From: Bradyrhizobium sp. NP1
Lineage (GTDB): Bacteria; Pseudomonadota; Alphaproteobacteria; Rhizobiales; Xanthobacteraceae
Assembly (NCBI RefSeq): GCF_030378205.1
Contig: NZ_CP127385.1
Span: 5,124,001 to 5,188,000, forward strand
DNA length: 64,000 bases
Direction: 5' to 3'
Positions 1 through 64,000 of the stretch are shown here, piece by piece. How positions within the stretch are numbered: the first letter of the stretch is position 1; each line of letters starts with the position of its first letter. Below the pieces are notes generated by a model. That model saw only the letters and a program-made list of their open reading frames with translations. It searched no databases and was not told the DNA's origin. The translations under genes and the position numbers were made by a program.

Positions 1-165
1 CGACGGCTCTCCGAGCAGATGTCGGGACTGACCGAAGCGATCGAGGGCTTGCGGCAGTCTTTCGCCAGCGTGCGGGCCAGTGAGCCGGATCCGGCGCCCT
101 CGGCACGCAATGGTCGCTTCCGCGGCCATGCGGCACGGTCCAGGCGGGCGCGGTCCCGCGGCTAA
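1..165 (+). CDS. C-terminal end of an unidentified protein (partial)
   Basis: An open frame enters from the left edge and stops at TAA 163-165, giving the last 54 residues of a protein. The tail is hydrophilic: a short amphipathic helix-like stretch (EQMSGLTEAIEGLRQSF) followed by a Ser/Arg-rich basic end. No domain can be recognised from this fragment. The upstream part lies outside the window. Confidence 0.45.
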   Translation, partial: RRLSEQMSGLTEAIEGLRQSFASVRASEPDPAPSARNGRFRGHAARSRRARSRG

Positions 166-176
166 GGTGCCTCCCA

Positions 177-238
177 GTGGAGTGGATTTGACATTCGCTC
201 CCCATCCTGACCGCGAGCCGGCAAAGCGAATGTCAAAC
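177..238. repeat. Dispersed inverted repeat, copy 1 (GGATTTGACATTCGC...GCGAATGTC)
   Basis: The left arm GATTTGACATTCGC and the right arm GCGAATGTCAAAC are inverted around about 27 bp. A related copy lies at 4528-4603, beginning with the same AGTGGAG...GGATTTGAC left end. The element sits between genes and does not code. Its size and terminal inverted structure suggest a MITE-like or REP-like family. Confidence 0.6.
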
Positions 239-465
239 TAGCGCCCCTTGGCGACTGCCGAATAATTTCTTGTTTGAATGTGAACCGGCTCACACTTGAC
301 CGGAAGAAACCGGGGCACATTGGACCGCACCGGAAGGCGCGAGCCGATTTTAATTTCCGGGGCTGGCAAGGTCGTTGGCGGTATATTGCGTCAACGGCCT
401 TGTTTCTTTTTCAGCCCTGTTTGCTTCGGGTCTCGTGTTTTCCGAGACCGCCGGCCGCGATTCCG

Positions 466-1089
466 TCAACCGCAGACCTGCACCGGGCGCACCCGCCAGC
501 CATAGCTCGTCCGCACGCGCTGCCGCACCACATAGCAGCCGCCGCCATCGGCATAGTAGCTGTCGTCATAGGCATAGTCGGGATAGTCGTAATACGGGTA
601 GTAGTCGCCATAGAAGCCGCCGTCGCCGATGAAGAAGAACCGCCGGTGATGGCGGAAGCGGCCGTCAAAGCGGTGGTCAAAGCGACCGGCGAAATGCCGG
701 CCCGCAACAAAGCCGGCACCGCCAGCGATTGCCGCCGTGCGCAATCCCGGCCGGAACGCGCCGGTATTCATCCCGCCCGTGTGCCACGCGCCCATGCTGG
801 CCATGCCAGGCCGGGAGCCTCCGGCCATGGCCGGATGGAATCCACCGCCGCCGAACCCGCCGCCACGGAGACCGCCACCACCAAATCCGCCACCGCCAAA
901 GCCGTGGCCACCGCCGAAGCCACCGCCGAAGCCGTGGCCACCGCCACCACCGCCGCCATGGCCACCACCACCACCGCCGCCATGACCACCGCCGCCGCCG
1001 CCACCACCGCCGCGCGCCGCGGCGACATCAGGTGCCAACATTGAAAGGGCTGCAGTCGCCGCCAAGGCGATCATCATCTTGCGCAACAT
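466..1089 (-). CDS. Glycine-rich secreted protein
   Basis: A 207-residue protein with an N-terminal Sec-type signal peptide (basic start, then an Ala/Leu hydrophobic stretch ending near DVAAA). A long Gly/His low-complexity segment follows (roughly residues 28-100, runs of GGGGHGGG and GFGGG). The Tyr/Asp-rich C-terminal region ends in a conserved-looking QRVRTSYGWRVRPVQVCG segment with two cysteines. I chose the ATG at 1089 because AGGAG lies 7 nt upstream; an in-frame GTG at 1098 abuts the same AGGAG too closely. It is probably exported to the periplasm or cell surface. The biochemical role is unknown. The Gly-rich part creates open frames on every strand, which I treat as shadows. Confidence 0.75.
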   Translation of the reverse strand: MLRKMMIALAATAALSMLAPDVAAARGGGGGGGGGHGGGGGGGHGGGGGGGHGFGGGFGGGHGFGGGGFGGGGLRGGGFGGGGFHPAMAGGSRPGMASMGAWHTGGMNTGAFRPGLRTAAIAGGAGFVAGRHFAGRFDHRFDGRFRHHRRFFFIGDGGFYGDYYPYYDYPDYAYDDSYYADGGGCYVVRQRVRTSYGWRVRPVQVCG

Positions 1090-1220
1090 GTCTCGCACTC
1101 CTCATCCCAATTCCGAACAGGTTCGGAATGACCGCACTGAGCCAGGGCCATCAAAAGCTAGGACAGGATTCCGGCATGTGCACGAATTGTCGCGCTCACT
1201 TCTGCGCGACCCTGCGGCAT

Positions 1221-1700
1221 TCAGCAGCCGCGGCAGATGCTCTTCACCTTCCTGTCGATCGTCTTGTCTTCTTCCTCGATCGCAGCATCACCGTTTTTCT
1301 GCGGCCCGGTCACGTCCGTGCCGGGTGCCGCTCGGCCCGCCGACCCCGTGGTGACGCCGGGCTGGGCGTTGACCGCAGAGCCTGAGGATTGTGCGGTGCC
1401 CGCGCTGTTGGTGCCGGGCGCTGGCGGCGAATTATTCAGTTTGGCGGCATTGCCGGCGCCGCTCGGATCATTCGCCGAATTGTTGAGGCCGCCGGCATTG
1501 GCCGGGCCCGAGGGCACGCCGCTGACACCCGAGGTGCCGGCGACGGCCGAGCCGGCATTGGGTGAACCGACCGCGCTGCCGGTTCCTCCGGTCGGGCCGC
1601 TCGCGGCGACGCCCGCACCGCCGCTCTGGCCGGACGCGGCGAGGGGAATAGCCGACAGCGCTAGCGCCAACGTCGCCGCCATCACAGCGCATCTGAACAT
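1221..1700 (-). CDS. Secreted low-complexity protein with C-terminal ICRGC
   Basis: A 159-residue protein. The start at 1700 (MFRCAVMA) is supported by AAGGAG about 8 nt upstream; an in-frame ATG at 1718 would place this ribosome site inside the gene. Residues 1-24 form a signal peptide ending near LAASG. The body is Gly/Ala/Ser/Asn/Pro-rich and probably disordered. The last ~25 residues change character to acidic then basic (AIEEEDKTIDRKVKS) and end in ICRGC. The same five-residue end closes the FecR protein at 12693-13349. Function unknown. Confidence 0.65.
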   Translation of the reverse strand: MFRCAVMAATLALALSAIPLAASGQSGGAGVAASGPTGGTGSAVGSPNAGSAVAGTSGVSGVPSGPANAGGLNNSANDPSGAGNAAKLNNSPPAPGTNSAGTAQSSGSAVNAQPGVTTGSAGRAAPGTDVTGPQKNGDAAIEEEDKTIDRKVKSICRGC

Positions 1701-1846
1701 GGCAATCTCCTTTGCCACTCAACGGCTGCGCCGCGAGCCCGTTCCACCGGCAATGCGATGGGGGCCATGCCGGACGCAGGTTGCAGCATTTGGATCAATC
1801 AGCCGCTATTGTTCCCATCGCTTCACCAGGCTGGGAAAACCGCGCC

Positions 1847-2068
1847 ATGCGCAAACTGATCGCATTCGACGACGACACTTTCGACAAGCTCAAGCAACTC
1901 GCGCGCGACAGGATGGCGACGTTTCAGGAACTGGCCGACGAAGCCTTCGCCGATCTGCTGAAGAAGCACGGGATCCCGATCGACCTGCGCGATGCGCTGC
2001 GCAAGAGCGCGGCGCGCGCCAAGGAGCCGGCGCGGCCGGCCAAGGCGCGCAAATCGCGCGCCCGCTAG
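1847..2068 (+). CDS. Small ribbon-helix-helix-like protein
   Basis: A 73-residue protein beginning MRKLIAFDDDTFDKLKQLARD. The pattern (short basic strand, then a helix with DRMATFQELADEAFADLLKK) resembles a ribbon-helix-helix DNA-binding fold, and the C-terminus is Lys/Arg/Ala-rich. A longer upstream in-frame start at 1712 adds 45 residues without conserved character, so I prefer 1847. Its 3' end converges on the gamma carbonic anhydrase gene with 7 bp between them. The DNA target is unknown, and the fold assignment is inferred from the pattern only. Confidence 0.6.
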   Translation: MRKLIAFDDDTFDKLKQLARDRMATFQELADEAFADLLKKHGIPIDLRDALRKSAARAKEPARPAKARKSRAR

Positions 2069-2075
2069 GCGAGCC

Positions 2076-2606
2076 TCAGCCGATCTTCTTCAGGCCCTTT
2101 TTGTAGCGCGGGCCGTTCAACTGGTAGTAGCCCGCAGCGCTCCCCATCCGCTCCACCTGCGCCGGATCGAGCGTGCGGATGACACGGGCCGGCGCGCCGA
2201 TGATCAGGGCGTATTCCGGGAATTCCTTGCCCTCGGTGATGACGGAGCCCGCGCCCACGATGCTGCCGCGGCGGATGCGCGCGCCGTTCATCACGATCGA
2301 GCCCATCCCGATCAGCGCGCCCTCCTCCAGCGTGCAGCCGTGCAGGATGACGTTGTGGCCGATGGTGCAGTTCGTTCCGATCGTCAGGGGGAAGCCGATG
2401 TCGGTGTGGCAGGTCGCATTGTCCTGCACGTTGGCGCCCTCGCCGACCTCGATCCATTCATTGTCGCCACGCAGCACCGCGCCGAACCAGACGCTGGCCG
2501 CTTGCTTCAGGCGCACCTTGCCGATGACGGTCGCGCTGTCGGCGATGAAATAGTTGCCGTCGGCAGGAAGGTCGGGCGCCTGCCCATCAAGTTCGTAGAT
2601 CGCCAT
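2076..2606 (-). CDS. Gamma-carbonic-anhydrase-like hexapeptide-repeat protein
   Basis: A 176-residue left-handed beta-helix protein of the gamma-CA / PaaY / YrdA family, which is of the usual length. Hexapeptide turns run from about residue 20 to 135 (SATVIGKV, ASVWFGAVLRG, GTNCTIGHNVILHG, ALIGMGSIVMNGA, GSIVGAGSVI). The likely zinc-binding histidines are in CHTD and in GHNVILHG, and the GDN motif after the first turns is typical. A helical C-terminus packs on the helix in family members. Members bind Zn or Fe; many have weak or untested carbonic anhydrase activity, so the exact reaction is uncertain. It stands alone, convergent with the gene to its left. Confidence 0.88.
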   Translation of the reverse strand: MAIYELDGQAPDLPADGNYFIADSATVIGKVRLKQAASVWFGAVLRGDNEWIEVGEGANVQDNATCHTDIGFPLTIGTNCTIGHNVILHGCTLEEGALIGMGSIVMNGARIRRGSIVGAGSVITEGKEFPEYALIIGAPARVIRTLDPAQVERMGSAAGYYQLNGPRYKKGLKKIG

Positions 2607-2640
2607 GTCGGTGTCCTGAATTCGAAGCTCTCAGGGCCAC

Positions 2641-2735
2641 CTTATAGCGGTTTCGAGCGACGTGGATACCGGTTCGCGTCAAGAAATCGCGTCATGCGAG
2701 AAGCCGGAGCATCGGTTCTGATTCAACCGCAAGGC
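2641..2735. repeat. Dispersed intergenic repeat (TTCGAGCGA-GTGGATACCGG type)
   Basis: The segment contains TTATAGCGGTTTCGAGCGAC, GTGGATACCGGTTCGCGTC and a later GGTTCTGATTCAACC. This resembles a non-coding repeat seen many times in Bradyrhizobium-type genomes. It fills the gap upstream of the gamma carbonic anhydrase gene. The family assignment is from memory; only one copy is present in this window. Confidence 0.45.
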
Positions 2736-2802
2736 TCAAGCGAACTTCGAATTCCAAAGCGCATAACTCTCGACGCGCGGCGCTTCATGCGACGCGGCGG
2801 GA

Positions 2803-3135
2803 CTAGCCCGACAACAGCCCGGCGGCGCGCAGCGTCATCAGGAAGAAGGTGCCGGACATCAGGCTCCAGAAGCCGGCGATCACGGTCGCCATCATCACGA
2901 ACTCGAAGCGACGGCGCTCGATGCGCGCGCCACGCAGCGTGTTGCGCATGATGATGAAGGGCGCGGCAAAAACCAGAAACGGCACCGCGGCGAAGGCTCC
3001 CGGCGCAACGCCCTGCTGCAGCAATCCGAAACCTGCCGGACGGTGCGAGACCACCTGGTAGCCATTGGTCAAGGCGCCCGCGAGGGAAAATCCGATGCAC
3101 AGGCTGAACAGGGAATTGAAGACTTCCGGCGTCAT
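2803..3135 (-). CDS. Small integral membrane protein of unknown function
   Basis: A 110-residue protein with about three hydrophobic segments: residues 6-26 (LFSLCIGFSLAGALTNG), 45-60 (AAVPFLVFAAPFIIM) and 80-102 (MMATVIAGFWSLMSGTFFLM). A basic cytoplasmic loop (RNTLRGARIERRR) lies between the last two. I prefer the start MTPEVFN at 3135 to the one at 3177, whose extra 14 residues are polar and unremarkable. No catalytic motif is visible. The gene is flanked on one side by the dispersed repeat and on the other by a 245-bp gap. Confidence 0.6.
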   Translation of the reverse strand: MTPEVFNSLFSLCIGFSLAGALTNGYQVVSHRPAGFGLLQQGVAPGAFAAVPFLVFAAPFIIMRNTLRGARIERRRFEFVMMATVIAGFWSLMSGTFFLMTLRAAGLLSG

Positions 3136-3380
3136 CCGAGGTTCCGTTCTGCTTACGGGGACACCTCTGCTTCGCAAAATCGGCGGCCCGCCGCCACATC
3201 ATCCTTAAAGAAAGGTTAATGCCGCGCGCGCCGGCACGCGGCGTTCCATGCCGACGGTGCAGGGCTTTTTCGCCAAACGCCTCCCGGAACGAAGCGGCCG
3301 CATGGCATAGTCGCAGCTGATTCGAGCCCTCGCCTCCCCAATCACTGGACCGCCCCCCTACCGCCCCTTGGACCGCCTTC

Positions 3381-4085
3381 GTGACGGTGTTTTCGCTTCC
3401 CAGATCCGGCGCCCGCTTGTGGCACAAGAACAGCCACGCCATCCCGATCGCCGCCGCGGCCGTGATCGCGGCGCTCGCGCTCGCGCTCGTCACCTATCTG
3501 CTGTGGCCGACCTGGAGCACGGAAAGCGCCGGCGATCCGGGCCGGCTGCCGGTGAGCGTCGGAGGCACGCTCTTCAACGTGCCGCCAGGCGCGATCCGCA
3601 TGAGGGTGCAGCGGCATTCGGGGCCGCAGGAGCGCATCGATCTTTCCTTCGTCTACCCGTCGCTGGAGCCGCCCGAAGCGCCGAAGCACGTTACCGCCGA
3701 GACGGTGGAAGAAGGGCTGCCGCCGATCGACCGCCTGTTCCTGTCGATCGCGGCCCATCACGATTCACTCGCCCCCGACATGCGCGTGCGCACGATCTAT
3801 CCGCGCTATCTCGAGCAGAGTGCGGCGAGCGTCGATGACCGGCTCTCGATGCGCGCCTTTCGCGACAACTCGCCTTACGCCAGCGAAGACCTGCTCACGG
3901 CAAGCAGCCCGCCGCTCAGCGCGCGCTGCACGCGCGATGCGGCGACCCCCGGCATGTGCCTGAGCGAGCGCCGCATCGACGGCGCCGATCTCACCTTCCG
4001 CTTTCCACGAAGCTGGCTTGCGCAGTGGCGCGACGTCGCCGTCGCGATGGACCGCCTGGCCCTGCAACTGCACGGATCGAAATAG
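3381..4085 (+). CDS. Single-pass membrane-anchored protein of unknown function
   Basis: A 234-residue protein with one N-terminal membrane helix (about residues 21-42, IPIAAAAVIAALALALVTYLLW) and a periplasmic region. The exported part contains VGGTLFNVPPGAIRMRV and two cysteines (CTRDAATPGMC) that could form a disulfide. It ends with an amphipathic helix. No known catalytic motif is visible. It converges on the DUF3126-like gene, leaving 43 bp between the stops. Confidence 0.6.
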   Translation: MTVFSLPRSGARLWHKNSHAIPIAAAAVIAALALALVTYLLWPTWSTESAGDPGRLPVSVGGTLFNVPPGAIRMRVQRHSGPQERIDLSFVYPSLEPPEAPKHVTAETVEEGLPPIDRLFLSIAAHHDSLAPDMRVRTIYPRYLEQSAASVDDRLSMRAFRDNSPYASEDLLTASSPPLSARCTRDAATPGMCLSERRIDGADLTFRFPRSWLAQWRDVAVAMDRLALQLHGSK

Positions 4086-4128
4086 ACGCGGGCCACACCG
4101 GTCGCGGGCGATTACGCCTGAGCGTGCG

Positions 4129-4347
4129 CTAGCCCTGCTCGACCAGATCGTCCTCGAGGATCGCCATCTGGAACTGGAACGAGCGATCGTCATCCTCGTC
4201 ATCGACGAACAGCACGCCGATGAATTCCTCGCCGATGTAGACCTCGGCCGAGTCTTCCTTCTTCGGACGCGGCACCACGCGGATCTTGGGATTGCCAAAT
4301 ACCCGCTTGAGATAGGCGTCGAGTTTTCTGACTTCCTGAACGTCCAC
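4129..4347 (-). CDS. DUF3126-like small acidic protein (GTG start)
   Basis: A 72-residue protein beginning VDVQEVRKLDAYLKRVFGN and continuing with KIRVVPRPKKEDSAEVYIGE and FIGVLFVDDEDDDRSFQFQM, an alpha/beta pattern I recognise as the DUF3126 family of Alphaproteobacteria. The GTG at 4347 has GGAG about 8 nt upstream and matches where family members begin. The longer frame from 4458 adds a basic segment with no conserved character. The family has no established biochemical role. Confidence 0.72.
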   Translation of the reverse strand: MDVQEVRKLDAYLKRVFGNPKIRVVPRPKKEDSAEVYIGEEFIGVLFVDDEDDDRSFQFQMAILEDDLVEQG

Positions 4348-4527
4348 GGCAGGCTCCAATCGGCTCGAAGAATTTCGGTGGGGTTTTAGGACGAGACGAC
4401 GCCGACCGCCAGCGCAAATACGCGCGGCCGGCATGTGCCAGTGGTCCAATTCCAACATTCGCTCTCCACATAGGGAGGCACGTCTGCCAATGCCAGAACT
4501 AAAGGACCACTAGCAAGCTATTGATGC

Positions 4528-4603
4528 CAGTGGAGCTTTGGATTTGACGTCGCATAAGGGAATCGCGGCAAAACGGGCAGCGAACGTCAAATCCGCTCCA
4601 CTC
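4528..4603. repeat. Dispersed inverted repeat, copy 2
   Basis: The outer arms CAGTGGAGC...GGATTTGACGT and ACGTCAAATCC-GCTCCACT form an inverted repeat enclosing about 35 bp, so the RNA would fold as a long hairpin. It shares the GTGGAG-GGATTTGAC end with the copy at 177-238. It lies just downstream of cysE, where it could act as a transcript end. Confidence 0.65.
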
Positions 4604-4607
4604 GTGA

Positions 4608-5432
4608 TCACAGTCCGATCGCGTTGATCATCTGGTCCATGGTGCGCGAGGGCTCGGCGCAGCCGGCCTCGCCGATGATCTTGGCCGGCACGCCCGCGAC
4701 CGTGACATTATGCGGCACCGACTTCACCACCACCGAGCCCGCGGCGATGCGGGCGCAATAGCCGACCTCGATGTTGCCGAGGATCTTGGCGCCCGCGCCG
4801 ATCATCACGCCGTGGCGGATCTTCGGATGACGGTCCTCGTTCTCCTTGCCGGTGCCGCCGAGCGTGACGCCGTGCAGGATCGAGACGTCGTCGTCGATGA
4901 CGGCGGTCTCGCCGCAGACAAAGCCGGTCGCATGGTCGAGGAAGATGCCGCGGCCGATTCTGGCGGCCGGATTGATGTCGGTCTGGAACACTGCCGACGA
5001 GCGGCTCTGCAGGTAATAGGCGAAATCCTTGCGGCCCTTCTTGTAGAGCCAGTGCGCGAGCCGATGGGTCTGCAGCGCATGAAAGCCCTTGAAATAGAGC
5101 AAGGGGTCGATAAAGCGCGAGGTCGCGGGATCGCGGTCGTAGACCGCGACGAGATCGGCGCGGAAGGCGTTGCCGATATCGGGATCGTCGCGCAGCGCCT
5201 CGTCATAGGTCTGGCGGATCAGATCGCCCGAGATCGCGGAATGATCGAGGCGGTCGGCCAGGCGATGCACGATGGATTGCTCGAGCCGTTCGTGATGCAG
5301 CACGGTCGAGAAGATGAAGGTGGCAAGCTCCGGCTCGCGGTGGACGATGTCCTCCGCCTCGTTGCGCACGCGATCCCAAATCGGATCGAGCGCCGCCAGC
5401 TTGCCCTGCAAATGGGTCTGATGCATCGCCAT
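4608..5432 (-). CDS. cysE: Serine O-acetyltransferase
   Basis: A 274-residue cytoplasmic enzyme that makes O-acetylserine from serine and acetyl-CoA, the first step of cysteine synthesis. An N-terminal helical domain (about 1-145) is followed by a left-handed beta-helix (about 150-245). The catalytic histidines are expected in LDHATGFVCGETAV and ILHGVTLGGTG, and the acetyl-CoA site includes GAGAKILGN and GVPAK. Length matches the family. The C-terminus ends MDQMINAIGL, with the terminal Ile that can be bound by O-acetylserine sulfhydrylase in the cysteine synthase complex. The gene stands alone. Confidence 0.95.
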   Translation of the reverse strand: MAMHQTHLQGKLAALDPIWDRVRNEAEDIVHREPELATFIFSTVLHHERLEQSIVHRLADRLDHSAISGDLIRQTYDEALRDDPDIGNAFRADLVAVYDRDPATSRFIDPLLYFKGFHALQTHRLAHWLYKKGRKDFAYYLQSRSSAVFQTDINPAARIGRGIFLDHATGFVCGETAVIDDDVSILHGVTLGGTGKENEDRHPKIRHGVMIGAGAKILGNIEVGYCARIAAGSVVVKSVPHNVTVAGVPAKIIGEAGCAEPSRTMDQMINAIGL

Positions 5433-5769
5433 GGTCGCTCTCGCAAAATTGGCTGTCCAGATGAACTCTGTCGGTCACCTTATACCATGGCGCCCCGACA
5501 GTGTCGCAACACCCATCCCGCAAAGGTGAACGGCACCCCGCGCCGGGAGGCGCCAGGTGCACGGAAATCGGCCCGCTTGGCATGCGCGCCGAAACCGTCC
5601 TTTCCGGGACGTCGGTTGAACGTGGTCAGCGGTTGCCGGAAAATCAAGCCGGGCAAGCCCGACTATTGGCCGATTTCGACCCAGCCGCGATTGTGGCCAT
5701 GGTGCCGAAAAAGGAGAAAACGGCATCACCACGCAAGTCCTGAGCGGCAGCGGCATCGAAGGCCGCTCG
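5433..5769. other. Intergenic region between divergent genes
   Basis: About 340 bp separating cysE and the membrane protein gene, which diverge, so it should hold both promoters. AAGGAG at about 5711 precedes an in-frame ATC codon at 5725 that lines up with the downstream gene, so that gene may start a little upstream of 5770. I see no RNA gene or repeat here. Confidence 0.4.
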
Positions 5770-7098
5770 GTGCGCATCGCCGCGCTCGTCCTCCCCTTCA
5801 TCCTGATCGCGCCTGCCCTGTGGAACGGCTACCCGCTGCTCCAGTGGGATACCGGCGGCTACCTGGCACGCTGGTACGAGGGCTATCTCGTGCCGAGCCG
5901 CTCGACGGTGTTCGGCCTCTACCTCCATTACGGCGAGCATTCGAGCTTCTGGATCAACCTGGCGTTCCAGGCGCTGGCGACGCTGTCGATCCTGCAACTG
6001 ACGCTGCGCGCGCTCGGCATGCCCCAATTGTTTCGGCTGGTGGCGATCGGCCTGCTGCTCTCGCTCACCACCGCGCTGCCATGGCTCGCCAGCCTGCTGC
6101 TGACCGACATCTTCTCAGGCCTGTCGGTGCTCGCGCTGTTTCTGCTCGTGCTGCATGGCCGGCAGCTCTCGACGCCCGAGAAGATCCTTCTCTTTGCCTT
6201 CACCGCCTTTGCCGCGGCCACCCACAGCGCCACGCTCGGCGTGCTGTTCGGGCTGTGCGCGATCGCCTGGATGGCGCGCCCCTTGCTGCGGCCGCGGATC
6301 GCGCTCTCCGGCCTCGTGCAGGGCAGCCTGACGATCGTGGCAGCCGCTGCCATGCTGCTGGCCGCGAATTTCGCGCTGTCCGGGCAATTGGCCTGGACGC
6401 CGGGGGGCACCGGCGTCGCCTTCGGCCGCATGCTGCAGGATGGCATCGTCGCGCGCTACCTGCGCGATCATTGCGGCACGATTCCACTCAAGCTCTGCCC
6501 CTATCGCGACCAGCTTCCACCCTCCGCCGACGACTTCCTCTGGGGCAACAGCATGTTCAACACGCTCGGCCGCTTCCAGGGTCTCAACGACGAGATGGGC
6601 TTCATCGTCACCCATTCGCTCGCCGACTATCCGCTCTGGCAGGCGCAAGCCGCGCTCTCCGCCACCGCGCAGCAACTGGTGCATGTCGCGACCGGCGAAG
6701 GCACCAACGGCTGGATCCCGCATACCTATGGGATCATCGAGCGCTACATCCCCTCGGAGCTCGCGCCGATGCGCGCGGCGCGCCAGCAGCATTGGGACAT
6801 CGATTTCGGCGCGATCAACCGCGTCCACGTGCCGGTGGCCCTCACCTCGATGCTGCTCGTCGTTGCGATGCTCGGCCGCGCCTTGTTGCGGCGGCGGCTG
6901 GACCCTCTCACCTTGCTGGCTGCGACCGTGGCGTTCGCCCTCCTCGGCAATGCCTTGATCTGCGGCGTGATCTCGGGGCCGCACGACCGCTATGGCGCGC
7001 GCCTGGTGTGGCTTGCGACCTTCACGGTGCTGATCGCGCTGGCGCGGTACCTTGGCGAGGAGGCCGCGGAAGAGGATTTTTCACGCCACCCGGCGTGA
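5770..7098 (+). CDS. Polytopic inner-membrane protein of unknown function
   Basis: A protein of about 442 residues with roughly ten hydrophobic segments, the first being IAALVLPFILIAPALW. A periplasmic-looking region between the early helices (LLQWDTGGYLARWYEGYLVPSRS) recalls the Asp-containing first loop of GT-C glycosyltransferases or PMT-like enzymes, but this is only a resemblance. A second soluble loop near residues 215-330 contains several cysteines. The GTG at 5770 is used here; the frame is open further upstream, where AAGGAG precedes a possible non-canonical start. The 3' end overlaps the convergent hydrolase gene by 18 bp. Confidence 0.6.
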   Translation: MRIAALVLPFILIAPALWNGYPLLQWDTGGYLARWYEGYLVPSRSTVFGLYLHYGEHSSFWINLAFQALATLSILQLTLRALGMPQLFRLVAIGLLLSLTTALPWLASLLLTDIFSGLSVLALFLLVLHGRQLSTPEKILLFAFTAFAAATHSATLGVLFGLCAIAWMARPLLRPRIALSGLVQGSLTIVAAAAMLLAANFALSGQLAWTPGGTGVAFGRMLQDGIVARYLRDHCGTIPLKLCPYRDQLPPSADDFLWGNSMFNTLGRFQGLNDEMGFIVTHSLADYPLWQAQAALSATAQQLVHVATGEGTNGWIPHTYGIIERYIPSELAPMRAARQQHWDIDFGAINRVHVPVALTSMLLVVAMLGRALLRRRLDPLTLLAATVAFALLGNALICGVISGPHDRYGARLVWLATFTVLIALARYLGEEAAEEDFSRHPA

Positions 7099-7836
7099 CA
7101 GGAAGTCGAGCACGCCGGTCTTGTAGACCTTGTCGCCGACCGCGCGCATGTGGTCGCGGTTGGGAATGTCGAGCACCTCGGCGCCGGGGATGATTTTTCC
7201 GAGCGCCGGCGCCGAGCCCGCGATCTCGTCCTTGGTGCCGACCGCGATCAACACCGGCACGGCGATCCGAGCTGCCTCCTCGCGGCTCATCAATCCGCGC
7301 GAGCCGCGCAGACAGGCGGCGAGCGCGCGCCGGTCGGAACGGGTCTGGTCGGCAAAGGCGCGGAACGTCCGGCCGACGGGATCGGTCACGTCGTCGAGCG
7401 ACGGGGCCTCCAGCGCCTCGGCGACGTTCTCGCCGGGGCCGCCGCCCTCGATCAGGCCGATGCCGATGCCGCCGAGGATCGCTTTGCGCAGCCGCTGCGG
7501 CTCATGCAGGCCGAGCCAGGCCGCGATCCGCCCGCCCAGCGAATAGCCCATGATATCGGCGCGCGCGATGCCGAGGTGATCCATCAGTGCGGTGACGTCG
7601 CCTGCCATGACGGGAATCGAATATTGCGCGGGATCGGTCAGCTTGGCGGAATCGCCGTGGCCGCGATTGTCGAGCGCGACGACGCGCCGGCCATTGTTCT
7701 TCAGCTCCGAGACCCAGCCGGGGTAGACCCAGTTGACGTTCTTGGTCGAGGCAAAGCCGTGCACCAGCACGATCGGCTCGCCCTCGCCTTCGTCGAGATA
7801 GGCGATCTCGACAGCGCCGTTGTTGAAGCTCGGCAT
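7081..7836 (-). CDS. Alpha/beta hydrolase
   Basis: A 251-residue alpha/beta-hydrolase. The oxyanion-hole motif is VHGFAST, the nucleophile elbow GYSLGG (Ser about 98), the probable acid Asp in GTKDE and the catalytic His in IPNRDH near the C-terminus. The N-terminal FNNGAVEIAYLDEG and DNRGHGDS are typical of this superfamily. I chose the ATG at 7836 because GGAAGG lies just upstream. The gene starts 40 bp after the end of the unknown membrane protein gene on the same strand, so the two probably form an operon. Substrate unknown. Confidence 0.85.
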   Translation of the reverse strand: MPSFNNGAVEIAYLDEGEGEPIVLVHGFASTKNVNWVYPGWVSELKNNGRRVVALDNRGHGDSAKLTDPAQYSIPVMAGDVTALMDHLGIARADIMGYSLGGRIAAWLGLHEPQRLRKAILGGIGIGLIEGGGPGENVAEALEAPSLDDVTDPVGRTFRAFADQTRSDRRALAACLRGSRGLMSREEAARIAVPVLIAVGTKDEIAGSAPALGKIIPGAEVLDIPNRDHMRAVGDKVYKTGVLDFLSRRVA

Positions 7837-7876
7837 CGGCCTTCCGTTGCTTGAGGGGGATTCTTGGAACGCGAAT

Positions 7877-9013
7877 TTAGCCGGAGGCGGCGGCCGCCGC
7901 CACCGCCTGCGAGGCAAGGCGCGCCTGCACGCGCTGCCGCTTCGCCTTGCGACGGTCGAGCCACGCCTGCGTCAGCCGCTCGGTCGTCGCCTTGATCGAG
8001 GACAAGAGGCCGAACAGCGCCATCAGCGCGCTGAACAGCCACAGCGCGAGGTTGAAGGCGCCGCTTGCGAGCAACAGCGCGCCGCGGCCGAGGATCTTCA
8101 GGATCGCGCGGGTCTGCCCGCCCTTGGATTCGGCGAGCCGGGCCGCGCGCGCGACATCCTTCGGGCCTTCGGCGAGTTTGAGCGTGTCGAGCGCCCCGCG
8201 CGTGCCCGCCTTCTCGCCGACGCGCCCGACATCCTTGGCGAGCCGCACCAGCCCGCCGGCCTTCTCAGCGCGGAAGGCCGCGGCGATGGCGCCGACGCTT
8301 TCGGTCGGCCGCAGCACCGAGGCGGAGCCGACCGCCTGCTGGAGCGCCGGCGCATCGACGGCCTGGCGCGCCGACCGGCCGGCCCATTCCGCGAGCCCCT
8401 CACCGATGCGGCCGACCTTGCGCGCATCCTTGACCAGCGAAAGTCCCGCGCGCAGCGGCGCCGCGCCGCCGACCGAGACATAGGTCGCCGCCGTTACCGC
8501 GAGGCCCGCGGCGGCAAGGCCGAGCACCAGGCGGTCGGTGTCCTCGCCCGTCGCCAGATGCTTGCCTTCACGGACCACGTCGCGGATGTCGCCGAACACG
8601 AAGAGATCGCCCGCGACCGTGCCCGAGAGGCTCGCAACATCGTCGGCGGTGCCGGTGACGAGCCCCTCGGCAAAACGCTTCGCGAAATGCGGCGTCGAAT
8701 TTTCCTCCGCGACCGCCGCGTCGACGCGGCCGGACAGACCGTCGGAAACGGCGATGTGCTTCTCCCGCGCCAGCGCGAGGAAGCTGTTCGCCAGATCGGC
8801 ATCGCCGGCGGCAAGCGCGGCTTCGATGTTCTGCGCAACCAGCGCCTCGCCGTCGCGCAAGGCCGCATCGAGCCTGAGGTCTGCGAGCGCGGCGGGCTCG
8901 TCCTGCGCGCCGAGGATGGCGGCGGATTCGCGCGCCTGCGGCCACAGCCCGATGAAGACGGCGGCGCAGGCCACCGCAAGCGACGCCGTCAAGCCTGTTC
9001 GCCACCTCTTCAT
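7877..9013 (-). CDS. Membrane-anchored helical protein of unknown function
   Basis: A protein of about 378 residues. The N-terminus (MKRWRTGLTASLAVACAAVFIGLW) is a membrane anchor or signal. A long Ala/Gly/Asp-rich helical region follows, with further hydrophobic stretches near residues 165-185 (LVLGLAAAGLAVTAATYVSVGGAAPL) and 315-345 (LLLASGAFNLALWLFSALMALFGLL). It ends in a basic tail (RRKAKRQRVQARL). The frame extends upstream to 9301, but that extension is basic and low-complexity and I reject it. It probably shares a transcript with the hydrolase gene 40 bp downstream. No motif supports a function. Confidence 0.65.
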   Translation of the reverse strand: MKRWRTGLTASLAVACAAVFIGLWPQARESAAILGAQDEPAALADLRLDAALRDGEALVAQNIEAALAAGDADLANSFLALAREKHIAVSDGLSGRVDAAVAEENSTPHFAKRFAEGLVTGTADDVASLSGTVAGDLFVFGDIRDVVREGKHLATGEDTDRLVLGLAAAGLAVTAATYVSVGGAAPLRAGLSLVKDARKVGRIGEGLAEWAGRSARQAVDAPALQQAVGSASVLRPTESVGAIAAAFRAEKAGGLVRLAKDVGRVGEKAGTRGALDTLKLAEGPKDVARAARLAESKGGQTRAILKILGRGALLLASGAFNLALWLFSALMALFGLLSSIKATTERLTQAWLDRRKAKRQRVQARLASQAVAAAAASG

Positions 9014-9442
9014 CGAATAAGACCTAAATCTTTCACTTGCTTGATAAGAGATTTTCGCCGCGCTGTCGCGTCGCATTCGCCGGACACGAAAAAACGGCGC
9101 GACGCCCCGTCGCAGTCGATGCCCGGTCCGGCCGCGCCCAGATGCAGCGTTGGGCCGATTTTCCCTTGTTCTTCCATGCACGGGAAAACCGCCGTGATCG
9201 CAAATGTGACGCGACAGGACATAGTGTGCCGATTTTCTGACACAACGGACCCGACGAAAGAAGGGCTTCTCCAGGGCGACAAGATTGTGTCGAATTTGCA
9301 TGCAGATATAAGCGTGGGGCGGTTGCGAATCCGGGATTCGCTTCTACTGGCAATCGGTTCCACCCGCCGGTATGGTGCGCGGCATTTCACGGTTGCCGCG
9401 AGTCTGATCGCGTCCGCCGCCCGTGCCATTAAGGTGATACCG
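9014..9442. other. Intergenic region between divergent genes
   Basis: About 430 bp between the membrane protein gene (minus strand) and the zf-CHCC gene (plus strand); it should contain both promoters. It is less GC-rich than the surrounding genes around 9210-9310. Long frames cross it in both directions but none has a recognisable protein or start. I see no RNA gene. Confidence 0.35.
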
Positions 9443-9688
9443 ATGTCCGACAATGTCGTCCCGCACTTCCACAACGATGCCGGTGTTCCCGTCATCGAAA
9501 TCGGCTCGCAAGAGTTCATGTGCGTGGGCGCCAACCCGCCTTTTGACCATCCGCATGTCTTTCTCGATCTCGGCAATGACAGCGAGATCATCTGCCCCTA
9601 CTGCTCGACGCTGTATCGCTTTGCCCCCGACCTCAGTGCCGGCGAGGCGCGGCCGCCGGAGTGCGTCCTCAGGGACAAGGTCGCCTGA
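9443..9688 (+). CDS. zf-CHCC zinc-finger protein
   Basis: An 81-residue protein with the Cys-His-Cys-Cys pattern of the zf-CHCC family, to which the mitochondrial complex I subunit NDUFS6 belongs: FMCVG, then FDHPHVFLDLG, then ICPYCSTLY. Alphaproteobacterial members are zinc-binding and thought to be linked to respiratory complex I. The ATG at 9443 has AAGGTG about 7 nt upstream. The frame is open far to the left but lacks conserved sequence there. The FAD monooxygenase gene begins 36 bp downstream on the same strand. Confidence 0.82.
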   Translation: MSDNVVPHFHNDAGVPVIEIGSQEFMCVGANPPFDHPHVFLDLGNDSEIICPYCSTLYRFAPDLSAGEARPPECVLRDKVA

Positions 9689-9724
9689 CGCTTTTGAGCC
9701 GATTCCGATTGTGGATCGCCGTGA

Positions 9725-10924
9725 ATGGCCGCGCGCACCATCTTCATCGCCGGCGCCGGAATCGGCGGGCTGACCGCCGCGCTGGCGCTCGCTGCGAAAG
9801 GTTTTCGCGTCGTCGTCCTGGAAAAGGCCGAGCGGCTTGAGGAAGCCGGCGCCGGGATACAGCTCTCGCCCAATGCCAGCCGCATCCTGATCGATCTCGG
9901 CATCAAGGACCGCCTCGGCTCGCGTGCGGTGGCGCCCGACGCGATCAGCATCATGAGCGCGCGCGCCGGCGGCGAGATCGCGCGGCTGCCGCTCGGCGAG
10001 GCCGCCGCGCGCGAGGCCGGTGCGCCCTACTGGGTGGTGCACCGCGCCGACCTGCAGGCCGCGCTCGCCGCCGCCGTGAACGACCATCCCGACATCGACC
10101 TCCGGCTCGGCTGTCAGTTCGAGGATGCCGCCGCCCACGCCAGGGGGCTCACGGTGGTCCAGCGCAGCGGGTCCGCGCGGCATCAGGAGCTTGCACTGGC
10201 GCTGATCGGCGCCGACGGCATCTGGTCCAGCGTGCGCCATCATCTCTTTCCCGGCGTGCAGCCGAAATTTTCCGGGCTGATTGCCTGGCGCGGCACGATC
10301 GAAGCGACGCAATTGCCGCGCGAATATACCTCGGCCCGGGTGCAGCTCTGGATGGGACCGGGCGCGCATCTCGTCGCCTATCCGATTGCGGGCGGCCGCC
10401 AGATCAACATCGTTGCGGTGCTGCCCGGCACCTGGAACAGGCCGGGCTGGAGCGCGCCGGGCGACCCGCTCGAGGTCAAGGCCGCCTTCGTGCCGGCACG
10501 CTGGCCGGGGCCGGCGCGGATGATGGTCGGCGCCGTCGACGTCTGGCGCAAATGGGCGCTGTTCACGGTCGACGATTGCACGCAGTGGAGCAACGGGGCG
10601 ATGGCGCTGCTGGGCGACGCGGCGCATGCGATGCTGCCATTTGCCGCGCAGGGCGCCGGCATGGCGATCGAGGATGCGGCGGTGCTCGCCCAATGCATCG
10701 CCGGGCATCGCGGCGAAACCACGGCCCAGATGACGGCGGCGCTCAAGCAATATGGAAAGCTGCGCCGCCCGCGAGTGGCGCGGGTGCAGCGCGCCGCGCG
10801 AACGCAGGGCCGGATCTATCATCTGACGGGGGCGGCGGCGCTCGCACGCGATCTCGCGATCAAGGCGATGGGGCCGCAGCGCGCGCTGGCGCGGCAGAAC
10901 TGGATCTATCACTGGCGCGGGTGA
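9725..10924 (+). CDS. FAD-dependent monooxygenase, salicylate-hydroxylase-like
   Basis: A 399-residue class A flavoprotein monooxygenase. The N-terminal dinucleotide motif is IAGAGIGGLTAA (residues 8-19) and VVVLEKAERL ends the Rossmann unit. GADGIWSSVR (about 162-171) is the DG motif and LLGDAAHAMLPF (about 295-306) the GD motif that binds the FAD ribityl chain. GAGIQLSPNA is typical of the UbiH / salicylate hydroxylase group. It would hydroxylate an aromatic or similar compound using NAD(P)H and O2; the substrate cannot be read from sequence. It ends 20 bp before the convergent lipoprotein gene. Confidence 0.88.
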   Translation: MAARTIFIAGAGIGGLTAALALAAKGFRVVVLEKAERLEEAGAGIQLSPNASRILIDLGIKDRLGSRAVAPDAISIMSARAGGEIARLPLGEAAAREAGAPYWVVHRADLQAALAAAVNDHPDIDLRLGCQFEDAAAHARGLTVVQRSGSARHQELALALIGADGIWSSVRHHLFPGVQPKFSGLIAWRGTIEATQLPREYTSARVQLWMGPGAHLVAYPIAGGRQINIVAVLPGTWNRPGWSAPGDPLEVKAAFVPARWPGPARMMVGAVDVWRKWALFTVDDCTQWSNGAMALLGDAAHAMLPFAAQGAGMAIEDAAVLAQCIAGHRGETTAQMTAALKQYGKLRRPRVARVQRAARTQGRIYHLTGAAALARDLAIKAMGPQRALARQNWIYHWRG

Positions 10925-10944
10925 GGCCGGCGCGCCGAGGGGGG

Positions 10945-11358
10945 CTAATACACCGCCCGGCCCGCACGCGAGGGCGGCGCAGGCTTTGCTCCGGCTTCCG
11001 CCTTGTCCGGCGGCGTCTCGCGGCAGTGGCTGCGGCGCCAGGCCTCGTCGGCGTTCCGGCTCTGCCCGCGCACCGCGATATAGTCGTTGCGATAGGCCAT
11101 CTCCGACACCAGCGAGCCGGCCACCCCGGTCTCGGCCTTGGCCATCAGCCCTTGCAGCTCGGCGGAGCGGTTGCTCAGCGCCTTGCGCTCGGTCTCGAGC
11201 TGCTTGCAGTCGTAGGTGTCGTATTTGGCGGGATCGGCAAAGGCCGCGGTCATGTTGTCGCTCATCTGGGCGCAGGCCGACAGCAGCAGCCCAAGCGAAA
11301 GCAATGCCAGCGGCGCGGCCGCGCGCGGGGACAAACGATGGTTTGGGCGACGAATCAT
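10945..11358 (-). CDS. Predicted lipoprotein
   Basis: A 137-residue protein with a basic N-terminus, a hydrophobic segment and the lipobox LLSAC (Cys about 29), indicating lipid modification by signal peptidase II. The mature part begins AQMSDNMTAAFADPAKYDTYDC and continues with a helical region (ETERKALSNRSAELQGLMAKAE). Two further cysteines (YDCKQL and SHCRET) could form a disulfide. Function unknown. Confidence 0.72.
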   Translation of the reverse strand: MIRRPNHRLSPRAAAPLALLSLGLLLSACAQMSDNMTAAFADPAKYDTYDCKQLETERKALSNRSAELQGLMAKAETGVAGSLVSEMAYRNDYIAVRGQSRNADEAWRRSHCRETPPDKAEAGAKPAPPSRAGRAVY

Positions 11359-11711
11359 GCGCGCTTTCAGGTAAACTCACAGTGTTGAGATTGCCTAAAG
11401 CAGGGTTGGATGTCCGCAATGAGGCTTTATGTCGGCCAGCGCGGGCGGCCAGCGGGTAACAGGATGCTCATTCCACTTCACTGGAAAACGCGCTAAGTAC
11501 CTGACCTTACGACTAAAGTTGGCGCGGGCAACGCCGACCAGACCCGACGGGTATGACAGAACCAGCGTGCACGACAGGCCTCTCCACTGAATCAGCGTCT
11601 GATGGCATCGCCGGCCGGCTACATGAGAGCGGCACAGACGCCAGGTTCGAAGCCTGAGAAGAAGCCTGAGAAGACGTCTCGCGGGTGACAGGATGCAGCT
11701 GCAATCCGTGG
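11359..11711. other. Intergenic region without recognisable gene
   Basis: About 350 bp between two minus-strand genes. It should hold the lipoprotein promoter. It contains a short direct repeat GAAGCCTGAGAA near 11655-11680. The frames crossing it have no recognisable content. Confidence 0.35.
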
Positions 11712-12593
11712 CTATGGCTTGCCAGCTTCTGAACCCATGCCGTAGCGGGTGAAGTCGTCGCCGATGTCGGCCGCGATCGTCTTTGCCGCCGAGATGTCGG
11801 TAGCGCCGCCAGCCCTGTCGCCCTGCTTGAGCTTGGCAAGCCCCCGCCCATAGAGCGCGTTCGCGAGCTTCGGGTCGGCCCCCAAAGCAGAATTATAGTC
11901 GTCGATAGCCGCGCCAAGTTGGCCCATCTTCAGGTAGATCAGGCCGCGTGAATCATACGTCGCCGCGTTGCTCGATCCCGATTGGAGCGCCTTGTTGCAG
12001 TCCTCCAATGCCGCCTGCAACGCACCGAGGATGGCTCGGACCCAACAACGTCCGCTCCACACGCCCACCAGGTTGGGCTCGAGACGAATTGCCGCGTCAT
12101 AGTCCTGCGCCGCGCGATCGTATTCTTTCTTCTTCAAGTGCGCTGCGGCACGGTTGGCGAAGGCTTGGCCATAGTTGGGATTGAGCTTGATTGCCTCATC
12201 GAACGCCGCGATGGCGAGATCGTATTCGCCTCTCCTCAAGTAAGCCGCACCACGGTTGTTGAGGGGCTTGGTGTAAGTTGGATCGAGCTTGATCGCTCGA
12301 TCAAAATCCTGGATCGCGCGGTCATAATCCGCCTTCGCGATATAGGCGTTGCCACGATTGTTATACGCGATAGCCAAGGCGGTCGCCGTGCCGCGAGCCT
12401 CGTCGATGAGCGCCGTACAACCACCAATTCGCGCTTCGAGCGCCGTGCGATCGAAGCTGTTGCACAACTCGACATTCCTGAAATAGTTGTCTTTCAGCTT
12501 CGGGCTCTGCGCCATCGCTGGTGCAGCGAGCAACAGCAAGATGAGGATGGGCGCCACGCCGTCGACGGAGGCCACCCTTGCACGAATTTCCAT
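11712..12593 (-). CDS. Secreted tetratricopeptide-repeat protein
   Basis: A 293-residue protein with a signal peptide (hydrophobic ILILLLLAAP, cleavage near AMAQS) and then about six TPR units of 34 residues. Examples are AYNNRGNAYIAKADYDRAIQ, PLNNRGAAYLRRGEYDLAIA and AFANRAAAHLKKKEYDRAAQ; the consensus W/Y-G-Y-A-P positions are clear. An N-terminal cysteine pair (CNSFD, GGCTAL) precedes the repeats. The ATG at 12593 has GGAAG upstream and puts the signal peptide at the N-terminus; the frame from 12683 would bury it. TPRs bind partner proteins, probably in the periplasm. It follows the FecR gene on the same strand, about 100 bp away. Confidence 0.82.
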   Translation of the reverse strand: MEIRARVASVDGVAPILILLLLAAPAMAQSPKLKDNYFRNVELCNSFDRTALEARIGGCTALIDEARGTATALAIAYNNRGNAYIAKADYDRAIQDFDRAIKLDPTYTKPLNNRGAAYLRRGEYDLAIAAFDEAIKLNPNYGQAFANRAAAHLKKKEYDRAAQDYDAAIRLEPNLVGVWSGRCWVRAILGALQAALEDCNKALQSGSSNAATYDSRGLIYLKMGQLGAAIDDYNSALGADPKLANALYGRGLAKLKQGDRAGGATDISAAKTIAADIGDDFTRYGMGSEAGKP

Positions 12594-12692
12594 ATCAGGC
12601 TTCCCGGTTGTGGGAATGCGCGATCGCTGCCCTGTGAAGTAGCCCCGCATGATCTGATAGCTGGCGAGAACTGGTGTACTCAAGAGATGAGC

Positions 12693-13349
12693 CTAGCAGC
12701 CCCGACAGATCCTTGGACTGAACCTTTGATCGGTTTCATTTCCCCCTTGCTGCACCGCGGGTGGCCGGGGCTTTTTCACCAGTTTGCTCTTGCCCTCTTC
12801 AATGAGCGTAGCAAATTTGACCGACCCGTCCTCCGATATCTCGATGCGTGGCGTGGTACCTCGAACGCCCATCGTTGCGACGGGAGTGTCGATCTTCATG
12901 GCGCCGGTCTTCGCTATGTTGCCGGCAACGAAAGTGAACGTTCCCTTGGCCAGACTGAACAAGGTCGAATTCGACTTCCCGTTTGGGTCGTACACGAACT
13001 CGGTCAAGGCCATGTGGGCGTTGCTCGACAGACTGAACGAGGTGCCATCAGTGAAGTTGATCCCGACCCGGCCATCGCCCCCGGTCTCGACCACGTCGCC
13101 CAAATAGACGAGATCGCCAACCTTGGTCTGACCGGCTTGACCGGAGACATTCGCCTGAACGACCACCGCGCTCGCATGTTCAATTGTGACCGAACCGGTG
13201 GCGGTCACAACCTTCCCAATGGGCTTTGATGAAGAATCCTGAACGGCCGGTCTGGCGGGCTCGCTTTGCGCCTGCGCTGGACGAGGCAAAAGGCCGCCGA
13301 ACGCCAAAACGAAAACCGTCACCAATACGCTAATAAAATTCGTGCACAT
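12693..13349 (-). CDS. Periplasmic FecR-domain protein ending in ICRGC
   Basis: A 218-residue protein with a signal peptide (VLVTVFVLAFGGLLPRPAQA) and a FecR-like domain at about residues 42-165: IGKVVTATGSVTIEH, VGDLVYLGDVVETGGDG, GINFTDGTSFSLSSNAHM and TLFSLAKGTFTFVAG, ending in VATMGVRGTTPRIEIS. The ATG at 13349 is preceded by GGGGAG. Isolated FecR domains of this kind are usually in exported proteins, not in sigma-factor signalling; no sigma factor is adjacent. It is divergent from the giant protein gene, whose N-terminal domain is clearly related. The C-terminus is basic (KSKLVKKPRPP) and ends ICRGC. Confidence 0.8.
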   Translation of the reverse strand: MCTNFISVLVTVFVLAFGGLLPRPAQAQSEPARPAVQDSSSKPIGKVVTATGSVTIEHASAVVVQANVSGQAGQTKVGDLVYLGDVVETGGDGRVGINFTDGTSFSLSSNAHMALTEFVYDPNGKSNSTLFSLAKGTFTFVAGNIAKTGAMKIDTPVATMGVRGTTPRIEISEDGSVKFATLIEEGKSKLVKKPRPPAVQQGGNETDQRFSPRICRGC

Positions 13350-13626
13350 GATCTCCCCTCTCTGAGAAGATCTTCGTTCGTGTGACAGCCCGTGGTCATT
13401 GAACCGTCGGGCCAAGGTCGCATACCTGCAATGCCAAACTGATCGATACCGACCAGTTCATCCGAACTGATCTTGGACTGTAATCCCAGCGGCTGGCCGC
13501 TGCCAACAAAACGTGGACATTCCGGCCACAAATAATAGTATCATTTTAATGGGAGGGGGGCCGCGTCTCGCGCGGTCCGGAACGACAGCAATGCTGTCAT
13601 GTCTGGGTCGCGCTTAACGCGTCTCA
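13350..13626. other. Divergent promoter region of the two FecR genes
   Basis: About 280 bp between the two divergent FecR-domain genes. An AT-rich stretch (13530-13550, AATAATAGTATCATTTTAAT) could provide promoter elements, followed by GGGAGGGGGG. If the downstream gene starts at the ATG 13786 rather than at 13627, the region is about 440 bp. No RNA gene is apparent. Confidence 0.35.
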
Positions 13627-16600
13627 TTGCTGAATTGGTTTGATTGGATCCGCACATTTTCGGCGGGCAAGCCTAGGGCTGCAAGCGCCAAGATTTTTTT
13701 GATTCCGTGGCGAGGGCGGGCCAGAGCAAAAACACTGCGGCACCACGCTGGACCTGAGCTTACTCAGCAGGCGAGGTCTAGGCCTATGTTAGTTGCGTCC
13801 GGCGTCGAGTTTAGCGGCGAGCGAGAGTTCGCGGGCGAGTTTCCTCCCGTGATTGGCACGATACAGATGGTGGCCGGTGGCGTCACCATCGAGCGCGCGA
13901 GCTGCATTGCTGTTCAAATCGCGGTTGGCGATCCTGTTTGTCAGGATGACGTCATCGAGACCGCAGCCGATGGGCGGATCGGCATTCGCTTTATTGACGG
14001 CACCGTCTTCAACCTGTCCGGCGACGCTCGCGTGGTGCTAGGCGAATTCATCTGCGAGTCCGATGGCACCTCACGTTCCGCCTCGCTCACGGTAACCAGA
14101 GGCACCTTCGCCTTCGTTGCCGGCCAGCTGGCGAAGAGCGGCGCCTTGAGCGTCGATACGCCTTTCGGAAGCATTCGCAGCCGGACCCTTGCCGGCGGTT
14201 TCGGCATGTTGTCGCTCGCAGCCCTCACCTTCGCAATGATGAAGGAAGTCCAGGCCGCGGACCCGAACGTCACATTGCTGGACGACGACAACATCACATA
14301 CAAGCACTTCGACCACGGCGTATTCGAGCTCGTAACCAAGGAGCCGATCCCGCGACACATCATTGTTGAGGACCCCGGAGAGACAATCGTCCTGAACAGG
14401 ATAGGCTCCTCGGTCAGCGTGAACCAGGTCGCGAATTCTGCTGCTCGAATGGACGAGTTGCAGGTGGCCCAACAGGACGCGCTCGCCAATTTTGCCAAAG
14501 GGTTCGGGCACACCGGGTCCAGCGCCTATCCCTTCCTCAGTCCGGAGGAGCTGCCGCAGCCGATCAATTTTATTCAGCCTGACGAGCCCGCGGCGCAAGA
14601 GGCGCTGCCCGTGATATTGCCGGCGACCTTCACAGTTCCTGATAGCTTGATCGTTCGTGTGCCGCCTCCGCCACCCCCGCCGCCGCCGACGCTGGAAATC
14701 ACCGGCATAGCCGGACAAATCGGCGTCACCACAAACAACATCATCAATGCCAGCCAGGCGAATGCCGGGGTTCAGATCACGGGCACAACCTCGGGTGTGG
14801 AGAACGGGCGGATCGTTGCGATCACTATCACCGATAGTTCCAACCATGTCGTTTACAGCAATACGGCCACGGTCACCAACAACACCTGGTTGATCCAGGT
14901 CAGCCCGGCGGATGCCAAGGCGCTGGGCGACGGCATCTACACCGTGATTGCGGACGTGTCGAATGCGGCCGGCAGTTCGGCGGAGGCCTCGCACGAGATC
15001 AGGGTGGACGAGACTCCGCCGACGATCGCAATCGACGGTATTGGCCATAACAACGTCGTCAACACCAACGTGGCGAGCGCCGGGTTCGCCATCACCGGCA
15101 CTGTGCTCGACGCAGAGAACGGCCAGCCGGTCACGGTCAAGATCGTCGACAGCTCCGGCCATGTCGTCGACACATTCGCCACCACGCTGGCGAATAACGC
15201 CTGGTCAGTAAACATCACTTCGACCGATGCCAAATTGCTGCATGACGGCAGCTACACGGTGACGGCGGACGTTTCGGATACGGCCGGCAATCCGGCGCCA
15301 GAGGCAACGCAAGCGATCACGGTCGACGAGACACCACCGACGGTGACCTGGCTGCCGCAGGCCGAGAGTGGCGTCGAGGGCACCACGATCGCACTGGGCA
15401 GGATCACGGCAACCCCGAACAGCCTGCCGGGCCACAGCGACAACGTGCAGTCGCTTGTGGTGAGCGGCATCCCGGTTGGAGCAGTGCTCACCGACTGCGC
15501 AAATAGCTTCCTGGCGACGAGCGGCAACACCTCGATCGATGTGAAGAGCTGGAATCTCTCGAACCTGAAAATCATTCCGCCGAACGACACCAATTTTATC
15601 CTGACCGTCACGGCGACTGACCAGGATGCCAATACGGCGAGTGCCAGCGAACTGGTGACGGTCACCCCGCTGCCGCCCGACGTCGACCCTGTCGCCGCGC
15701 ACGGCAATGAGGACACGGCGATTGCGCTGAATCTTGGCGTGACGGCCAGGAGTCTGTCTGGCGCCAACGGCGACACGTCCCCGAACAGCCTCGATACGCT
15801 TGTCGTGAGCGACATCCCGCTGGGCGCTACGCTGAGCGACGGCACTGGCTTGCCCAGTCACAGCTTTACGGCGACCGCAGACAACAGCTCGCATGACGTG
15901 GCCAGCTGGAATCTGTCGAGCCTGAAGATCACGCCCCCGGCGGAGTTCGAAGGATGCTTCACGCTGACCATTGCCGCGACCGAGCGCGATTCGGAAGGCA
16001 ATATCAGCGCCACGGCGACGGCAACCGAGGTCGTGACGGTCGCCCCGGTTGCCGAGCCGCCGACGGCAAAGGCGCCGGCGACGCTGACGCTCAACGAGAA
16101 CGCCACCGGCGTGGCGGTCGCCGGGGTGAGCGTTGGGCCGCCGGCGGAGGACAGCGACGACACGGTGCGTGCGACATTGACGGTATCGCATGGGACGCTG
16201 CATGTCGGCAGCCTGGACGGGGTGACGGTGACCGGCGACGACTGCGCGACGCTGTCGCTGTCGGGAAGCGCGGCGGCCGTGAACACGCTGCTGGCGGGGC
16301 TGAACTATAGGCCGATCACGGGATACGAAGGCTCGGACACGCTGCACCTGTCGGTGACGTCGAGCGACGGCTCCAATACCTACCCGATGGCGGCCACCGC
16401 CTCAACCGCGATTGCGGTGAACCCGGTCGCCGAGCCGCCGACGGCAAGTGCGCCGGAGGCGCTGACGCTCAACGAGGACGCTACTGGCGTCGCGGTTGCC
16501 GGGGTGAAAGTTGGGCCGCCGGCGGAGGACAATGACGACACGGTGAGTGCGACGCTGACGGTATCGCATGGGACGCTGCATGTCGGCAGCCCGGGCGGGG

Positions 16601-19600
16601 TGATGATGAGCGGCGACGACAGTGCAACATTGACGCTGTCCGGAAGCGCGGCGGCCGTGAACACGCTGCTGGCGGGGCTGACCTATGCGCCGACCAACGA
16701 GTACGAAGGCTCCGACACGCTGCATCTGTCGGTGACGTCGAGCGACGGCTCCAACACCTACCCGACGGCGGCAACCGCCTCGACCGCGATCACGGTGAGG
16801 CCGGTTGCCGACCCGCCGACTGCAAGCGCGCCTGCGAGGCTGACGCTCAGCGAGGATGCCATTGGCGTGGCGGTTGCCGGGGTGAGCGTTGGGCCGCTTG
16901 CGGAGGACAATGACGACACGGTGAGTGCGACGCTGACGGTATCGCATGGGACGCTGCATGTCGGCAGCCTGGGCGGGGTCACGGTGAGCGGCGACGACTG
17001 TGCGACCCTGACGCTGTCGGGAAGCGCGGCGGCCGTGAACACGCTGCTGGCGGGGCTGACCTACACGCCGAACGACGAGTACGATGGCTCCGACGCGCTG
17101 CATCTGTCGGTGACGTCGCGCGACGGCGCCAACACCTATCCGACACAGGCGACGGCGGCGACGGCAATAACAGTCATCGAGAATTCGGAGTCCTTGATAG
17201 TAGGCGGACCAGGGCCAACGCTCGACTGGAACAACCCGGCCAACTGGAGCCGCGGGTTCATTCCCACCCTGGGCACCGACGTAACCATCAACGCGCCTTC
17301 CAACTACACGGTCGTCATCACGGGAACACCGGACGCCCAGGCGGCCTCGCTCACGATACCGCATGGCGCGGCATCAACGGACATCAAGGTCAGCGGAACC
17401 CTGCAGCTCGACGGCGACATCAATATAAGCGACTCGGGGAAACTCGAGAATGACGGGACATTGGAGGAAGCAGCCAACGCCACTTTCACCGGCCCTATCA
17501 CCAACAACGGCACGATCATCGTCGATCCGAATGTTGGCCTCGACGTAACAGGCACCATTACCGGAAGCGGAAAGTTCTGGATCAACAGCGGGGCCACGCT
17601 CGAGTTTGCCCTTGGCAGCAAGGTTGCTCCGGGCACGACCGACAGCCAGACCATCTACTTCGAGCAGGGCGCGGGCAAGCTGGTCATCGATGACTGGGGA
17701 AAATTCGCAGGCGTCATCACCGGCACCGACATCGGCACGCACCTCACGTTAACCGATTTGATCGACCTCACGCAGCTTCCCTACGTGGGTGGAAGCATGT
17801 CCGTCTCGGTCGCGTACAACTCGGGCACCAACATCAGCACGATGACCTTCAGTGATGGCATCAGTGCAAATAACGTGACACTGCATTTGTCCGGGAACTA
17901 CACCGGCGCCTCCTGGACCTTCACCAGCATCGACGGAGGCGCCGGCACCGAGATCCGCGACCCCCCGGCGGATTCCGGCATCATGACCAGCTCGATGGTC
18001 GAGACTGGCGGTGCGACGCCCGGCACGCCGATCGCAACCGGCACGCCCACCGATAACGAGGTCGACATCAGGCCCAACACCATCACGACGGCGAGGCCGC
18101 CGACCAACAGCGCTAGCGGCACCGGCACTTTCACGATGACGGCGGCCGGTGTGTGGACCTACACGCTCGACAGCAGCGCCAGCGTCGTAAACGCGTTCAA
18201 TACCGACAACACACTGACCGGCATCTTCTCGGTGACCGCCATTGGCGGCACCACACAGGCGGTAACGGCAGATTCCAACGCGGCCCAATTCAAGACCATT
18301 ACGGATTTTGTCTCGGGATCTGAAAAGATCGATTTGACGGCGTTGGGCGCGCTTGACTCTGCTGTCCTGGCGTTGACCCCTACAGGCGCGTCTGTGCCGG
18401 CGCATACCATCGCCTGGCGCGCTGACAGCGGTGCGAACGAAACGATTGTATATGTCAATCCGACGGACCAAGCCCTGAGCATTGGCAGTTCCGGCCTCCT
18501 GGAAATCCATGTACAGGGGATTACGACCCTTCACGCGTCGGATTTCGTCCTCGCGCCGGCGATGGAGACCACCGTCGTTGCAGCCGGCGACCCGTTAGAT
18601 CCGGCCATAACGACGCACAACGATGCGACTGTCGTCGCAACGACCACCACCGACGTTTCGTCCGACACGACCGTCAGCAAAGCGCTCCTCGCCGACTGGA
18701 ACGGGACGGCGCAAACAACCAACATCAGCGACAGTTTCGACGCCACTCGGGACCACATTCACTCAATCGACCATGTGAAGTTGGCCAGCCTCGACCAAGG
18801 CGTGACGCCCGCGAAAGACAGCGCTGACGGTGCGGTGACAACGCTGCCAGCCGGACCATCAATCGAACTGCCGCACGTTACCGTGACGGCGCCGATGCAG
18901 ACCGGTTCCATACTCGATCAGAAACCGGTTCTCGACAGTACCGCTGCGACGACGGTCAACCACGGAGCTGAGACAAATAGTCCAACACCGGCCGCCGGCG
19001 GCGCGATCGTACCGTCCAACAGCGATGAGAAGGTCAATTCTGGAAAGAACTCCGTCGACAACGACGATGATGGAGGAGTGCCCCCGAAAGACGCCGGTTC
19101 GGTAGAGGCCGACCATCATGCCCATACAAACGATATCGGTTCAGAGATCGTATTCAACCAGGCACACCTGCAGGCACACCTGAATGCGTCGGAGCGTGGC
19201 GACGACAATCGTTGGATCACGAGCGAGGCGAGCGAACACGACGCCTCGCCGAAGCATGACGCCGGCGTGCATGGCATCGAGCCGTCCTCGACAGCGCATG
19301 AGGTGTTTGAGGGGACTGCGGGCGGGCATGGAGACTCGTTCCATTTCAAGGACGAGATTCTGGGTCTTAAAGGTTCAGGCGTCATTGACGTTGCGGAGCC
19401 CGACCCAATCCCGGCGTCCGTCAGTCACCATGAAGACGCCGGCGAAGCTCACGGATCGCCGGTGACTTCGGAAGAAGGCGGGAACGCCGGTACGCCCGGG
19501 GACTCATTCCACTTCAAGGACAAGATCCCCGGCTCCAAAGGTTCAGCCGTCATCGATCTCACGGAGCTCGATCACGTCCCAGCGTCGATCGACCATCCCG

Positions 19601-19752
19601 AACGCGCTGCTGGCGCTCACGGATCGCCGGCGCTTGCAGAGGGAGCGCACGCAACGGAGCTTCCGCTGCCGGAGCAGCACCCGGATGACCCCTTCCACGT
19701 GGTTGCGAACCATGCGGGGGTCACCCATGTGCACCACGATCTGGTGCTCTGA
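13627..19752 (+). CDS. Giant repeat protein: FecR domain, Ig-like and cadherin-like repeats, serralysin-like tail
   Basis: About 2041 residues from a TTG at 13627; the first ATG is at 13786 (residue 54), so the true start is uncertain. Order: FecR-like domain (about 73-185); hydrophobic segment LAGGFGMLSLAALTFAMM; a proline run (about 346-354); two Bap-type Ig-like repeats (about 353-570) each with VDETPPT; less regular cadherin-like units; three 126-residue tandem repeats (807-1184); a beta-helix-like segment from DWNNPANWSRG; a region with ITDFVSGSEKIDLTAL resembling the serralysin C-terminal domain; then an acidic His-rich tail with two DSFHFKD repeats. There is no N-terminal signal peptide, which fits type I secretion, but no transporter gene is nearby. 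It is probably a surface adhesin or matrix protein. Confidence 0.8.
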   Translation: MLNWFDWIRTFSAGKPRAASAKIFLIPWRGRARAKTLRHHAGPELTQQARSRPMLVASGVEFSGEREFAGEFPPVIGTIQMVAGGVTIERASCIAVQIAVGDPVCQDDVIETAADGRIGIRFIDGTVFNLSGDARVVLGEFICESDGTSRSASLTVTRGTFAFVAGQLAKSGALSVDTPFGSIRSRTLAGGFGMLSLAALTFAMMKEVQAADPNVTLLDDDNITYKHFDHGVFELVTKEPIPRHIIVEDPGETIVLNRIGSSVSVNQVANSAARMDELQVAQQDALANFAKGFGHTGSSAYPFLSPEELPQPINFIQPDEPAAQEALPVILPATFTVPDSLIVRVPPPPPPPPPTLEITGIAGQIGVTTNNIINASQANAGVQITGTTSGVENGRIVAITITDSSNHVVYSNTATVTNNTWLIQVSPADAKALGDGIYTVIADVSNAAGSSAEASHEIRVDETPPTIAIDGIGHNNVVNTNVASAGFAITGTVLDAENGQPVTVKIVDSSGHVVDTFATTLANNAWSVNITSTDAKLLHDGSYTVTADVSDTAGNPAPEATQAITVDETPPTVTWLPQAESGVEGTTIALGRITATPNSLPGHSDNVQSLVVSGIPVGAVLTDCANSFLATSGNTSIDVKSWNLSNLKIIPPNDTNFILTVTATDQDANTASASELVTVTPLPPDVDPVAAHGNEDTAIALNLGVTARSLSGANGDTSPNSLDTLVVSDIPLGATLSDGTGLPSHSFTATADNSSHDVASWNLSSLKITPPAEFEGCFTLTIAATERDSEGNISATATATEVVTVAPVAEPPTAKAPATLTLNENATGVAVAGVSVGPPAEDSDDTVRATLTVSHGTLHVGSLDGVTVTGDDCATLSLSGSAAAVNTLLAGLNYRPITGYEGSDTLHLSVTSSDGSNTYPMAATASTAIAVNPVAEPPTASAPEALTLNEDATGVAVAGVKVGPPAEDNDDTVSATLTVSHGTLHVGSPGGVMMSGDDSATLTLSGSAAAVNTLLAGLTYAPTNEYEGSDTLHLSVTSSDGSNTYPTAATASTAITVRPVADPPTASAPARLTLSEDAIGVAVAGVSVGPLAEDNDDTVSATLTVSHGTLHVGSLGGVTVSGDDCATLTLSGSAAAVNTLLAGLTYTPNDEYDGSDALHLSVTSRDGANTYPTQATAATAITVIENSESLIVGGPGPTLDWNNPANWSRGFIPTLGTDVTINAPSNYTVVITGTPDAQAASLTIPHGAASTDIKVSGTLQLDGDINISDSGKLENDGTLEEAANATFTGPITNNGTIIVDPNVGLDVTGTITGSGKFWINSGATLEFALGSKVAPGTTDSQTIYFEQGAGKLVIDDWGKFAGVITGTDIGTHLTLTDLIDLTQLPYVGGSMSVSVAYNSGTNISTMTFSDGISANNVTLHLSGNYTGASWTFTSIDGGAGTEIRDPPADSGIMTSSMVETGGATPGTPIATGTPTDNEVDIRPNTITTARPPTNSASGTGTFTMTAAGVWTYTLDSSASVVNAFNTDNTLTGIFSVTAIGGTTQAVTADSNAAQFKTITDFVSGSEKIDLTALGALDSAVLALTPTGASVPAHTIAWRADSGANETIVYVNPTDQALSIGSSGLLEIHVQGITTLHASDFVLAPAMETTVVAAGDPLDPAITTHNDATVVATTTTDVSSDTTVSKALLADWNGTAQTTNISDSFDATRDHIHSIDHVKLASLDQGVTPAKDSADGAVTTLPAGPSIELPHVTVTAPMQTGSILDQKPVLDSTAATTVNHGAETNSPTPAAGGAIVPSNSDEKVNSGKNSVDNDDDGGVPPKDAGSVEADHHAHTNDIGSEIVFNQAHLQAHLNASERGDDNRWITSEASEHDASPKHDAGVHGIEPSSTAHEVFEGTAGGHGDSFHFKDEILGLKGSGVIDVAEPDPIPASVSHHEDAGEAHGSPVTSEEGGNAGTPGDSFHFKDKIPGSKGSAVIDLTELDHVPASIDHPERAAGAHGSPALAEGAHATELPLPEQHPDDPFHVVANHAGVTHVHHDLVL
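16045..17178 (+). repeat. Three tandem 378-bp coding repeats
   Basis: Units start at 16045, 16423 and 16801, each exactly 378 bp (126 residues) and beginning PVA(E/D)PPTA. Each contains GVAVAGV, VSHGTLHVGS and GSAAAVNTLLAGL. They are near-identical at the DNA level over long stretches, which indicates recent duplication or gene conversion. The unit type resembles a cadherin-like or filamin-like extracellular domain. Confidence 0.9.
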
Positions 19753-19903
19753 AGCGGCCTTGCCCTGGCGCCCTGCCCTTCAATTTGCAGCGGGAGCCGG
19801 ACAACCGGGTCGACTTCAACGCGCAGCGCCGCACGCCAAAGCCAAGCGCATCGTTCTATCGAGAGACGATCGCGCGAAACGCCGTAGCTTGATCCGGAAT
19901 TCG

Positions 19904-21208
19904 TCAATCCTTGCGCAGCCCCCTCCCCATCGCCTCGTAGATTATCGTTTTCAGGTTCAGTTGGATCCGGCCACCCTGTGTGGGCGACATCACCATGAAG
20001 ATTCCAAACATGTCGTCCACGGGGTCGACGAAATAGAAACTGCCGCCGGCGCCGTCCCAACGGTATTCACCGAGTGGCCAGTTCGTATTCGGAGGTGGCG
20101 AGGTGCGCACGGCGAAGCCAAGACCGAAGCCGCTGGTGGGGTTCGGAAAATAGAAGGGATCATGAATGATCCCGGTCTCCGGCCCAATCTGGTCCGACGT
20201 CATCAGCGCGACCGTCTCACGCTTGAGGTATCGCTTGCCGTCCAGTTCACCTCCATTCAGCAGCATTTGCAGGAAGCGGGCGTAGTCCCCTATCGTCGAG
20301 ACAAGGCCCGCTCCACCGGACTCCCAGCGCCGCGGTATCACAGGATCGAGGATTCCGGCGACTCGAGAGCGATCGACAGGAAATCCCCTGGCGATCAGCG
20401 GCCACTTCGCTTTATCCGCGACATAATACGCAGTGTCGGACATGCCGAGCGGATCGAACAATCTCTGCTTTTCAAATTGATACAGCGTCTGCCCGGAGAC
20501 CACTTCGATGACACGGCCAAGCACGTCGGTCGAATGGCCGTAATTCCAGCGCGTTGCGGGCTGATCGGCAAGTGGCAGCACTGCGATCCGGTCGGCAAAG
20601 TCGGCGTTATTGAATTCCCCTGCGTACAATAGAGGATTCGCATAGAGCTTCTGCACTTGGGTCTCCCCGAAGAAGCCGTAGGTGATACCCGAGGTGTGCC
20701 GCAATAGATCCCTGATCGTAATCGGGCGTTTCAACGGCTCGAGCTTGAGCGGATACTTTCCCGCTTCATCGGAAATATCGACGCCGACCTTGGCGTTCGC
20801 AAAGGAATGAATGTAGTTCGACACGGAATCGTCGAGAGCCAACTTGCCTTCGTCGACCAGCATCATTGCCGCAACCGACGTGACGGCCTTCGACATCGAA
20901 TAGATCTGGAAAATCGTGTCCGGCGTCATCGGCAGCCCTGTGTCGGGGTCCCGCACGCCGAAGCATTCGAAATCAACTGGCTTGCCGTGTTGTTGGATCA
21001 GCAGGATGCCCCCGGGAATCTTGCCGGTCGTGATCTCATAGCGAATGGCGTCGCCAAGCCGCTTCGGGGCCGCGGGTGAAAGACTTCCTATAGCCGGCGT
21101 TCGGGATTCGGCGCGCAGCTCAAACGCCCAGCCGACGACCAGGGAAATCGCGAACACTGCTGCGGCAAGCCAGCGCAGTGCGGTGCTTTCAGTTTGCCAT
21201 CGCTTCAT
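19904..21208 (-). CDS. Secreted beta-lactamase-family serine hydrolase
   Basis: A 434-residue protein with an N-terminal membrane or signal segment (WLAAAVFAISLVVGWAF). The class C / DD-peptidase fold is indicated by the nucleophile motif SMSK (Ser-x-x-Lys, about residue 104), the Tyr motif YGHS and a Gly-rich third element GAGGSFYF in place of KTG. DLLRHTSGI and LGMSDTAYYV are typical of the beta-lactamase-related esterase group. Substrate unknown: it may be an esterase, a D-aminopeptidase or a peptidoglycan enzyme. Its first codons overlap the end of the truncated paralogue by 20 bp. No clear ribosome site precedes 21208. Confidence 0.85.
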   Translation of the reverse strand: MKRWQTESTALRWLAAAVFAISLVVGWAFELRAESRTPAIGSLSPAAPKRLGDAIRYEITTGKIPGGILLIQQHGKPVDFECFGVRDPDTGLPMTPDTIFQIYSMSKAVTSVAAMMLVDEGKLALDDSVSNYIHSFANAKVGVDISDEAGKYPLKLEPLKRPITIRDLLRHTSGITYGFFGETQVQKLYANPLLYAGEFNNADFADRIAVLPLADQPATRWNYGHSTDVLGRVIEVVSGQTLYQFEKQRLFDPLGMSDTAYYVADKAKWPLIARGFPVDRSRVAGILDPVIPRRWESGGAGLVSTIGDYARFLQMLLNGGELDGKRYLKRETVALMTSDQIGPETGIIHDPFYFPNPTSGFGLGFAVRTSPPPNTNWPLGEYRWDGAGGSFYFVDPVDDMFGIFMVMSPTQGGRIQLNLKTIIYEAMGRGLRKD

Positions 21209-21542
21209 AGACGAGCAGCTCGAGGGTCCGCTGGATGCTCTGGCGTTCAGGAGGCCTCTGCTCCAGCAGCACGAAGAACGTCTCCTGCTTGCGGTCGATT
21301 ACCATATAGCAGCCCCTGGCGCCGTCCCATTTAAGCTCGCCCAGCGATCCCGGCGGTGGCGGCTTGGCGTTGCCGGGATCGGTGCGCACGGCAAGCCCGA
21401 GCCCGATGCCAAAGCCGTCCCCGGGGAAATAGAGAAAATCACGCTCAACGCCGGAGCCCTTGCACGCGAGCGGAAGAAAAAACAGCGTCAGCTCCAACGA
21501 TAGGGACAGAAATCGACCCGCGCGAGAACGGGAACGGAACAT
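21189..21542 (-). pseudogene. Truncated paralogue of the beta-lactamase-family hydrolase
   Basis: A 117-residue frame whose last ~80 residues parallel the C-terminus of the neighbouring hydrolase: DFLYFPGDGFGIGLGLAVRT corresponds to DPFYFPNPTSGFGLGFAVRT, then GELKWDGARG to GEYRWDGAGG, and LELLVYEAM to LKTIIYEAM. The catalytic SxxK and Tyr motifs are absent. The first ~35 residues (SRAGRFLSLSLELTLFFLPLAC) have no counterpart and look like new sequence. It is therefore a 3' remnant of a tandem duplicate, possibly still translated. The break lies only about 70 bp from the tRNA-Leu gene that carries the integrated element. Confidence 0.72.
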
Positions 21543-21615
21543 GATTTGGAAAACCCGGCGGGGATTTTGGAAAACCTTTGCCGCAAAAATCGAAAAAGAT
21601 TAGGAATATCAAAGC

Positions 21616-21702
21616 GCGGACGTGGCGGAACTGGTAGACGCAAGGGACTTAAAATCCCTCGATGGCAACGTCGTGTGGGTTCGAGTCCCACCGCCCGCAC
21701 CA
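21616..21702 (+). tRNA. tRNA-Leu (anticodon TAA)
   Basis: An 87-nt gene with encoded CCA. The acceptor 5' strand is GCGGACG, the D arm is typical of Leu, the anticodon stem AGGGA/TCCCT encloses a loop with TAA, a long variable arm follows (class II) and the T arm is GTGGG-TTCGAGT-CCCAC. The 3' acceptor strand is CGCCCGC, which leaves an A-C mismatch at pair 5-68. The last 19 nt are duplicated at 39376-39394, marking the attachment site of the integrated element. Confidence 0.95.
21684..21702 (+). other. attL: attL core (19 bp, in tRNA-Leu 3' end)
   Basis: AGTCCCACCGCCCGCACCA forms the 3' side of the T stem, the acceptor strand and CCA of tRNA-Leu. It is identical to the copy at 39376-39394. 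Integration restores an intact tRNA gene on this side, as is usual for tyrosine integrases that use tRNA genes. Confidence 0.9.
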
Positions 21703-21752
21703 GCATAAATTTTCAAACAATATCATATACTTCGCTTGGTATTGTCAGGTTG

Positions 21753-21788
21753 TTTTGTAGCATGAAAGTGGACACGATTTTGTAGCAT
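21753..21788 (+). repeat. Left-end pair of TTTTGTAGCAT sites
   Basis: TTTTGTAGCAT occurs at 21753-21763 and again at 21778-21788, with GTGGACACGA between them. The same motif occurs in the same orientation at 39293-39303 and, as TTTTGTAGCA, at 39360-39369 inside the right end. Their position next to the att cores suggests arm-type integrase sites or excisionase sites. This is inference from position and repetition. Confidence 0.65.
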
Positions 21789-21996
21789 CTGAAACATCTG
21801 TCGCACGACTAATATTGTAGTTGTAACAATGACTTATGTATAAAAACAGTTGCAGCAGTCTTTTTTCTGATTCATACTGGTTGGCGTGAACGATCTCTTC
21901 GCGCCTTCGCGCGCTGAAGACTCTTCTCAAGCAACAGCGGGGAACCACCAACAACGCGGCTGCAATCCGGCAGCCACGGCAGCCCCCTTTTGTTTG

Positions 21997-23244
21997 ATGG
22001 CACAGTTCAGTTCGAAGTTCAGACAGCTACTCGGTATCGAAAAGAAGGCCAGCCTCGCCGCGCCCGACGCATTCCTGCTCGACCTGTTCGGCGCAACGGG
22101 CACCAACGCCGGAATTCAGGTATCGCCGCGCACGGCCATGCGCTGCGCGCCCGTCCATTGCGCTGTCCGCACGATCGCTGAAGCCATCGGCCAGCTTCCA
22201 GTTGCCGTCTACAAGCGCGGAACCAACGGCGAGAAAGAGCCCGCGCCTGATCACCCTGTTCAGCGCCTGCTACAGGACGCGGCGAATAGCTTCACCCCAG
22301 CCGGTCAATTCCGCGAAGACGTCACACAAGACGCTGCGCTGTATCCGTATGGCGGCTTCGCCCATATCGGGCGCGCCTCCGACGGCCGCGTCGTGGAGCT
22401 TGTGCGGATCGACCCGGAACAATCGAGCATCATCATCGACTACGTGAACCTTGAGCCGATTTACGCTTATCGGCAGGTAAGCAACGGCACCGGCAACGTC
22501 ACGACGCAACGGGTCGATGCCGAAAACATCCTCCATATCCCCTCCCCGTCATTGCAACGGCTAGGAATGGTCAACGAGGCGCGCGAAGCCATCGCGCTCG
22601 CCGTCGTCCTTGAGCAACATGCGGCGCGCCTGTTCGGCAATTCCGCGCGGCCTAGCGGCGTCCTCAGCTTGAAGCGTAACGGCACCAACGCCACTACGCT
22701 GGACAACATCAAGGCCATCTGGAACGCCGCGCACGGAAGCGGCAAGAGCGGCGGCACGGCGATCCTGCCCGACGATGTTAGTTGGCAGCAAGTCGTTCTC
22801 AATTCAGTCGATGCACAGTTCCACGAAATGCGCCGCTTCGCGATTGCGGAGATCGCGCGTTTCTGGCGCGTGCCGCTCCACATGATGAGCGAGCTTGAGC
22901 GCGCGACCTTCAAGAATGCCGAGCAACTTGGCTCCGAATTCTTGACCTACACTTTGCTGCCGTGGATTCGGCGCTGGGAAGGCGAACTGAATTTGAAGCT
23001 CTTCACCGAGGAAGAGCGTGGCACCTACTCCGTCGAATTCGACACCGACGCCATCATTCGCGCCGACATGCTCGCACGCATCGAGTCACTTTCGGTCGCT
23101 GTTAGCTCGCGCATCCTCAATCCAAATGAGGCGCGCCGGATGGGCTTTGGCCTCCCCGGCTACAAGGGCGGCGAGGAATACGTCAACCCGAACACGACCA
23201 GCCCGCACGCTCAACCGCGTCTTATTGGAGGTGTCAACCCATGA
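21997..23244 (+). CDS. Phage portal protein, HK97 family
   Basis: A 415-residue portal protein that forms the dodecameric ring through which DNA enters the capsid. Recognisable segments are PRTAMRCAPVHCAVRTIAEA, IGQLPVAVYKR, LLQDAANSFTPAGQF, WNAAHGSGKSGGTAILPD and a C-terminal ILNPNEARRMGFGLPGY that is characteristic of HK97-type portals. I prefer the ATG at 21997; an in-frame GTG at 21886 adds 37 residues of no portal character, and neither has a strong ribosome site. It is the first gene of the structural block, with no terminase before it. Its stop overlaps the next start as ATGA. Confidence 0.92.
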   Translation: MAQFSSKFRQLLGIEKKASLAAPDAFLLDLFGATGTNAGIQVSPRTAMRCAPVHCAVRTIAEAIGQLPVAVYKRGTNGEKEPAPDHPVQRLLQDAANSFTPAGQFREDVTQDAALYPYGGFAHIGRASDGRVVELVRIDPEQSSIIIDYVNLEPIYAYRQVSNGTGNVTTQRVDAENILHIPSPSLQRLGMVNEAREAIALAVVLEQHAARLFGNSARPSGVLSLKRNGTNATTLDNIKAIWNAAHGSGKSGGTAILPDDVSWQQVVLNSVDAQFHEMRRFAIAEIARFWRVPLHMMSELERATFKNAEQLGSEFLTYTLLPWIRRWEGELNLKLFTEEERGTYSVEFDTDAIIRADMLARIESLSVAVSSRILNPNEARRMGFGLPGYKGGEEYVNPNTTSPHAQPRLIGGVNP

Positions 23245-23930
23245 TGCGGACAGTTCACTTACATGGCGCGCTGGGCGAACAGTTTGGCGACAAGCACCGC
23301 TTCGACATCATGACCGCAGCGGAAGCACTGCGCGCAATGAACTGCGCGTTCCCCGGAAAATTCGTCAAAGCGCTCGAAGGCAACGCCTATCGCCTGGTGC
23401 GCGGCGATCCCGACACCGGCATGGACCTCGATCTTGAGCTTATCAATCAGTTCAAGCTTGGCTCTGAGCCTGATCTTCACCTGATCCCGATCGCACATGG
23501 CTCGATGAATGGCCGAACTGCCAAGGGCACGACCAAGGTTGTGCTTGGCGGCGCGCTGATCGGTAGCGCGATCTTCCTCTCTGGCGGCACGCTGGCCGCG
23601 CCGCTCTCCATTGCCGGCATGAGCATTCCCGGACTGACCTATGGGACCGTTGCCGCCGTTGGTCTTGGTCTGGCGCTCTCCGGCGTATCGACCTTGCTGA
23701 CGAAACCGCAAGAACAAGCAGCCTCAAACAACACCAGTGTTGCGGGCGCTCCGAACGTTCAAACCGGCCAGCAGGGCAGCGCCATTCCGTTGGTCTATGG
23801 CGAGGTGTTAGCACCAGGTATTCCAGTCTCGCTCTCGTCAGACACCGAAGACATCAGCGTCTATGCCAACTCGGCTGGATCAATCGAAGCTGCCTTTGGT
23901 CGCGACCCATCCTATTGGAGCGGGTCATGA
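23241..23930 (+). CDS. Lambda tail-assembly protein I-like
   Basis: A 229-residue protein. The N-terminus (VHLHGALGEQFGDKHRFDI, then AAEALRAMNCAFPGKF) matches the ubiquitin-like N-terminal part of lambda tail-tip protein I. A hydrophobic Gly/Ala-rich stretch follows at about 95-155 and then GAPNVQTGQQGSAIPLVYGEV, also typical of family members. In lambda this protein is needed for assembly of the tail tip and sits late in the tail operon. Here it directly follows the portal gene with an ATGA overlap, an unusual position. Confidence 0.83.
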   Translation: MMRTVHLHGALGEQFGDKHRFDIMTAAEALRAMNCAFPGKFVKALEGNAYRLVRGDPDTGMDLDLELINQFKLGSEPDLHLIPIAHGSMNGRTAKGTTKVVLGGALIGSAIFLSGGTLAAPLSIAGMSIPGLTYGTVAAVGLGLALSGVSTLLTKPQEQAASNNTSVAGAPNVQTGQQGSAIPLVYGEVLAPGIPVSLSSDTEDISVYANSAGSIEAAFGRDPSYWSGS

Positions 23931-24253
23931 AGCCGTTCTCCGCATTCTTTGGAGATGCCGAATATCAATTCATGCTCACCTTCGCTCTCGCGGGCGAACT
24001 TGAACAAAAGTGCGGCGCGGGCATCGGCACGATTTGCGCCCGCGTGTTCGCCAAGCACTTCGCTCAATCCGACATCACCGAAACCATTCGCTTGGCGCTG
24101 ATCGGCGGCGGCATGGCACCCAAGCGAGCGGCCGAACTGGTCGCGCTCTACGCGACCGATCGCCCCCTTTCTGAAAGCTATCCCCTCGTCGCGAAGATTC
24201 TCGAACGGCGTTGGTTCGGCAACCCACATGAGACGACCAATGGACAAGCTTGA
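23927..24253 (+). CDS. GTA-type tail assembly chaperone (Phage_TAC_11-like), copy 1
   Basis: A 108-residue protein with the pattern of the gene-transfer-agent family protein: FGDAEYQFMLTFALAGELEQ, KCGAGIGTICARVF, then IRLALIGGGMAPKRAAELV and LVAKILERRWFG. In RcGTA and related siphophages such proteins lie between the tail tube and tape measure genes and are thought to act as tail assembly chaperones. Here it lies between a tail-tip gene and the protease gene. It overlaps the previous gene (ATGA) and the next by 14 nt. A second, diverged member lies at 31491-31841. Confidence 0.78.
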   Translation: MKPFSAFFGDAEYQFMLTFALAGELEQKCGAGIGTICARVFAKHFAQSDITETIRLALIGGGMAPKRAAELVALYATDRPLSESYPLVAKILERRWFGNPHETTNGQA

Positions 24254-24731
24254 GATCAAGGCAACGCTCGGTGTCACCGATGCGGGCGAAATCATCGGCA
24301 CAGCATGGCCGTTCGGCTCGCCCGATAGCGTCGGCGACATCATCGTCAAAGGTGCGTTCGGATCGATCGCGCCGGATATGCCGATGCTGTTCAAGCATAG
24401 CCCATCCGACCTGATCGGTACTTGGACCGAGATCGCAGAAACGCCCGATGGCCTTGTCGTCAAAGGCAAGATGCACATGGAGCAGCCCCGCGCGCGATCC
24501 GTGCTTTCCATGATCAAGAGCGGCCTCGTTGATGGCCTATCGATCGGCTTCAAGACGCTCGCCGCAACCCGGCAGGGTCGCAACCGCGTGATCACTGCGG
24601 TTGATCTCAAAGAAACAAGCATCGTTCCCAATCCAGCCCATCCCAAGGCGCGCATCATCAGCGCCAAGGCGAATGATTCCGCTCTCGCCGTCGCGGAACT
24701 CATCAATCGTTTCGCGGCGGCTCTCACCTAA
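24240..24731 (+). CDS. Prohead maturation protease, HK97 family
   Basis: A 163-residue serine protease of the U35/HK97 prohead type that trims the capsid protein during maturation. It shows GTAWPFGSPDSVGDIIVKGAF, then MLFKHSP with the catalytic His, and DGLSIGF with the catalytic Ser; the VDLKETSIVPNPAHPKA segment is diagnostic. Length agrees with the family. The start MDKLEIKATL at 24240 lies inside the preceding gene. It is followed after 10 bp by the capsid gene, the normal protease-capsid order. Confidence 0.93.
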   Translation: MDKLEIKATLGVTDAGEIIGTAWPFGSPDSVGDIIVKGAFGSIAPDMPMLFKHSPSDLIGTWTEIAETPDGLVVKGKMHMEQPRARSVLSMIKSGLVDGLSIGFKTLAATRQGRNRVITAVDLKETSIVPNPAHPKARIISAKANDSALAVAELINRFAAALT

Positions 24732-24741
24732 CCCAGAGGTA

Positions 24742-25887
24742 ATGACTACCACCATGACGAAGCACTTCCCGGAAATCGAATTCAAGTCGGCGGATGACGA
24801 CACCGATCCGACCGCACTTGTCACCAAGGCGTTGGACGATCTCAAAGCGAAGATCGACACCAAGTCCGCCGATGACGCCAAGCTGAAAACCCGGATGGAT
24901 CAGCTTGAGGCCAAGATGAACCGCGCCGGTCACAGCGCGACCGCCAACGACCAGACAGAGCTTGAGCGCAAGTCGTTCGATGCGTTCTTGCGTGGCGGAC
25001 CGGACAAGTTGAGCGATCTTGAGCAGAAGTCGCTGGCTGTGACCGGCAACACCGCCCTGACGCCCCCGGAGTTCGGTAAGGAAGTCTTGAAGCTTTTGCG
25101 CCTCTTCTCGCCGATCCGCCAGTATGCGCGAGTCGTCACCATCGGCGCGGCCAATGTTCAGTATCCGCGCCGCACGGGTAGCACCGCTGCCGTGTGGGTC
25201 AACGATACCGACGATCGGACCGAGAGCGAACCGTCCTATCAGGGCGTCAGCATCACGCCCTATGAGTTGGCGACCTACACCGACGTTTCCAACCAGCTTC
25301 TCGAAGATAACTTCTACAACCTTGAGGGCGAACTGGCCTCTGATCTGGGCGAGAGCTTTGGCATTGCTGAAGGCACCGGCTTCGTGAAGGGCACCGGCAG
25401 CAACCAGCCGAAAGGCCTGATGAGCGCCACCGGCATCGCCCAGATGATTACCGGCGCGGCCAGCGGCTTCCCGACGACCAACCCGGCCGACGTGCTCATT
25501 GCCATGTTCCACAAGCTCCCGGCCGTTCACGCCCAAAACGGCGTGTGGGTAATGAACCGAAACACGTTGGGCGCAATCCGCCAGTTCAAGGACGGCATGG
25601 GCCGCTATCTGGTGCTTGATGCCCTTGCCGAAGGCGCACCGGTCACGTTGCTCGGTCGCCCGATCGTTGAGGCCGTCGATATGGACGATATCGGAGCGGG
25701 CAACTTCCCGATCCTGTTCGGAGACTTGCAGGGATACCGCATCGTCGATCGCGTCAACTTCATGCTTCTGCGTGACCCGTATTCGATCGCAACCAAGGGC
25801 CAGACCCGCTTCCACGCCCGCAAGCGCGTCGGCGGCGACGTCACCCATCCCGATCGGTTCGTCAAGCTCAAGGTCTCGGCGACCTAA
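24742..25887 (+). CDS. HK97-type major capsid protein
   Basis: A 381-residue capsid protein. Residues 1-90 are charged and coiled-coil-like (DDLKAKIDTKSADDAKLKTR, MDQLEAKMNR), as expected for the scaffolding delta domain removed by the prohead protease. The shell domain follows: TPPEFGKEVLKLLRLFSPIR, VQYPRRTGSTAAVWVNDTD, TDVSNQLLEDNFYNLEGEL, GFVKGTGSNQPKGLMSA, GVWVMNRNTLGAIRQFKD and LRDPYSIATKGQTRFHARKR. The ATG at 24742 follows AGAGG. Confidence 0.95.
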   Translation: MTTTMTKHFPEIEFKSADDDTDPTALVTKALDDLKAKIDTKSADDAKLKTRMDQLEAKMNRAGHSATANDQTELERKSFDAFLRGGPDKLSDLEQKSLAVTGNTALTPPEFGKEVLKLLRLFSPIRQYARVVTIGAANVQYPRRTGSTAAVWVNDTDDRTESEPSYQGVSITPYELATYTDVSNQLLEDNFYNLEGELASDLGESFGIAEGTGFVKGTGSNQPKGLMSATGIAQMITGAASGFPTTNPADVLIAMFHKLPAVHAQNGVWVMNRNTLGAIRQFKDGMGRYLVLDALAEGAPVTLLGRPIVEAVDMDDIGAGNFPILFGDLQGYRIVDRVNFMLLRDPYSIATKGQTRFHARKRVGGDVTHPDRFVKLKVSAT

Positions 25888-25899
25888 GAAGACCAACCA

Positions 25900-26478
25900 A
25901 TGCAGCTCGCAGCGGAACGATTTTATCTCAAGCTAGGTAGCGAGGTTTTCACCTTGCGGCCGACGCTGCGGGCTGCCTTCTTTCTCAACCAGAAATACGA
26001 CGGCTTCCATAACCTTTCGCGTTACATCGCCGAGGGTAGCCTTACGACAGCATCCGACCTGATCACCGAGACTGTCACCGAAAAGGCAGCTTGGGCTTCC
26101 TATGCTCTGACGGATAATTCAATCGTGCTGGACCTTATGGCGGCGCGCGATCAGCTTCTCGAATTCGTTCTGATCTTGATGGGCGCCAAGCAGCCTGATC
26201 ATGCGCCGGCTGACGCCAAGCCGATCACTTTCGAGGAATACCATACCAAGCTCTACCAGATCGCCACGGGCTGGCTTGGTTGGACCCCAGTCGTCGCGTG
26301 GGATGCGACACCGGCAGAGATCATCAACGCCCATCAAGGCCGCCTTGAAATGCTCAAGGCGATCTTCGGCGGCAGACGTGATGACACCGAAACAATCGAC
26401 GTGAAAGACGCGGACGCCCGCGCTGAACTGAATGCGCTCGGCGACCTGAGCGTCACCACAATGAGTGGGGTGCGCTGA
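25900..26478 (+). CDS. Phage protein, possibly tail assembly chaperone
   Basis: A 192-residue protein. The first part (FYLKLGSEVFTLRPTLRAAFFL, then YDGFHNLSRYIAEGSL) resembles tail tube-adjacent chaperones, with a short strand pair followed by a helix that reads a position in the genome. The later DATPAEIINAHQGRLEMLKAIFGG resembles the C-terminal extension seen in some chaperone-like proteins (PAEF-A). No confident family call is possible. It lies 12 bp after the capsid gene, and its stop overlaps the HNH gene start. Confidence 0.6.
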   Translation: MQLAAERFYLKLGSEVFTLRPTLRAAFFLNQKYDGFHNLSRYIAEGSLTTASDLITETVTEKAAWASYALTDNSIVLDLMAARDQLLEFVLILMGAKQPDHAPADAKPITFEEYHTKLYQIATGWLGWTPVVAWDATPAEIINAHQGRLEMLKAIFGGRRDDTETIDVKDADARAELNALGDLSVTTMSGVR

Positions 26479-26825
26479 TGCCACTCAAAGCAGCCCGCGT
26501 ATGTGGATGCGGCAGAGTCGTTCCTTCGAACGTCATTTGTCTTTGCCAACGTCGTCGTAAGGCAGAGAACGACAAGCGTAGACCTTCGGCTCACCAACGC
26601 GGCTACGATTCGAAGTGGAAACGTGAGAGCAAGGCGTTCCTGGCCCTGCCTCAGAACCGGTTCTGTGCTTGTGGGTGCGGTCGCATCGCTGACGTGGTCG
26701 ACCACAAGGTTCCCCATCGCGGCGATATGAAGCTCTTTTGGGACCGTTCCAACTGGCAACCGCTGGCTAGTTCGCCCTGCCATTCGTCCCGCAAGCAATC
26801 ACTGGAACGCCAGCGCCATGGCTAA
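26478..26825 (+). CDS. HNH endonuclease
   Basis: A 115-residue HNH protein. Two CxCG motifs (residues 9-12 and near 70) bracket a basic segment (RRRKAENDKRRPSAHQRGYDSKWKRES). The catalytic core reads VVDHKVPHRGD, NWQPL and CHSSRKQ, the H, N and H of the motif. Phage HNH proteins next to head genes often take part in DNA packaging with terminase. Here the gene lies 2.3 kb before the terminase genes. Its start overlaps the previous stop (TGATG) and its end overlaps the next gene by 8 nt. Confidence 0.85.
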   Translation: MPLKAARVCGCGRVVPSNVICLCQRRRKAENDKRRPSAHQRGYDSKWKRESKAFLALPQNRFCACGCGRIADVVDHKVPHRGDMKLFWDRSNWQPLASSPCHSSRKQSLERQRHG

Positions 26826-27303
26826 ACCAGAACAAGCCCTTTGGCGCGCCGTGATCGACCAAGCCATTACCGATGCTTCCGGTAAGATGAAGTGCAAGGA
26901 ATTTGATCGCGCTCAAGCTCTTGATTGGCTGCTCAAGCCCAATCGCAACTTCAATGAAGTATGCGCTCTCGCCGATCTTGAGCCTGACCATGTTCGTGCC
27001 GCAGCGCGCAAAGCGATTGAGAAATACCGCTCAAAATCGCCACGCAAGCACAGCGGAGCGAAGCTCTACGAGTTCAACGGTCGCACGCTCAACATCCAAG
27101 GATGGGTGAATGAGATCGGCTGTAGCTACTCATCTCTTTATGCCCGCCTTGTGATCCTAGGCTGGACGATAGAAGCCGCTGTTACGACGCCCTTCATGGT
27201 CAAGCGTCGATCGACCAAGGCAACAGCACCCCCGGGGGTGGGTAGCGAGCCTTCAAAAAGCGGCGGCGACCGGTCCATCCCCTCCGCACAAGATAGCGCC
27301 TAA
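26818..27303 (+). CDS. Putative DNA-binding phage protein with NUMOD-like HTH
   Basis: A 161-residue protein. The N-terminal half (PEQALWRAVIDQAITDASG, FNEVCALADLEPDHVRAAA) is a helical module of a type found in rhizobial phage proteins. The second half (YEFNGRTLNIQGWVNEIGCS, then SSLYARLVILGWTIEAAV) resembles the helix-turn-helix that accompanies HNH endonucleases. The C-terminus is Ser/Gly/Lys-rich. It overlaps the HNH gene by 8 nt, so the two may work together at DNA. Exact role unknown. Confidence 0.62.
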   Translation: MAKPEQALWRAVIDQAITDASGKMKCKEFDRAQALDWLLKPNRNFNEVCALADLEPDHVRAAARKAIEKYRSKSPRKHSGAKLYEFNGRTLNIQGWVNEIGCSYSSLYARLVILGWTIEAAVTTPFMVKRRSTKATAPPGVGSEPSKSGGDRSIPSAQDSA

Positions 27304-27317
27304 TTGGAGTTTTTCTG

Positions 27318-27599
27318 ATGATCACCCTCGATCAAGCCAAGGCCCATTTGAACGTCACCACGACGTTTGATGACGACCTGATCACCGACAAACTCGCCGC
27401 TGCGAAGGGCTGGGTTACTGACTACACGGGCGCATCGGTCGATTTGGACACCACTCCGGCCCCTGTTCGGGAAGCCGTGCTGCAATTGACGGCCCAGCTT
27501 TACGACAATCGGGAGATCACTGCGTCCGGCATCACGGCGCAGTCCCTGCCGTTCGGTTTCCTCGATTTGCTCGTCAATTACCGCGCTTACAGCTTCTAA
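27318..27599 (+). CDS. Phage head-tail connector protein (gp6-like)
   Basis: A 93-residue protein with the start typical of HK97 gp6-like connectors: MITLDQAKAHLNVTTTFDDD, then ITDKLAAAKGWVTDYTG and VREAVLQLTAQLYDNRE, ending GFLDLLVNYRAY. It would form a ring under the portal. A ribosome site GGAG lies just upstream (27304). Followed immediately by the DUF3168 gene. Confidence 0.88.
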   Translation: MITLDQAKAHLNVTTTFDDDLITDKLAAAKGWVTDYTGASVDLDTTPAPVREAVLQLTAQLYDNREITASGITAQSLPFGFLDLLVNYRAYSF

Positions 27600-28016
27600 A
27601 TGCCCGCTTTTGAGCCCTCATACGACCTGCAAAAGGCGATCCGTTCGCGCCTATTGGCGAGCGAGGAGCTAACCGCATTGGTCCCGCCGGATAACATTCT
27701 AGACACCAATGGTCGGCCCGAGCGCATGCCTGCGGTCATCTTTGGCGAGGGACAGACGGTCTACCGGCGCTTTGACTCGACGACGCACGCAACCTTGCAC
27801 GTCTGGTTTCAGGAACCGGGGCTTACCCAAGCCAAAGCGGCCGTTAGCGCCATCGTTCAAGCCCTGCGAGTAGACGCCCAGATCAGCGGCGCGCTGATCC
27901 TCGATAACTTCGTCTGCCACGATCTCATGGTCACTCAGACCCGGTTTGTGCGCGACCCGCACGGCTCTTTCTCGCACGGCATCGTGACCGTCGCCGGCAT
28001 CATGAAGGCGAAGTGA
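27600..28016 (+). CDS. DUF3168 tail completion protein
   Basis: A 138-residue protein matching the DUF3168 / gp17-like group: YDLQKAIRSRLLASEELTAL, RPERMPAVIFGEGQTV and THATLHVWFQEPGLTQAKAA, with a C-terminal IVTVAGIMKAK. Such proteins sit at the head-tail interface and help join or terminate the tail. Unusually it comes before the head closure gene rather than after the gp10-like gene. Its stop overlaps the start of the next gene. Confidence 0.83.
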   Translation: MPAFEPSYDLQKAIRSRLLASEELTALVPPDNILDTNGRPERMPAVIFGEGQTVYRRFDSTTHATLHVWFQEPGLTQAKAAVSAIVQALRVDAQISGALILDNFVCHDLMVTQTRFVRDPHGSFSHGIVTVAGIMKAK

Positions 28017-28333
28017 TGCGCGCTGGCGATCTTGACCGACTGATCGGAATTCAAAGCCGCTCCACCGGCCTTGATCTCTATGGCGCGCCGATCGACGTGT
28101 GGACCACGGTCGCCACCATGCGCGCCAAATTGATCCAGATCGCGACCGATGACCGCGAGGACCAGCGCGGCCACACGACCGACAAGACGATGACTTTCCG
28201 AACGCGCTGGCTTGACGGCGTGACGCTGGAAAATCGCCTCGTCTATGAGGGGCAGAACTACACGATTAGGAATATCAAAGAGCTTGGTCGCCGCATCGGC
28301 CTCGACCTCACATGCGAGCGCGTTGGGCCATGA
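28016..28333 (+). CDS. Phage head closure protein
   Basis: A 105-residue protein of the head-tail joining / head closure family: MRAGDLDRLIGIQSRSTG, DLYGAPIDVWTTVATMRAKL, then TFRTRWLDGVTLENRLVYEG and YTIRNIKELGR. It would form the ring that seals the capsid after packaging. The start ATG overlaps the previous stop (TGATG). It is the last gene before the antisense gene at 28354. Confidence 0.86.
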   Translation: MRAGDLDRLIGIQSRSTGLDLYGAPIDVWTTVATMRAKLIQIATDDREDQRGHTTDKTMTFRTRWLDGVTLENRLVYEGQNYTIRNIKELGRRIGLDLTCERVGP

Positions 28334-28353
28334 GCGCGCACATTTACCCGACA

Positions 28354-29079
28354 TCAGCCGAAACTGCTGACTTGATCTCTCAGATTGGTCAATTGAATTT
28401 CACGTCGCTGAATCTCGGAAGCGAGATCGCTGATGATACGACGGGTCTCTTCGAGAGCCACACGAACTTCGTCGCTCAAATCTTGGAAGCTCAGCTTTCC
28501 TTCCTTCTCTCGAGCCTCAACGTTTTCCGCGAGGGTTCGTATTCGCCATGTTTGCTTGAGGATACGGCGGCCAAAGTCTCCGGGCGCAGTAGAGGCCGAT
28601 TCGCTGACATAAACGTGCGCTCGCTGATGAAGCTGCCGAAGCCGTTCAGCGAACATGTAGTTCGCGTAATCGGCGTCCGACGGATTGGGAAAATGGGCGG
28701 TAAGCGCGTTGAGATACTCGTTGGCGTCTTTCAATATCCTGAGTTCGTCTGCCGCTGCATTAAGGCGCTCCTCCGCCCTCAACTTCTCTGTCGCTCGCAG
28801 TTGCTGGTTCGTGCTGCGGATTTGATCCTGCGCTCCGGTGTAGGCCAACCATGCTGCAAGTATAGCGCCAGCAAACCCAATCAACCCTCCCGCCAAGTTT
28901 TCGTGCGCGGCCATGACGCATCCAATCGATTTTGGGAGTTGTGCGCTTCGAACCGTTTGGAAGCACCGATCACCGCTGATGTTTCGCGCGTATGTGTGGG
29001 CAAATGCGAGAACCCCTGCAACTACGAGCAACAGCGAGGCTGCGACGACGAAAAACATAAGCCATCGGGGAATCTTCAT
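28354..29079 (-). CDS. Antisense membrane-anchored coiled-coil protein (moron candidate)
   Basis: A 241-residue protein on the strand opposite to the structural genes. It has two predicted membrane helices (about residues 6-27, WLMFFVVAASLLLVVAGVLAF, and 62-82, LAGGLIGFAGAILAAWLAYTG). A long helical region follows (IRSTNQQLRATEKLRAEERL and later VEAREKEGKLSFQDLSDEVR, EETRRIISDLASEIQRREIQ). The loop between the helices has two cysteines. The opposite strand is also open but reads like its antisense. It sits between the head closure and terminase genes and would be transcribed from its own promoter. It may be a lysogenic conversion or exclusion gene; function unknown. Confidence 0.75.
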   Translation of the reverse strand: MKIPRWLMFFVVAASLLLVVAGVLAFAHTYARNISGDRCFQTVRSAQLPKSIGCVMAAHENLAGGLIGFAGAILAAWLAYTGAQDQIRSTNQQLRATEKLRAEERLNAAADELRILKDANEYLNALTAHFPNPSDADYANYMFAERLRQLHQRAHVYVSESASTAPGDFGRRILKQTWRIRTLAENVEAREKEGKLSFQDLSDEVRVALEETRRIISDLASEIQRREIQLTNLRDQVSSFG

Positions 29080-29126
29080 CGCACCAATTTGCCGAGCACC
29101 TCTTCGTTTGTCGAGAGGGTTGCGGC

Positions 29127-29504
29127 ATGAAGGGCCGAAAACCTGAGCTTGCCGCCGATCCGGACGCGCTCGGCGCTGCCCAGCGCCCGCCCGCGTGGTT
29201 GTCCAAGCACGCCAAAGCCGAATGGCGGCGCGTCATGCCGGAGCTTGCCAAGCGCCGCATCCTCACCGCTGCCGATCTCGGCAGCCTTGAGAGCTATTGC
29301 ATCGCGATCGGCCGCGTCCGCGAACTGGAAAGCCTCTTGCGTGCTGGCATCGATTCCAAGCTCTTCCGCATGCAGGATAAGGCCATGGTGACGGCGCGCC
29401 AGCTTGCGGCCGAACTTGGCTTGACGCCCGTGTCACGGTCGCGGCCCGCCGTACGCGATAATGATGCCCACGAAGGCGACGATGACAATCCGCTCGCCGT
29501 CTAA
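29127..29504 (+). CDS. P27-family terminase small subunit
   Basis: A 125-residue DNA-recognition subunit of the packaging motor. The pattern MKGRKPELAADPDALGAAQR, PPAWLSKHAKAEWRRVMPEL, then RRILTAADLGSLESYCIAIG and TARQLAAELGLTPVSRSR matches the P27 (Terminase_4) family. It overlaps the large subunit gene by about 22 nt. Its promoter region overlaps the upstream region of the antisense gene (29080-29126). Confidence 0.92.
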   Translation: MKGRKPELAADPDALGAAQRPPAWLSKHAKAEWRRVMPELAKRRILTAADLGSLESYCIAIGRVRELESLLRAGIDSKLFRMQDKAMVTARQLAAELGLTPVSRSRPAVRDNDAHEGDDDNPLAV

Positions 29505-31110
29505 AGACACCTTCCCCCATTGGATTTACGACAACTCGCCGATCCCCGATCCCATGGAATACGGCGAGCGCGCGGTTTCATGGTTGCGGCGCTTGAGGCA
29601 CCCAAAATCGAGGCTTCCGGATAAGGCGTTCCAGTTGGACGAATGGCAGGAACGCATCGTCCGCCGTATCTATGGTCCGCGCGACGAGTGCGGCAATCGC
29701 ATTGTCTCGACAGTCGTCATTCTGGTCCCTCGCGGCAACCGGAAAACCTCGCTGTCGGCCGCGCTAGCATTACTTCACACCTTCGGCCCCGAGCACATTC
29801 CCGGTGGCGAAGTGATCTTCGCCGCTTCTGATCGAAAACAGGCAGGCATCGCCTTCAAGGAGGCCATCGGCATTGTGAAGGCCCACAAGAAGAAGCTTCT
29901 TCCCTACGCCAAAATCTATGACGCCTTCAACAGTGCAAAGAAGATCAGCTATCCGAGAGAAGGCGTCGAGCTTGAAGTGATCTCATCCGACGCGCCTTCG
30001 CAGGAAGGCCGCACCCCTGCATTCGTTCTAGCCGATGAAATCCACGTCTGGCGCGGCGATTTGCTCTGGAAGGTTCTAACGAACGGCCTCGACAAAACCG
30101 ACAACACTTTGCTCATTGTCGCAACCACAGCAGGCAGGGGCCAGGAAAACATTGCCCATGACGTTGTCGACCGCGCACGCAAGATCGCGTGCGGAGAAAT
30201 TGACGACCCGTCTTTGCTGCCTGTTCTGTTCGAAGCCGATCCCGATTGCGACTACACCGACGAAGACCTTTGGAGGCGCGTCAATCCGGGCAGCGCGCAC
30301 GGTTATCCCTCAATCGATGGCTTCCGTCGTCACGTCGCCCGGGCCAAAAACAGCCCGACCGAGCGAGCCAGCTTGCTTCAATACAAGCTGAACGTTTGGC
30401 TTGATCATTCCACGTCGCCATTCGTCGACATGGCGACATATGATCTCGGCGCTGATCCGATCGACTATGAGGCATTCAACAGCGCGCCGTGCTGGATCGG
30501 CGTCGATATGTCGAAGACGACCGACCTATCGGCCGTCGTGGCGTGCTTTCGCAACGACGACATCTATACCGTCCTGCCGCATTTCTTTTGCCCCGAGGAA
30601 GACATTCTCAGGCGCGGCGACGTTGACGGCGTGAACTATGCGTCCTGGGCCAAGCAAGGCTTCCTAACCGCAACGCCCGGCAACGTGATCGATAACTCTG
30701 CGGTCGAGAACTACATTCGCGGCCTTTGCGAACGCTTCAACGTGCGCGAGATCGGCTTTGACAACACCTACGCTCAAGCCGTCACGGCGCCGCTTATGAA
30801 CGACGGCTACCGCGTCGTCACGATCCGGCAAGGCTGGGTAACACAATCTCCCGCGCTCAACGTCCTAGAGGCCGCGATCATCGCCGGGAAATTCCGGCAT
30901 GGCGGGAATCCCGTGCTTCGCTGGAACTTCTCCAACGTCGCCATCCATAAGGACAGCAACGACAACCGCGTCATGCACAAGAGCAAATCGACCGACCGCA
31001 TAGATGGCGCATCGGCGACGTGGATGGCTGTCTCGCGCGCCGCTGCTAGCGAAGGCCCTTCCGTGTTCGACGATCCCAACCTCGATCCGGAGTATTTCGT
31101 TCTTGCCTGA
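29482..31110 (+). CDS. Terminase large subunit
   Basis: A protein of about 542 residues that packages DNA. The ATPase domain contains an atypical Walker A-like VPRGNRKTS, VIFAASDRKQAGIAFKEA and Walker B VLADEIHVW. The nuclease domain begins GVDMSKTTDLSAVVACF, and later acidic residues (EIGFDNTY and DRIDGASATWMA) fit the RNase H-like site of Terminase_1 proteins. I chose the ATG at 29482 because GAAGG precedes it; 29461 is an alternative. It lies behind, not ahead of, the portal and capsid genes, unusual for HK97-like phages. Confidence 0.94.
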   Translation: MTIRSPSKDTFPHWIYDNSPIPDPMEYGERAVSWLRRLRHPKSRLPDKAFQLDEWQERIVRRIYGPRDECGNRIVSTVVILVPRGNRKTSLSAALALLHTFGPEHIPGGEVIFAASDRKQAGIAFKEAIGIVKAHKKKLLPYAKIYDAFNSAKKISYPREGVELEVISSDAPSQEGRTPAFVLADEIHVWRGDLLWKVLTNGLDKTDNTLLIVATTAGRGQENIAHDVVDRARKIACGEIDDPSLLPVLFEADPDCDYTDEDLWRRVNPGSAHGYPSIDGFRRHVARAKNSPTERASLLQYKLNVWLDHSTSPFVDMATYDLGADPIDYEAFNSAPCWIGVDMSKTTDLSAVVACFRNDDIYTVLPHFFCPEEDILRRGDVDGVNYASWAKQGFLTATPGNVIDNSAVENYIRGLCERFNVREIGFDNTYAQAVTAPLMNDGYRVVTIRQGWVTQSPALNVLEAAIIAGKFRHGGNPVLRWNFSNVAIHKDSNDNRVMHKSKSTDRIDGASATWMAVSRAAASEGPSVFDDPNLDPEYFVLA

Positions 31111-31498
31111 CGATCTTGACGCATACCTAGATGCCCTCCCGGACAAGCTGCGCGAGCAACTTTCCGAAGTGATCCGCGAGCAAGCGGAACGGCTTTCGGC
31201 TGCACAGAAAGCAGCACTTCAATCGCTGGAGCAGACCGACGAAACTGGCGACCTTGAAGCCTCGTGCACCGTCGTTCCCGGCGCAAACGATCTTGAATTC
31301 ATCGTGCAGGCGGGCGGACCGCTCACGACAACGGAAGTCCGCGAAGGCAGCGGCAAGCCTTATGACTACGCGCTCGCGTTCGAATTCGGCACGTCGCACC
31401 AACCCGCGCGGCCCTTTTTCTATTCGACCTACAACGCCATGCGCGATGACATGCAGGAAGCGATCACCGAAGCTGTAAATGAGGTTCTAAATGACTGA
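31103..31498 (+). CDS. HK97 gp10-like tail completion protein (TTG start)
   Basis: A 131-residue protein. The helical N-terminus (PDDLDAYLDALPDKLREQLS, then VIREQAERLSAAQKAALQSL) and the C-terminal YDYALAFEFGTSHQPARPFF with YNAMRDDMQEAI are diagnostic for HK97 gp10-like proteins of the head-tail interface. There is no ATG at the right place; TTG at 31103 has GGAG about 10 nt upstream and overlaps the terminase stop by 8 nt. The frame from an ATG at 31004 would overlap terminase by over 100 nt and adds no family sequence. Confidence 0.85.
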   Translation: MPDDLDAYLDALPDKLREQLSEVIREQAERLSAAQKAALQSLEQTDETGDLEASCTVVPGANDLEFIVQAGGPLTTTEVREGSGKPYDYALAFEFGTSHQPARPFFYSTYNAMRDDMQEAITEAVNEVLND

Positions 31499-31841
31499 CG
31501 ACCAATGCGCCCGCGAGATCACTTGGGCAGGCGGCACCCATACGTTCACTCTCAATCATCCATGGGTGCGGAATGTGCTGTCATTCCGTGGCATCCCCGG
31601 CCCGGGCGGCAATTCACCAGCGGCGTGCTTGGCGCAGTTTGAGGCTGGCAACTACTCTCCCGACGATGTTGAGCGTGTCATTGAACTTGGCCTGATCGGC
31701 GGTGGCACGCCGGAGCGCGAAGTTGAAGCGTTGCTGGATACGCATGTCCGCAACAAGCCGCTTGGGCCAAACATCCTAATCGCGCATCAGGTGCTAGCGG
31801 CGCTATTCGTCGGAACACCTGAACCGACGGAGGCAAGCTGA
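31491..31841 (+). CDS. GTA-type tail assembly chaperone (Phage_TAC_11-like), copy 2
   Basis: A 116-residue protein with the same framework as the gene at 23927: THTFTLNHPWVRNVL, PAACLAQFEAGNYSPDDVER, then IELGLIGGGTPEREVEALLD and LIAHQVLAALFVG. The shared LIGGG block and its flanks make the relation clear although overall similarity is low. It directly precedes the tape measure gene, the normal place for a tail assembly chaperone. It overlaps the gp10-like gene by 8 nt. Confidence 0.8.
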   Translation: MTDDQCAREITWAGGTHTFTLNHPWVRNVLSFRGIPGPGGNSPAACLAQFEAGNYSPDDVERVIELGLIGGGTPEREVEALLDTHVRNKPLGPNILIAHQVLAALFVGTPEPTEAS

Positions 31842-31842
31842 C

Positions 31843-34077
31843 ATGGCTGCCCTCAATATCCCGGTCAGGGTCGACCTAGAGCAGTTGAAACAAGGCCTCA
31901 AGGACACGACCTCCCTGACTCAAACGGCTACGCGGCAGATCGCAAAGCAATTCCTAGACATAAACAAGGAACTCGCGAAAGACGCTCTGTTTGGAAGCAT
32001 GGCGCGCGGCGCTCTTACTCTCGCCAGCAATGTCGCCATCGCGGTTGGCTCAATCAAGCTGATCTCGGCGGCGATCTCCGGCGCGCGTGAGCAGATGGCA
32101 CAAATGGTCGCCATAGCGGACAAGGCGCAAAATCTCGGTGTGTCGCCCGCCTTCCTGCAAGCCTTCACCGCCGAGGCGAAGAAATTGAAGGTTGAAGCCA
32201 GCGAACTCGAATCGGCGCTTGAGCATGCGTTTCAGGCGACCAAGGAAGTCTCGCCGATCGACATCAACGAATGGGAGACGGGCAAAGAGAAGATCACGGA
32301 CGTAGAGAAGGCCTTGCGCGTCTATAACGAGACGCTTGCCAAGGCCGCCGGCCAACGCCTTGAGGGCTTGGTGTTGTTCCGGGTCGCCAAGACACAGGAA
32401 GAAAAGATTCAGGCCGTCCTAAAGGCCATGATCCAGCTTCAAAGCATCGGCCAGCAAGCCGCTTCGTTCGATCTCGGCGAACGGATGTTCGGATCGCAGA
32501 TAGTTGACCGCATGCGGCAGGGCAGAACATCGGCCGAAAGCATGCTGGAGACGATCAAAAGCGCCAGCGCTAATGCTGACGGCATCTTTTCCGACGTGCT
32601 GGTGAACCGCGCGAAGGAATTGGACGAGCAATTGAAGCTCGCCCATCAGCGCCTTTCGACCGCGCTCAAGCCCTCATGGGATGACCTCGCGTCGGTCCTT
32701 CTGACCATCAAGGGCTATTGGGCTGATACGGTAGACCTGATCGCCAAAGCCGTGGAATGGTCCAACAAGATCAAAATTCCCGGATTCACCAGTTCAACCG
32801 ATCTAGAGGCGAAGCGCGACGCGCTCGCGACGGTCAACAACAAGCTCAACGGCGGCTGGGGCATGTATGGCATGTTTGCCTCGCGTGAGACCCTAGAAGG
32901 GCAGCGCGATCGCCTCCAATCGGAAATTGCCGCGCTGGCACAGGGCGAGCAGTATGGCCCAGCCGCCCCCGGTCAATCGCGCGGGACCGGTCCGGCACCG
33001 ACCAAGAAGCCAACCGGAACGGAAACGGACCGGCTGGAAACGTCCGCCGACACCATCGCCAAGCGCGCTGCGGCCTTGCAGGCTGAAGCCGCTGCCATTG
33101 ACGAAGGAACGGCCGCGCGCGAGCGCAGCAAGATTGTCGCCCAGCTTGAGACTGTCGCCAAGCAGGCCAATGCTGCGGCTGGCAAGGGCGAGAACGTCGT
33201 CACGGAAGATCAGCGTAAACGTATCGACGAAGTTGCGGACGCCTACTCCAAGGCCGCCGAGTCTATCCAAAAGGCCCGCATCGCGTCGGACATCAAATTC
33301 GGGCAGAAGACGGCCCTGCTAGATCCTGCCGACGTGGCGATCGCCCAGCAATTGCGCGAGATCTATCCCAACGTCGCGGACGCGCTCAATTCGGTCGAGG
33401 CGCAAGCCATCCGGACCAACGACGCCATGCGGAGTATTTCAAGCACCGCCTCCAGCACGCTGACAAGCGGGCTTGCCAACATTCTCGACGGCACGAGATC
33501 GGTATCGCAGGGCTTTGCCGATATGTCGCGGGCGATCGTGCGCGCCCTCGAAGAGGCCATGATCAAGATGCTGATCGTGCAACCCCTGATGCGTTCGTTG
33601 GGTGGCGCTCTGGGATTCAGTGATGGCGGGATCGTTGGGAGCGGCAGCGCCCCGTCTACGGTCATGGTGGGCAATTACGCCATGCCGAAATTCGCAACCG
33701 GCGGCGTGGTCAGCGGACCGGGCGGCCCCCGCGATGACCGTATCCCCGCCCTGCTCTCTGACGGCGAATACGTGGTCAATGCGGGCGCCACGGCCAAGCA
33801 CCGCGCCTTGCTTGAGGCGATCAACCGAGGCGTTCCCCGGTTCGCGGATGGCGGCTCTGTCGGGGACGGCACCTTATCGGCACCGCTCTTTGCGGGCCAG
33901 CAAACGACCATCGCCCCAACTTTCCACGTCAACGTCCAGGGATCGCCCGGGATGACGAAGCAGGATCATCAGCGCATGGGGGAAACGATCGCAAAGACGG
34001 CCAACGCCCAGATACAGAGCATGATTGCTGCCGAAATCCGCATGCAGACACGTCCCGGCGGTATCCTGAAACGCTAA
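31843..34077 (+). CDS. Tail tape measure protein
   Basis: A 744-residue protein. A helical N-terminus (TSLTQTATRQIAKQFLDINK) is followed by a hydrophobic segment near residues 55-75 (LASNVAIAVGSIKLISAAIS), then long Ala/Glu/Lys-rich helices. The C-terminal Gly-rich region (SDGGIVGSGSAPSTVMVGNY, GVVSGPGGPRDDRIPALLSD, GEYVVNAGATAKHR) is typical of tape measure proteins. At about 0.15 nm per residue the length suggests a tail near 110 nm if one is built. No tail tube gene is seen. It is the last recognisable virion gene. Confidence 0.9.
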   Translation: MAALNIPVRVDLEQLKQGLKDTTSLTQTATRQIAKQFLDINKELAKDALFGSMARGALTLASNVAIAVGSIKLISAAISGAREQMAQMVAIADKAQNLGVSPAFLQAFTAEAKKLKVEASELESALEHAFQATKEVSPIDINEWETGKEKITDVEKALRVYNETLAKAAGQRLEGLVLFRVAKTQEEKIQAVLKAMIQLQSIGQQAASFDLGERMFGSQIVDRMRQGRTSAESMLETIKSASANADGIFSDVLVNRAKELDEQLKLAHQRLSTALKPSWDDLASVLLTIKGYWADTVDLIAKAVEWSNKIKIPGFTSSTDLEAKRDALATVNNKLNGGWGMYGMFASRETLEGQRDRLQSEIAALAQGEQYGPAAPGQSRGTGPAPTKKPTGTETDRLETSADTIAKRAAALQAEAAAIDEGTAARERSKIVAQLETVAKQANAAAGKGENVVTEDQRKRIDEVADAYSKAAESIQKARIASDIKFGQKTALLDPADVAIAQQLREIYPNVADALNSVEAQAIRTNDAMRSISSTASSTLTSGLANILDGTRSVSQGFADMSRAIVRALEEAMIKMLIVQPLMRSLGGALGFSDGGIVGSGSAPSTVMVGNYAMPKFATGGVVSGPGGPRDDRIPALLSDGEYVVNAGATAKHRALLEAINRGVPRFADGGSVGDGTLSAPLFAGQQTTIAPTFHVNVQGSPGMTKQDHQRMGETIAKTANAQIQSMIAAEIRMQTRPGGILKR

Positions 34078-34129
34078 AGCGAAAGACTCGCCCTGCCCGC
34101 TATATTGAAGGTCTCAGACCAAAAATAAA

Positions 34130-34161
34130 CCGCCCCCACGGCGATCAAACAATGGGGGCGG
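34130..34161 (+). promoter_or_regulatory. Hairpin immediately upstream of the Rep-like gene
   Basis: CCGCCCCCA (34130-34138) pairs with TGGGGGCGG (34153-34161) around a 14-nt loop. There is no following T run, so it is not a standard terminator. The AAGGAG ribosome site of the next gene begins 5 nt after the stem. It could regulate translation, or be an origin-type cruciform for a rolling-circle initiator. Confidence 0.55.
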
Positions 34162-34180
34162 CTTGAAGGAGTATCCGAAC

Positions 34181-35272
34181 TTGCCGTTACGAAAGCCCGA
34201 ACACCAACAATATAGCACGAATCCGGAATCCGACGAAGATCGGCACGAAGATTTTTCGGATGACGATCTCACGGTGGACGATCTCGACGGCGGCACCGAC
34301 GACGCGGGTGTCATTGAGGCCCTAACCGCGCCCGACGAAGATGAGGCGGCGGTCCAATCCAGTGATCAGGAGCCTGTCTATCTCGGGCGCTCGTATGTCA
34401 GTCGCGGCGGCAACGACAACGGCATTGATGAAATGCTGGCCCAGCTCGACGGTGGAGAGGGGTCGAAATTTGTTTCGGAGGCCGACGAAAAACCGTCGAA
34501 AAATGTTTCAGCTCCTGCGTCGAAAACTGTTTCAGAGCCCGGAGGGCGGCCGTCGAAAATTGTTTCAGAGAACAAGCGTCGATCGCTCGCAAATGATAAG
34601 AAAACGGTCGCAAAAATGCGGAGTTTTTGTCTTAGCGACGTATCGGCTGCCCCTACATCTTCAGTTAGCTATCCAGCTTCTTCATCTCTTCCTTCCACCA
34701 CCACCGCACCTAAACCAGCAAACGACAACAACCGCATACCAGTCTGGTCTCTCACCGGAGAGCTTGTTACGGCGGTTTGCGCTTGTGCGGCCCTACAGAT
34801 CGACGACAACCCGGCTATTGCGTTCACTTTCAATCTGACGCCGGACGCGATCGAGAGAGCCAAGCGCGATCCTGACGGCTTCCTAGACCCGCTAAAGCGT
34901 TCTTTTGATCAGAGCCTTAAAAGGGCTGGCGTCGTCCTTCCCTATTTCTTCGCTGTTGATATTGATGAAGACGAGCGCCCGCATCTGCACGGGGCCTTCC
35001 GCTATCCGGCCCGGGAGGTATCCATCACCATGGTCCGCCGTATCAGAGAGATCATGAAGGATAGTTGGGGCGCATGGACCGGTCCGGGGAAGCACAAGCA
35101 ACTTCTGTTCAAAACGCTCTATAGCGACGATTGGGCCACATACTGCCTCAAGAACGGTAAGGCAGTTCAGAAGATCATCGGCCCTCGAACTTTCACCATT
35201 ACGCACGCGCTCGGAAGAGAAGCGAAGTGGTTCTACAATGAATTTCGGCGAATCCTGAAGGGGACAGATTAA
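34181..35272 (+). CDS. Candidate HUH rolling-circle replication initiator (TTG start)
   Basis: About 363 residues from TTG 34181, which has AAGGAG 9 nt upstream. The C-terminal half carries in order motif 1 FTFNLTP (about 215), motif 2 RPHLHGAF with the HxH metal ligands (268-270) and motif 3 WATYCLKN with Tyr-x-x-Lys (321/324). This is the arrangement of single-tyrosine HUH Rep endonucleases, which nick an origin and start rolling-circle replication. The first ~190 residues are acidic and low-complexity, with four imperfect SKxVS(E) units near residues 95-130. A relaxase-type or transposase-type HUH role cannot be excluded. Tailed-phage elements rarely carry such a gene beside the tape measure gene. 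Confidence 0.65.
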   Translation: MPLRKPEHQQYSTNPESDEDRHEDFSDDDLTVDDLDGGTDDAGVIEALTAPDEDEAAVQSSDQEPVYLGRSYVSRGGNDNGIDEMLAQLDGGEGSKFVSEADEKPSKNVSAPASKTVSEPGGRPSKIVSENKRRSLANDKKTVAKMRSFCLSDVSAAPTSSVSYPASSSLPSTTTAPKPANDNNRIPVWSLTGELVTAVCACAALQIDDNPAIAFTFNLTPDAIERAKRDPDGFLDPLKRSFDQSLKRAGVVLPYFFAVDIDEDERPHLHGAFRYPAREVSITMVRRIREIMKDSWGAWTGPGKHKQLLFKTLYSDDWATYCLKNGKAVQKIIGPRTFTITHALGREAKWFYNEFRRILKGTD

Positions 35273-35273
35273 G

Positions 35274-35483
35274 ATGACTTGCACGCAACAGCAGTTGGAC
35301 GCGGCTCGCGCTCAGGGCATTGCCGAAGCTCTCGGCGAAGTCGAGAAGGAGCTACGACGAGCCAGCAGGGAGGTTGAGCTTGCGCGCAAGCCAAAGAGCA
35401 CCTTCGCTTCCAGCAATCGCGATCGAGCCATCTTGCGCCTCAACGTCCTTAAGAAAGTCGCGGGGTGCCTGCGGGCGCTATAA
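35274..35483 (+). CDS. Small helical protein of unknown function
   Basis: A 69-residue hydrophilic protein starting one base after the Rep-like stop. It appears all-helical (QQLDAARAQGIAEALGEVEK, ELRRASREVELARK) with a basic C-terminal segment (RAILRLNVLKKVAGCLRAL). Its spacing suggests translational coupling to the Rep-like gene. The size and charge would suit a regulator or accessory replication factor, but no motif supports this. Confidence 0.55.
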   Translation: MTCTQQQLDAARAQGIAEALGEVEKELRRASREVELARKPKSTFASSNRDRAILRLNVLKKVAGCLRAL

Positions 35484-35498
35484 GTCAATGTTGACTTA
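35481..35498. promoter_or_regulatory. 18-bp palindrome, possible operator or origin element
   Basis: TAAGTCAATGTTGACTTA has 8-bp perfect arms around TG. It overlaps the stop codon of the preceding gene. The TTGACT in its right arm could serve as a -35 box for the next gene. It is a candidate binding site in an element with no recognised repressor. Confidence 0.45.
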
Positions 35499-35540
35499 CA
35501 ATCCCCAGTAGAAACAGATACTTGACGCGACTTCCCGAAT

Positions 35541-35762
35541 ATGAATCTCTATAGCCCTCTGCATCACCAATTGGGGCTGACCATGCAACGACCTGATCAC
35601 TTTATCCCGGATGACCAACTTACCCGGGCCGCGAACGCCATTGCCAACCTAGAGCCGTGCCCGTTCAAAGGGCGGCTTACTGCCGATCAGGTGATCCGGG
35701 CGCTGGGCGAATTCGGCGACATCTGGCCCGCCTCGATCGAGAAGCTGATTGAGCGCGGCTGA
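35541..35762 (+). CDS. Small phage protein of unknown function
   Basis: A 73-residue protein, or 59 residues if it starts at the ATG 35583 (MQRPDHFIPDD). Content: FIPDDQLTRAANAIANLEPC, PFKGRLTADQVIRALGEFGD, then SIEKLIERG; soluble and helical. The stop TGA overlaps the ATG of the lipoprotein gene (TGATG). No family recognised. Confidence 0.5.
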   Translation: MNLYSPLHHQLGLTMQRPDHFIPDDQLTRAANAIANLEPCPFKGRLTADQVIRALGEFGDIWPASIEKLIERG

Positions 35763-35995
35763 TGCGCCAGTTAGTCTGGTTGTTGGGCACGGCCCTCTTA
35801 TCGGGCTGCGTTGCCAGCGTAGGCAAGTATGAGCCGCCGGTAGTCGATATGACTGGCGTTGATCAGAAGCGCTACGCCCAAGACCTCAACGAATGCACCT
35901 TGAAGAAGGAGCAAGCTTCATTCGTTGGCTCTGCTCAAATGATCTCCAATTGCATCGAGGAGCACGGTTATCGTGTCATTGAGAAGCGGGGCTAG
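35762..35995 (+). CDS. Element-encoded small lipoprotein
   Basis: A 77-residue protein with a short signal (RQLVWLLGTALLSGC) whose lipobox LLSGC puts the lipidated Cys at residue 16. The mature part (VASVGKYEPPVVDMTGVDQK, RYAQDLNECTLKKEQ) has two further cysteines (ECTL, SNCIEE). It is not proline-rich like Rz1-type outer spanins, and no inner spanin gene is next to it. A surface-exclusion role is possible but unproven. It overlaps the next gene's start by one base. Confidence 0.65.
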   Translation: MRQLVWLLGTALLSGCVASVGKYEPPVVDMTGVDQKRYAQDLNECTLKKEQASFVGSAQMISNCIEEHGYRVIEKRG

Positions 35996-36720
35996 TGGTG
36001 AGCCAAACACTTAAAGACCTATTGGCCCTCGCAGGCGGCACAGCCGCAGTTTTGGCTGCAGTCGCCGGCTTCGCCTACTGGCTCTTCAAACAGTTCAGCG
36101 AGAAGTGGCTGACGGCCAAATTCAATGAGCGACTGGAAGACTACAAGCACCAGCAACAGAAGGAACTGGAAGAGCTACGATTCAAGATAAACTCTCTCAT
36201 GGACCGCACCACGAAGCTCTACCAGCGAGAATTCGACGCGCTTCCGGAAGCGTGGGGCAAGCTGGTTATGGCACATGGGACTGTGCAGGCCGTAGCGGCA
36301 GGCCTGCAACAATATCCCGATCTTGATCGCATGACGTCTGACCACCTCGACGAGTTTTTGGGCAAGAGCCCGCTCGACAATTGGCAGAAAGAAAAGATCA
36401 AGCGCGAAGGCAAAAAGACGGACGAATATATCAGCGCGATTAACCATCACCGGGCTTGGGAGGCGCGCAACGTCTACCGCGACTTCTACGTCTACTTCCG
36501 AAAGAATGGCGTCTTCATCAGAGAAGAGTTGAAAGCGAAGTTCGACGCGCTCTCTGATTTGATACACAGCACGCTCGTTGAGCACGAGGTAGGATTGCAG
36601 CACAAAGACTTTAGAAAGTGGGAGACAAGAGAGAAGTTCGTGACGGAAAGCACCGCGCTGCTAAAGGCGCTTGAGCAAGAAGTTCAAACGAGGCTATGGG
36701 ACTCGCAGAGTCTTTCTTAG
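35995..36720 (+). CDS. Membrane-anchored coiled-coil cargo protein (GTG start)
   Basis: About 241 residues. One N-terminal membrane helix (about 11-31, ALAGGTAAVLAAVAGFAYWL), then a charged coiled coil (FNERLEDYKHQQQKELEELR, FKINSLMDRTTKLYQREF) and a helical C-terminal domain containing DALPEAWGKLVMAHG. Two consecutive GTG codons (35995, 35998) are possible starts. I recall similar single-helix coiled-coil proteins from accessory regions, but no function is established. Its place between a lipoprotein and the integrase is typical of cargo. Confidence 0.65.
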   Translation: MVSQTLKDLLALAGGTAAVLAAVAGFAYWLFKQFSEKWLTAKFNERLEDYKHQQQKELEELRFKINSLMDRTTKLYQREFDALPEAWGKLVMAHGTVQAVAAGLQQYPDLDRMTSDHLDEFLGKSPLDNWQKEKIKREGKKTDEYISAINHHRAWEARNVYRDFYVYFRKNGVFIREELKAKFDALSDLIHSTLVEHEVGLQHKDFRKWETREKFVTESTALLKALEQEVQTRLWDSQSLS

Positions 36721-36801
36721 CGTCCCTGCCCAAGGCGAGAATCATCAATTTCAACAAATGGGTCTGTTGCGAAGCAATCGAACGGGCTGAACGGGGGGAT
36801 C

Positions 36802-37524
36802 ATGGAATATCGGCGAGAGAACCGTGTAGTGCTGAGCACGGAGCGTGAGCATAAAAGTCTCTATTCTTGGTCAATTAAGGAATTTGACAGGAATGGGAAA
36901 CAAATCGGCTCCGATCAAATTCCGTGGGAGTGGAGCTTAAGATTTGAAGTGATCGAGTTGACTCCCAATTGCACACTTAAGTTCAACAACGAGCAGGAGG
37001 ATCAACAAGCGGAAACCAGCAAGGCCGAAATCTCGGAATATCTCTATGGAAAGCTGCGTTCGTCGGAAAGGAGGAGAGAGGCAGGCAGCTATTCAATGTT
37101 CGGAACGAAGCGCACCATCAGTGAATTCGATCTATTTATTTACAAGGCAATGCAAGGTGAAGATCGGTGTCGCCTGTGGGGGAGTATTGGCTACACGGCA
37201 GAATGGGATTTCGAGGACGTAGCGCAACAGGATAGCGTCCAAATATACATCTACTTGTCGGCTGAAAGATATGAGCGCCTTCTGAAGTTCGTCACATTTC
37301 CGCGGCCGACGGGAGCAGAAGTTCGCTTGAAGGGAGTTTCGGGTTTCTATTCGGCGTGGTCACCGTCGATAAGAACTGACAGCATTAGGATTTTGGCGAA
37401 CGTGAAAGATCAAGGATTGGAAAACCCCGAGGGGCTGTCCTTTGATCCGCCCGTTTTGGGCCATGTGGAAGAGTTCGAACTTAGTATCAAGCAGCAATAT
37501 CCTCTTATTCTCAAAGAACGCTAG
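36802..37524 (+). CDS. Cargo protein of unknown function
   Basis: A 240-residue soluble protein with a good ribosome site (GGGGGGATC before ATG). It is strand-rich with many Tyr, Glu and Ser residues (NRVVLSTEREHKSLYSWSIK, FELSIKQQYPLILKER) and has no signal peptide, membrane helix or recognised catalytic motif. Base composition is lower in GC than the structural genes and the host genes, suggesting separate acquisition. It ends 3 bp from the convergent integrase stop. Confidence 0.65.
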   Translation: MEYRRENRVVLSTEREHKSLYSWSIKEFDRNGKQIGSDQIPWEWSLRFEVIELTPNCTLKFNNEQEDQQAETSKAEISEYLYGKLRSSERRREAGSYSMFGTKRTISEFDLFIYKAMQGEDRCRLWGSIGYTAEWDFEDVAQQDSVQIYIYLSAERYERLLKFVTFPRPTGAEVRLKGVSGFYSAWSPSIRTDSIRILANVKDQGLENPEGLSFDPPVLGHVEEFELSIKQQYPLILKER

Positions 37525-37526
37525 CT

Positions 37527-39293
37527 TTATAGGCTTGGAAAGCCGTCAAACCTCAGCTTCTCAATCGCTTCCTTCATCGCCTCAACTGGCTGTCCGTGTT
37601 CGTATCCCGCGCCAGCCGTTTGATCAGAGTGCCCGGCAAGCTGGTCGCGCATGTCCTTCGGAACGCCCGCCATCTTCAAGCCCGACTTGAACGTGTGTCG
37701 GAACGAGTGCCACGCCTTGCGGTCGTCAACGATGCCGACCTTCTTCAGATAGGTGACATTGAAGCGGCGCGGCAGGTAGCGCGGGAAATAGTGATCCAGC
37801 GTCGCCGTGTCTTTCGGAGCCTTCGCCTTCGCCTCCATTCCCTGCCGATACCAAACCGGGAATAGATACGTTTCGTGGCGCTTCCTCAGAGCGGCAACGT
37901 ATTTCTCAAAGCCCAGCGCGAGTAGGGTGCTGTGCACCGGCACCAGACGCTGCGATCCGATGTTTTTGGTTTCTTCCTCGATCGCGATCACCAGAACGCC
38001 ACGCTCGGTGCGGATGCTGTTGAGCTTAACCTGGGCCAACTCCGAGGCGCGCATCCCGCCGAACAGCGAGATCACCATCGCCCATTCGCGCTCGCCCCAC
38101 TTGCCCTTTGGCGCAAAGTGTTCGCCGAACAACCGCGTGAGATCGTCTGGCACGAAGTTCACGCGGGGCGGCTTCGAATCTTTGACGGCATCGACTTTGA
38201 TCCCGGCCGACGGATTGTCCGGGATGATATCTCCGCGCACGGCCCAATTCAGGAACGCATGCAGCCGGGCGAGATACTTGTCGTTGACGGTGCGCGCGTC
38301 CAAGAGCGGATACGGCTTCGCCCTCGCCTTGTTCGCCTTCACCGCCTCCGGCAGGGTCAAGCCGGGAAAGCGCTTGCTGTAGCTCGCCGGGGCATCTGCC
38401 AACATGCGCTTGAAGGCGTGGACGTGCTGGCGCGTCAGCCTGTAGATCGGCAGCGGCTCGCCGATCGTTTCCTCAAGCATGCGGATCGTGACGCGGTTGT
38501 CGTGCTTGGTCCGGTTGCTGGTCGCCTTCTCCGTCGCGAATTGCTCCACTAGCTCGCTCAGCGTCCGCTCACTGTCCGGCCCAAGAATTCGGAGGGTTAG
38601 CGGATCGGCGGGCGAAGCCGCCTTCTCTACCAGCAAGGGGTGTTCCGGTTTGGCAGAGAAGTCGCCCGCGTCGTGCGCCTGCTTTAGCCGCATTGCTTCT
38701 AGATGGACGGCCGCGAGCGCTCGCGCCAATTCCCGCCACTGAGGCGTGCCGAAAACAACATCGGTGTTTCCCTGCTCGCGATACCAGTCGATCGACCAGC
38801 CTATGAGCGCGTCGGCTTCCTCGTCCGAAATTAGGCCACTGATCAGCTCGCGGAGCTTGTTCGCGTAAAAGGGCCGCACCTCTTCGTTCTGGAAGCGAAT
38901 AGTTTCGGCGAACCGCGAGAGATCAGCCCGCCGCTCGGCGTCGTGCTTGGCAAGCTGGGCTTCGAAATGCGCCCTCGCGAGGTTGCCAAGGCTCAGGATG
39001 CGCCCTTTTCTCGGCGGAGGCGCCGAAGGCCTCTGCTCAGCGTCTAGCTGACCACGCGCCTCGCTAAGCCGTTCCTGCATGCGGGCGACAGCAGCGGGAA
39101 GGTTCCGCTTCGCAAGGGTCAGATCGGGGCCAAGCGGCTCGGTCAATTCCCGCTTGCCGATGATTGGGCGCAACGCTTCCGGGACCGCGACCCGCGCCCA
39201 ATAGCGACCTTTCCGAGGGAGCAAGTTTCTGATTTTGGCGAGCGCGTTCGAAGCCATGGTGGAGGGCAGTTTCCGAGAGTTTCTGGAAACCAT
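37527..39293 (-). CDS. Tyrosine site-specific integrase
   Basis: A 588-residue tyrosine recombinase (about 576 if it starts at the ATG 39257). The N-terminal arm-binding part (LPRKGRYWARVAVPEALRPI, GKRELTEPLG) and a long middle region precede the catalytic domain. It contains GMRASEL with the first Arg, HSFRHTF with the His-x-x-Arg pair, and GHSD followed by GYEHG with the nucleophilic Tyr near residue 564. It is larger than most phage integrases and of the DUF6538-type rhizobial kind. Its start region overlaps a TTTTGTAGCAT site, so binding there could repress its own promoter. It lies beside attR. Confidence 0.93.
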   Translation of the reverse strand: MVSRNSRKLPSTMASNALAKIRNLLPRKGRYWARVAVPEALRPIIGKRELTEPLGPDLTLAKRNLPAAVARMQERLSEARGQLDAEQRPSAPPPRKGRILSLGNLARAHFEAQLAKHDAERRADLSRFAETIRFQNEEVRPFYANKLRELISGLISDEEADALIGWSIDWYREQGNTDVVFGTPQWRELARALAAVHLEAMRLKQAHDAGDFSAKPEHPLLVEKAASPADPLTLRILGPDSERTLSELVEQFATEKATSNRTKHDNRVTIRMLEETIGEPLPIYRLTRQHVHAFKRMLADAPASYSKRFPGLTLPEAVKANKARAKPYPLLDARTVNDKYLARLHAFLNWAVRGDIIPDNPSAGIKVDAVKDSKPPRVNFVPDDLTRLFGEHFAPKGKWGEREWAMVISLFGGMRASELAQVKLNSIRTERGVLVIAIEEETKNIGSQRLVPVHSTLLALGFEKYVAALRKRHETYLFPVWYRQGMEAKAKAPKDTATLDHYFPRYLPRRFNVTYLKKVGIVDDRKAWHSFRHTFKSGLKMAGVPKDMRDQLAGHSDQTAGAGYEHGQPVEAMKEAIEKLRFDGFPSL

Positions 39294-39369
39294 TTTGTAG
39301 CATGGCTCTGGACACTATGCTGCTAGAATCACTTATGTTTTTGTGATTTCAAAAGAAAGTTTTGTAGCA
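39293..39369 (+). repeat. Right-end pair of TTTTGTAGCA sites
   Basis: TTTTGTAGCAT at 39293-39303 is followed by GGCTCTGGACACTAT, which parallels GAAAGTGGACACGAT after the left-end copy. A second TTTTGTAGCA at 39360-39369 ends 6 bp before the attR core. The sites are direct repeats of the pair at 21753-21788 and fit integrase or excisionase binding. Confidence 0.65.
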
Positions 39370-39375
39370 GGTTGC

Positions 39376-39394
39376 AGTCCCACCGCCCGCACCA
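39376..39394 (+). other. attR: attR core (19 bp)
   Basis: AGTCCCACCGCCCGCACCA, identical to the 3' end of tRNA-Leu at 21684-21702. The preceding bases (GGTTGC against GGTTCG) are partly similar. It is a tRNA 3' fragment, not a functional tRNA. Confidence 0.9.
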
Positions 39395-39597
39395 AAAGCT
39401 TGGTCGTGACGGGGTTCCGCGTGGCGCAGCCCTGCCAATTCGTCAGGGCGAAGCGTGTCCGGCGAAGCTTGAGTGGTCGGCGAAAGCGAAGACGGATTGT
39501 AGCCGGCGCCGGAGCCCGAAGGCGACTATTGCCGGCGTTCTCCAATCGGAACCCCGCGCCTCGAAAACCGTTGTCTTGCCATCACAGGGAGCATGAC

Positions 39598-39732
39598 ATG
39601 AAGGAAGAGCGTCGCGAAGGGCGCGACAAGGAGGCGCGGGACGAAGGCAGCGCTGCGGAAGACCGGGCGCCGCGTCCGAACAGCCCGCTCGAACAAGACG
39701 GGCCGGAACTGCTGCGCGACAGCCATTGCTGA
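39598..39732 (+). CDS. Small highly charged protein
   Basis: A 44-residue protein beginning MKEERREGRDKEARDEGSAA with GGGAG 7 nt upstream of the ATG. It is almost entirely hydrophilic and probably disordered, ending ELLRDSHC. A strong terminator follows 20 bp later, which supports a real transcription unit. No family recognised. Confidence 0.55.
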   Translation: MKEERREGRDKEARDEGSAAEDRAPRPNSPLEQDGPELLRDSHC

Positions 39733-39751
39733 GCGCATCGCGTCCCCAAGC

Positions 39752-39786
39752 AAAACAGCCCGCCGTTTCCGGCGGGCTGTTTTTTT
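39752..39786 (+). terminator. Rho-independent terminator
   Basis: ACAGCCCGCC (39755-39764) pairs with GGCGGGCTGT (39771-39780) around a 6-nt loop, followed by TTTTTTT. An A run precedes the stem, so it could also end the minus-strand GST operon that converges from the right. Confidence 0.92.
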
Positions 39787-39806
39787 GATCGGCACGCGCT
39801 TTACGA

Positions 39807-40463
39807 CTACGCCGCCTTGGCGAGCGCGCTGACGCGCTCCCAGGTCGTGGTCTGCAGGCTCGGGCGCGCCTGCATGCGCTTCAGCCATGTCACCAGATTG
39901 GCGTGCGGCGCGCCGAGCTCGGTCCATTCCGGCACCATCGAGAAGAACTCGACATGCGGGGCCAGCAGCAGATCCGCGAGCGACAGCGTATCTCCCGCAA
40001 AATAGTCCTGGCCGCCCAGCAAATGCGCGAGCTCGTTGAATACGGTGCGCGCCTTCGGCATCGCGGCCGCGATCGCGGCCTCGTCCGGCGCCAGCCCCAT
40101 GACGCGCGGGCTGATCACGCGGTGGAAGATGATGACGTTGCCGACGCCGTGAAACAGGTACCAGTCGTTGACGTTCATCGCCTGGTCCATGCGCGCGGCG
40201 CGCTTCGGATCGGCCGGCGTCAGCGCAGGCGTCGGCAGCACGCGATCGAGATAGCGCAGGATCGCCTGGGTCTCGTAGAGGCGGAAATCGCCGTGATCGA
40301 GCACCGGCACGCGGCCGAACGGGTGCCGCGCCAGGTGCTCCGGCGAGCGCAGCATGCCCGGGGCGACCGGCGCCAAGGAATACGGCGCCCCCTTCTCCTC
40401 CAGCATCGCGAGCACGGCGCGGCCGAACGGGCTGCCGGGAATCGAATGGACTGTGAACGACAT
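39807..40463 (-). CDS. Glutathione S-transferase family protein
   Basis: A 218-residue GST. The thioredoxin-like N-terminal domain has IPGSPFGRAVLAMLEEKG, where Ser at about 10 is the likely glutathione-activating residue, FGRVPVLDHGDFRLYET with the cis-Pro, and ETQAILRYLD. The helical C-terminal domain includes YFAGDTLSLADLLLAPHVEF. The ATG at 40463 has AGGAG upstream; the frame extends to 40526 without conserved content. Third gene of the ArsR / AHSA1 operon (31 bp gap). Substrate unknown. Confidence 0.9.
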   Translation of the reverse strand: MSFTVHSIPGSPFGRAVLAMLEEKGAPYSLAPVAPGMLRSPEHLARHPFGRVPVLDHGDFRLYETQAILRYLDRVLPTPALTPADPKRAARMDQAMNVNDWYLFHGVGNVIIFHRVISPRVMGLAPDEAAIAAAMPKARTVFNELAHLLGGQDYFAGDTLSLADLLLAPHVEFFSMVPEWTELGAPHANLVTWLKRMQARPSLQTTTWERVSALAKAA

Positions 40464-40494
40464 CGTGCTTCTCCTCGCTGCTTGATCGTCTGCG

Positions 40495-40974
40495 TCAGCG
40501 CCCGCCCTGCCCCGCTTCCTGGGCAAAGCGCTCCAGCAGGCCCGGCCAGCCGCCGTCGACGTCCTTGCGCATGGATTCGCCGCCCTCGCGGCCCATGGTC
40601 TCGAACTTGTGGTGCAGAAGGTCGACGCGCGTCGCCTCGGCGCCCTCGGCGGTGAAGCGCACCTCGACCTCGGATTTCATGGTGACGTCAGGCTGCCATT
40701 GCGCGTTGATCTGCCACAGCAGCACCAGCCGGTGCGGCGGCTCCCATACCGTGATGGTCCCGGCGCGGGTCTCGGTGCCGTCCTCGGCGATTTCCAGCCA
40801 GCGGCCGCCGACCCGCGGCTCGATCTTCACGGTCTTGGCCGGCTTCTTGCCGATGGTGTGATCGAGCGGCCACCAGCGCGCGAGCCCTGCGGTGAACACC
40901 TCGAAGGCGTGATCGATCGGCGCCTTCACATTGACTGACTTGCGCACCGGCGCAATGACGAAATGATCGCTCAT
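40495..40974 (-). CDS. SRPBCC / AHSA1-type START-like protein
   Basis: A 159-residue protein of the activator-of-Hsp90-homologue-1-like group: KSVNVKAPIDHAFEVFTAGL, ARWWPLDHTIG, VKIEPRVGGRWLEIAEDGTE and VWEPPHRLVLLWQIN. The fold is a helix-grip cavity that binds small hydrophobic ligands. Its ATG overlaps the stop of the ArsR gene by 4 bp. ArsR-AHSA1 pairs are common in Alphaproteobacteria; the ligand is unknown. Confidence 0.9.
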   Translation of the reverse strand: MSDHFVIAPVRKSVNVKAPIDHAFEVFTAGLARWWPLDHTIGKKPAKTVKIEPRVGGRWLEIAEDGTETRAGTITVWEPPHRLVLLWQINAQWQPDVTMKSEVEVRFTAEGAEATRVDLLHHKFETMGREGGESMRKDVDGGWPGLLERFAQEAGQGGR

Positions 40975-41291
40975 CTGCTCCTCTTTGCCTTGTGGGATCG
41001 TTCGGCTTCCAGCCTGAAGGCGTCGAGCGCATCGGCCCAGAAGCTGTCGAGCCAGGCCCGCAGTTCCAGCAGCGCCTCACGCCTCACCGAATAGATCCGG
41101 CGCACGCCCTCGCTGCGCTCCTCGACGAGGCCCGCCTCTTTCAGCACCTTCAGATGTTGCGACACTGCGGGCCGCGAGACCGGCAGGCCCTCGGCGATCG
41201 CCTTCACCGGACGTGGACCGCCGCGAAGGCGTTCCAGCACCGCACGCCGCGTCGGATCAGCCAGCACTGCCAGGGCGCTTCCGTAAGTCAT
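40971..41291 (-). CDS. ArsR-family transcriptional regulator
   Basis: A 106-residue winged-helix repressor-type protein: LAVLADPTRRAVLERLRGGP, then VKAIAEGLPVSRPAVSQHLK with the recognition helix, LKEAGLVEERSEGVRRIYSV and a C-terminal helix. No metal-binding cysteines are present, so it is not an arsenic sensor. It is the first gene of an operon with AHSA1-like and GST genes. A perfect 20-bp palindrome covers its start codon, suggesting autoregulation. Confidence 0.93.
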   Translation of the reverse strand: MTYGSALAVLADPTRRAVLERLRGGPRPVKAIAEGLPVSRPAVSQHLKVLKEAGLVEERSEGVRRIYSVRREALLELRAWLDSFWADALDAFRLEAERSHKAKRSR

Positions 41292-41300
41292 GACTTACGG
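41281..41300. promoter_or_regulatory. 20-bp perfect palindrome over the arsR start codon
   Basis: CCGTAAGTCATGACTTACGG is its own reverse complement. The ATG of the ArsR gene (41289-41291 on the minus strand) lies at its centre. It is the obvious candidate operator for autorepression, or a site that constrains both coding and regulation. Confidence 0.7.
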
Positions 41301-41335
41301 TAAGCCAACGCTAACGGAGATGTCAAGCGGCCCGG

Positions 41336-42493
41336 CTATCCCGCCTCCGAGGCGTGCCTCGGGTGCCACCAGAGGCCGCCGATCACCACGCCCTCGGACG
41401 CGATCTTGCGGTCCCCCGTCATGTGCTCGCCGACCACGTCGACATAGTCGAACCGGCCTTCTTTGACGCTGATGAGCGTGGCGTCGCCGACGCTGCCCGG
41501 CTTCAGGCTGCCGAGCTCGGGACGGCGCAGCGCCATCGCCGCATTGACGGTCGATGCCGCCACCACGTCGCCAAGCGCCATGCCCATGCAGAGGAATTTC
41601 GACATCGTGGTCACCTGGTCGAACACCGGGCCGTCGATGCACAGCTTGTGAATGTCGGAGGAGATGGTGTCCGGAAGAAAGCCGTTGGCGAGCATCGCGC
41701 GCGCCGTCCTGAACGCGAACGAGCCCTTGCCGTGGCCGATGTCGAACAGCACGCCGCGCTCGCGCGCATCGAGCACGACCCGCTTCACCGTGCCCTGCGC
41801 GGTGACCGGCGTATTGGGGAACGGCCGGAAGGCGTGCGTCAGCACGTCGCCGGGCCGCAGGCGCGCCACCACCTCCTCGTAGCTCGGCGGCGGATGATCG
41901 ATATGGCACATCAGGGGCATGCCGACCTGTTCGGCGACTTCAAGCGCGATCTCGAGCGGCACGATCCCCGACGTGCCCGAGGCGTGGAGGCCGACCCGCA
42001 CCTTGATGCCGACGATGAGGTCGCGGTTGGCGTCCGCCACTTCGGCCGCCGTGATCGGGTCCATCAGCCGCAGCTGCTCGCTCTCGCCGACCATGACGCG
42101 ATTGGAGAAGCCGAAGATGCCGGCATGCGAGACGTGGAGATAGGCGAGAATGCGCACCTCGCTCGGCTCGATCACATGCTTGCGGAAACCGGCGAAATTG
42201 CCCGGACCGGCGCTGCCGGTGTCGACCGCGGTGGTGACGCCGGAGGCGCGGCAGAATTCTTCCGCGTCGATGCCGAGCGAGGTGCCGCCCCAATAGACAT
42301 GGGTGTGCAGGTCGATCAGCCCGGGCGTGACGATCAGGCCCGAGACGTCGCGCACCTCCGTTTCCGGACCGGCCTTCAGCTCGCGACCGACCGCGGCGAC
42401 CTTGCCGCCAGCGAAGGCGACGTCGGTCGTGGCATCAAGCTTCTGCGACGGATCGATCACCCGCCCGCCGCGCAGGATCAGATCGAACGGCAT
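41336..42493 (-). CDS. Amidohydrolase / deacetylase-type metallohydrolase
   Basis: A 385-residue TIM-barrel metal-dependent hydrolase. ILRGGRVIDP at the N-terminus, IDLHTHVYWG with the HxH metal site, GIKVR with a Lys that may be carbamylated, MCHIDHPP, FDIGHGKGSF and SSDIHK with the catalytic Asp follow the order of the amidohydrolase superfamily (dihydroorotase / N-acetyl sugar deacetylase group). It lies 60 bp downstream of the peptide-binding protein gene on the same strand, linking it to the imported substrate. The exact substrate is unknown. Confidence 0.87.
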   Translation of the reverse strand: MPFDLILRGGRVIDPSQKLDATTDVAFAGGKVAAVGRELKAGPETEVRDVSGLIVTPGLIDLHTHVYWGGTSLGIDAEEFCRASGVTTAVDTGSAGPGNFAGFRKHVIEPSEVRILAYLHVSHAGIFGFSNRVMVGESEQLRLMDPITAAEVADANRDLIVGIKVRVGLHASGTSGIVPLEIALEVAEQVGMPLMCHIDHPPPSYEEVVARLRPGDVLTHAFRPFPNTPVTAQGTVKRVVLDARERGVLFDIGHGKGSFAFRTARAMLANGFLPDTISSDIHKLCIDGPVFDQVTTMSKFLCMGMALGDVVAASTVNAAMALRRPELGSLKPGSVGDATLISVKEGRFDYVDVVGEHMTGDRKIASEGVVIGGLWWHPRHASEAG

Positions 42494-42553
42494 TGTGATC
42501 TCCGAGAGAGAGGGCCGCAGCCGAGGGCCGGGGCCGTGGTGCCGGCCGTCCGC

Positions 42554-44152
42554 CTACTCGCTCTTGTCGATGTTCCAGAAGATCGGCGTCGCCGGACCGT
42601 CGAGCACGCCCGACAGCGACTTCCGCCACGCGCTCGGCGCCAGATACTGGCCGAGCGGGACATAGATCACCTGGTCGTAGGCTTCCTGCTGAAGCTCGGT
42701 CGCGATCTTCTTCTTGTCGTCGAGCGAGGCAGCGCGCGCGAACTGGTCGCGCAGCTTCTCGATCTTGGCATCCTCGGCCCAGCCGAACCAGCCGCCGTTC
42801 TTGCCCTGCCCGCCGATCGACAGGTTCGACACGGGATTGTCGACGTCGGCGCTGACCCAGTTGGTGAAGAACATGTTCCAGCCGCCCTCTTTCGGCGGCT
42901 TCTGGCTGGCGCGGCGGCTCACCACGGTCTGCCAGTCGGTGGCCTGCAGATCGACCTTGAAGCCGGCCTCACGCAATTGCTGCGCGACGACGATCGGCTG
43001 CGCCTTCAGCACCACGACGTCGCCGGGCGCCATGATCACGACCGGCGTGCCGTCATAGCCGGACTCGGCGAGCGCCTTCTTGGCCTGCGCCATGCCGTTG
43101 CCCTTGATCAGGGTTTCGGCTCCGACTTCGGTCTCGAGCGGCGTGCCGCAGACGAAGAAGGCGCCGCAGACCATGTAGTATTTCGGATTGCCGACCAGTG
43201 CGTCGAGCACGTCCTTCTGGCCGATCGCCAGCAACGCCGCCCGCCGCACCTTCACATTGTCGAAGGGCGGATACAGGAAGTTCATCCGCCCGAGCGTCTG
43301 GAAGCCGAACTTGTTCAGCGTCTGCACTTTCAGCTCGGGGTTGGCCTCCAGCACCGGCAGCAGATCGAAAGGCGGGTTCTCGATGAAATCGATGTCGCCG
43401 GACTGCAGCGCGTTCACGGCAGTCTGCGCATCCGCCATGGTAACCCACTCGACGCGATCGACCTTCACCACCTTGCCGCCGGAGGTCCAGCTCGCGGGCT
43501 CCTTGCGCGGCACATAGTCAGGGTTCTTCTCATAGACCGCCTTCACGCCCGGCTGGAACTCGCTCGCGACAAACTTGAACGGGCCGGAGCCGATCTGCTC
43601 GGGGATCTGCTTGTCCGGCGGCGTCTCGGCAAGCCGCTTCGGCATCATGAACGCCACGCGCGAGGACGGCTTGCCGATCGATTCCAGCACCAGGCCATAT
43701 GGCTCCTTCAATTTCAGCGTGATGGTCCTGGCGTCGGTGGCCTCGAGGCTCGCGGTGAAATCCATCAGCTTCTGGCCCATGCCGTCGACCTTGGCCCATC
43801 GCTTCAGCGAGGCGACGCAATCCTCCGCCGTGACCGGCGTTCCGTCATGCCATTTCAGCCCGTCGCGCAGCGTGAAGGTATAGGTGAGCTTGTCGTCGGA
43901 AACCTTCCAGTCCGCCATCTGCGGCTGGATCTTGAAATTGGAATCGGTCGCGACCAGCGTGTCGTAGACCATGTAGCCGTGGTCGCGCGAGATATAGGCG
44001 GTGGTGAAGATCGGATCGATGATGCGCAGGTCGGAATGCATCACCGCGGTGATCGTCTTGCCGGCGGCAAGCACCGGCGAGGCAAGCGCAAGCGCCGCGG
44101 CCGACAGCGCCGATGCGACCGCAAGATGCTTCCAGCGCGCAATGGGGGACAT
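42554..44152 (-). CDS. ABC transporter substrate-binding protein, Dpp/Opp type
   Basis: A 532-residue SBP_bac_5 family protein with a signal peptide (SALSAAALALASPVLA). Typical segments are LRDGLKWHDGTPVTAEDCVA, IGSGPFKFVASEFQPG, NPDYVPRKEPA and ARAASLDDKKKIATELQ. The ATG at 44152 has AGGAG upstream. It is the periplasmic receptor for the permeases and ATPase encoded from 45779 onward, although it is transcribed the other way. It shares a 295-bp region with the divergent M20 gene. Confidence 0.93.
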   Translation of the reverse strand: MSPIARWKHLAVASALSAAALALASPVLAAGKTITAVMHSDLRIIDPIFTTAYISRDHGYMVYDTLVATDSNFKIQPQMADWKVSDDKLTYTFTLRDGLKWHDGTPVTAEDCVASLKRWAKVDGMGQKLMDFTASLEATDARTITLKLKEPYGLVLESIGKPSSRVAFMMPKRLAETPPDKQIPEQIGSGPFKFVASEFQPGVKAVYEKNPDYVPRKEPASWTSGGKVVKVDRVEWVTMADAQTAVNALQSGDIDFIENPPFDLLPVLEANPELKVQTLNKFGFQTLGRMNFLYPPFDNVKVRRAALLAIGQKDVLDALVGNPKYYMVCGAFFVCGTPLETEVGAETLIKGNGMAQAKKALAESGYDGTPVVIMAPGDVVVLKAQPIVVAQQLREAGFKVDLQATDWQTVVSRRASQKPPKEGGWNMFFTNWVSADVDNPVSNLSIGGQGKNGGWFGWAEDAKIEKLRDQFARAASLDDKKKIATELQQEAYDQVIYVPLGQYLAPSAWRKSLSGVLDGPATPIFWNIDKSE

Positions 44153-44447
44153 TCGATCTCTCCTGACTGCAAACGGGGTTATCGCTTGGAACGGGGGTGG
44201 ATCCGCTGACGGATTGTGCATTGAGCCTTTGCGTTGGGCGATTAGGCTTTAGGCGGTTGGCTGCTGCGATTGCGCGAACTAACGCGCTGTAAACTTTGGG
44301 TATTTGAGACTTGCATCAAGCGCCTTGCGCGTCAATCGCGATTTGGACGCCGGCTCAGGCCCACGCATCTTTCACTTTACAAATTACGCGCGGCTCTTTC
44401 ACGTAAGGCGGGATGCGAACGCCGTCAAAAAAACATCGAGAAGCAAG

Positions 44448-45578
44448 ATGAATCCAGCCAATCTTCCCTTCGATTCCGAAACCATGCTGCAGGGCCTGCG
44501 AACCTGGGTCGAATGTGAAAGCCCGACCTGGGATGCGAGCGCGGTCGAACGCATGCTCGACATCGCCGCGCGCGACATGGCGATCATGGGCGCGACCATC
44601 GAGCGTATCGCCGGCCGCCAGGGCTTCGCCGGCTGCGTCCGCGCCCGCTTCCCGCATCCGAAACAGGGCGAGCCGGGAATCCTGATCGCCGGCCATTTCG
44701 ACACGGTGCATCCCCTCGGCACGCTGGAAAAACTCAAATGGCGGCGCGAAGGCGACAAATGCTACGGCCCCGGCATCTTCGACATGAAGGGCGGCAGCTA
44801 TCTGGCGCTGGAAGCGATCCGGCAACTGGCGCGCGCCGCCTTCACCACGCCGCTGCCGATCACCGTGATGTTCACGCCCGACGAGGAGGTCGGCACCCCC
44901 TCGACACGAGACCTCATCGAGGCGGAAGCCGCGCGCAACAAATACGTGCTGGTGCCGGAGCCCGGCCGGCCCAACAACGGCGTCGTCACCGGCCGCTATG
45001 CCATCGCGCGCTTCAACCTCGAGGCAACGGGACGACCGAGCCATGCCGGCGCCACACTGTCCGCCGGGCGATCGGCGATCCGCGAGATGGCGCGGCAGAT
45101 CATCGCCATCGACGCGATGACCACCGACGACTGCACCTTCTCGGTCGGCGTCGTGCGTGGCGGGCAATGGGTGAACTGCGTCGCCACCACCTGTACCGGC
45201 GAGGCGCTCAGCATGGCCAAGCGCCAGGCCGACCTCGATCGCGGCGTCGAGAGGATGCTCGCTCTGTCAGGCTCCTCCGACGACGTGACGTTCAAGGTGA
45301 CCCGCGGCGTCACCCGCCCGGTGTGGGAGCCGAATGAGGGCACCATGGCGCTTTACGAGAAGGCGCGCGGCATCGCCCGGGATCTCGGCATGGAGCTGCC
45401 CCATGGCAGCGCGGGCGGCGGCTCCGACGGCAATTTCACCGGTGCGATGGGGGTCGCGACGCTCGACGGGCTCGGCGTCCGCGGCGCCGACGCGCATACC
45501 CTCAACGAGCACATCATCGTGGAAAGCCTCGCCGAGCGCGGCCGGCTGATGGCGGGGCTGCTCGCCACGCTGGAATAA
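44448..45578 (+). CDS. M20-family metallohydrolase, glutamate carboxypeptidase-like
   Basis: A 376-residue M20 peptidase. GHFDTVHP gives the His and Asp metal ligands, FDMKGG the bridging Asp, TPDEEVG the catalytic and metal Glu pair, and GADAHTLNEH a C-terminal His ligand. GRPSHAGAT marks the dimerisation domain. Similar enzymes remove C-terminal Glu from folates or cleave N-acyl amino acids. The ATG at 44448 has GAGAAG upstream. It is divergent from the binding protein gene and begins the plus-strand block that encodes the importer. Confidence 0.9.
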   Translation: MNPANLPFDSETMLQGLRTWVECESPTWDASAVERMLDIAARDMAIMGATIERIAGRQGFAGCVRARFPHPKQGEPGILIAGHFDTVHPLGTLEKLKWRREGDKCYGPGIFDMKGGSYLALEAIRQLARAAFTTPLPITVMFTPDEEVGTPSTRDLIEAEAARNKYVLVPEPGRPNNGVVTGRYAIARFNLEATGRPSHAGATLSAGRSAIREMARQIIAIDAMTTDDCTFSVGVVRGGQWVNCVATTCTGEALSMAKRQADLDRGVERMLALSGSSDDVTFKVTRGVTRPVWEPNEGTMALYEKARGIARDLGMELPHGSAGGGSDGNFTGAMGVATLDGLGVRGADAHTLNEHIIVESLAERGRLMAGLLATLE

Positions 45579-45778
45579 CAAGCGCCCAAGGCTGTTCGGC
45601 ATAGCCGGAACTCCTCGGCCATTTCCCGCGCCGCGGAAAGTGCCGGCCGGGGCGCTGCCATTGGCGGCCCTCAGCCTTAACGACAATGGCACAGGTCTTG
45701 CTGCGTGTTATTCTGGCAGCGGGGAACAAAGAGCGGCGGCAACCGTCCTGGCGGGTTGCACTGGAGTGAGGGACGAGC

Positions 45779-46720
45779 GTGCTCCTATATCTGCTGCGCC
45801 GCATGCTGGCTGCCATTCCCGTGATGGGCGTGGTGGCGCTGGTCGTGTTCCTGCTGCTGCGGCTTACCCCCGGCGATCCCGCCGCGATCCTCGCCGGCGA
45901 GAACGCCACGCCCGAACAGCTCGAACGCATCCGCAGCTCGCTCGGCCTCAACGAGCCGCTCTATGCCCAGTTCTTCACCTGGATCGGCAAACTGCTGCAT
46001 GGCGATCTCGGCGTCTCCCTGATCTCCAACGTGCCGGTCTTGAAGATGATCGGCCAGCGCGTCGAGCCCTCGCTCTCGATCGCGCTCTCCACCATCATCC
46101 TGTCGATCCTCATTGCGGTGCCACTCGGCGTGATCGCGGCCTGGCGGCACGGCACCTGGATCGATCGCTTCGTGATGGGGCTCTCCGTGCTCGGCTTCTC
46201 GGTGCCGGTGTTCGTGGTCGGCTATGTCCTGATCCAGATCTTCGCGATCGATCTGCGCTGGCTGCCGGTGCAGGGTTTTCGCAGCCTCGCCTCCGGCTTC
46301 GGCCCGTTCTTCGAGCGCATCGTCCTGCCCACCTTCACCCTGTCCTTCATCTATGTCGCGCTGATCGCCCGCATGACGCGGGCCTCGATGCTCGACGTGC
46401 TGGGCGAGGATTATGTGCGGACCGCGCGCGCCAAGGGCATCGGTGAGGCCGCCGTGCTGCTGCGGCACGGCCTGCGCAATGCCGCCGTGCCCGTCATCAC
46501 CGTGATCGGCAACGGTTTTGCGCTGCTCATCTCCGGCGTCGTCGTCACCGAAAGCGTGTTCAACCTGCCGGGCATCGGCCGCCTCACCGTCGATGCGGTG
46601 CTGGCGCGCGACTATCCGGTGATCCAGGCGATGATCCTTCTGACCTCGCTGATCTATGTGGCCGTCAACCTGATAATCGACGTCGCCTATACGCTGCTCG
46701 ATCCCAGGATCAGGTACTGA
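45779..46720 (+). CDS. Peptide-type ABC transporter permease (DppB-like, GTG start)
   Basis: A 313-residue permease with six membrane helices, the first being LLRRMLAAIPVMGVVALVVF. RLTPGDPAAILAGENATPEQ is the usual first periplasmic loop, and GEDYVRTARAKGIGEAAVLL the EAA loop that contacts the ATPase. The GTG at 45779 is preceded by GAGGGA. Followed after 11 bp by the second permease gene. Confidence 0.94.
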   Translation: MLLYLLRRMLAAIPVMGVVALVVFLLLRLTPGDPAAILAGENATPEQLERIRSSLGLNEPLYAQFFTWIGKLLHGDLGVSLISNVPVLKMIGQRVEPSLSIALSTIILSILIAVPLGVIAAWRHGTWIDRFVMGLSVLGFSVPVFVVGYVLIQIFAIDLRWLPVQGFRSLASGFGPFFERIVLPTFTLSFIYVALIARMTRASMLDVLGEDYVRTARAKGIGEAAVLLRHGLRNAAVPVITVIGNGFALLISGVVVTESVFNLPGIGRLTVDAVLARDYPVIQAMILLTSLIYVAVNLIIDVAYTLLDPRIRY

Positions 46721-46731
46721 GGGCGCGAGCG

Positions 46732-47622
46732 ATGGCGATCGAAACCCTCCCCGAACCGTCGATCCCGGTCACGACGCCGCTGCAGCCCCGGCTCGGCTTC
46801 CTGACGTCGTCGCCGATCATCGCGGTCGCCACCCTTTGCCTCGTGCTTATCATAGCCATGTCGATCGCCGCGCCCTGGCTCGCGCCGCACGATCCGGTGC
46901 TGCTCGCGCCCTCCCAGCGGCTGAAACCAGCCAGCGCTCAGTTCCTGCTCGGCACCGACGGTTATGGCCGCGACCTGTTGTCGCGCATCATTTATGGCGG
47001 CCGCGTCTCGCTGCTGATCGGGCTGGGCGCCGCGATCTTCTCCACGGCCATCGGGCTCGTGATCGGGCTCGTCTCCGGCTTCTTCCGCTGGGTCGACGCG
47101 GTCTTGATGCGGGTCATGGACGGCTTGATGGCGATCCCGAGCATCCTGCTGGCGATCGCGGTGGTGTCGCTGTCGGGCGCCAGCCCGTGGACCGTGATGG
47201 TCGCAATCACCATCCCCGAAATCCCGCGCGTGGCGCGGCTGGTGCGCGCAGTCGTGCTGTCGGCGCGCGAGGAGCCCTATGTGGAGGCTGCGATCTCGGT
47301 CGGCTCCGGCCTGCCGAAGATCATGGTGCGGCATCTGATGCCGAACACGATCGCGCCGCTGATCGTGCAAGGCACCTATGTCTGCGCTTCCGCGATCCTG
47401 ACCGAGGCGATCCTGTCCTTCCTCGGCGCCGGCATCAGCCCGGAGACGCCGACCTGGGGCAACATCATGGCGGAGGGCCGCGCCTTCTTCCAGATCAAGC
47501 CGTCGCTGATCTTCTGGCCGGGACTGTTGCTGTCGATCGCGATCCTGAGCGTCAACCTGATCGGGGACGCCGCGCGCGACGCGCTCGATCCCCGCATGAA
47601 GCAGCGCGGGTCCGGCAAATGA
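46732..47622 (+). CDS. Peptide-type ABC transporter permease (DppC-like)
   Basis: A 296-residue permease with an N-terminal extension and six membrane helices. LGTDGYGRDLLSRIIYGGRV is characteristic of DppC/OppC, and EAAISVGSGLPKIMVRHLMP is the EAA loop. It ends LDPRMKQRGSGK. Its stop overlaps the ATPase start (ATGA), so the two are translationally coupled. Confidence 0.95.
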   Translation: MAIETLPEPSIPVTTPLQPRLGFLTSSPIIAVATLCLVLIIAMSIAAPWLAPHDPVLLAPSQRLKPASAQFLLGTDGYGRDLLSRIIYGGRVSLLIGLGAAIFSTAIGLVIGLVSGFFRWVDAVLMRVMDGLMAIPSILLAIAVVSLSGASPWTVMVAITIPEIPRVARLVRAVVLSAREEPYVEAAISVGSGLPKIMVRHLMPNTIAPLIVQGTYVCASAILTEAILSFLGAGISPETPTWGNIMAEGRAFFQIKPSLIFWPGLLLSIAILSVNLIGDAARDALDPRMKQRGSGK

Positions 47623-49259
47623 GCGTCCTCTCAGTCGACAACCTCGTCGTCAACCTCGGCCGCGATCCGGAGGCGACGCGCATCATCGACGGCGTGTCGC
47701 TTCAAGTCGGTGCCGGCGAGACGCTGTGCGTCGTCGGCGAGAGCGGCTCAGGCAAATCGGTGACGTCTCTGACGATCATGGGCCTGCTGCAGAAGAACGC
47801 GCTGGTGCCGACCTCGGGCAGCATCACACTGGTCGGCGAGGAGCTGCTCAAGGCAAGCGACCGCCGCCTGCGGCAATTGCGCGCCACCACCATGGCGATG
47901 ATCTTCCAGGAGCCGATGACGGCGCTCAATCCCGTCGTGCCGGTCGGCCGCCAGATCGACGAGGTGCTGCGCGCCCACACCACGCTCGACGCCCGCGCGC
48001 GGCGCCAGCGCATCCTCGCCATGATGGAGCAGGTGCGGCTGCCGGAAGTGGCGCGCATCTTCGCCGCCTACCCGCACCAGGTCTCGGGCGGCCAGCGCCA
48101 GCGCATCATGATCGCGATGGCGCTGGTGCTCGAACCGAAACTCCTGATCGCGGACGAGCCCACCACCGCGCTCGACGTCACCACGCAAAAGCAGATCCTC
48201 ACCCTGATCCGTGACCTGCAGCGCGATCACGGCACCGCGGTGCTGTTCATCACCCACGACATGGGCGTGGTCGCCGAGATTGCCGACCGCGTCGCCGTGA
48301 TGCGCGGCGGACGGCTGGTCGAGACCGGATCGCTCGATACGATCCTGCGCAATCCCGCGATGGAATATACCCGCAATCTGCTCTCGGCGGTGCCGAGCCT
48401 GGTGCCGCGCCCGCCGCGCGGCGAAACCAGCGAACCGATCGTGCTGGAGACGACCGAGCTCGGCAAGATCTATCGGGAACGCTCGATGTTCGGCCGGCAA
48501 CGGGAGGTCGCCGCGGCGAAAGACGTCACCCTCACCTTGCGCAAGGGCCGCACGCTCGGCATCGTCGGCGAAAGCGGCTCGGGCAAGTCGACGGTGGCAC
48601 GCTGCATCGTTCGCCTGATCGATCCGACCTCGGGCGGCATCCGGCTCGCGGGCCGCGAGATCTCCGACCTGTCGCGGCGGCTGTTGCAGCCGCACAGGAA
48701 GCGCATCCAGATCGTGTTCCAGGACCCCTATCGCTCGCTCAACCCGCGCGTCACGGTCGGCGAAAGCATCGCGGAAGGCCCGGTCAACTACGGCATGCCG
48801 CGCGCGCAGGCGCTCGATCGGGCGCGCGAGCTGCTCGAGCTGGTCGACCTGCCGCCGGATGCGGTGTCGCGCTATCCGCACCAGTTCTCCGGCGGCCAGC
48901 GCCAGCGCATCGCGATCGCGCGGGCGCTCGCGCTCGATCCCGACGTACTGGTTGCCGACGAAGCGGTCTCGGCGCTCGACGTGTCGGTGCAGGCGCAGGT
49001 CCTGGAACTGTTCGACGAAATCCAGACGCGGCTTGGCATCGCGCTCCTGTTCATCACCCATGACTTGAGGGTCGCAGCACAGATCTGCGATGACGTCGCG
49101 GTGATGCAGCATGGGCGTGTCGTCGAACAGGGGCCGGCCGCGGAAATCCTCACCCGACCGCGCGAGGCCTACACCCGCGCGCTGCTCGACGCCGCACCGG
49201 GGCGGGGCTGGGACTTCGCCAACTTTCGGCCGGTTTCCTCAGCGCAGATCGAGGCGTGA
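47619..49259 (+). CDS. Fused double ABC ATPase (DppD-DppF-like)
   Basis: A 546-residue protein containing both ATPases of a peptide importer in one chain. The first half has GESGSGKS (about 40-47), SGGQRQRI and LLIADEPTTALD. The second half repeats GESGSGKSTVA, FSGGQRQRIAIARAL and VLVADEAVSALD. Each half ends with the C-terminal helix typical of oligopeptide ATPases. It powers uptake through the two permeases. The frame continues upstream through the permease gene but the ATG at 47619 is clear. Confidence 0.95.
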   Translation: MSVLSVDNLVVNLGRDPEATRIIDGVSLQVGAGETLCVVGESGSGKSVTSLTIMGLLQKNALVPTSGSITLVGEELLKASDRRLRQLRATTMAMIFQEPMTALNPVVPVGRQIDEVLRAHTTLDARARRQRILAMMEQVRLPEVARIFAAYPHQVSGGQRQRIMIAMALVLEPKLLIADEPTTALDVTTQKQILTLIRDLQRDHGTAVLFITHDMGVVAEIADRVAVMRGGRLVETGSLDTILRNPAMEYTRNLLSAVPSLVPRPPRGETSEPIVLETTELGKIYRERSMFGRQREVAAAKDVTLTLRKGRTLGIVGESGSGKSTVARCIVRLIDPTSGGIRLAGREISDLSRRLLQPHRKRIQIVFQDPYRSLNPRVTVGESIAEGPVNYGMPRAQALDRARELLELVDLPPDAVSRYPHQFSGGQRQRIAIARALALDPDVLVADEAVSALDVSVQAQVLELFDEIQTRLGIALLFITHDLRVAAQICDDVAVMQHGRVVEQGPAAEILTRPREAYTRALLDAAPGRGWDFANFRPVSSAQIEA

Positions 49260-49396
49260 TTGTCATTGCGGCGCGGAATAATCCCTACGCCCAAAGGCGT
49301 ACGCCCATGTCTCATGCAAAACGGAATTGCTCCGATGCTTGCCTATCCCGCGCAAGCGCGCTTAACGTCGCGACAACATCGCGCGAGACCTGATTG

Positions 49397-50932
49397 ATGA
49401 CCCGCATCGCCGTCGGCGGATTTTTGCACGAGACCAACACCTTCGCACCGACGAAGGCGACCTATGACGACTTCGTGCATGGCGGCGGCTGGCCGTCGAT
49501 GACGACCGGCGCCGACGTGCTCAAGGTGATGCGCGACATCAATGTGGGGCTGGCCGGCTTCGTCGGCGCGGCGGAAGACAACGGCTGGGAGCTGGTCCCG
49601 ACCATCGCCTGCGGCGCCAGCCCCTGCGCCCATGTCACCCGCGACGCCTATGAACGCATCGTCAAGGTGATGATCGACGGCATCGCCGCGGCCGGTCCCC
49701 TCGACGCCGTCTACCTCGACCTGCACGGCGCCATGGTGACCGAGCATCTCGACGACGGCGAGGGCGAATTGCTCGCACGCGTGCGGAAAGCGATCGGCCG
49801 CGACCTGCCGCTGGTCGCAAGCCTCGACCTGCACGCCAATGTGACGCCCGAGATGGTCGCACATGCCGATGCGCTGATCGCCTACCGCACCTATCCCCAT
49901 GTCGATATGGCCGACACCGGCCGCGCCGCCGCGCGGCACCTCGCGCTGCTCCTGAAGACCAAGCAGCGCTTCGCCCGGGCGTTCCGGCAACTGCCGTTCC
50001 TGATTCCGATCAGCTGGCAGTGCACCAACGACGAGCCGACCCGAGCCATCTACCGGAAGCTTGCCGCGCTGGAGAGCGCGGCGGTGCCGACGCTGTCCTT
50101 TGCGCCGGGTTTTCCGGCCGCCGATTTCGAGCATTGCGCGCCGAGCGTGTTCGCCTATGGCAGGACGCAGGCCGACGCCGACGCGGCAGCCGACGCGATC
50201 GCAGCCCTGGTCGAAAGCCACGAGGACGATTTCGACGGCCCGATCTATTCGCCGGACGACGGCGTGCGCCACGCGATGGAGCTTTCGAAGACCGCGACCA
50301 AGCCGATCGTGATCGCCGACACCCAGGACAATCCGGGCGCCGGCGGCGATTCCGACACCACCGGCATGCTGCGCGCGCTGGTGCGCAACAAAGCGAGTCG
50401 CGCCGCGCATGGCGTGATCTTCGATCCGGCGTCAGCCCGCGCCGCCCATGAAGCCGGCGAAGGCGCAGCCGTCACGCTTTCGCTCGGCGGCAAGTCGGGT
50501 ATCCCGGGCGACGCGCCATATACGGAGAGCTTCGTCGTCGAAAAGCTGTCGGACGGAAAATTCGCCGCGCCCGGTCCCTACTATGGCGGCCGCGACATGG
50601 ACATGGGGCCGTCGGCGTGCCTGCGGATCGACGACGTCAGGGTCGTCGTCTCCTCGCACAAGGCGCAGCTTGCGGACCAGGCGATGTATCGTTATGTCGG
50701 CATCGAACCGACCGAACAGGCCATCCTGGTCAACAAGAGCTCGGTGCATTTCCGCGCCGATTTCGAGCCGATCGCCGCAAAACTTTTGATCTGCGCCGCG
50801 CCCGGCGCGATGCCGGCCGACACCGCGGCGCTGCCGTGGACGCGGCTGCGCCCGGGCATCCGCATCAAGCCGAACGGACCCGCCTTCGCCCCGCCTGCCC
50901 GATCCCGCCCCTCCTCTTCTGCAACCGGATAA
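49397..50932 (+). CDS. M81-family metallopeptidase (MlrC-like)
   Basis: A 511-residue member of the M81 / microcystinase C family. GGFLHETNTF begins the N-terminal domain; metal ligands are expected in LDLHGAMVTE, SLDLHANV and YRTYPHVDM. ADTQDNPGAGGDSDTTG marks the second domain. MlrC in Sphingomonas degrades the linearised products of microcystin; most homologues act on unknown peptides or amides. It follows the importer genes by 137 bp and precedes the next hydrolase by 5 bp. Confidence 0.92.
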   Translation: MTRIAVGGFLHETNTFAPTKATYDDFVHGGGWPSMTTGADVLKVMRDINVGLAGFVGAAEDNGWELVPTIACGASPCAHVTRDAYERIVKVMIDGIAAAGPLDAVYLDLHGAMVTEHLDDGEGELLARVRKAIGRDLPLVASLDLHANVTPEMVAHADALIAYRTYPHVDMADTGRAAARHLALLLKTKQRFARAFRQLPFLIPISWQCTNDEPTRAIYRKLAALESAAVPTLSFAPGFPAADFEHCAPSVFAYGRTQADADAAADAIAALVESHEDDFDGPIYSPDDGVRHAMELSKTATKPIVIADTQDNPGAGGDSDTTGMLRALVRNKASRAAHGVIFDPASARAAHEAGEGAAVTLSLGGKSGIPGDAPYTESFVVEKLSDGKFAAPGPYYGGRDMDMGPSACLRIDDVRVVVSSHKAQLADQAMYRYVGIEPTEQAILVNKSSVHFRADFEPIAAKLLICAAPGAMPADTAALPWTRLRPGIRIKPNGPAFAPPARSRPSSSATG

Positions 50933-50937
50933 CAACC

Positions 50938-52110
50938 ATGCCAACGATCGAAAGCATCGAACGCTTCGCCGACGAGCTCACCGCGATTCGGCGCGACCTG
51001 CACGCCCATCCCGAGATCGGCTTCGAGGAGGTGCGCACCTCGGGGATCGTCGCCGAGAAGCTCACGCAATGGGGCATCGAGGTCCATCGCGGCCTGGGCG
51101 GCACCGGCGTGGTTGGCGTGCTCAAGGGCCAGGGCAATGGCGACAAGCGCATCGGGCTTCGCGCCGACATGGACGCGCTGCCGATCGAGGAGAACACCAA
51201 CCTGAAATGGCGCTCCACCATTCCCGGCCGCTTCCACGGCTGCGGCCATGACGGCCACACCACGATGCTGCTGGGCACCGCGCGCTATCTGGCGGAGACG
51301 CGCAACTTCGACGGCACCGTGCATTTCATCTTCCAACCGGCGGAAGAAGGCCTTGGCGGCGCGCGCGCCATGATCAAGGACGGGCTGTTCGAGAAATTCC
51401 CCTGCGACGAGATCTACGGCCTGCACAACGCGCCCGACCTCAACCATGGCGAGATCGCGATCCTGCCGGGCCCGGCAATGGCGGGGGCCGATTTCTTCGA
51501 TATCACCATCAACGGCTACGGCGCCCATGGCGCGATGCCCGAGCGCTCCAAGGACGCGGTGGTGATCGCGACCACGCTGGCGCAGGCGTTGCAGACCATC
51601 GTCAGCCGCAACGTCGATCCGCTGCAGGCCGCGGTGGTGTCGATCACCCAGATCCACGCCGGCTCGGCCTATAACGTGATTCCGGGCGAGGCGAAGCTGT
51701 GCGGCACGGTGCGCGCCTTCTCCGACGAGGTGCGCGCGCTGATCCGCCAGCGCATGCGCGCGATCTGCGCCGGCGTCGCCGCCGCGCACGAGGTCGAGAT
51801 CATAGCCGACATCCGCGACACCTTCAGCGTGCTGGTCAACGAGGAGGAGCAGTCCCGCGTCGTCGCCGACGTCGCGCGCACCGTGGTCGATCCCGCCAAG
51901 GTGATGGTGCGGCCGCAGCCGAAGATGGGCAGCGAGGATTTCGCCGACATGACCCAGAAGGTGCCCGGCGCCTATTTCTGGATCGGCCATGACGGCTCGG
52001 TGCCACTGCATAACCCAGGTTACGTGCTCGACGACAAGATCCTGCCGATCGGCGCCAGCATGTTCGCCCGCATCATCGAAACCCGTATGCCGGCAAACTC
52101 CCATGCATAA
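50938..52110 (+). CDS. M20D amidohydrolase (hippurate hydrolase / N-acyl amino acid deacylase type)
   Basis: A 390-residue zinc or cobalt amidohydrolase. RRDLHAHPEIGFEE is the N-terminal signature, RADMDALP carries a metal-binding Asp, HGCGHDGHTT a Cys and His pair, FQPAEEG the catalytic Glu pair, YGAHGAMPE the dimerisation His and HNPGY the last His ligand. Such enzymes remove acyl groups from N-acyl amino acids. It starts 5 bp after the M81 gene and overlaps the amidase gene by 8 bp. Confidence 0.95.
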   Translation: MPTIESIERFADELTAIRRDLHAHPEIGFEEVRTSGIVAEKLTQWGIEVHRGLGGTGVVGVLKGQGNGDKRIGLRADMDALPIEENTNLKWRSTIPGRFHGCGHDGHTTMLLGTARYLAETRNFDGTVHFIFQPAEEGLGGARAMIKDGLFEKFPCDEIYGLHNAPDLNHGEIAILPGPAMAGADFFDITINGYGAHGAMPERSKDAVVIATTLAQALQTIVSRNVDPLQAAVVSITQIHAGSAYNVIPGEAKLCGTVRAFSDEVRALIRQRMRAICAGVAAAHEVEIIADIRDTFSVLVNEEEQSRVVADVARTVVDPAKVMVRPQPKMGSEDFADMTQKVPGAYFWIGHDGSVPLHNPGYVLDDKILPIGASMFARIIETRMPANSHA

Positions 52111-53524
52111 GCCCACCGCTCACGACGCCGTCACCTCGCTTCACGATCTTTCCGCAGGCGACCTGATCGCGGGCTATCGCGCCAGGCAGTTTTCGCCGTC
52201 GGAAGTGCTGGAAGAAGTGCTCGCGCTGGTCGCGGCATGGGAGCCGCACATCAAGGCGCTCTATCTGTTCGATCCCGATGCCGCCCGCGCGGTGGCGAAG
52301 GCCTCGACCGAGCGCTGGCAGAAGGGCGAGCCGAGCGGCATGCTCGACGGCGTCCCCGCCACCATCAAGGACAATATCGCCACCAAGGGCCAGCCGGTGC
52401 CGCTCGGCACCGCGAGCCTGCCGCTGGTTCCCGCGGCGGTCGATGCGCCGCCGGCGGCGCGTCTGCGCGAAGCCGGCGCCGTGATCTTCAGCAAGACCAC
52501 GATGCCCGATTACGGCATGCTGTCGTCGGGGCTTTCCAGCTTCCATCCGCTGACGCGCAATCCGTGGGATCTGGCCAAGAACCCCGGCGGGTCCAGCGCC
52601 GGCGCGGGTGCCGCCGGCGCGGCGGGCTACGGTCCGCTGCATCTCGGCACCGACATCGGCGGCTCGGTGCGGCTGCCGGCTACCTGGTGCGGCCTGGTTG
52701 CGCTGAAGCCGAGCCTCGGGCGCGTTCCGATCGATCCGCCCTATGTCGGCCGCGTCGCCGGACCGATGACCCGCACCGTCGACGACGCCGCGCTGATGAT
52801 GAGCGTGCTGTCGAAGCCCGACCGGCGCGACGGCATGAGCCTGCCGCCCAACGACATCAACTGGAAGGTGGTGGAGAAATCGCCGCGCAAGCTCAGGCTG
52901 GGCCTCATGCTGAATGCCGGCGTCGGCCAGGCGCTGGAGAAGCCGGTGCGCGATACCGTGGTCAAGGCCGCCAAGGCCTTCGAGCAGGCCGGCGCCGTCA
53001 TCACCGAGGTCGACGGCATCATGACCCGGGAAATCCTCGACGGGCTCGACAATTTCTGGCGCGCGCGGATGTGGGACGAGCTGTCGAAGCTCTCGCCCGA
53101 ACAGCGCGCCAAGACACTGCCCTATATCTACAAATGGGGCGAGCGCGGCGCGAAGCTGTCGGGCGTCGACGTGATCAGGGGCTTCAACGCCACCATGGCG
53201 ATCCGCGCAGCAGCCGCAAAGCTGTTCTCCGACCTCGACTACGTGATCTCGCCGGTGTCGCCGGTGGTGAATTTCCCGGCCGAGTTCGCCGCCCCGATCA
53301 ACGATCCGGACAAGCCGTTCGAGCACATCTGCTACACCGTGCCGTGGAACATGGCGGAGAACCCGGCGCTGTCGATCAATGGCGGCTATGACGACAAGGG
53401 CTTTCCGATCGGCGTACAGATCATCGGCCGCCGCTTCGACGATCTCGGCGTGCTCGGCATGGCCAAGGCGTTCGAGGGCCTGCGCGGCGCGCAACGGCCT
53501 TGGCCGAAGCCGCCGAAGAAGTGA
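52103..53524 (+). CDS. Amidase-signature amidase
   Basis: A 473-residue amidase with the Ser-cisSer-Lys triad: Lys in ATIKDNI (about 89), the cis-Ser in NPGGSSAGAGA and the nucleophile Ser in TDIGGSVRLPA. KPSLGRVP and the C-terminal PLSINGG-like NPALSINGGYDDKGFPIGVQ are typical. It cleaves amides to acids and ammonia or amine. The start lies inside the M20D gene, so the two enzymes are coupled. Substrate unknown. Confidence 0.94.
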   Translation: MHKPTAHDAVTSLHDLSAGDLIAGYRARQFSPSEVLEEVLALVAAWEPHIKALYLFDPDAARAVAKASTERWQKGEPSGMLDGVPATIKDNIATKGQPVPLGTASLPLVPAAVDAPPAARLREAGAVIFSKTTMPDYGMLSSGLSSFHPLTRNPWDLAKNPGGSSAGAGAAGAAGYGPLHLGTDIGGSVRLPATWCGLVALKPSLGRVPIDPPYVGRVAGPMTRTVDDAALMMSVLSKPDRRDGMSLPPNDINWKVVEKSPRKLRLGLMLNAGVGQALEKPVRDTVVKAAKAFEQAGAVITEVDGIMTREILDGLDNFWRARMWDELSKLSPEQRAKTLPYIYKWGERGAKLSGVDVIRGFNATMAIRAAAAKLFSDLDYVISPVSPVVNFPAEFAAPINDPDKPFEHICYTVPWNMAENPALSINGGYDDKGFPIGVQIIGRRFDDLGVLGMAKAFEGLRGAQRPWPKPPKK

Positions 53525-53527
53525 CCT

Positions 53528-53652
53528 AGGTCATTCCGGGGCGGCACGAAGTGTCGAACCCCGGAATCTGGTGCCACGATCTGTTGATCGAGATTCCCCG
53601 GTGCGCAATTGCGCACCTGTGGTCTGCGCCTTGCGGCGCATCCCGCAATGAC
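53528..53652. repeat. Dispersed palindromic repeat (TCATTCCGGGGCG type), copy 1
   Basis: The segment begins GGTCATTCCGGGGCGGC and contains GAACCCCGGAATCTG and CGAGATTCCCCGG, ending TCCCGCAATGACGG. These pieces are mutually complementary, so it folds into nested hairpins. A second copy at 54590-54670 lies on the other side of the enoyl-CoA hydratase gene. Confidence 0.7.
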
Positions 53653-53688
53653 GGTCCAACTCAAACAGGAAACCACAGGGAGGGACCC

Positions 53689-54579
53689 ATGGCCTATGAA
53701 ACCATCACCTGCGAGCTCTCCGAGCAGATCCTCACCATCACGCTGAACCGCCCCGACAAGCTCAACGCCTTCAACGCCGCCATGCAGCGCGAGCTGATCG
53801 AGGCGTTCGATGCGGCCGACAAGGACGACAACGTCCGCGCCATCATCGTCACCGGCGCGGGCCGCGCCTTCTGCGCCGGCGCCGACCTCTCCTCCGGCGC
53901 CGACACCTTCGACCGCGACGCAAGGCGCGGGCCGGTCAAGCGGCTCGCGAGCGGCAAGGTCGACTACAGCGACCCCAACGTGCGCGACGGCGGCGGCCAA
54001 GTCACGCTGCGCATCTTCAAATGCCTAAAGCCGGTGATCGCGGCGGTGAACGGGCCTGCGGTCGGCATCGGCGTCACCATGCAGCTTGCCATGGATATCC
54101 GCATCGCCAGCGAAGCCGCGCGCTTCGGCTTCGTGTTCTCCCAGCGCGGCATCGTGCCGGAAGCGGCCTCGAGCTGGTTCCTGCCGCGCATCGTCGGCAT
54201 CTCCCAGGCCCTGGAGTGGTGCTACACAGGGCGCGTGTTCCCGGCGCAGGAAGCGCTCGCGGGACGCCTCGTCAGCCGCGTGGTGCCGCCGGACCAATTG
54301 CTGCCGACCGCCCGCGCACTGGCAAAGGAGATCGCCGAGAAGACCGCACCGGTGTCGGTCGCGCTGATCCGGCAGATGATGTGGCGCATGCTCGGGGCCG
54401 ACGACCCGATGGAAGCGCACAAGGTCGACAGCCGCGGCATCTACACCCGCGGCCGATCGGAAGACGTCAAGGAAGGCGTGATGGCATTCCTCGAGAAACG
54501 CCCCGCGGCGTTCAGGAACAAGGTCTCGTCGGACATGCCGGATTATTTCCCGTGGTGGGATGAACGCGGGTATCGGTGA
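53689..54579 (+). CDS. Enoyl-CoA hydratase / isomerase family protein
   Basis: A 296-residue crotonase-fold protein. LNRPDKLNAFN, then GAGRAFCAGADLSS forms part of the oxyanion hole, NGPAVGIGVTMQLA the second part and RGIVPEAASSWFLP the catalytic Glu region. The C-terminal helices (EGVMAFLEKRPAAFRNK) suit trimerisation. The ATG at 53689 has GGGAGGGA upstream. It would act on an acyl-CoA in beta-oxidation or aromatic catabolism. It is flanked by two copies of a dispersed repeat. Confidence 0.92.
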   Translation: MAYETITCELSEQILTITLNRPDKLNAFNAAMQRELIEAFDAADKDDNVRAIIVTGAGRAFCAGADLSSGADTFDRDARRGPVKRLASGKVDYSDPNVRDGGGQVTLRIFKCLKPVIAAVNGPAVGIGVTMQLAMDIRIASEAARFGFVFSQRGIVPEAASSWFLPRIVGISQALEWCYTGRVFPAQEALAGRLVSRVVPPDQLLPTARALAKEIAEKTAPVSVALIRQMMWRMLGADDPMEAHKVDSRGIYTRGRSEDVKEGVMAFLEKRPAAFRNKVSSDMPDYFPWWDERGYR

Positions 54580-54589
54580 CCGCGAAGCG

Positions 54590-54670
54590 GTCATTCCGGG
54601 GCGATGCAAAGCATCGAACCCGGAATCTCGAGGTTCCGGGTCTGGTGCTTGCGCACCATCCCGGAACGAC
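54590..54670. repeat. Dispersed palindromic repeat, copy 2
   Basis: GGTCATTCCGGGGCGATGC, then CGAACCCGGAATCTCGAGG and TTCCGGGTCTGG, ending CCATCCCGGAACGACG. It has the same architecture as 53528-53652 and forms a hairpin around CTCGAG. It lies between the convergent hydratase and oxidoreductase genes. Confidence 0.72.
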
Positions 54671-54675
54671 GACAG

Positions 54676-55653
54676 CTATCCCATCATCAGCGCCACGCGG
54701 CCGATCGCCTTGCGCTCGATCAGGAGCCGCATCGCGGCCGCGTAGTCTGCAAGCGGCAGGCGGTGCGAGATGTTGGGGCGCACCTTCCCTTCTTCCGCCC
54801 ATGCGAGCAGCGCATTCAATCGCGCCTCTCCCAGCGCCGGGTCCCTGCGCGCGGCTTCGCCGGCGCGGACACCGAGGACGGCCGCGCCCTTGATCAGCAG
54901 CAGGTTGGTGCGCGCCACGCCGATGCCGCCGGTGAAGCCGATCACCAGCAGCCGCGCGCCCCAGGCGATGCAGCGCAGGCTGTTCTCGAAAATCTCCCCG
55001 CCCACGGGATCGAACACCACGTCGGCGCCGCGGCCCTCGGTGATGCGCTTGACCGCGTCGCGGAACGGCTCGCGCGCATAGAGCACGAGGTGGTCGGCGC
55101 CCTTGGCCTTGGCCACGCTAAGCTTTTCCTCGGACGAAGCGGCGGCGATCACGGTCGCGCCGAGGAGCTTGCCGATCTCGACCGCGGCCAAGCCCACGCC
55201 GCCGCCGGCGCCATGCACCAGCAGCACTTCGCTCGATTTGAGCTGGCCGCGATCGACAAGGGCATGATGGGCCGTGCCGTGCGCGGCGAGGAAGGTGGCC
55301 CCTTCCGCATAGTCGAAGGTCGACGGCAGCGGCGTGAGTTGCGCGGGCGCCACCACAACCTCGCTGGCGTAAGCGCCGTGGCGCATCTTGACCATGACGC
55401 GATCGCCAACAGCAACGCTCTGTACGCCTTCGCCGATCTCGATCACGTCGCCGGCAGCTTCCATCCCCGGCGTGAACGGCAGCTCGGGCTTGAGCTGGTA
55501 TTCGCCCGCCGCCATCAGGATGTCAGGGAAATTGATGCCGGCGGCGCGCACCGCAATACGCACCTGCCCCGGCGCCGGCGGCGACGACGAAAACTCCTCC
55601 AGCCGCAGTGCTTCCGGCGGCCCAAGCGCGCGGCAGACGACCGCTCTCGGCAT
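54676..55653 (-). CDS. NADPH:quinone oxidoreductase family protein
   Basis: A 325-residue medium-chain dehydrogenase/reductase without zinc ligands. AAGINFPDILMAAGEYQ, PFTPGMEAAGDV, LVHGAGGGVGLAAVEIGK for the nucleotide-binding fold, and ADVVFDPVGG are typical of the QOR group. It likely reduces quinones or enones using NADPH. Its start ATG overlaps the stop of the upstream isomerase-like gene (TAATG). Confidence 0.9.
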   Translation of the reverse strand: MPRAVVCRALGPPEALRLEEFSSSPPAPGQVRIAVRAAGINFPDILMAAGEYQLKPELPFTPGMEAAGDVIEIGEGVQSVAVGDRVMVKMRHGAYASEVVVAPAQLTPLPSTFDYAEGATFLAAHGTAHHALVDRGQLKSSEVLLVHGAGGGVGLAAVEIGKLLGATVIAAASSEEKLSVAKAKGADHLVLYAREPFRDAVKRITEGRGADVVFDPVGGEIFENSLRCIAWGARLLVIGFTGGIGVARTNLLLIKGAAVLGVRAGEAARRDPALGEARLNALLAWAEEGKVRPNISHRLPLADYAAAMRLLIERKAIGRVALMMG

Positions 55654-56261
55654 TAAGCGGCACGCTCCTTGCTGCGTGCCAACGCCCCGCGGATCAGCGG
55701 CAGGCGGTCATTGCCGAAGTACATGTCGGTCTTGTTCACGAAGATGGTCGGCGAGCCGAAGCCGCCGCGCGCCATCACTTCGTCGGTGTTGGCCTTGAGC
55801 TGGTCCTTGATCGCCTGCTGACCGATGCCGTCGAAGAATTTCTTGGGATCGACGCCGACCTTCTCGCAAATGCCGGCCAATACCGCGTCCTGCGAGATGT
55901 CCTTGTCGTCGCCCCAATAGGCCTCGAATACGGCGCGCGCGAATGGCACCATCTCCTTGCCCAAGAGGATGCAGCCACGCATCGCCTTGACGCTGTTCAC
56001 GGGAAACACTGATGGCGGCATCTTGATGGCAAGCCCGGCCGAGCGCGCCCAGTCGCCGAGGTCCTTGAGCATATAGCGCTGCTTCAGCGGCACCGGCGTT
56101 TCGCGCGAAGCATAAACGCTGGGGTTGACGGTGTTGAAGATGCCGCCGACCAGGATCGGCCGCCACGAAATCTCTTCCCCGAATTCCTTCGCGAGCGGCT
56201 GGATGTTGTGGAACGCGAGATAGGTCCATGGGCTGGAGCAATCGAAGAAGAACTCGATCAT
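55653..56261 (-). CDS. DsbA-family 2-hydroxychromene-2-carboxylate isomerase-like protein
   Basis: A 202-residue kappa-GST / HCCA isomerase-type protein. IEFFFDCSSPWTYLAFHNI has Ser at the expected glutathione-binding site, RPILVGGIFNTVN and VFPVNSVKAMRG follow, and GGFGSPTIFVNKTDMYFGND closes the thioredoxin-like domain. It catalyses a glutathione-dependent isomerisation in aromatic degradation, or a related reaction. The ATG at 56261 has AAGGAAAG upstream. It is translationally coupled to the quinone oxidoreductase gene. Confidence 0.9.
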   Translation of the reverse strand: MIEFFFDCSSPWTYLAFHNIQPLAKEFGEEISWRPILVGGIFNTVNPSVYASRETPVPLKQRYMLKDLGDWARSAGLAIKMPPSVFPVNSVKAMRGCILLGKEMVPFARAVFEAYWGDDKDISQDAVLAGICEKVGVDPKKFFDGIGQQAIKDQLKANTDEVMARGGFGSPTIFVNKTDMYFGNDRLPLIRGALARSKERAA

Positions 56262-56320
56262 GGGGGCTTTCCTTTGGTTGCCTCGTTGCACGCGTGTCTC
56301 GGCGCGCCGCTGTCTTGCTC

Positions 56321-56345
56321 CCTCTCCCCGCCTGCGGGGGAGAGG
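56321..56345. repeat. Palindrome CCTCTCCCC-GGGGAGAGG
   Basis: CCTCTCCCC and GGGGAGAGG flank GCCTGCG. Relatives occur at 58853-58980, 61955-62062 and 63050-63150, always between genes. Confidence 0.7.
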
Positions 56346-56355
56346 TTAGAAAAAG

Positions 56356-57060
56356 TCACTTCTTCTCCACGAGCTCCTTCGCCCGCTCGCCGAACATGTT
56401 GCGCCGTTCTTCCTCGGTGAACGGCTCCTTGACGAACTTGCCGATCGCGAGCCCCGCCTGCACCTGCGGCCGGGCGCGCACCGCGGCGTACCACCGCTTG
56501 ACGTTGGGGTAGTCATCGAGCGTAAAGCCCTGCGCCTTGTGGGTCATGGTCCAGGGGAAACAGGCGATGTCGGCGATCGAATAGTCGGAGCCTGCGACGT
56601 AAGCGCCGGTCTTGCCGAGCTGGCGGTCGAGCACGCTATAGAGCCGCGCCGCTTCGCTGCGGTAGCGCTCGATCGCGTAAGGAATCTGCTCCGGCGCATA
56701 GAGCGCGAAATGGCCGTGCTGGCCGAGCATTGGCCCCAGGCCCCCCATCTGCCACATCACCCATTGGATGGCTTTCGAGCGGCCGCGCAGATCGGAAGCC
56801 AGGAAGCGACCGGTCTTTTCGGCGAGGTAGATCAGGATCGCCCCGGTCTCGAACACCGAAAACGGCGCGCCGCCATCCGACGGCGCGTGATCGACGATCG
56901 CAGGGATCCGGTTATTGGGGCTCACCGCCAGGAATTCGGGACGAAATTGCTCGCCGGCGCGGATATTGACGGGAATGACCTGATAGGGAATCCCGAGTTC
57001 CTCGAGCATGATCGAGATTTTCCAGCCGTTCGGCGTCGGCGCATAATGGAGGTCGATCAT
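56356..57060 (-). CDS. YfcG-like glutathione S-transferase / disulfide-bond oxidoreductase
   Basis: A 234-residue GST of the Nu/YfcG type. IDLHYAPTPNGWKISIMLEE has the TPNG-K site in place of a catalytic Cys, Ser or Tyr. FRPEFLAVSPNNRIPAIVDH, ETGAILIYLAEKTGRF, QWVMWQMGGLGPMLGQHGHF and SIADIACFPW match E. coli YfcG closely. YfcG reduces disulfides with glutathione. Two adjacent ATGs (57063 and 57060) follow CAGGAA; I use the second. The frame continues upstream to 57444 across the divergent methionine synthase gene, which is not real coding. Confidence 0.92.
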   Translation of the reverse strand: MIDLHYAPTPNGWKISIMLEELGIPYQVIPVNIRAGEQFRPEFLAVSPNNRIPAIVDHAPSDGGAPFSVFETGAILIYLAEKTGRFLASDLRGRSKAIQWVMWQMGGLGPMLGQHGHFALYAPEQIPYAIERYRSEAARLYSVLDRQLGKTGAYVAGSDYSIADIACFPWTMTHKAQGFTLDDYPNVKRWYAAVRARPQVQAGLAIGKFVKEPFTEEERRNMFGERAKELVEKK

Positions 57061-57181
57061 CATTTTTTCCTGCCAAAGGCCGCCCCGTGGCGGAATAGCG
57101 AGGGGCGACTTTTGTTGTTCTGTACGCTGACCATAAGACATGGCAGACAAGCGCTCAACGAGAACATCCCGGGAGGCCCGC

Positions 57182-58204
57182 ATGCTGTTTCCGACCACGA
57201 TCGCAGGCTCGCTGCCGAAGCCCGAATGGCTGGCCGAGCCGAACATGCTGTGGGCGCCCTGGAAGTCAAAGGGAGAGGAGCTCGCCCGCGCCAAGCGCGA
57301 CGCCACGCTGCTGGCGCTGAAAACGCAGGAGGATGCCGGCATCGACATCGTGACGGAGGGCGAGCAGGCGCGCCAGCATTTCGTCCACGGCTTTCTCGAG
57401 AAGATCGACGGCATCGACTTCGCCCACAAGGTCGAGATGGGCATCCGGAAAGACCGCTACAAGGCGATGGTGCCGCAGGTGGTGGCGCCGCTCGCGCTCA
57501 AGGGCCGCGTCCATGCCGACGAGGCGCGCGCGGCGCGAGCCCACACCGCGCGCAGGCTGAAGTTCACCCTGCCCGGCCCGATGACCATCGTCGACACCAT
57601 CGCGGATCGTTACTACGGCGACCGCATCAAGATGGCGTTCGCCTTCGCCGAGCTGCTGAACCAGGAGGCCAAGGCGCTCGAGGCCGACGGCGTCGACCTG
57701 ATCCAGTTCGACGAACCCGCCTTCAACGTCTACATGGCCGAGGTCCGCGACTGGGGCGTCGCGGCGCTGGAGCGTGCCGCGCAAGGCCTCACCTGCGCCA
57801 CGGCCGTGCATATCTGCTACGGCTACGGCATCAAGGCCAACACCGACTGGAAAGAGACGCTCGGCTCGGAATGGCGGCAATATGAAGAGACCTTCCCCGT
57901 CATCGACAGGAGCGCGATTGGGCAGGTTGCGATCGAGTGCCGCAATTCCAAGGTGCCGCTGGAATTGCTCGGGCTGCTGCCGGGCAAGGTCGTGCAGGCC
58001 GGCGTGATCGACGTCGCGAGCGACGTCGTCGAGACGCCCGAGGATGTGGCCGCGACCATCGAGGCGGTGCTAAAGTTCGTACCGAAGGAAAACGTCATCG
58101 CGACCACCAATTGCGGCATGGCGCCGATGCGGCGCGAGATCGCGGATGCCAAGCTGATGGCGCTCGGCGCGGGTGCAAAACTGGCGCGGCAGCGGTTCGG
58201 CTGA
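57182..58204 (+). CDS. Core MetE-like methionine synthase (cobalamin-independent)
   Basis: A 340-residue TIM-barrel protein equivalent to the catalytic C-terminal half of MetE. TIAGSLPKPEWL, PGPMTIVDTIADRYYG, LIQFDEPAFNVYM and the zinc-site segments AVHICYGYG and NVIATTNCGMAPMRR (His, Cys and Cys) are clear. Full MetE is over 700 residues; this short core form is common in Alphaproteobacteria and may use a methyl donor other than folate. The ATG at 57182 has GGGAGG upstream. It is divergent from the GST gene. Confidence 0.88.
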   Translation: MLFPTTIAGSLPKPEWLAEPNMLWAPWKSKGEELARAKRDATLLALKTQEDAGIDIVTEGEQARQHFVHGFLEKIDGIDFAHKVEMGIRKDRYKAMVPQVVAPLALKGRVHADEARAARAHTARRLKFTLPGPMTIVDTIADRYYGDRIKMAFAFAELLNQEAKALEADGVDLIQFDEPAFNVYMAEVRDWGVAALERAAQGLTCATAVHICYGYGIKANTDWKETLGSEWRQYEETFPVIDRSAIGQVAIECRNSKVPLELLGLLPGKVVQAGVIDVASDVVETPEDVAATIEAVLKFVPKENVIATTNCGMAPMRREIADAKLMALGAGAKLARQRFG

Positions 58205-58223
58205 TCTGTAGCGCCGCGACAAT

Positions 58224-58841
58224 CTAGATCGTCGCACTCGGATGCAGCACGACCTCGTAGCCCGCAGCGATGGCGCGCAGGGTCGAGGGCGGCGTCAGCA
58301 GCAGGGCGTTATCGCCCACGGCTCGCGGATCGCCATAGCCCGCCGGCGACCAGCGCAGCGCCCGGCCCTTGCGCACGAGAAAACTGTCATCGCCCTGCCG
58401 CACCATGGCGCCGTCGGGCAGCGCGGCGATCGCGACCGGCAAGGGATGCAGCCGCTTCTTGCCGCCCTCGAGCCGCTCGCGATGCAGCACCGCGTCGATC
58501 TCGGGCGCAAGCATGGGGCCGGACCGGTTGCCCTTTTCCCAGGCCGCGCGAAAACGGTTGGCGTCGTCGCGCCGGCAGTAGAAGCAGGGCCGATGCCCGG
58601 CCGACAGCGCCGTCGCCTCGTCGAGAAAGAACAGCTCGGTCCAGCTTCGCCCGCCCATGACCTTGCGCCGTCGCCCGCGGAACTCGCAGACGCAAGTCAG
58701 CCAGGCCGGGCTCGACCAGCGCTTCCGCAGCAGCGTTTTGGTCGCGGGATCGTGGATGATGCCGCGGTTGCCGGTGAACAGGCCGCGATGCGCTGTCGCG
58801 ATGATGTCGCCGGTTGGCGTGACGCGGTTTTGCAGGGGCAT
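58224..58841 (-). CDS. Cys-containing protein of unknown function
   Basis: A 205-residue soluble protein. RGLFTGNRGIIHDP is followed by WLTCVCEFRGRRRKVMG and LFFLDEATALSAGHRPCFYC, so CxC and CxxC could bind zinc. Conserved-looking RRDDANRFRAAW and DAVLHRERLEG come next. I recognise it as a family common in rhizobia without known function. The start ATG at 58841 lies just inside a CCCTCTCCCC-type repeat. The convergent methionine synthase stop is 20 bp away. Confidence 0.7.
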   Translation of the reverse strand: MPLQNRVTPTGDIIATAHRGLFTGNRGIIHDPATKTLLRKRWSSPAWLTCVCEFRGRRRKVMGGRSWTELFFLDEATALSAGHRPCFYCRRDDANRFRAAWEKGNRSGPMLAPEIDAVLHRERLEGGKKRLHPLPVAIAALPDGAMVRQGDDSFLVRKGRALRWSPAGYGDPRAVGDNALLLTPPSTLRAIAAGYEVVLHPSATI

Positions 58842-58852
58842 GGCTTTAGTTC

Positions 58853-58980
58853 TCCCTCTCCCCGCCTGCGGGGAGAGGGCCGGGGTGAGGGGCATTTCCA
58901 GCGCATTCGATGTTGCGGTTCGTCCCCCTCACCCGCATCGCTGACGCGATGCGACCTCTCCCCGCAAGCGGGGCGAGGTG
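58853..58980. repeat. Compound palindromic repeat (CCCTCTCCCCGC type)
   Basis: CCCTCTCCCCGC-GCGGGGAGAGGG is followed by CCGGGGTGAGGGG, then 40 bp later CCCCTCACCC and GACCTCTCCCCGC-GCGGGGCGAGGT. The two halves are complementary, giving nested hairpins. It occupies the gap between the unknown gene and gpt. Confidence 0.75.
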
Positions 58981-58994
58981 AACGGAAGCCTCCC

Positions 58995-59522
58995 TCACGC
59001 CGCGCCGTCGCGGATCGGCGGCTGGAAGGTCAGCGCGGTATCCCACGGGAAGAATATCCAGGTGTCCTGCGACACTTCGGTGATGAAGGTGTCGACCAGC
59101 GGCCGGCCCTTCGGCTTGGCGTAGACGGTGGCGAAATGCGCATCCGGAATCATCTGCCGCACCAGCGCTGCGGTGCGGCCGGTATCGACGAGGTCGTCGA
59201 CGATCAGCAGACCCTTGCCGGTGCCGCCGCCGAGTTTCGCCACGTCGGCGGCAATGCCTTTCAGCACCTTCAGATCGCCCTGCTTGGTGTGGTCGTAGCT
59301 TGCGATGCAGACGGTATCGATGACGCGCACGCCAAGCTCGCGCGCGACGATTGCCGCCGGCACGAGGCCGCCGCGGGTGATCGCGATCACCGCGTGGAAC
59401 GGCCCGACCTCGTTGAGCCGCCAGGTCAGCGCGCGGCAGTCGCGATGGAACTGGTCCCACGAGACCGGAAAAGCCTTTCCGGCCCGCTCCGCCGCACTCA
59501 ATTCAGGCATCACGTCCGCCAT
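58995..59522 (-). CDS. gpt: Xanthine phosphoribosyltransferase
   Basis: A 175-residue purine salvage enzyme that converts xanthine or guanine with PRPP to the nucleotide. [38 protein letters not shown], and the PRPP motif [18 protein letters not shown] are diagnostic. The C-terminal [20 protein letters not shown] matches alphaproteobacterial Gpt. It lies 17 bp downstream of the CinA/MoaB-like gene on the same strand. Confidence 0.94.
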
Positions 59523-59539
59523 GTCGTCTCACCTTCTCG

Positions 59540-60280
59540 CTAGCGGGCGACGTTCAGCCCGGCCAGCATCTCCTTCACGGCGCCCATCGCCGCATTGAGC
59601 TTTTCCGGGTCGCGCGAACGCACCACGAGATTGGTGTTCGGCTTCTTGTCCTCGTCGAGGAAGGGATAGCTGCCGATGATGGTGTCGGGATGAGCTTTGG
59701 CGATCTCGCGCAAGGGGCCGCCGATGTCGCCTTCCCGGCAATTGGCGCGCACCGATTCCGACAGCATCTTGACGCCTGATTTCAGCTTCGGCGCCACGAT
59801 GTCCATCATCGCCTGCATGATCGAGGGTACGCCGGCCATCACGATGACATTGCCGAGCTTGAAGCCGGGCGCCAGGATCGTCGCGCTCTGGATCAGCTCC
59901 GCGCCATCGGGAATGCGCGCCATGCGCAGCCGCGCCTCGTTGAGCTCGCCCGGATTCTGGAAGCGCTCCTTGAAGCGGGCGACCACTTCGGGATGATGGT
60001 CGATGCCGACGCCGAACGCTTTCGCCACGCTGTCGGCGGTGATGTCGTCGTGCGTCGGCCCGATGCCGCCGGTGGTGAACACATAGGTGTAGCGATGCCG
60101 CAACGCATCAAGGGCGGCGACGATGTCGGCCTCCTCGTCGGCGACCACGCGGACCTCTTTCAGGTCGATCCCGAGATTGGTCAAGTATTCTGCGATAAAG
60201 CCGATGTTCTTGTCCTTGGTCCGGCCGGACAGGATCTCGTCGCCGATCACCAGAAGTCCCGCCGTGACGATCTCGCTCAT
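59540..60280 (-). CDS. Competence/damage-inducible protein A-like (molybdopterin-binding domain)
   Basis: A 246-residue protein equal to the N-terminal domain of CinA. VIGDEILSGRTKDKNIGFIA, VFTTGGIGPTHDDITADSVA with the MPT-binding loop, and ELNEARLRMARIP are typical. The nicotinamide-deamidase C-terminal domain of full CinA is missing, as in many Alphaproteobacteria. The ATG at 60280 has AGGACAGG upstream. Function in bacteria is uncertain; a role in nucleotide repair or competence has been proposed for the family. Confidence 0.9.
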   Translation of the reverse strand: MSEIVTAGLLVIGDEILSGRTKDKNIGFIAEYLTNLGIDLKEVRVVADEEADIVAALDALRHRYTYVFTTGGIGPTHDDITADSVAKAFGVGIDHHPEVVARFKERFQNPGELNEARLRMARIPDGAELIQSATILAPGFKLGNVIVMAGVPSIMQAMMDIVAPKLKSGVKMLSESVRANCREGDIGGPLREIAKAHPDTIIGSYPFLDEDKKPNTNLVVRSRDPEKLNAAMGAVKEMLAGLNVAR

Positions 60281-60507
60281 GACCTGTCCTTTTCTCACCC
60301 CGTTTCGCCCGCGGACAATGCGCAAGCAAAAGCTTGATGTCACGGGGATTTTGCTACCGAAATAAGCAGGCTCACGCCATTTTTTGAGGCAGCGCCGGCG
60401 CCCGGCCGCGCGAAATGCCGCGGAGCCCTGCATATCGCGCTGGCCCACCCCTTGCTACCACCCCTTCAAGTCATGCACTCTTAAGGTCGCATCCAAATTG
60501 GGGCTCC

Positions 60508-61926
60508 ATGGCAGCTGCCTTCGATGAAATGAACGGCCCGGGCGGCGACACCCGTCCGGCCTATCGCGAACTCTCCCGCTGGCTCAAGGAGACGCCGCCG
60601 GACGCGCTGGAATATCGTCGCCAGGAAGCCGAGCTCCTGTTCCGCCGAATCGGCATCACCTTCGCGGTCTATGGCGATGCCGAGGCCCAGGAGCGGCTGA
60701 TTCCGTTCGACGTGATTCCCCGCATCATGTCTTCAAGGGAATGGACCATCCTCGAGAAGGGCCTCAAGCAGCGGGTGCGCGCGCTCAACATGTTCCTGCG
60801 TGACATCTATCACGGCCGCGAGATCCTGCGCGCCAACATCGTGCCCGAGGACCTGATCTTCCAGAACCCGGTGTTCCGCCCCGAGATGAACGGGCAGCAC
60901 GTGCCGCACGACGTCTATGTCCACATCGCCGGCATCGACATCGTCCGCGTCAACGCAGAGGAATTCATCGTGCTGGAGGACAATGCGCGCACGCCCTCCG
61001 GCGTCTCCTACATGCTGGAAAACCGCGAGATCATGATGCGGCTGTTTCCGGACCTGTTCGCGCGCCATCGTATCGCGCCGGTCGAGCGCTATCCGGACGA
61101 GTTGCTCTCCGCGCTGCGCTCGGTCGCGCCCTCAAGCGCCTCCGCCGAGCCGACCATCGCCCTGATGACGCCGGGCATCTACAATTCCGCCTATTACGAG
61201 CACTCCTTCCTCGCCGACAAGCTCGGCATCGAGCTGGTCGAGGGGCGCGACCTCATCGTCAAGAACGACGAGGTGTTCATGCGCACCACCGAAGGATTGA
61301 AGCGCGTCGACGTGATCTACCGCCGGGTCGACGACGATTTCCTCGATCCCCTCACCTTCCGCCCGGATTCGGCGCTCGGCGTGCCCGGCCTGATGTCGGC
61401 CTACGCGGCCGGCAACATCACGCTGGCGAACGCGGTGGGCACCGGGATCGCCGACGACAAGGCGATCTATTCCTACATGCCCGAGATCGTGCGCTTCTAC
61501 CTGAGCGAGGAGCCGATCCTGAAGAACGTACAGACCTGGCGCTGCCGGGAGCCTGCCGACCTCGCCTATGTGCTCGACAACATCGCCGACCTCGTGGTGA
61601 AAGAGGTGCACGGCTCCGGCGGCTACGGCATGCTGATCGGGCCGGCCTCGACGAAAGCGACCATCGAGGCGTTCCGCGACAAGCTCAAGCGCGAGCCGGA
61701 GGGGTTCATCGCCCAGCCGACGCTGGCGCTCTCGACCTGCCCGACCTGCACCGAGAGTGGGCTTGCGCCGCGCCATGTCGACCTGCGGCCATTCGTGCTG
61801 ACCGGGCGCAACCGCACCACCATCGTGCCGGGTGGGCTCACCCGCGTCGCGCTGAAGGAAGGCTCGCTGGTGGTGAATTCGAGCCAGGGCGGCGGCACCA
61901 AGGATACATGGATATTGGATGAGTGA
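60508..61926 (+). CDS. Circularly permuted type 2 ATP-grasp protein
   Basis: A 472-residue CP_ATPgrasp_2 (DUF404/407-like) protein. EWTILEKGLKQRVRALNMFL, YVHIAGIDIVRVNAEEFIVL, EDNARTPSGVSYMLENR and PLTFRPDSALGVPGLMSAY, with LVVKEVHGSGGYGMLIGPAS for nucleotide binding, are typical. The predicted reaction is ATP-dependent formation of an amide or peptide bond on an unknown substrate. It stands first in a row with alpha-E and transglutaminase genes, a conserved set in many bacteria. Confidence 0.92.
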   Translation: MAAAFDEMNGPGGDTRPAYRELSRWLKETPPDALEYRRQEAELLFRRIGITFAVYGDAEAQERLIPFDVIPRIMSSREWTILEKGLKQRVRALNMFLRDIYHGREILRANIVPEDLIFQNPVFRPEMNGQHVPHDVYVHIAGIDIVRVNAEEFIVLEDNARTPSGVSYMLENREIMMRLFPDLFARHRIAPVERYPDELLSALRSVAPSSASAEPTIALMTPGIYNSAYYEHSFLADKLGIELVEGRDLIVKNDEVFMRTTEGLKRVDVIYRRVDDDFLDPLTFRPDSALGVPGLMSAYAAGNITLANAVGTGIADDKAIYSYMPEIVRFYLSEEPILKNVQTWRCREPADLAYVLDNIADLVVKEVHGSGGYGMLIGPASTKATIEAFRDKLKREPEGFIAQPTLALSTCPTCTESGLAPRHVDLRPFVLTGRNRTTIVPGGLTRVALKEGSLVVNSSQGGGTKDTWILDE

Positions 61927-61954
61927 GATGGATTTCGGACGCACACCGCCGCTG

Positions 61955-62062
61955 CGCCCCCTCCCCCTGAAAGGGGGAGGGTTGGGGTGGGGGTCTATTG
62001 CAAAGGCCGAAAGTGACCCCCTCCCGGCGCACCGCGCCGACCTTCCCCTTTCCGGGGGAGGT
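61955..62062. repeat. Palindromic repeat pair (CCCTCCCCCT type)
   Basis: CCCCTCCCCCTGAAAGGGGG-AGGGTTGGGG is followed by GACCCCCTCCC and CTTCCCCTTTCCGGGGGAGG. The halves form hairpins. It lies between the ATP-grasp and alpha-E genes, just upstream of the alpha-E start. Confidence 0.72.
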
Positions 62063-62093
62063 TTGCACCGTCAACGGGGATAAAGATCGCCGC

Positions 62094-63038
62094 ATGCTGT
62101 CGCGCACCGCCGAAAACCTGTTCTGGCTCGCCCGCTATGTCGAGCGCGCCGAATATATCGCGCGCACCATCGACGCGACCTTGCGCGTCACCGCACTGCC
62201 CGCCGCCTACGTCGGCAAAACCAATGAATGGGAATCGGCGCTGTTCACCGCGGGGGTCAGCGAGAGCTTTTACGACAGCTACGACGAAGCCGACGAACGC
62301 AACGTCATCGACTACCTGTCGTTCTCGGCCGAAAACCCATCCTCGATCAGGAACTGCATCGAGGCGGCGCGGCTGAACTCGCGCTCGGTGCGCACAGCCC
62401 TGACCAGCGAGATGTGGGACACCATCAACGGCGCCTGGATCGAGCTGCAGGAAGTCTGGAGCAAGGGCACCTCGAGCCGCGAGGATCTCGCGAAATTCCT
62501 GCGCTTCGTGCAGGAAACCTCGCTGCGCTTCGACGGCTCGGCCTACCGGACCATGCTGCGCAACGACGCCTACTGGTTCTCCAGGCTCGGCTTGCATCTG
62601 GAACGCGCCGACAACACCGCGCGCATCCTCGACGTCAAGTACCACGTGCTGCTGCCCGAGGAGGAGCATGTCGGCGGTCCGCTCGATTTCTACCAGTGGA
62701 GCTCGATCCTGCGCTCGGTCTCGGCGTTGACGGCCTATCACTGGGTCTACCGCGAGACGCTGAAACCCTGGCTGATCGCCGACCTCCTGATCCTCAACGA
62801 CACTCTGCCGCGGTCGCTCGCGAGCTGTTACGGCAATCTGGTCCGCAACCTCGACCAGATTGGCGTCGCCTACGGCCGGCAGGGTCCGGCGCAGCGCCAT
62901 GCCCGCGGCATCCGCAACCGCCTCGAACACAGCCACATGGACGACATCTTCCAGCATGGCGTGCACGAATTCATCCAGGAATTCATCGCCGACAATGCCC
63001 GGCTCGGCGAAATCATCAGCAAGCAGTACCTGATGTAA
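62094..63038 (+). CDS. Alpha-E domain protein (DUF403)
   Basis: A 314-residue all-helical protein. MLSRTAENLFWLARYVERAE is the defining start, followed by IARTIDATLRV, LRFVQETSLRFDGSAYRTML and YWFSRLGLHLERADNTARIL, a repeat of the same helix pattern. Alpha-E proteins occur next to CP-ATP-grasp and transglutaminase genes and are thought to work with them on a peptide-like modification. The frame extends left to 61998 through the repeat, which I exclude. Confidence 0.92.
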   Translation: MLSRTAENLFWLARYVERAEYIARTIDATLRVTALPAAYVGKTNEWESALFTAGVSESFYDSYDEADERNVIDYLSFSAENPSSIRNCIEAARLNSRSVRTALTSEMWDTINGAWIELQEVWSKGTSSREDLAKFLRFVQETSLRFDGSAYRTMLRNDAYWFSRLGLHLERADNTARILDVKYHVLLPEEEHVGGPLDFYQWSSILRSVSALTAYHWVYRETLKPWLIADLLILNDTLPRSLASCYGNLVRNLDQIGVAYGRQGPAQRHARGIRNRLEHSHMDDIFQHGVHEFIQEFIADNARLGEIISKQYLM

Positions 63039-63049
63039 CAAGAGTTCCG

Positions 63050-63150
63050 CCTCCCCCTGCAAGGGGGAGCGTTGGGGGTCAATCACGATGTCGCAAGATG
63101 GACCCTCTGCCGACACTTCGTGTCGACCTCCCCCTTTCAGGGAGGGGTGA
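63050..63150. repeat. Palindromic repeat pair between alpha-E and transglutaminase genes
   Basis: CTCCCCCTGCAAGGGGGAGC is followed by GTTGGGGGTC and, 60 bp later, GACCTCCCCCTTTCAGGGAG. The structure resembles 61955-62062. Confidence 0.7.
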
Positions 63151-63195
63151 AAAGAGGCTACGCATCGACCAACACACCGACCATCGAATACCGCC

Positions 63196-64000
63196 ATGCG
63201 CCTGCAAATTTCACACAGCACCACCTACCGCTACGAGCCGGCCGCGACCGGCGTGATCCAGATCCTGCGCATGACGCCGGGCAGCCATGACGGCCAGTAT
63301 GTCGCGGAATGGCAGATCGACGTCTCCGCCGACACGCGGCTCGATCCCCACGAGGACGCGTTCGGCAACCTCACCCATGTCCTGACCCATGGCCCGATCG
63401 GGGAGCTGACCATCAATGTCAGCGGCCTGATCGAGACCCACGACACCTCTGGCGTGCTGCGCGGCACCGATGAACGGTTTCCACCGACTCTGTTCCTGCG
63501 CTCGACGCCGCTCACATCAGTCAATCCGGCGATGGCGAGTTTCGCGCAGGAGCTGCGCGCGGAAGCTGAGAGCGACGCGATCGGCTTCCTGCACACGCTG
63601 ATGACGCAGATCAACGAGCACATGACCTTCGACGCCGACCCGACCAACAGCGGCACCTCGGCGGCCGAGGCCTTCGCGCTGAAGCGCGGGGTGTGCCAGG
63701 ACTATGCGCACATCTTCATTGCCTGCGCGCGCACCGCCGGAGTGCCGGCGCGCTTCATCTCCGGCCATTTCCTGCGCGGCGACGGCGTCGTCGGCCAACA
63801 GGCCGGCCACGCCTGGGCGGAGGCGTTCGTGCCTAATCTGGGCTGGGTCGGCTTCGACCCCGCCAACAGCATCTCCACGACGGATGCGCATGCCCGCGTC
63901 GCGATCGGCCTCGACTATCTTGGCGCTGCTCCCGTGCGCGGCACCCGGTATGGCGGCGGCACCGAGACGCTCACCGTCGCCGTGCGGGTGGAGCAGGCCG
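63196..64000 (+). CDS. Transglutaminase-like protein (partial, runs past window end)
   Basis: At least 268 residues. MRLQISHSTTYRYEPAATGV is the N-terminal domain typical of bacterial transglutaminase-like proteins. The catalytic triad is visible: Cys in RGVCQDYAHIF, His in QAGHAWAEAF and Asp in GWVGFDPANS. Such enzymes are probably amidases or peptidases rather than crosslinkers in this context. It follows the alpha-E gene and completes the ATP-grasp / alpha-E / transglutaminase set. Confidence 0.9.
   Translation, partial: MRLQISHSTTYRYEPAATGVIQILRMTPGSHDGQYVAEWQIDVSADTRLDPHEDAFGNLTHVLTHGPIGELTINVSGLIETHDTSGVLRGTDERFPPTLFLRSTPLTSVNPAMASFAQELRAEAESDAIGFLHTLMTQINEHMTFDADPTNSGTSAAEAFALKRGVCQDYAHIFIACARTAGVPARFISGHFLRGDGVVGQQAGHAWAEAFVPNLGWVGFDPANSISTTDAHARVAIGLDYLGAAPVRGTRYGGGTETLTVAVRVEQA

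Follow-up and report, generated by a model that had tools for sequence, protein, structure and literature searches.

The stretch of DNA analyzed here (the window, 64 kb, to which all coordinates refer) belongs to a Bradyrhizobium-like chromosome and carries an element of ∼17.7 kb at a tRNA-Leu gene. The question raised by this locus is whether the element is a broken virus or a complete unit of another kind. Its numerous relatives of near-equal length suggest a complete, selected phage parasite and not a broken virus, and we consider it likely that the element is a phage satellite of Hyphomicrobiales, one that forms its own capsids and assembles chimeric tails. The gene content, intact frames, selection, boundaries, empty-site match, unit length, plasmid kin, and the motifs and fold of an HUH protein come from the analysis itself.

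Element Boundaries and Integration Site

The features that delimit the element are as follows:

21616..21702, +, tRNA-Leu(TAA), i.e., tRNA-Leu(UAA), the integration target, whose 3′ end is the attL core
21684..21702, strand not applicable, attL core, 19-bp exact repeat
21753..21787, two TTTTGTAGCA repeats on the attL side, putative integrase arm sites
37527..39293, −, tyrosine integrase (PF00589, DUF6538 N-terminus)
39293..39369, two TTTTGTAGCA repeats on the attR side, putative integrase arm sites
39376..39394, strand not applicable, attR core, 19-bp exact repeat

The tRNA was the only one detected in the window by ARAGORN, and the Rfam scan found it alone, with no other RNA family. Positions 39370–39394 repeat its 3′ end (23 of 25 nt identical, including the 19-bp exact run). 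Exactly four copies of TTTTGTAGCA were present in the 64 kb, at 21753, 21778, 39293, and 39360, where shuffles expect 0.01; they probably serve as integrase arm sites. The sharp boundaries and paired end motifs reported in the initial annotation were thereby confirmed. Between the att copies, only the integrase and the cargo gene at 28354–29079 point leftward, while the other called genes point rightward.

The joined flanks were compared with 98 genus genomes. They aligned unbroken over the junction in G694 and G691 (query 57–248, 83–85%), resembling an empty site, with a less complete match in G684, G285, G709, and G692; the right flank is partly repetitive, as similar sequence lies at other places in several of the empty-site genomes. 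The locus thus presents a discrete att-bounded unit with an integrase and a matching empty site, which is what defines an integrative satellite element.

Head, Packaging, and Neck Genes

Head formation and DNA packaging are covered by the following genes:

21886..23244, +, portal (PF04860, E 8.9e-83; true start may be near 21997)
24228..24731, +, prohead protease, S78 (PF04586, E 9.8e-21)
24601..25887, +, HK97 major capsid protein, MCP (PF05065, E 3e-79; start probably near 24739)
26478..26825, +, HNH endonuclease of the packaging module (phrog_589)
26818..27303, +, putative HNH-associated or DNA-binding protein (phrog_3377, E 2.7e-6)
27318..27599, +, head-tail adaptor gp6 (PF05135)
27600..28016, +, tail terminator, gp17 family (PF11367)
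28013..28333, +, head closure protein, HCP (PF05521)
29127..29504, +, terminase small subunit, TerS (PF05119, Terminase_4)
29461..31110, +, terminase large subunit, TerL (PF03354, PF20441)
31004..31498, +, HK97-gp10 neck/tail completion protein (phrog_5, E 1.9e-11; true start probably near 31105)

With portal, protease, capsid, neck, TerS, and TerL identified in intact frames, the head genes are indeed intact, as had been proposed; the product of 26818..27303 varies among relatives. TerL is distant from that of isolated phages, with ∼35% identity among the 20 GenBank-phage matches listed and all 1,594 below 60%. A second PF04860 portal or PF05065 capsid was not found in the host genome, and a helper would therefore be external or of another type.

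Tail Genes

Five further genes were assigned to the tail:

23241..23930, +, lambda gpI-like tail assembly protein (phrog_32, E 1.1e-30; gpI name from phage records)
23927..24253, +, tail assembly chaperone TACa (PF11836, E 1.9e-24)
25900..26478, +, two-part tail assembly chaperone, GT-like (weak TAC_6 match at the C-terminus, E 0.007; helical model)
31491..31841, +, tail assembly chaperone TACb (PF11836, E 9.8e-13)
31843..34077, +, tape measure protein (TMP), 744 aa (phrog_25241, E 3.4e-24)

The best listed identity of the gpI-like protein in GenBank phages was 45%, in Rhizobium phages. The partial tail set described previously holds for the TMP, the chaperones, and the gpI-like protein; no tail tube was recognized, and we interpret the PF11836-type genes as encoding chaperones. 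A tube profile from distant relatives had no match at E ≤ 10 among ORFs of at least 60 aa in the window and its close group, and a hidden tube in this group was rejected on that basis. The 25900..26478 product was also rejected as a tube, given its helical model and chaperone-type matches, although two low-ranked rows (E 0.23) are named tail tube. For this model Foldseek returned nothing in the PDB at E < 0.1, and hhalign against TACa and TACb gave a probability of 0.5, which leaves a shared N-terminus unsupported. Pfam and PHROGs describe PF11836 and phrog_8985 with the words "tail tube protein", which raised TACa and TACb as tube candidates; these were rejected on the Pfam name Phage_TAC_11 and the gene order, and we take PF11836 proteins to be chaperones, partly from general background.

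The own genome (G000) gave no match to the PF13550 tip or the phrog_158 tube. None of the called genes in the window had an acceptable match in Pfam or PHROGs to tail tip/receptor-binding, fiber, or lysis genes, holin/Rz matches in the window being weak (E 0.008–0.11) and below acceptance; the complete tip/receptor-binding and lysis genes of an autonomous temperate phage were accordingly not seen among them.

RcGTA-type gene transfer agents have HK97 head genes, PF11836/PF09550-type chaperones, and full tails, carry no integrase, and package host DNA. The element shares the head genes and the PF11836/GTA gp10-type chaperones, and some records name TACa "gene transfer agent family protein". A domesticated cluster of this kind that packages host DNA is nevertheless very improbable: the locus is marked as a mobile element by its integrase and att repeats, by the empty site that matches it, by its kin on plasmids, and by the swapping of integrases, and gene transfer agents have full tails.

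Rep, Small ORFs, and Cargo

The region downstream of the TMP and one hotspot upstream of TerS contain:

28354..29079, −, cargo at the HCP–TerS hotspot (membrane/coiled-coil-like, from sequence; no assigned function)
34163..35272, +, HUH replication initiator, Rep (HxH 274–276, Y327xxK)
35274..35483, +, small ORF, no assigned function
35541..35762, +, small protein recurrent among relatives, no assigned function
35762..35995, +, small lipoprotein-like protein, recurrent among relatives (phrog_914, unknown function, E 0.0017)
35995..36720, +, cargo, TM and coiled-coil-like from sequence (counterpart in G050, 55%)
36802..37524, +, cargo, no assigned function

The HUH-type Rep candidate was strengthened: HxH (274–276) and Y327 do not vary among 18 aligned sequences, and Rep matches HUH-nuclease folds. 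None of 50,697 phage records contained a match to it. The three cargo genes of the window, together with one of the small proteins that recur among relatives, had no match in PADLOC; anti-phage-type cargo (TIR, NsnA-like, GmrSD_N) occurs in some relatives. No repressor or known induction switch was recognized in the element. Tip or lysis proteins may hide among the uncharacterized cargo.

Relatives: Size, Selection, and Tube Distribution

Relatives were taken from 20 of the 31 TerL places at ≥39% outside the own genome. The spacing of tRNA repeats was 15.9–19.4 kb in 22 of the 27 loci examined; G305, G649, and G549a had no repeat, G628 was skipped for a missing portal call, and G549b, with a 55-bp repeat 11.0 kb apart, was excluded from the size statistics. 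Including the window, the mean element size was 17,743 bp (SD 695 bp, n = 23), and this compactness is common to elements inserted at tRNA genes for Gln, Pro, Gly, Leu, Ser, Thr, Lys, Arg, and Asn. Close relatives keep the gene order of the window and jointly retain a full-length TMP, the TACs, and the terminator. More widely, TMP calls were weak in G465 (a 163-aa match beside an 818-aa ORF) and G532 (a 915-aa ORF before the portal), there was none in G409, and five PHROGs tape-measure members were presumed to correspond to five large ORFs of G314, G504, G299, G434a, and G434b. The dN/dS ratio, from five pairs of which two include the window, was 0.04–0.46 for every estimable gene, including the TMP, TACs, gpI, and neck genes. 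Related genes were also found on circular plasmids, and a Paracoccus circular plasmid of 17,494 bp carries a related gene set. Circular ends were found in none of the 27 whole IMG/VR contigs checked, so these contigs give no packaging evidence.

These data bear on whether the element is a remnant, derived by deletion from an ordinary siphoprophage through loss of the genes for tube, tip, lysis, and control. The missing tube and tip would fit such an origin, as would the TMP, which across parts of its length is related (29–39%) to those of Bradyrhizobium phage ppBdUSDA122-1 and of prophages that look ordinary. Against this stand the compact size across these tRNA genes, the conserved gene order, the circular plasmid relatives, and the distance of TerL from GenBank phages. 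Close relatives do not carry ∼20 kb of extra genes; the att repeats of each enclose this same compact set of genes, and dN/dS stays below 0.5. We therefore rejected the remnant, which is scarcely credible, and the gene set appears selected and not decayed, as first suggested.

Some distant relatives add a tube gene, whose presence switches about nine times on a TerL tree that was built quickly, has open forks, and served for this count only. As separate observations, the G370 TerL has an internal stop, and that of plasmid pMPOP02 is split in two overlapping frames. An endolysin PHROG was matched by 4 of 111 non-core ORFs of relatives, a minor tail family by 2 of 111, and a tail-fiber PHROG by 1 of 59 group-2 ORFs, the non-core scans covering ORFs of ≥100 aa in A2 and A3 and 99 of 114 listed ORFs in A6. 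Such matches, the tube genes, and the fact that the smallest tailed phages are near 18 kb would suit a minimal phage or phage-plasmid that is self-sufficient and has tip, receptor-binding, and lysis proteins that simply escape recognition. The genes between TMP and integrase are, however, mostly variable among relatives, with no conserved large tip protein seen, and neither the distant TerL nor the unmatched Rep points to isolated phages; we regard this explanation as unlikely.

Comparison With Known Satellites

An AlpA-type regulator beside the integrase is a trait of Gram-negative PICIs, and a primase replication module is a PICI trait. PF05930 (AlpA) had no match in G000. Of 17 genomes, 8 had matches to it, 14 in total, none of them within element coordinates. 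No primase was matched among the called window genes, which hold the HUH Rep instead, and DnaB/primase matches occurred only among ORFs of distant relatives. The element was for these reasons not classified as a PICI. Capsid-forming PICIs (cf-PICIs) were reportedly described by Alqurainy et al. in 2023.

In excerpts of PMC10690885, PMC10803314, and PMC11389934, cf-PICIs already exemplify a capsid with a borrowed tail: they encode their own MCP, protease, portal, connectors, TerS, TerL, and HNH and lack a complete tail. The window element likewise has its own capsid and packaging genes (TerS, TerL, HNH). It is larger (∼17.7 kb against a cf-PICI average of 14 kb in an excerpt of PMC10803314) and differs in the absent AlpA and in its HUH Rep, TACs, gpI-like protein, and TMP, although putative tmp genes are drawn for some cf-PICIs (PMC12987554, Extended Data Figure 10b legend). 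Some distant kin, unlike cf-PICIs, add a tail tube, and plasmid-borne kin exist, without a match to the window integrase.

The PLEs of Vibrio cholerae, published in 2026 in Nature, have a satellite-own TMP and tail assembly chaperone and are called the first family known to use satellite tail rulers in virions (PMC12987554). The element resembles them in encoding its own TMP and chaperone, and its tube and other tail parts would likewise come from a helper. The PLE average of 18 kb is similar (excerpt of PMC10803314). PLEs rely on the capsid proteins of ICP1 and on contractile tails, whereas the element has its own HK97-type MCP, portal, and head and siphophage-type tail genes. The TMP, TACs, and gpI-like protein might instead be decoys that poison helper tail assembly, the tail being wholly helper-made as in cf-PICIs. 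Tail-assembly blockers are known from satellites and other mobile elements (Tai, Rta), and three TACs would exceed the need of a tail. We hold this to be improbable, given the joint retention of full-length TMP, TACs, and terminator, and given that the PLE TMP enters virions and its deletion lowers transduction (PMC12987554).

The Mulch/Flayer satellites of Streptomyces also have their own capsid and packaging genes, and the MulchRoom tail is thought to be helper-derived; the excerpted text mentions no TMP or chaperones, and the helpers are virulent (PMC10690885). Excerpts of a glacial virome study present P4-like satellite phage-plasmids, and those of a Sinorhizobium LM21 prophage paper describe no comparable element. 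The "related but different type" of the initial annotation therefore needs qualification: the capsid-plus-borrowed-tail plan is known from cf-PICIs and an own TMP with chaperone from PLEs, and the element departs from PICIs by lacking AlpA and primase and having an HUH Rep. Its plan is best read, by analogy, as a combination of the cf-PICI and PLE plans.

Proposed Cycle and Implications

From these parts we infer induction, packaging, chimeric tails, and helper dependence. On helper infection or induction, the integrase would excise the element, which would be replicated via the HUH Rep. The element would then assemble its own small HK97 procapsid, package unit-length DNA of ∼17.7 kb with its own TerS, TerL, and HNH, and close the head with its own neck. 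A chimeric siphovirus tail would receive the TMP, chaperones, gpI-like protein, and terminator from the element, and a helper siphophage would supply the tube, tip, receptor-binding proteins, and lysis.

We give even odds to a broader proposal, namely a large, undescribed alphaproteobacterial satellite family that outsources its virion in grades. All members would have a head and nearly all examined att-bounded members a tape measure; some would add a tube, others lack just the tube in the capsid–chaperone slot, many would carry an HUH Rep, and some would be plasmids. The virion would combine a satellite head, neck, and ruler with a helper tube and tip, or tip only, so that the satellite would provide the injection ruler and the helper would determine the host range. 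The natural series with and without a tube would make this testable through virion composition. As IMG/VR ("viruses") and PLSDB ("plasmids") contain such elements, some entries counted in this way are probably satellites. If the satellite reading is true, the capsid-forming plan extends to rhizobia and other alphaproteobacteria, where it is joined with satellite-encoded tail rulers.

Structural genes of the element

The element carries a set of open and closely packed frames encoding the portal, a gpI-like tail assembly protein (lambda gpI-like), a PF11836 chaperone, the S78 protease, the HK97 major capsid protein (MCP), a two-part chaperone and HNH, as well as the gp6 adaptor, gp17 terminator, head closure protein (HCP), small and large terminase subunits (TerS and TerL), HK97-gp10, a second PF11836 chaperone and a 744-aa tape measure protein (TMP). 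The protein encoded at 25900-26478 presented a weak TAC_6 match (E 0.007, below the Pfam cut-off), and its predicted model displayed a short beta-hairpin followed by helices (mean pLDDT 79). The top four viral fold matches of this model (E 2e-4 to 7e-4) were unnamed or uncharacterised, the next were tail assembly proteins (E 0.002 and 0.007), chaperones and N15 GT were among the matches at E 0.07-0.12, and two rows carried the name tail tube (E 0.23). Profile comparison of this protein with the element's other chaperones gave no support. With moderate confidence, it was assigned as a GT-like chaperone.

Boundaries and unit length

The target of the element is tRNA-Leu(TAA) (21616-21702), whose 3' end is repeated at the element's far end, with 23 of 25 nt identical and an exact run of 19 bp. 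The motif TTTTGTAGCA is present in four copies in the 64-kb window, two by each element end, where 0.01 would be expected. The source genome is a single contig of 7.71 Mb with one match each to the PF04860 portal and the PF05065 capsid, both within the element. Across 98 genus genomes, the source genome included, the joined flanks matched contiguously over the junction in two (G694 and G691) and less completely in four (G684, G285, G709 and G692); these matches do not reach into the far left flank, and part of the right flank is repetitive. Sequence resembling the right flank (window 39395-39500) also recurs at further places in several genus genomes, sometimes adjoining a tRNA 3'-end match, and may stem from a dispersed repeat or from further att remnants.

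Repeat pairs of tRNA sequence, 15.9-19.4 kb apart, flanked the element in 22 of the 27 related loci examined, using tRNA genes for Gln, Pro, Gly, Leu, Ser, Thr, Lys, Arg and Asn; the other five comprised one pair 11.0 kb apart, three loci with no repeat and one that was skipped. Together with the window, these 22 loci gave a mean unit length of 17,743 bp (SD 695, n=23). By our reading, 21 of the 22 repeat-bounded loci hold a TMP or a tape-measure-sized ORF, two of them weak, and genome G409 has none. Near-end repeat pairs 16.3-18.5 kb apart, unscreened for tRNA, were identified in four of 27 whole IMG/VR contigs.

Relatives in genomes and IMG/VR

Of 296 family genomes, 41 gave TMP matches (E<=1e-10): nine, the source genome included, with at least 41% identity across most of the length, and the remainder weaker or partial. 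Judged by gene content, two TMP-matching genomes, G095 and G106 (locus L043), carry what appear to be ordinary prophages. TerL matches (E<=1e-60) were found in 36 of 397 order genomes, 29 of which, by our count and with the source genome included, reached at least 39%. Seven loci besides G095 were inspected, together with 20 of the 31 TerL places at this level outside the source genome. At least 545 of at least 600 stretches matched in IMG/VR carry a gene for a TerL relative, and these are not satellites in every case; among the best 80 matches, 48 contigs measured 14.0-20.9 kb, 27 were shorter and five longer.

The close relatives G242, G237, G140, G050, G089 and L040 keep a common order, in which the stretch from portal to TMP comes first, followed by a variable region and the integrase. 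Single genes may be absent (gpI in G140), and G089 has three additional genes behind the portal. A second TMP of G089 (745 aa) belongs to another satellite-like locus in that genome (L186 and L187, portal to TMP). A second group (G155, G399, G409, G532 and G388) has similar size and tRNA boundaries; DnaB/primase and integrases of other families are encoded among its ORFs, and G388 has its TMP upstream of the portal. Many relatives encode a conserved protein of ~128-144 aa directly behind the MCP (phrog_5707; for example L122 4910-5320, and G050), perhaps a head decoration protein, and this type was not found in the window. The ORF in the tape-measure place of L185 (13647-16364, S. meliloti Ak57 pSymB) is annotated as a D-Ala-D-Ala carboxypeptidase and flagged by RGI as vanY (30.7%), a label that is probably an annotation artefact.

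Selection and mosaic modules

Every gene estimable in five pairs had a dN/dS below 0.5, with values of 0.04-0.10 for TerL, 0.13-0.45 for TMP, 0.07-0.30 for three chaperones and 0.15 for gpI (one pair); these are simple NG86 estimates, with some dS near or at saturation. Several structural genes of loci L109 and G140 are 97-99% identical, while their Rep (HUH replication initiator) and integrase share 25-29%; the integration/replication end is swapped.

In the wider set, the tail tube profile matched 21 loci, one match falling inside the MCP frame, and phrog_158, a major tail protein family, was hit by four of the matched proteins (E 8e-16 to 8e-24). The tube gene sits between the MCP and the two-part chaperone in several loci (L128, L170, L173 and G434b); in the window, the two-part chaperone directly follows the MCP, with no tube gene in that slot. 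Mapped on a quick TerL tree, the tube gene switches between present and absent nine times, and the tail cassettes are therefore mosaic. Non-core ORFs of the relatives were scanned in sets of 111, 59 and 99 against PHROGs, and against Pfam for the first set. Within the top 25 of 68, 87 and 116 PHROGs families, respectively, tape measures and integrases, along with chaperones, replication genes and cargo, predominated. Four endolysin and two minor-tail matches came from the 111-ORF set, and one tail-fibre match from a second-group ORF (59-ORF set).

Homologs of the window's minus-strand gene 28354-29079 occupy the HCP-TerS junction in L040, L103, L105 and L116, and a gap holding other ORFs is located there in L100, L101, L102 and L158; the junction thus looks like a cargo hotspot among the relatives. 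L048 3104-4195 and L066 8329-10254 encode cargo similar to anti-phage proteins of the TIR/ThsB and NsnA types (two of ten scanned proteins with matches).

Plasmid relatives

TerL relatives (38-48%) were also found on circular plasmids.

Circular plasmids with a TerL relative
Paracoccus marcusii NZ_CP157016.1, 17,494 bp
Methylorubrum pB146-3, 16,127 bp
Roseomonas pTT14-8, 16,883 bp, with IS21
M. populi pMPOP02, 23,392 bp, with a Tn3-type insertion

NZ_CP157016.1 encodes the portal, a tail assembly chaperone, MCP, chaperone, HNH, gp6, gp10, gp17, HCP, TerS and TerL, an HUH Rep match (E 9e-15) and, in the tape-measure place, an 842-aa ORF with no match to the element's TMP profile. On pMPOP02 there is a tube gene, a Rep match (E 4e-31) and an ORF annotated as tape measure; in pB146-3, head genes and the TMP were matched, with no match for a chaperone or Rep, and the matches of pTT14-8 are limited to head and packaging genes. 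The element's integrase had no match on any of the four. These plasmids, which are relatives and not the element itself, demonstrate that related gene sets also occur in circular form, on units close to the element in size.

Candidate helpers and relation to known satellites

The element's TMP is related to that of the Bradyrhizobium siphophage ppBdUSDA122-1 (profile E 7e-61; 31.6%, residues 228-586), which is described as 45.6 kb, with a 125-nm tail, and produced spontaneously (PMC10127595). Genomes G237 and G155 also carry phage loci that look ordinary, in which a related TMP is followed by large ORFs. This phage and these loci are leads as candidate helpers.

Satellites making their own capsid (cf-PICIs) are defined in PMC10690885, PMC10803314 and PMC11389934. 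In PMC12987554, the TMP and BhuB of the Vibrio cholerae satellite PLE enter chimeric tails, with a TAC also encoded, and the Extended Data Figure 10 legend lists putative tmp genes in sampled cf-PICIs; Tai is treated in PMC11364771. The searched phage satellite literature on Bradyrhizobium, rhizobia and Alphaproteobacteria, which contains no preprints and few subscription papers, gave no account of the element's family. The capsid-forming satellite plan is already known, and the element is a variant on it: it is read as a real, complete-looking and selected capsid-forming satellite, with chimeric tails as its most likely product.
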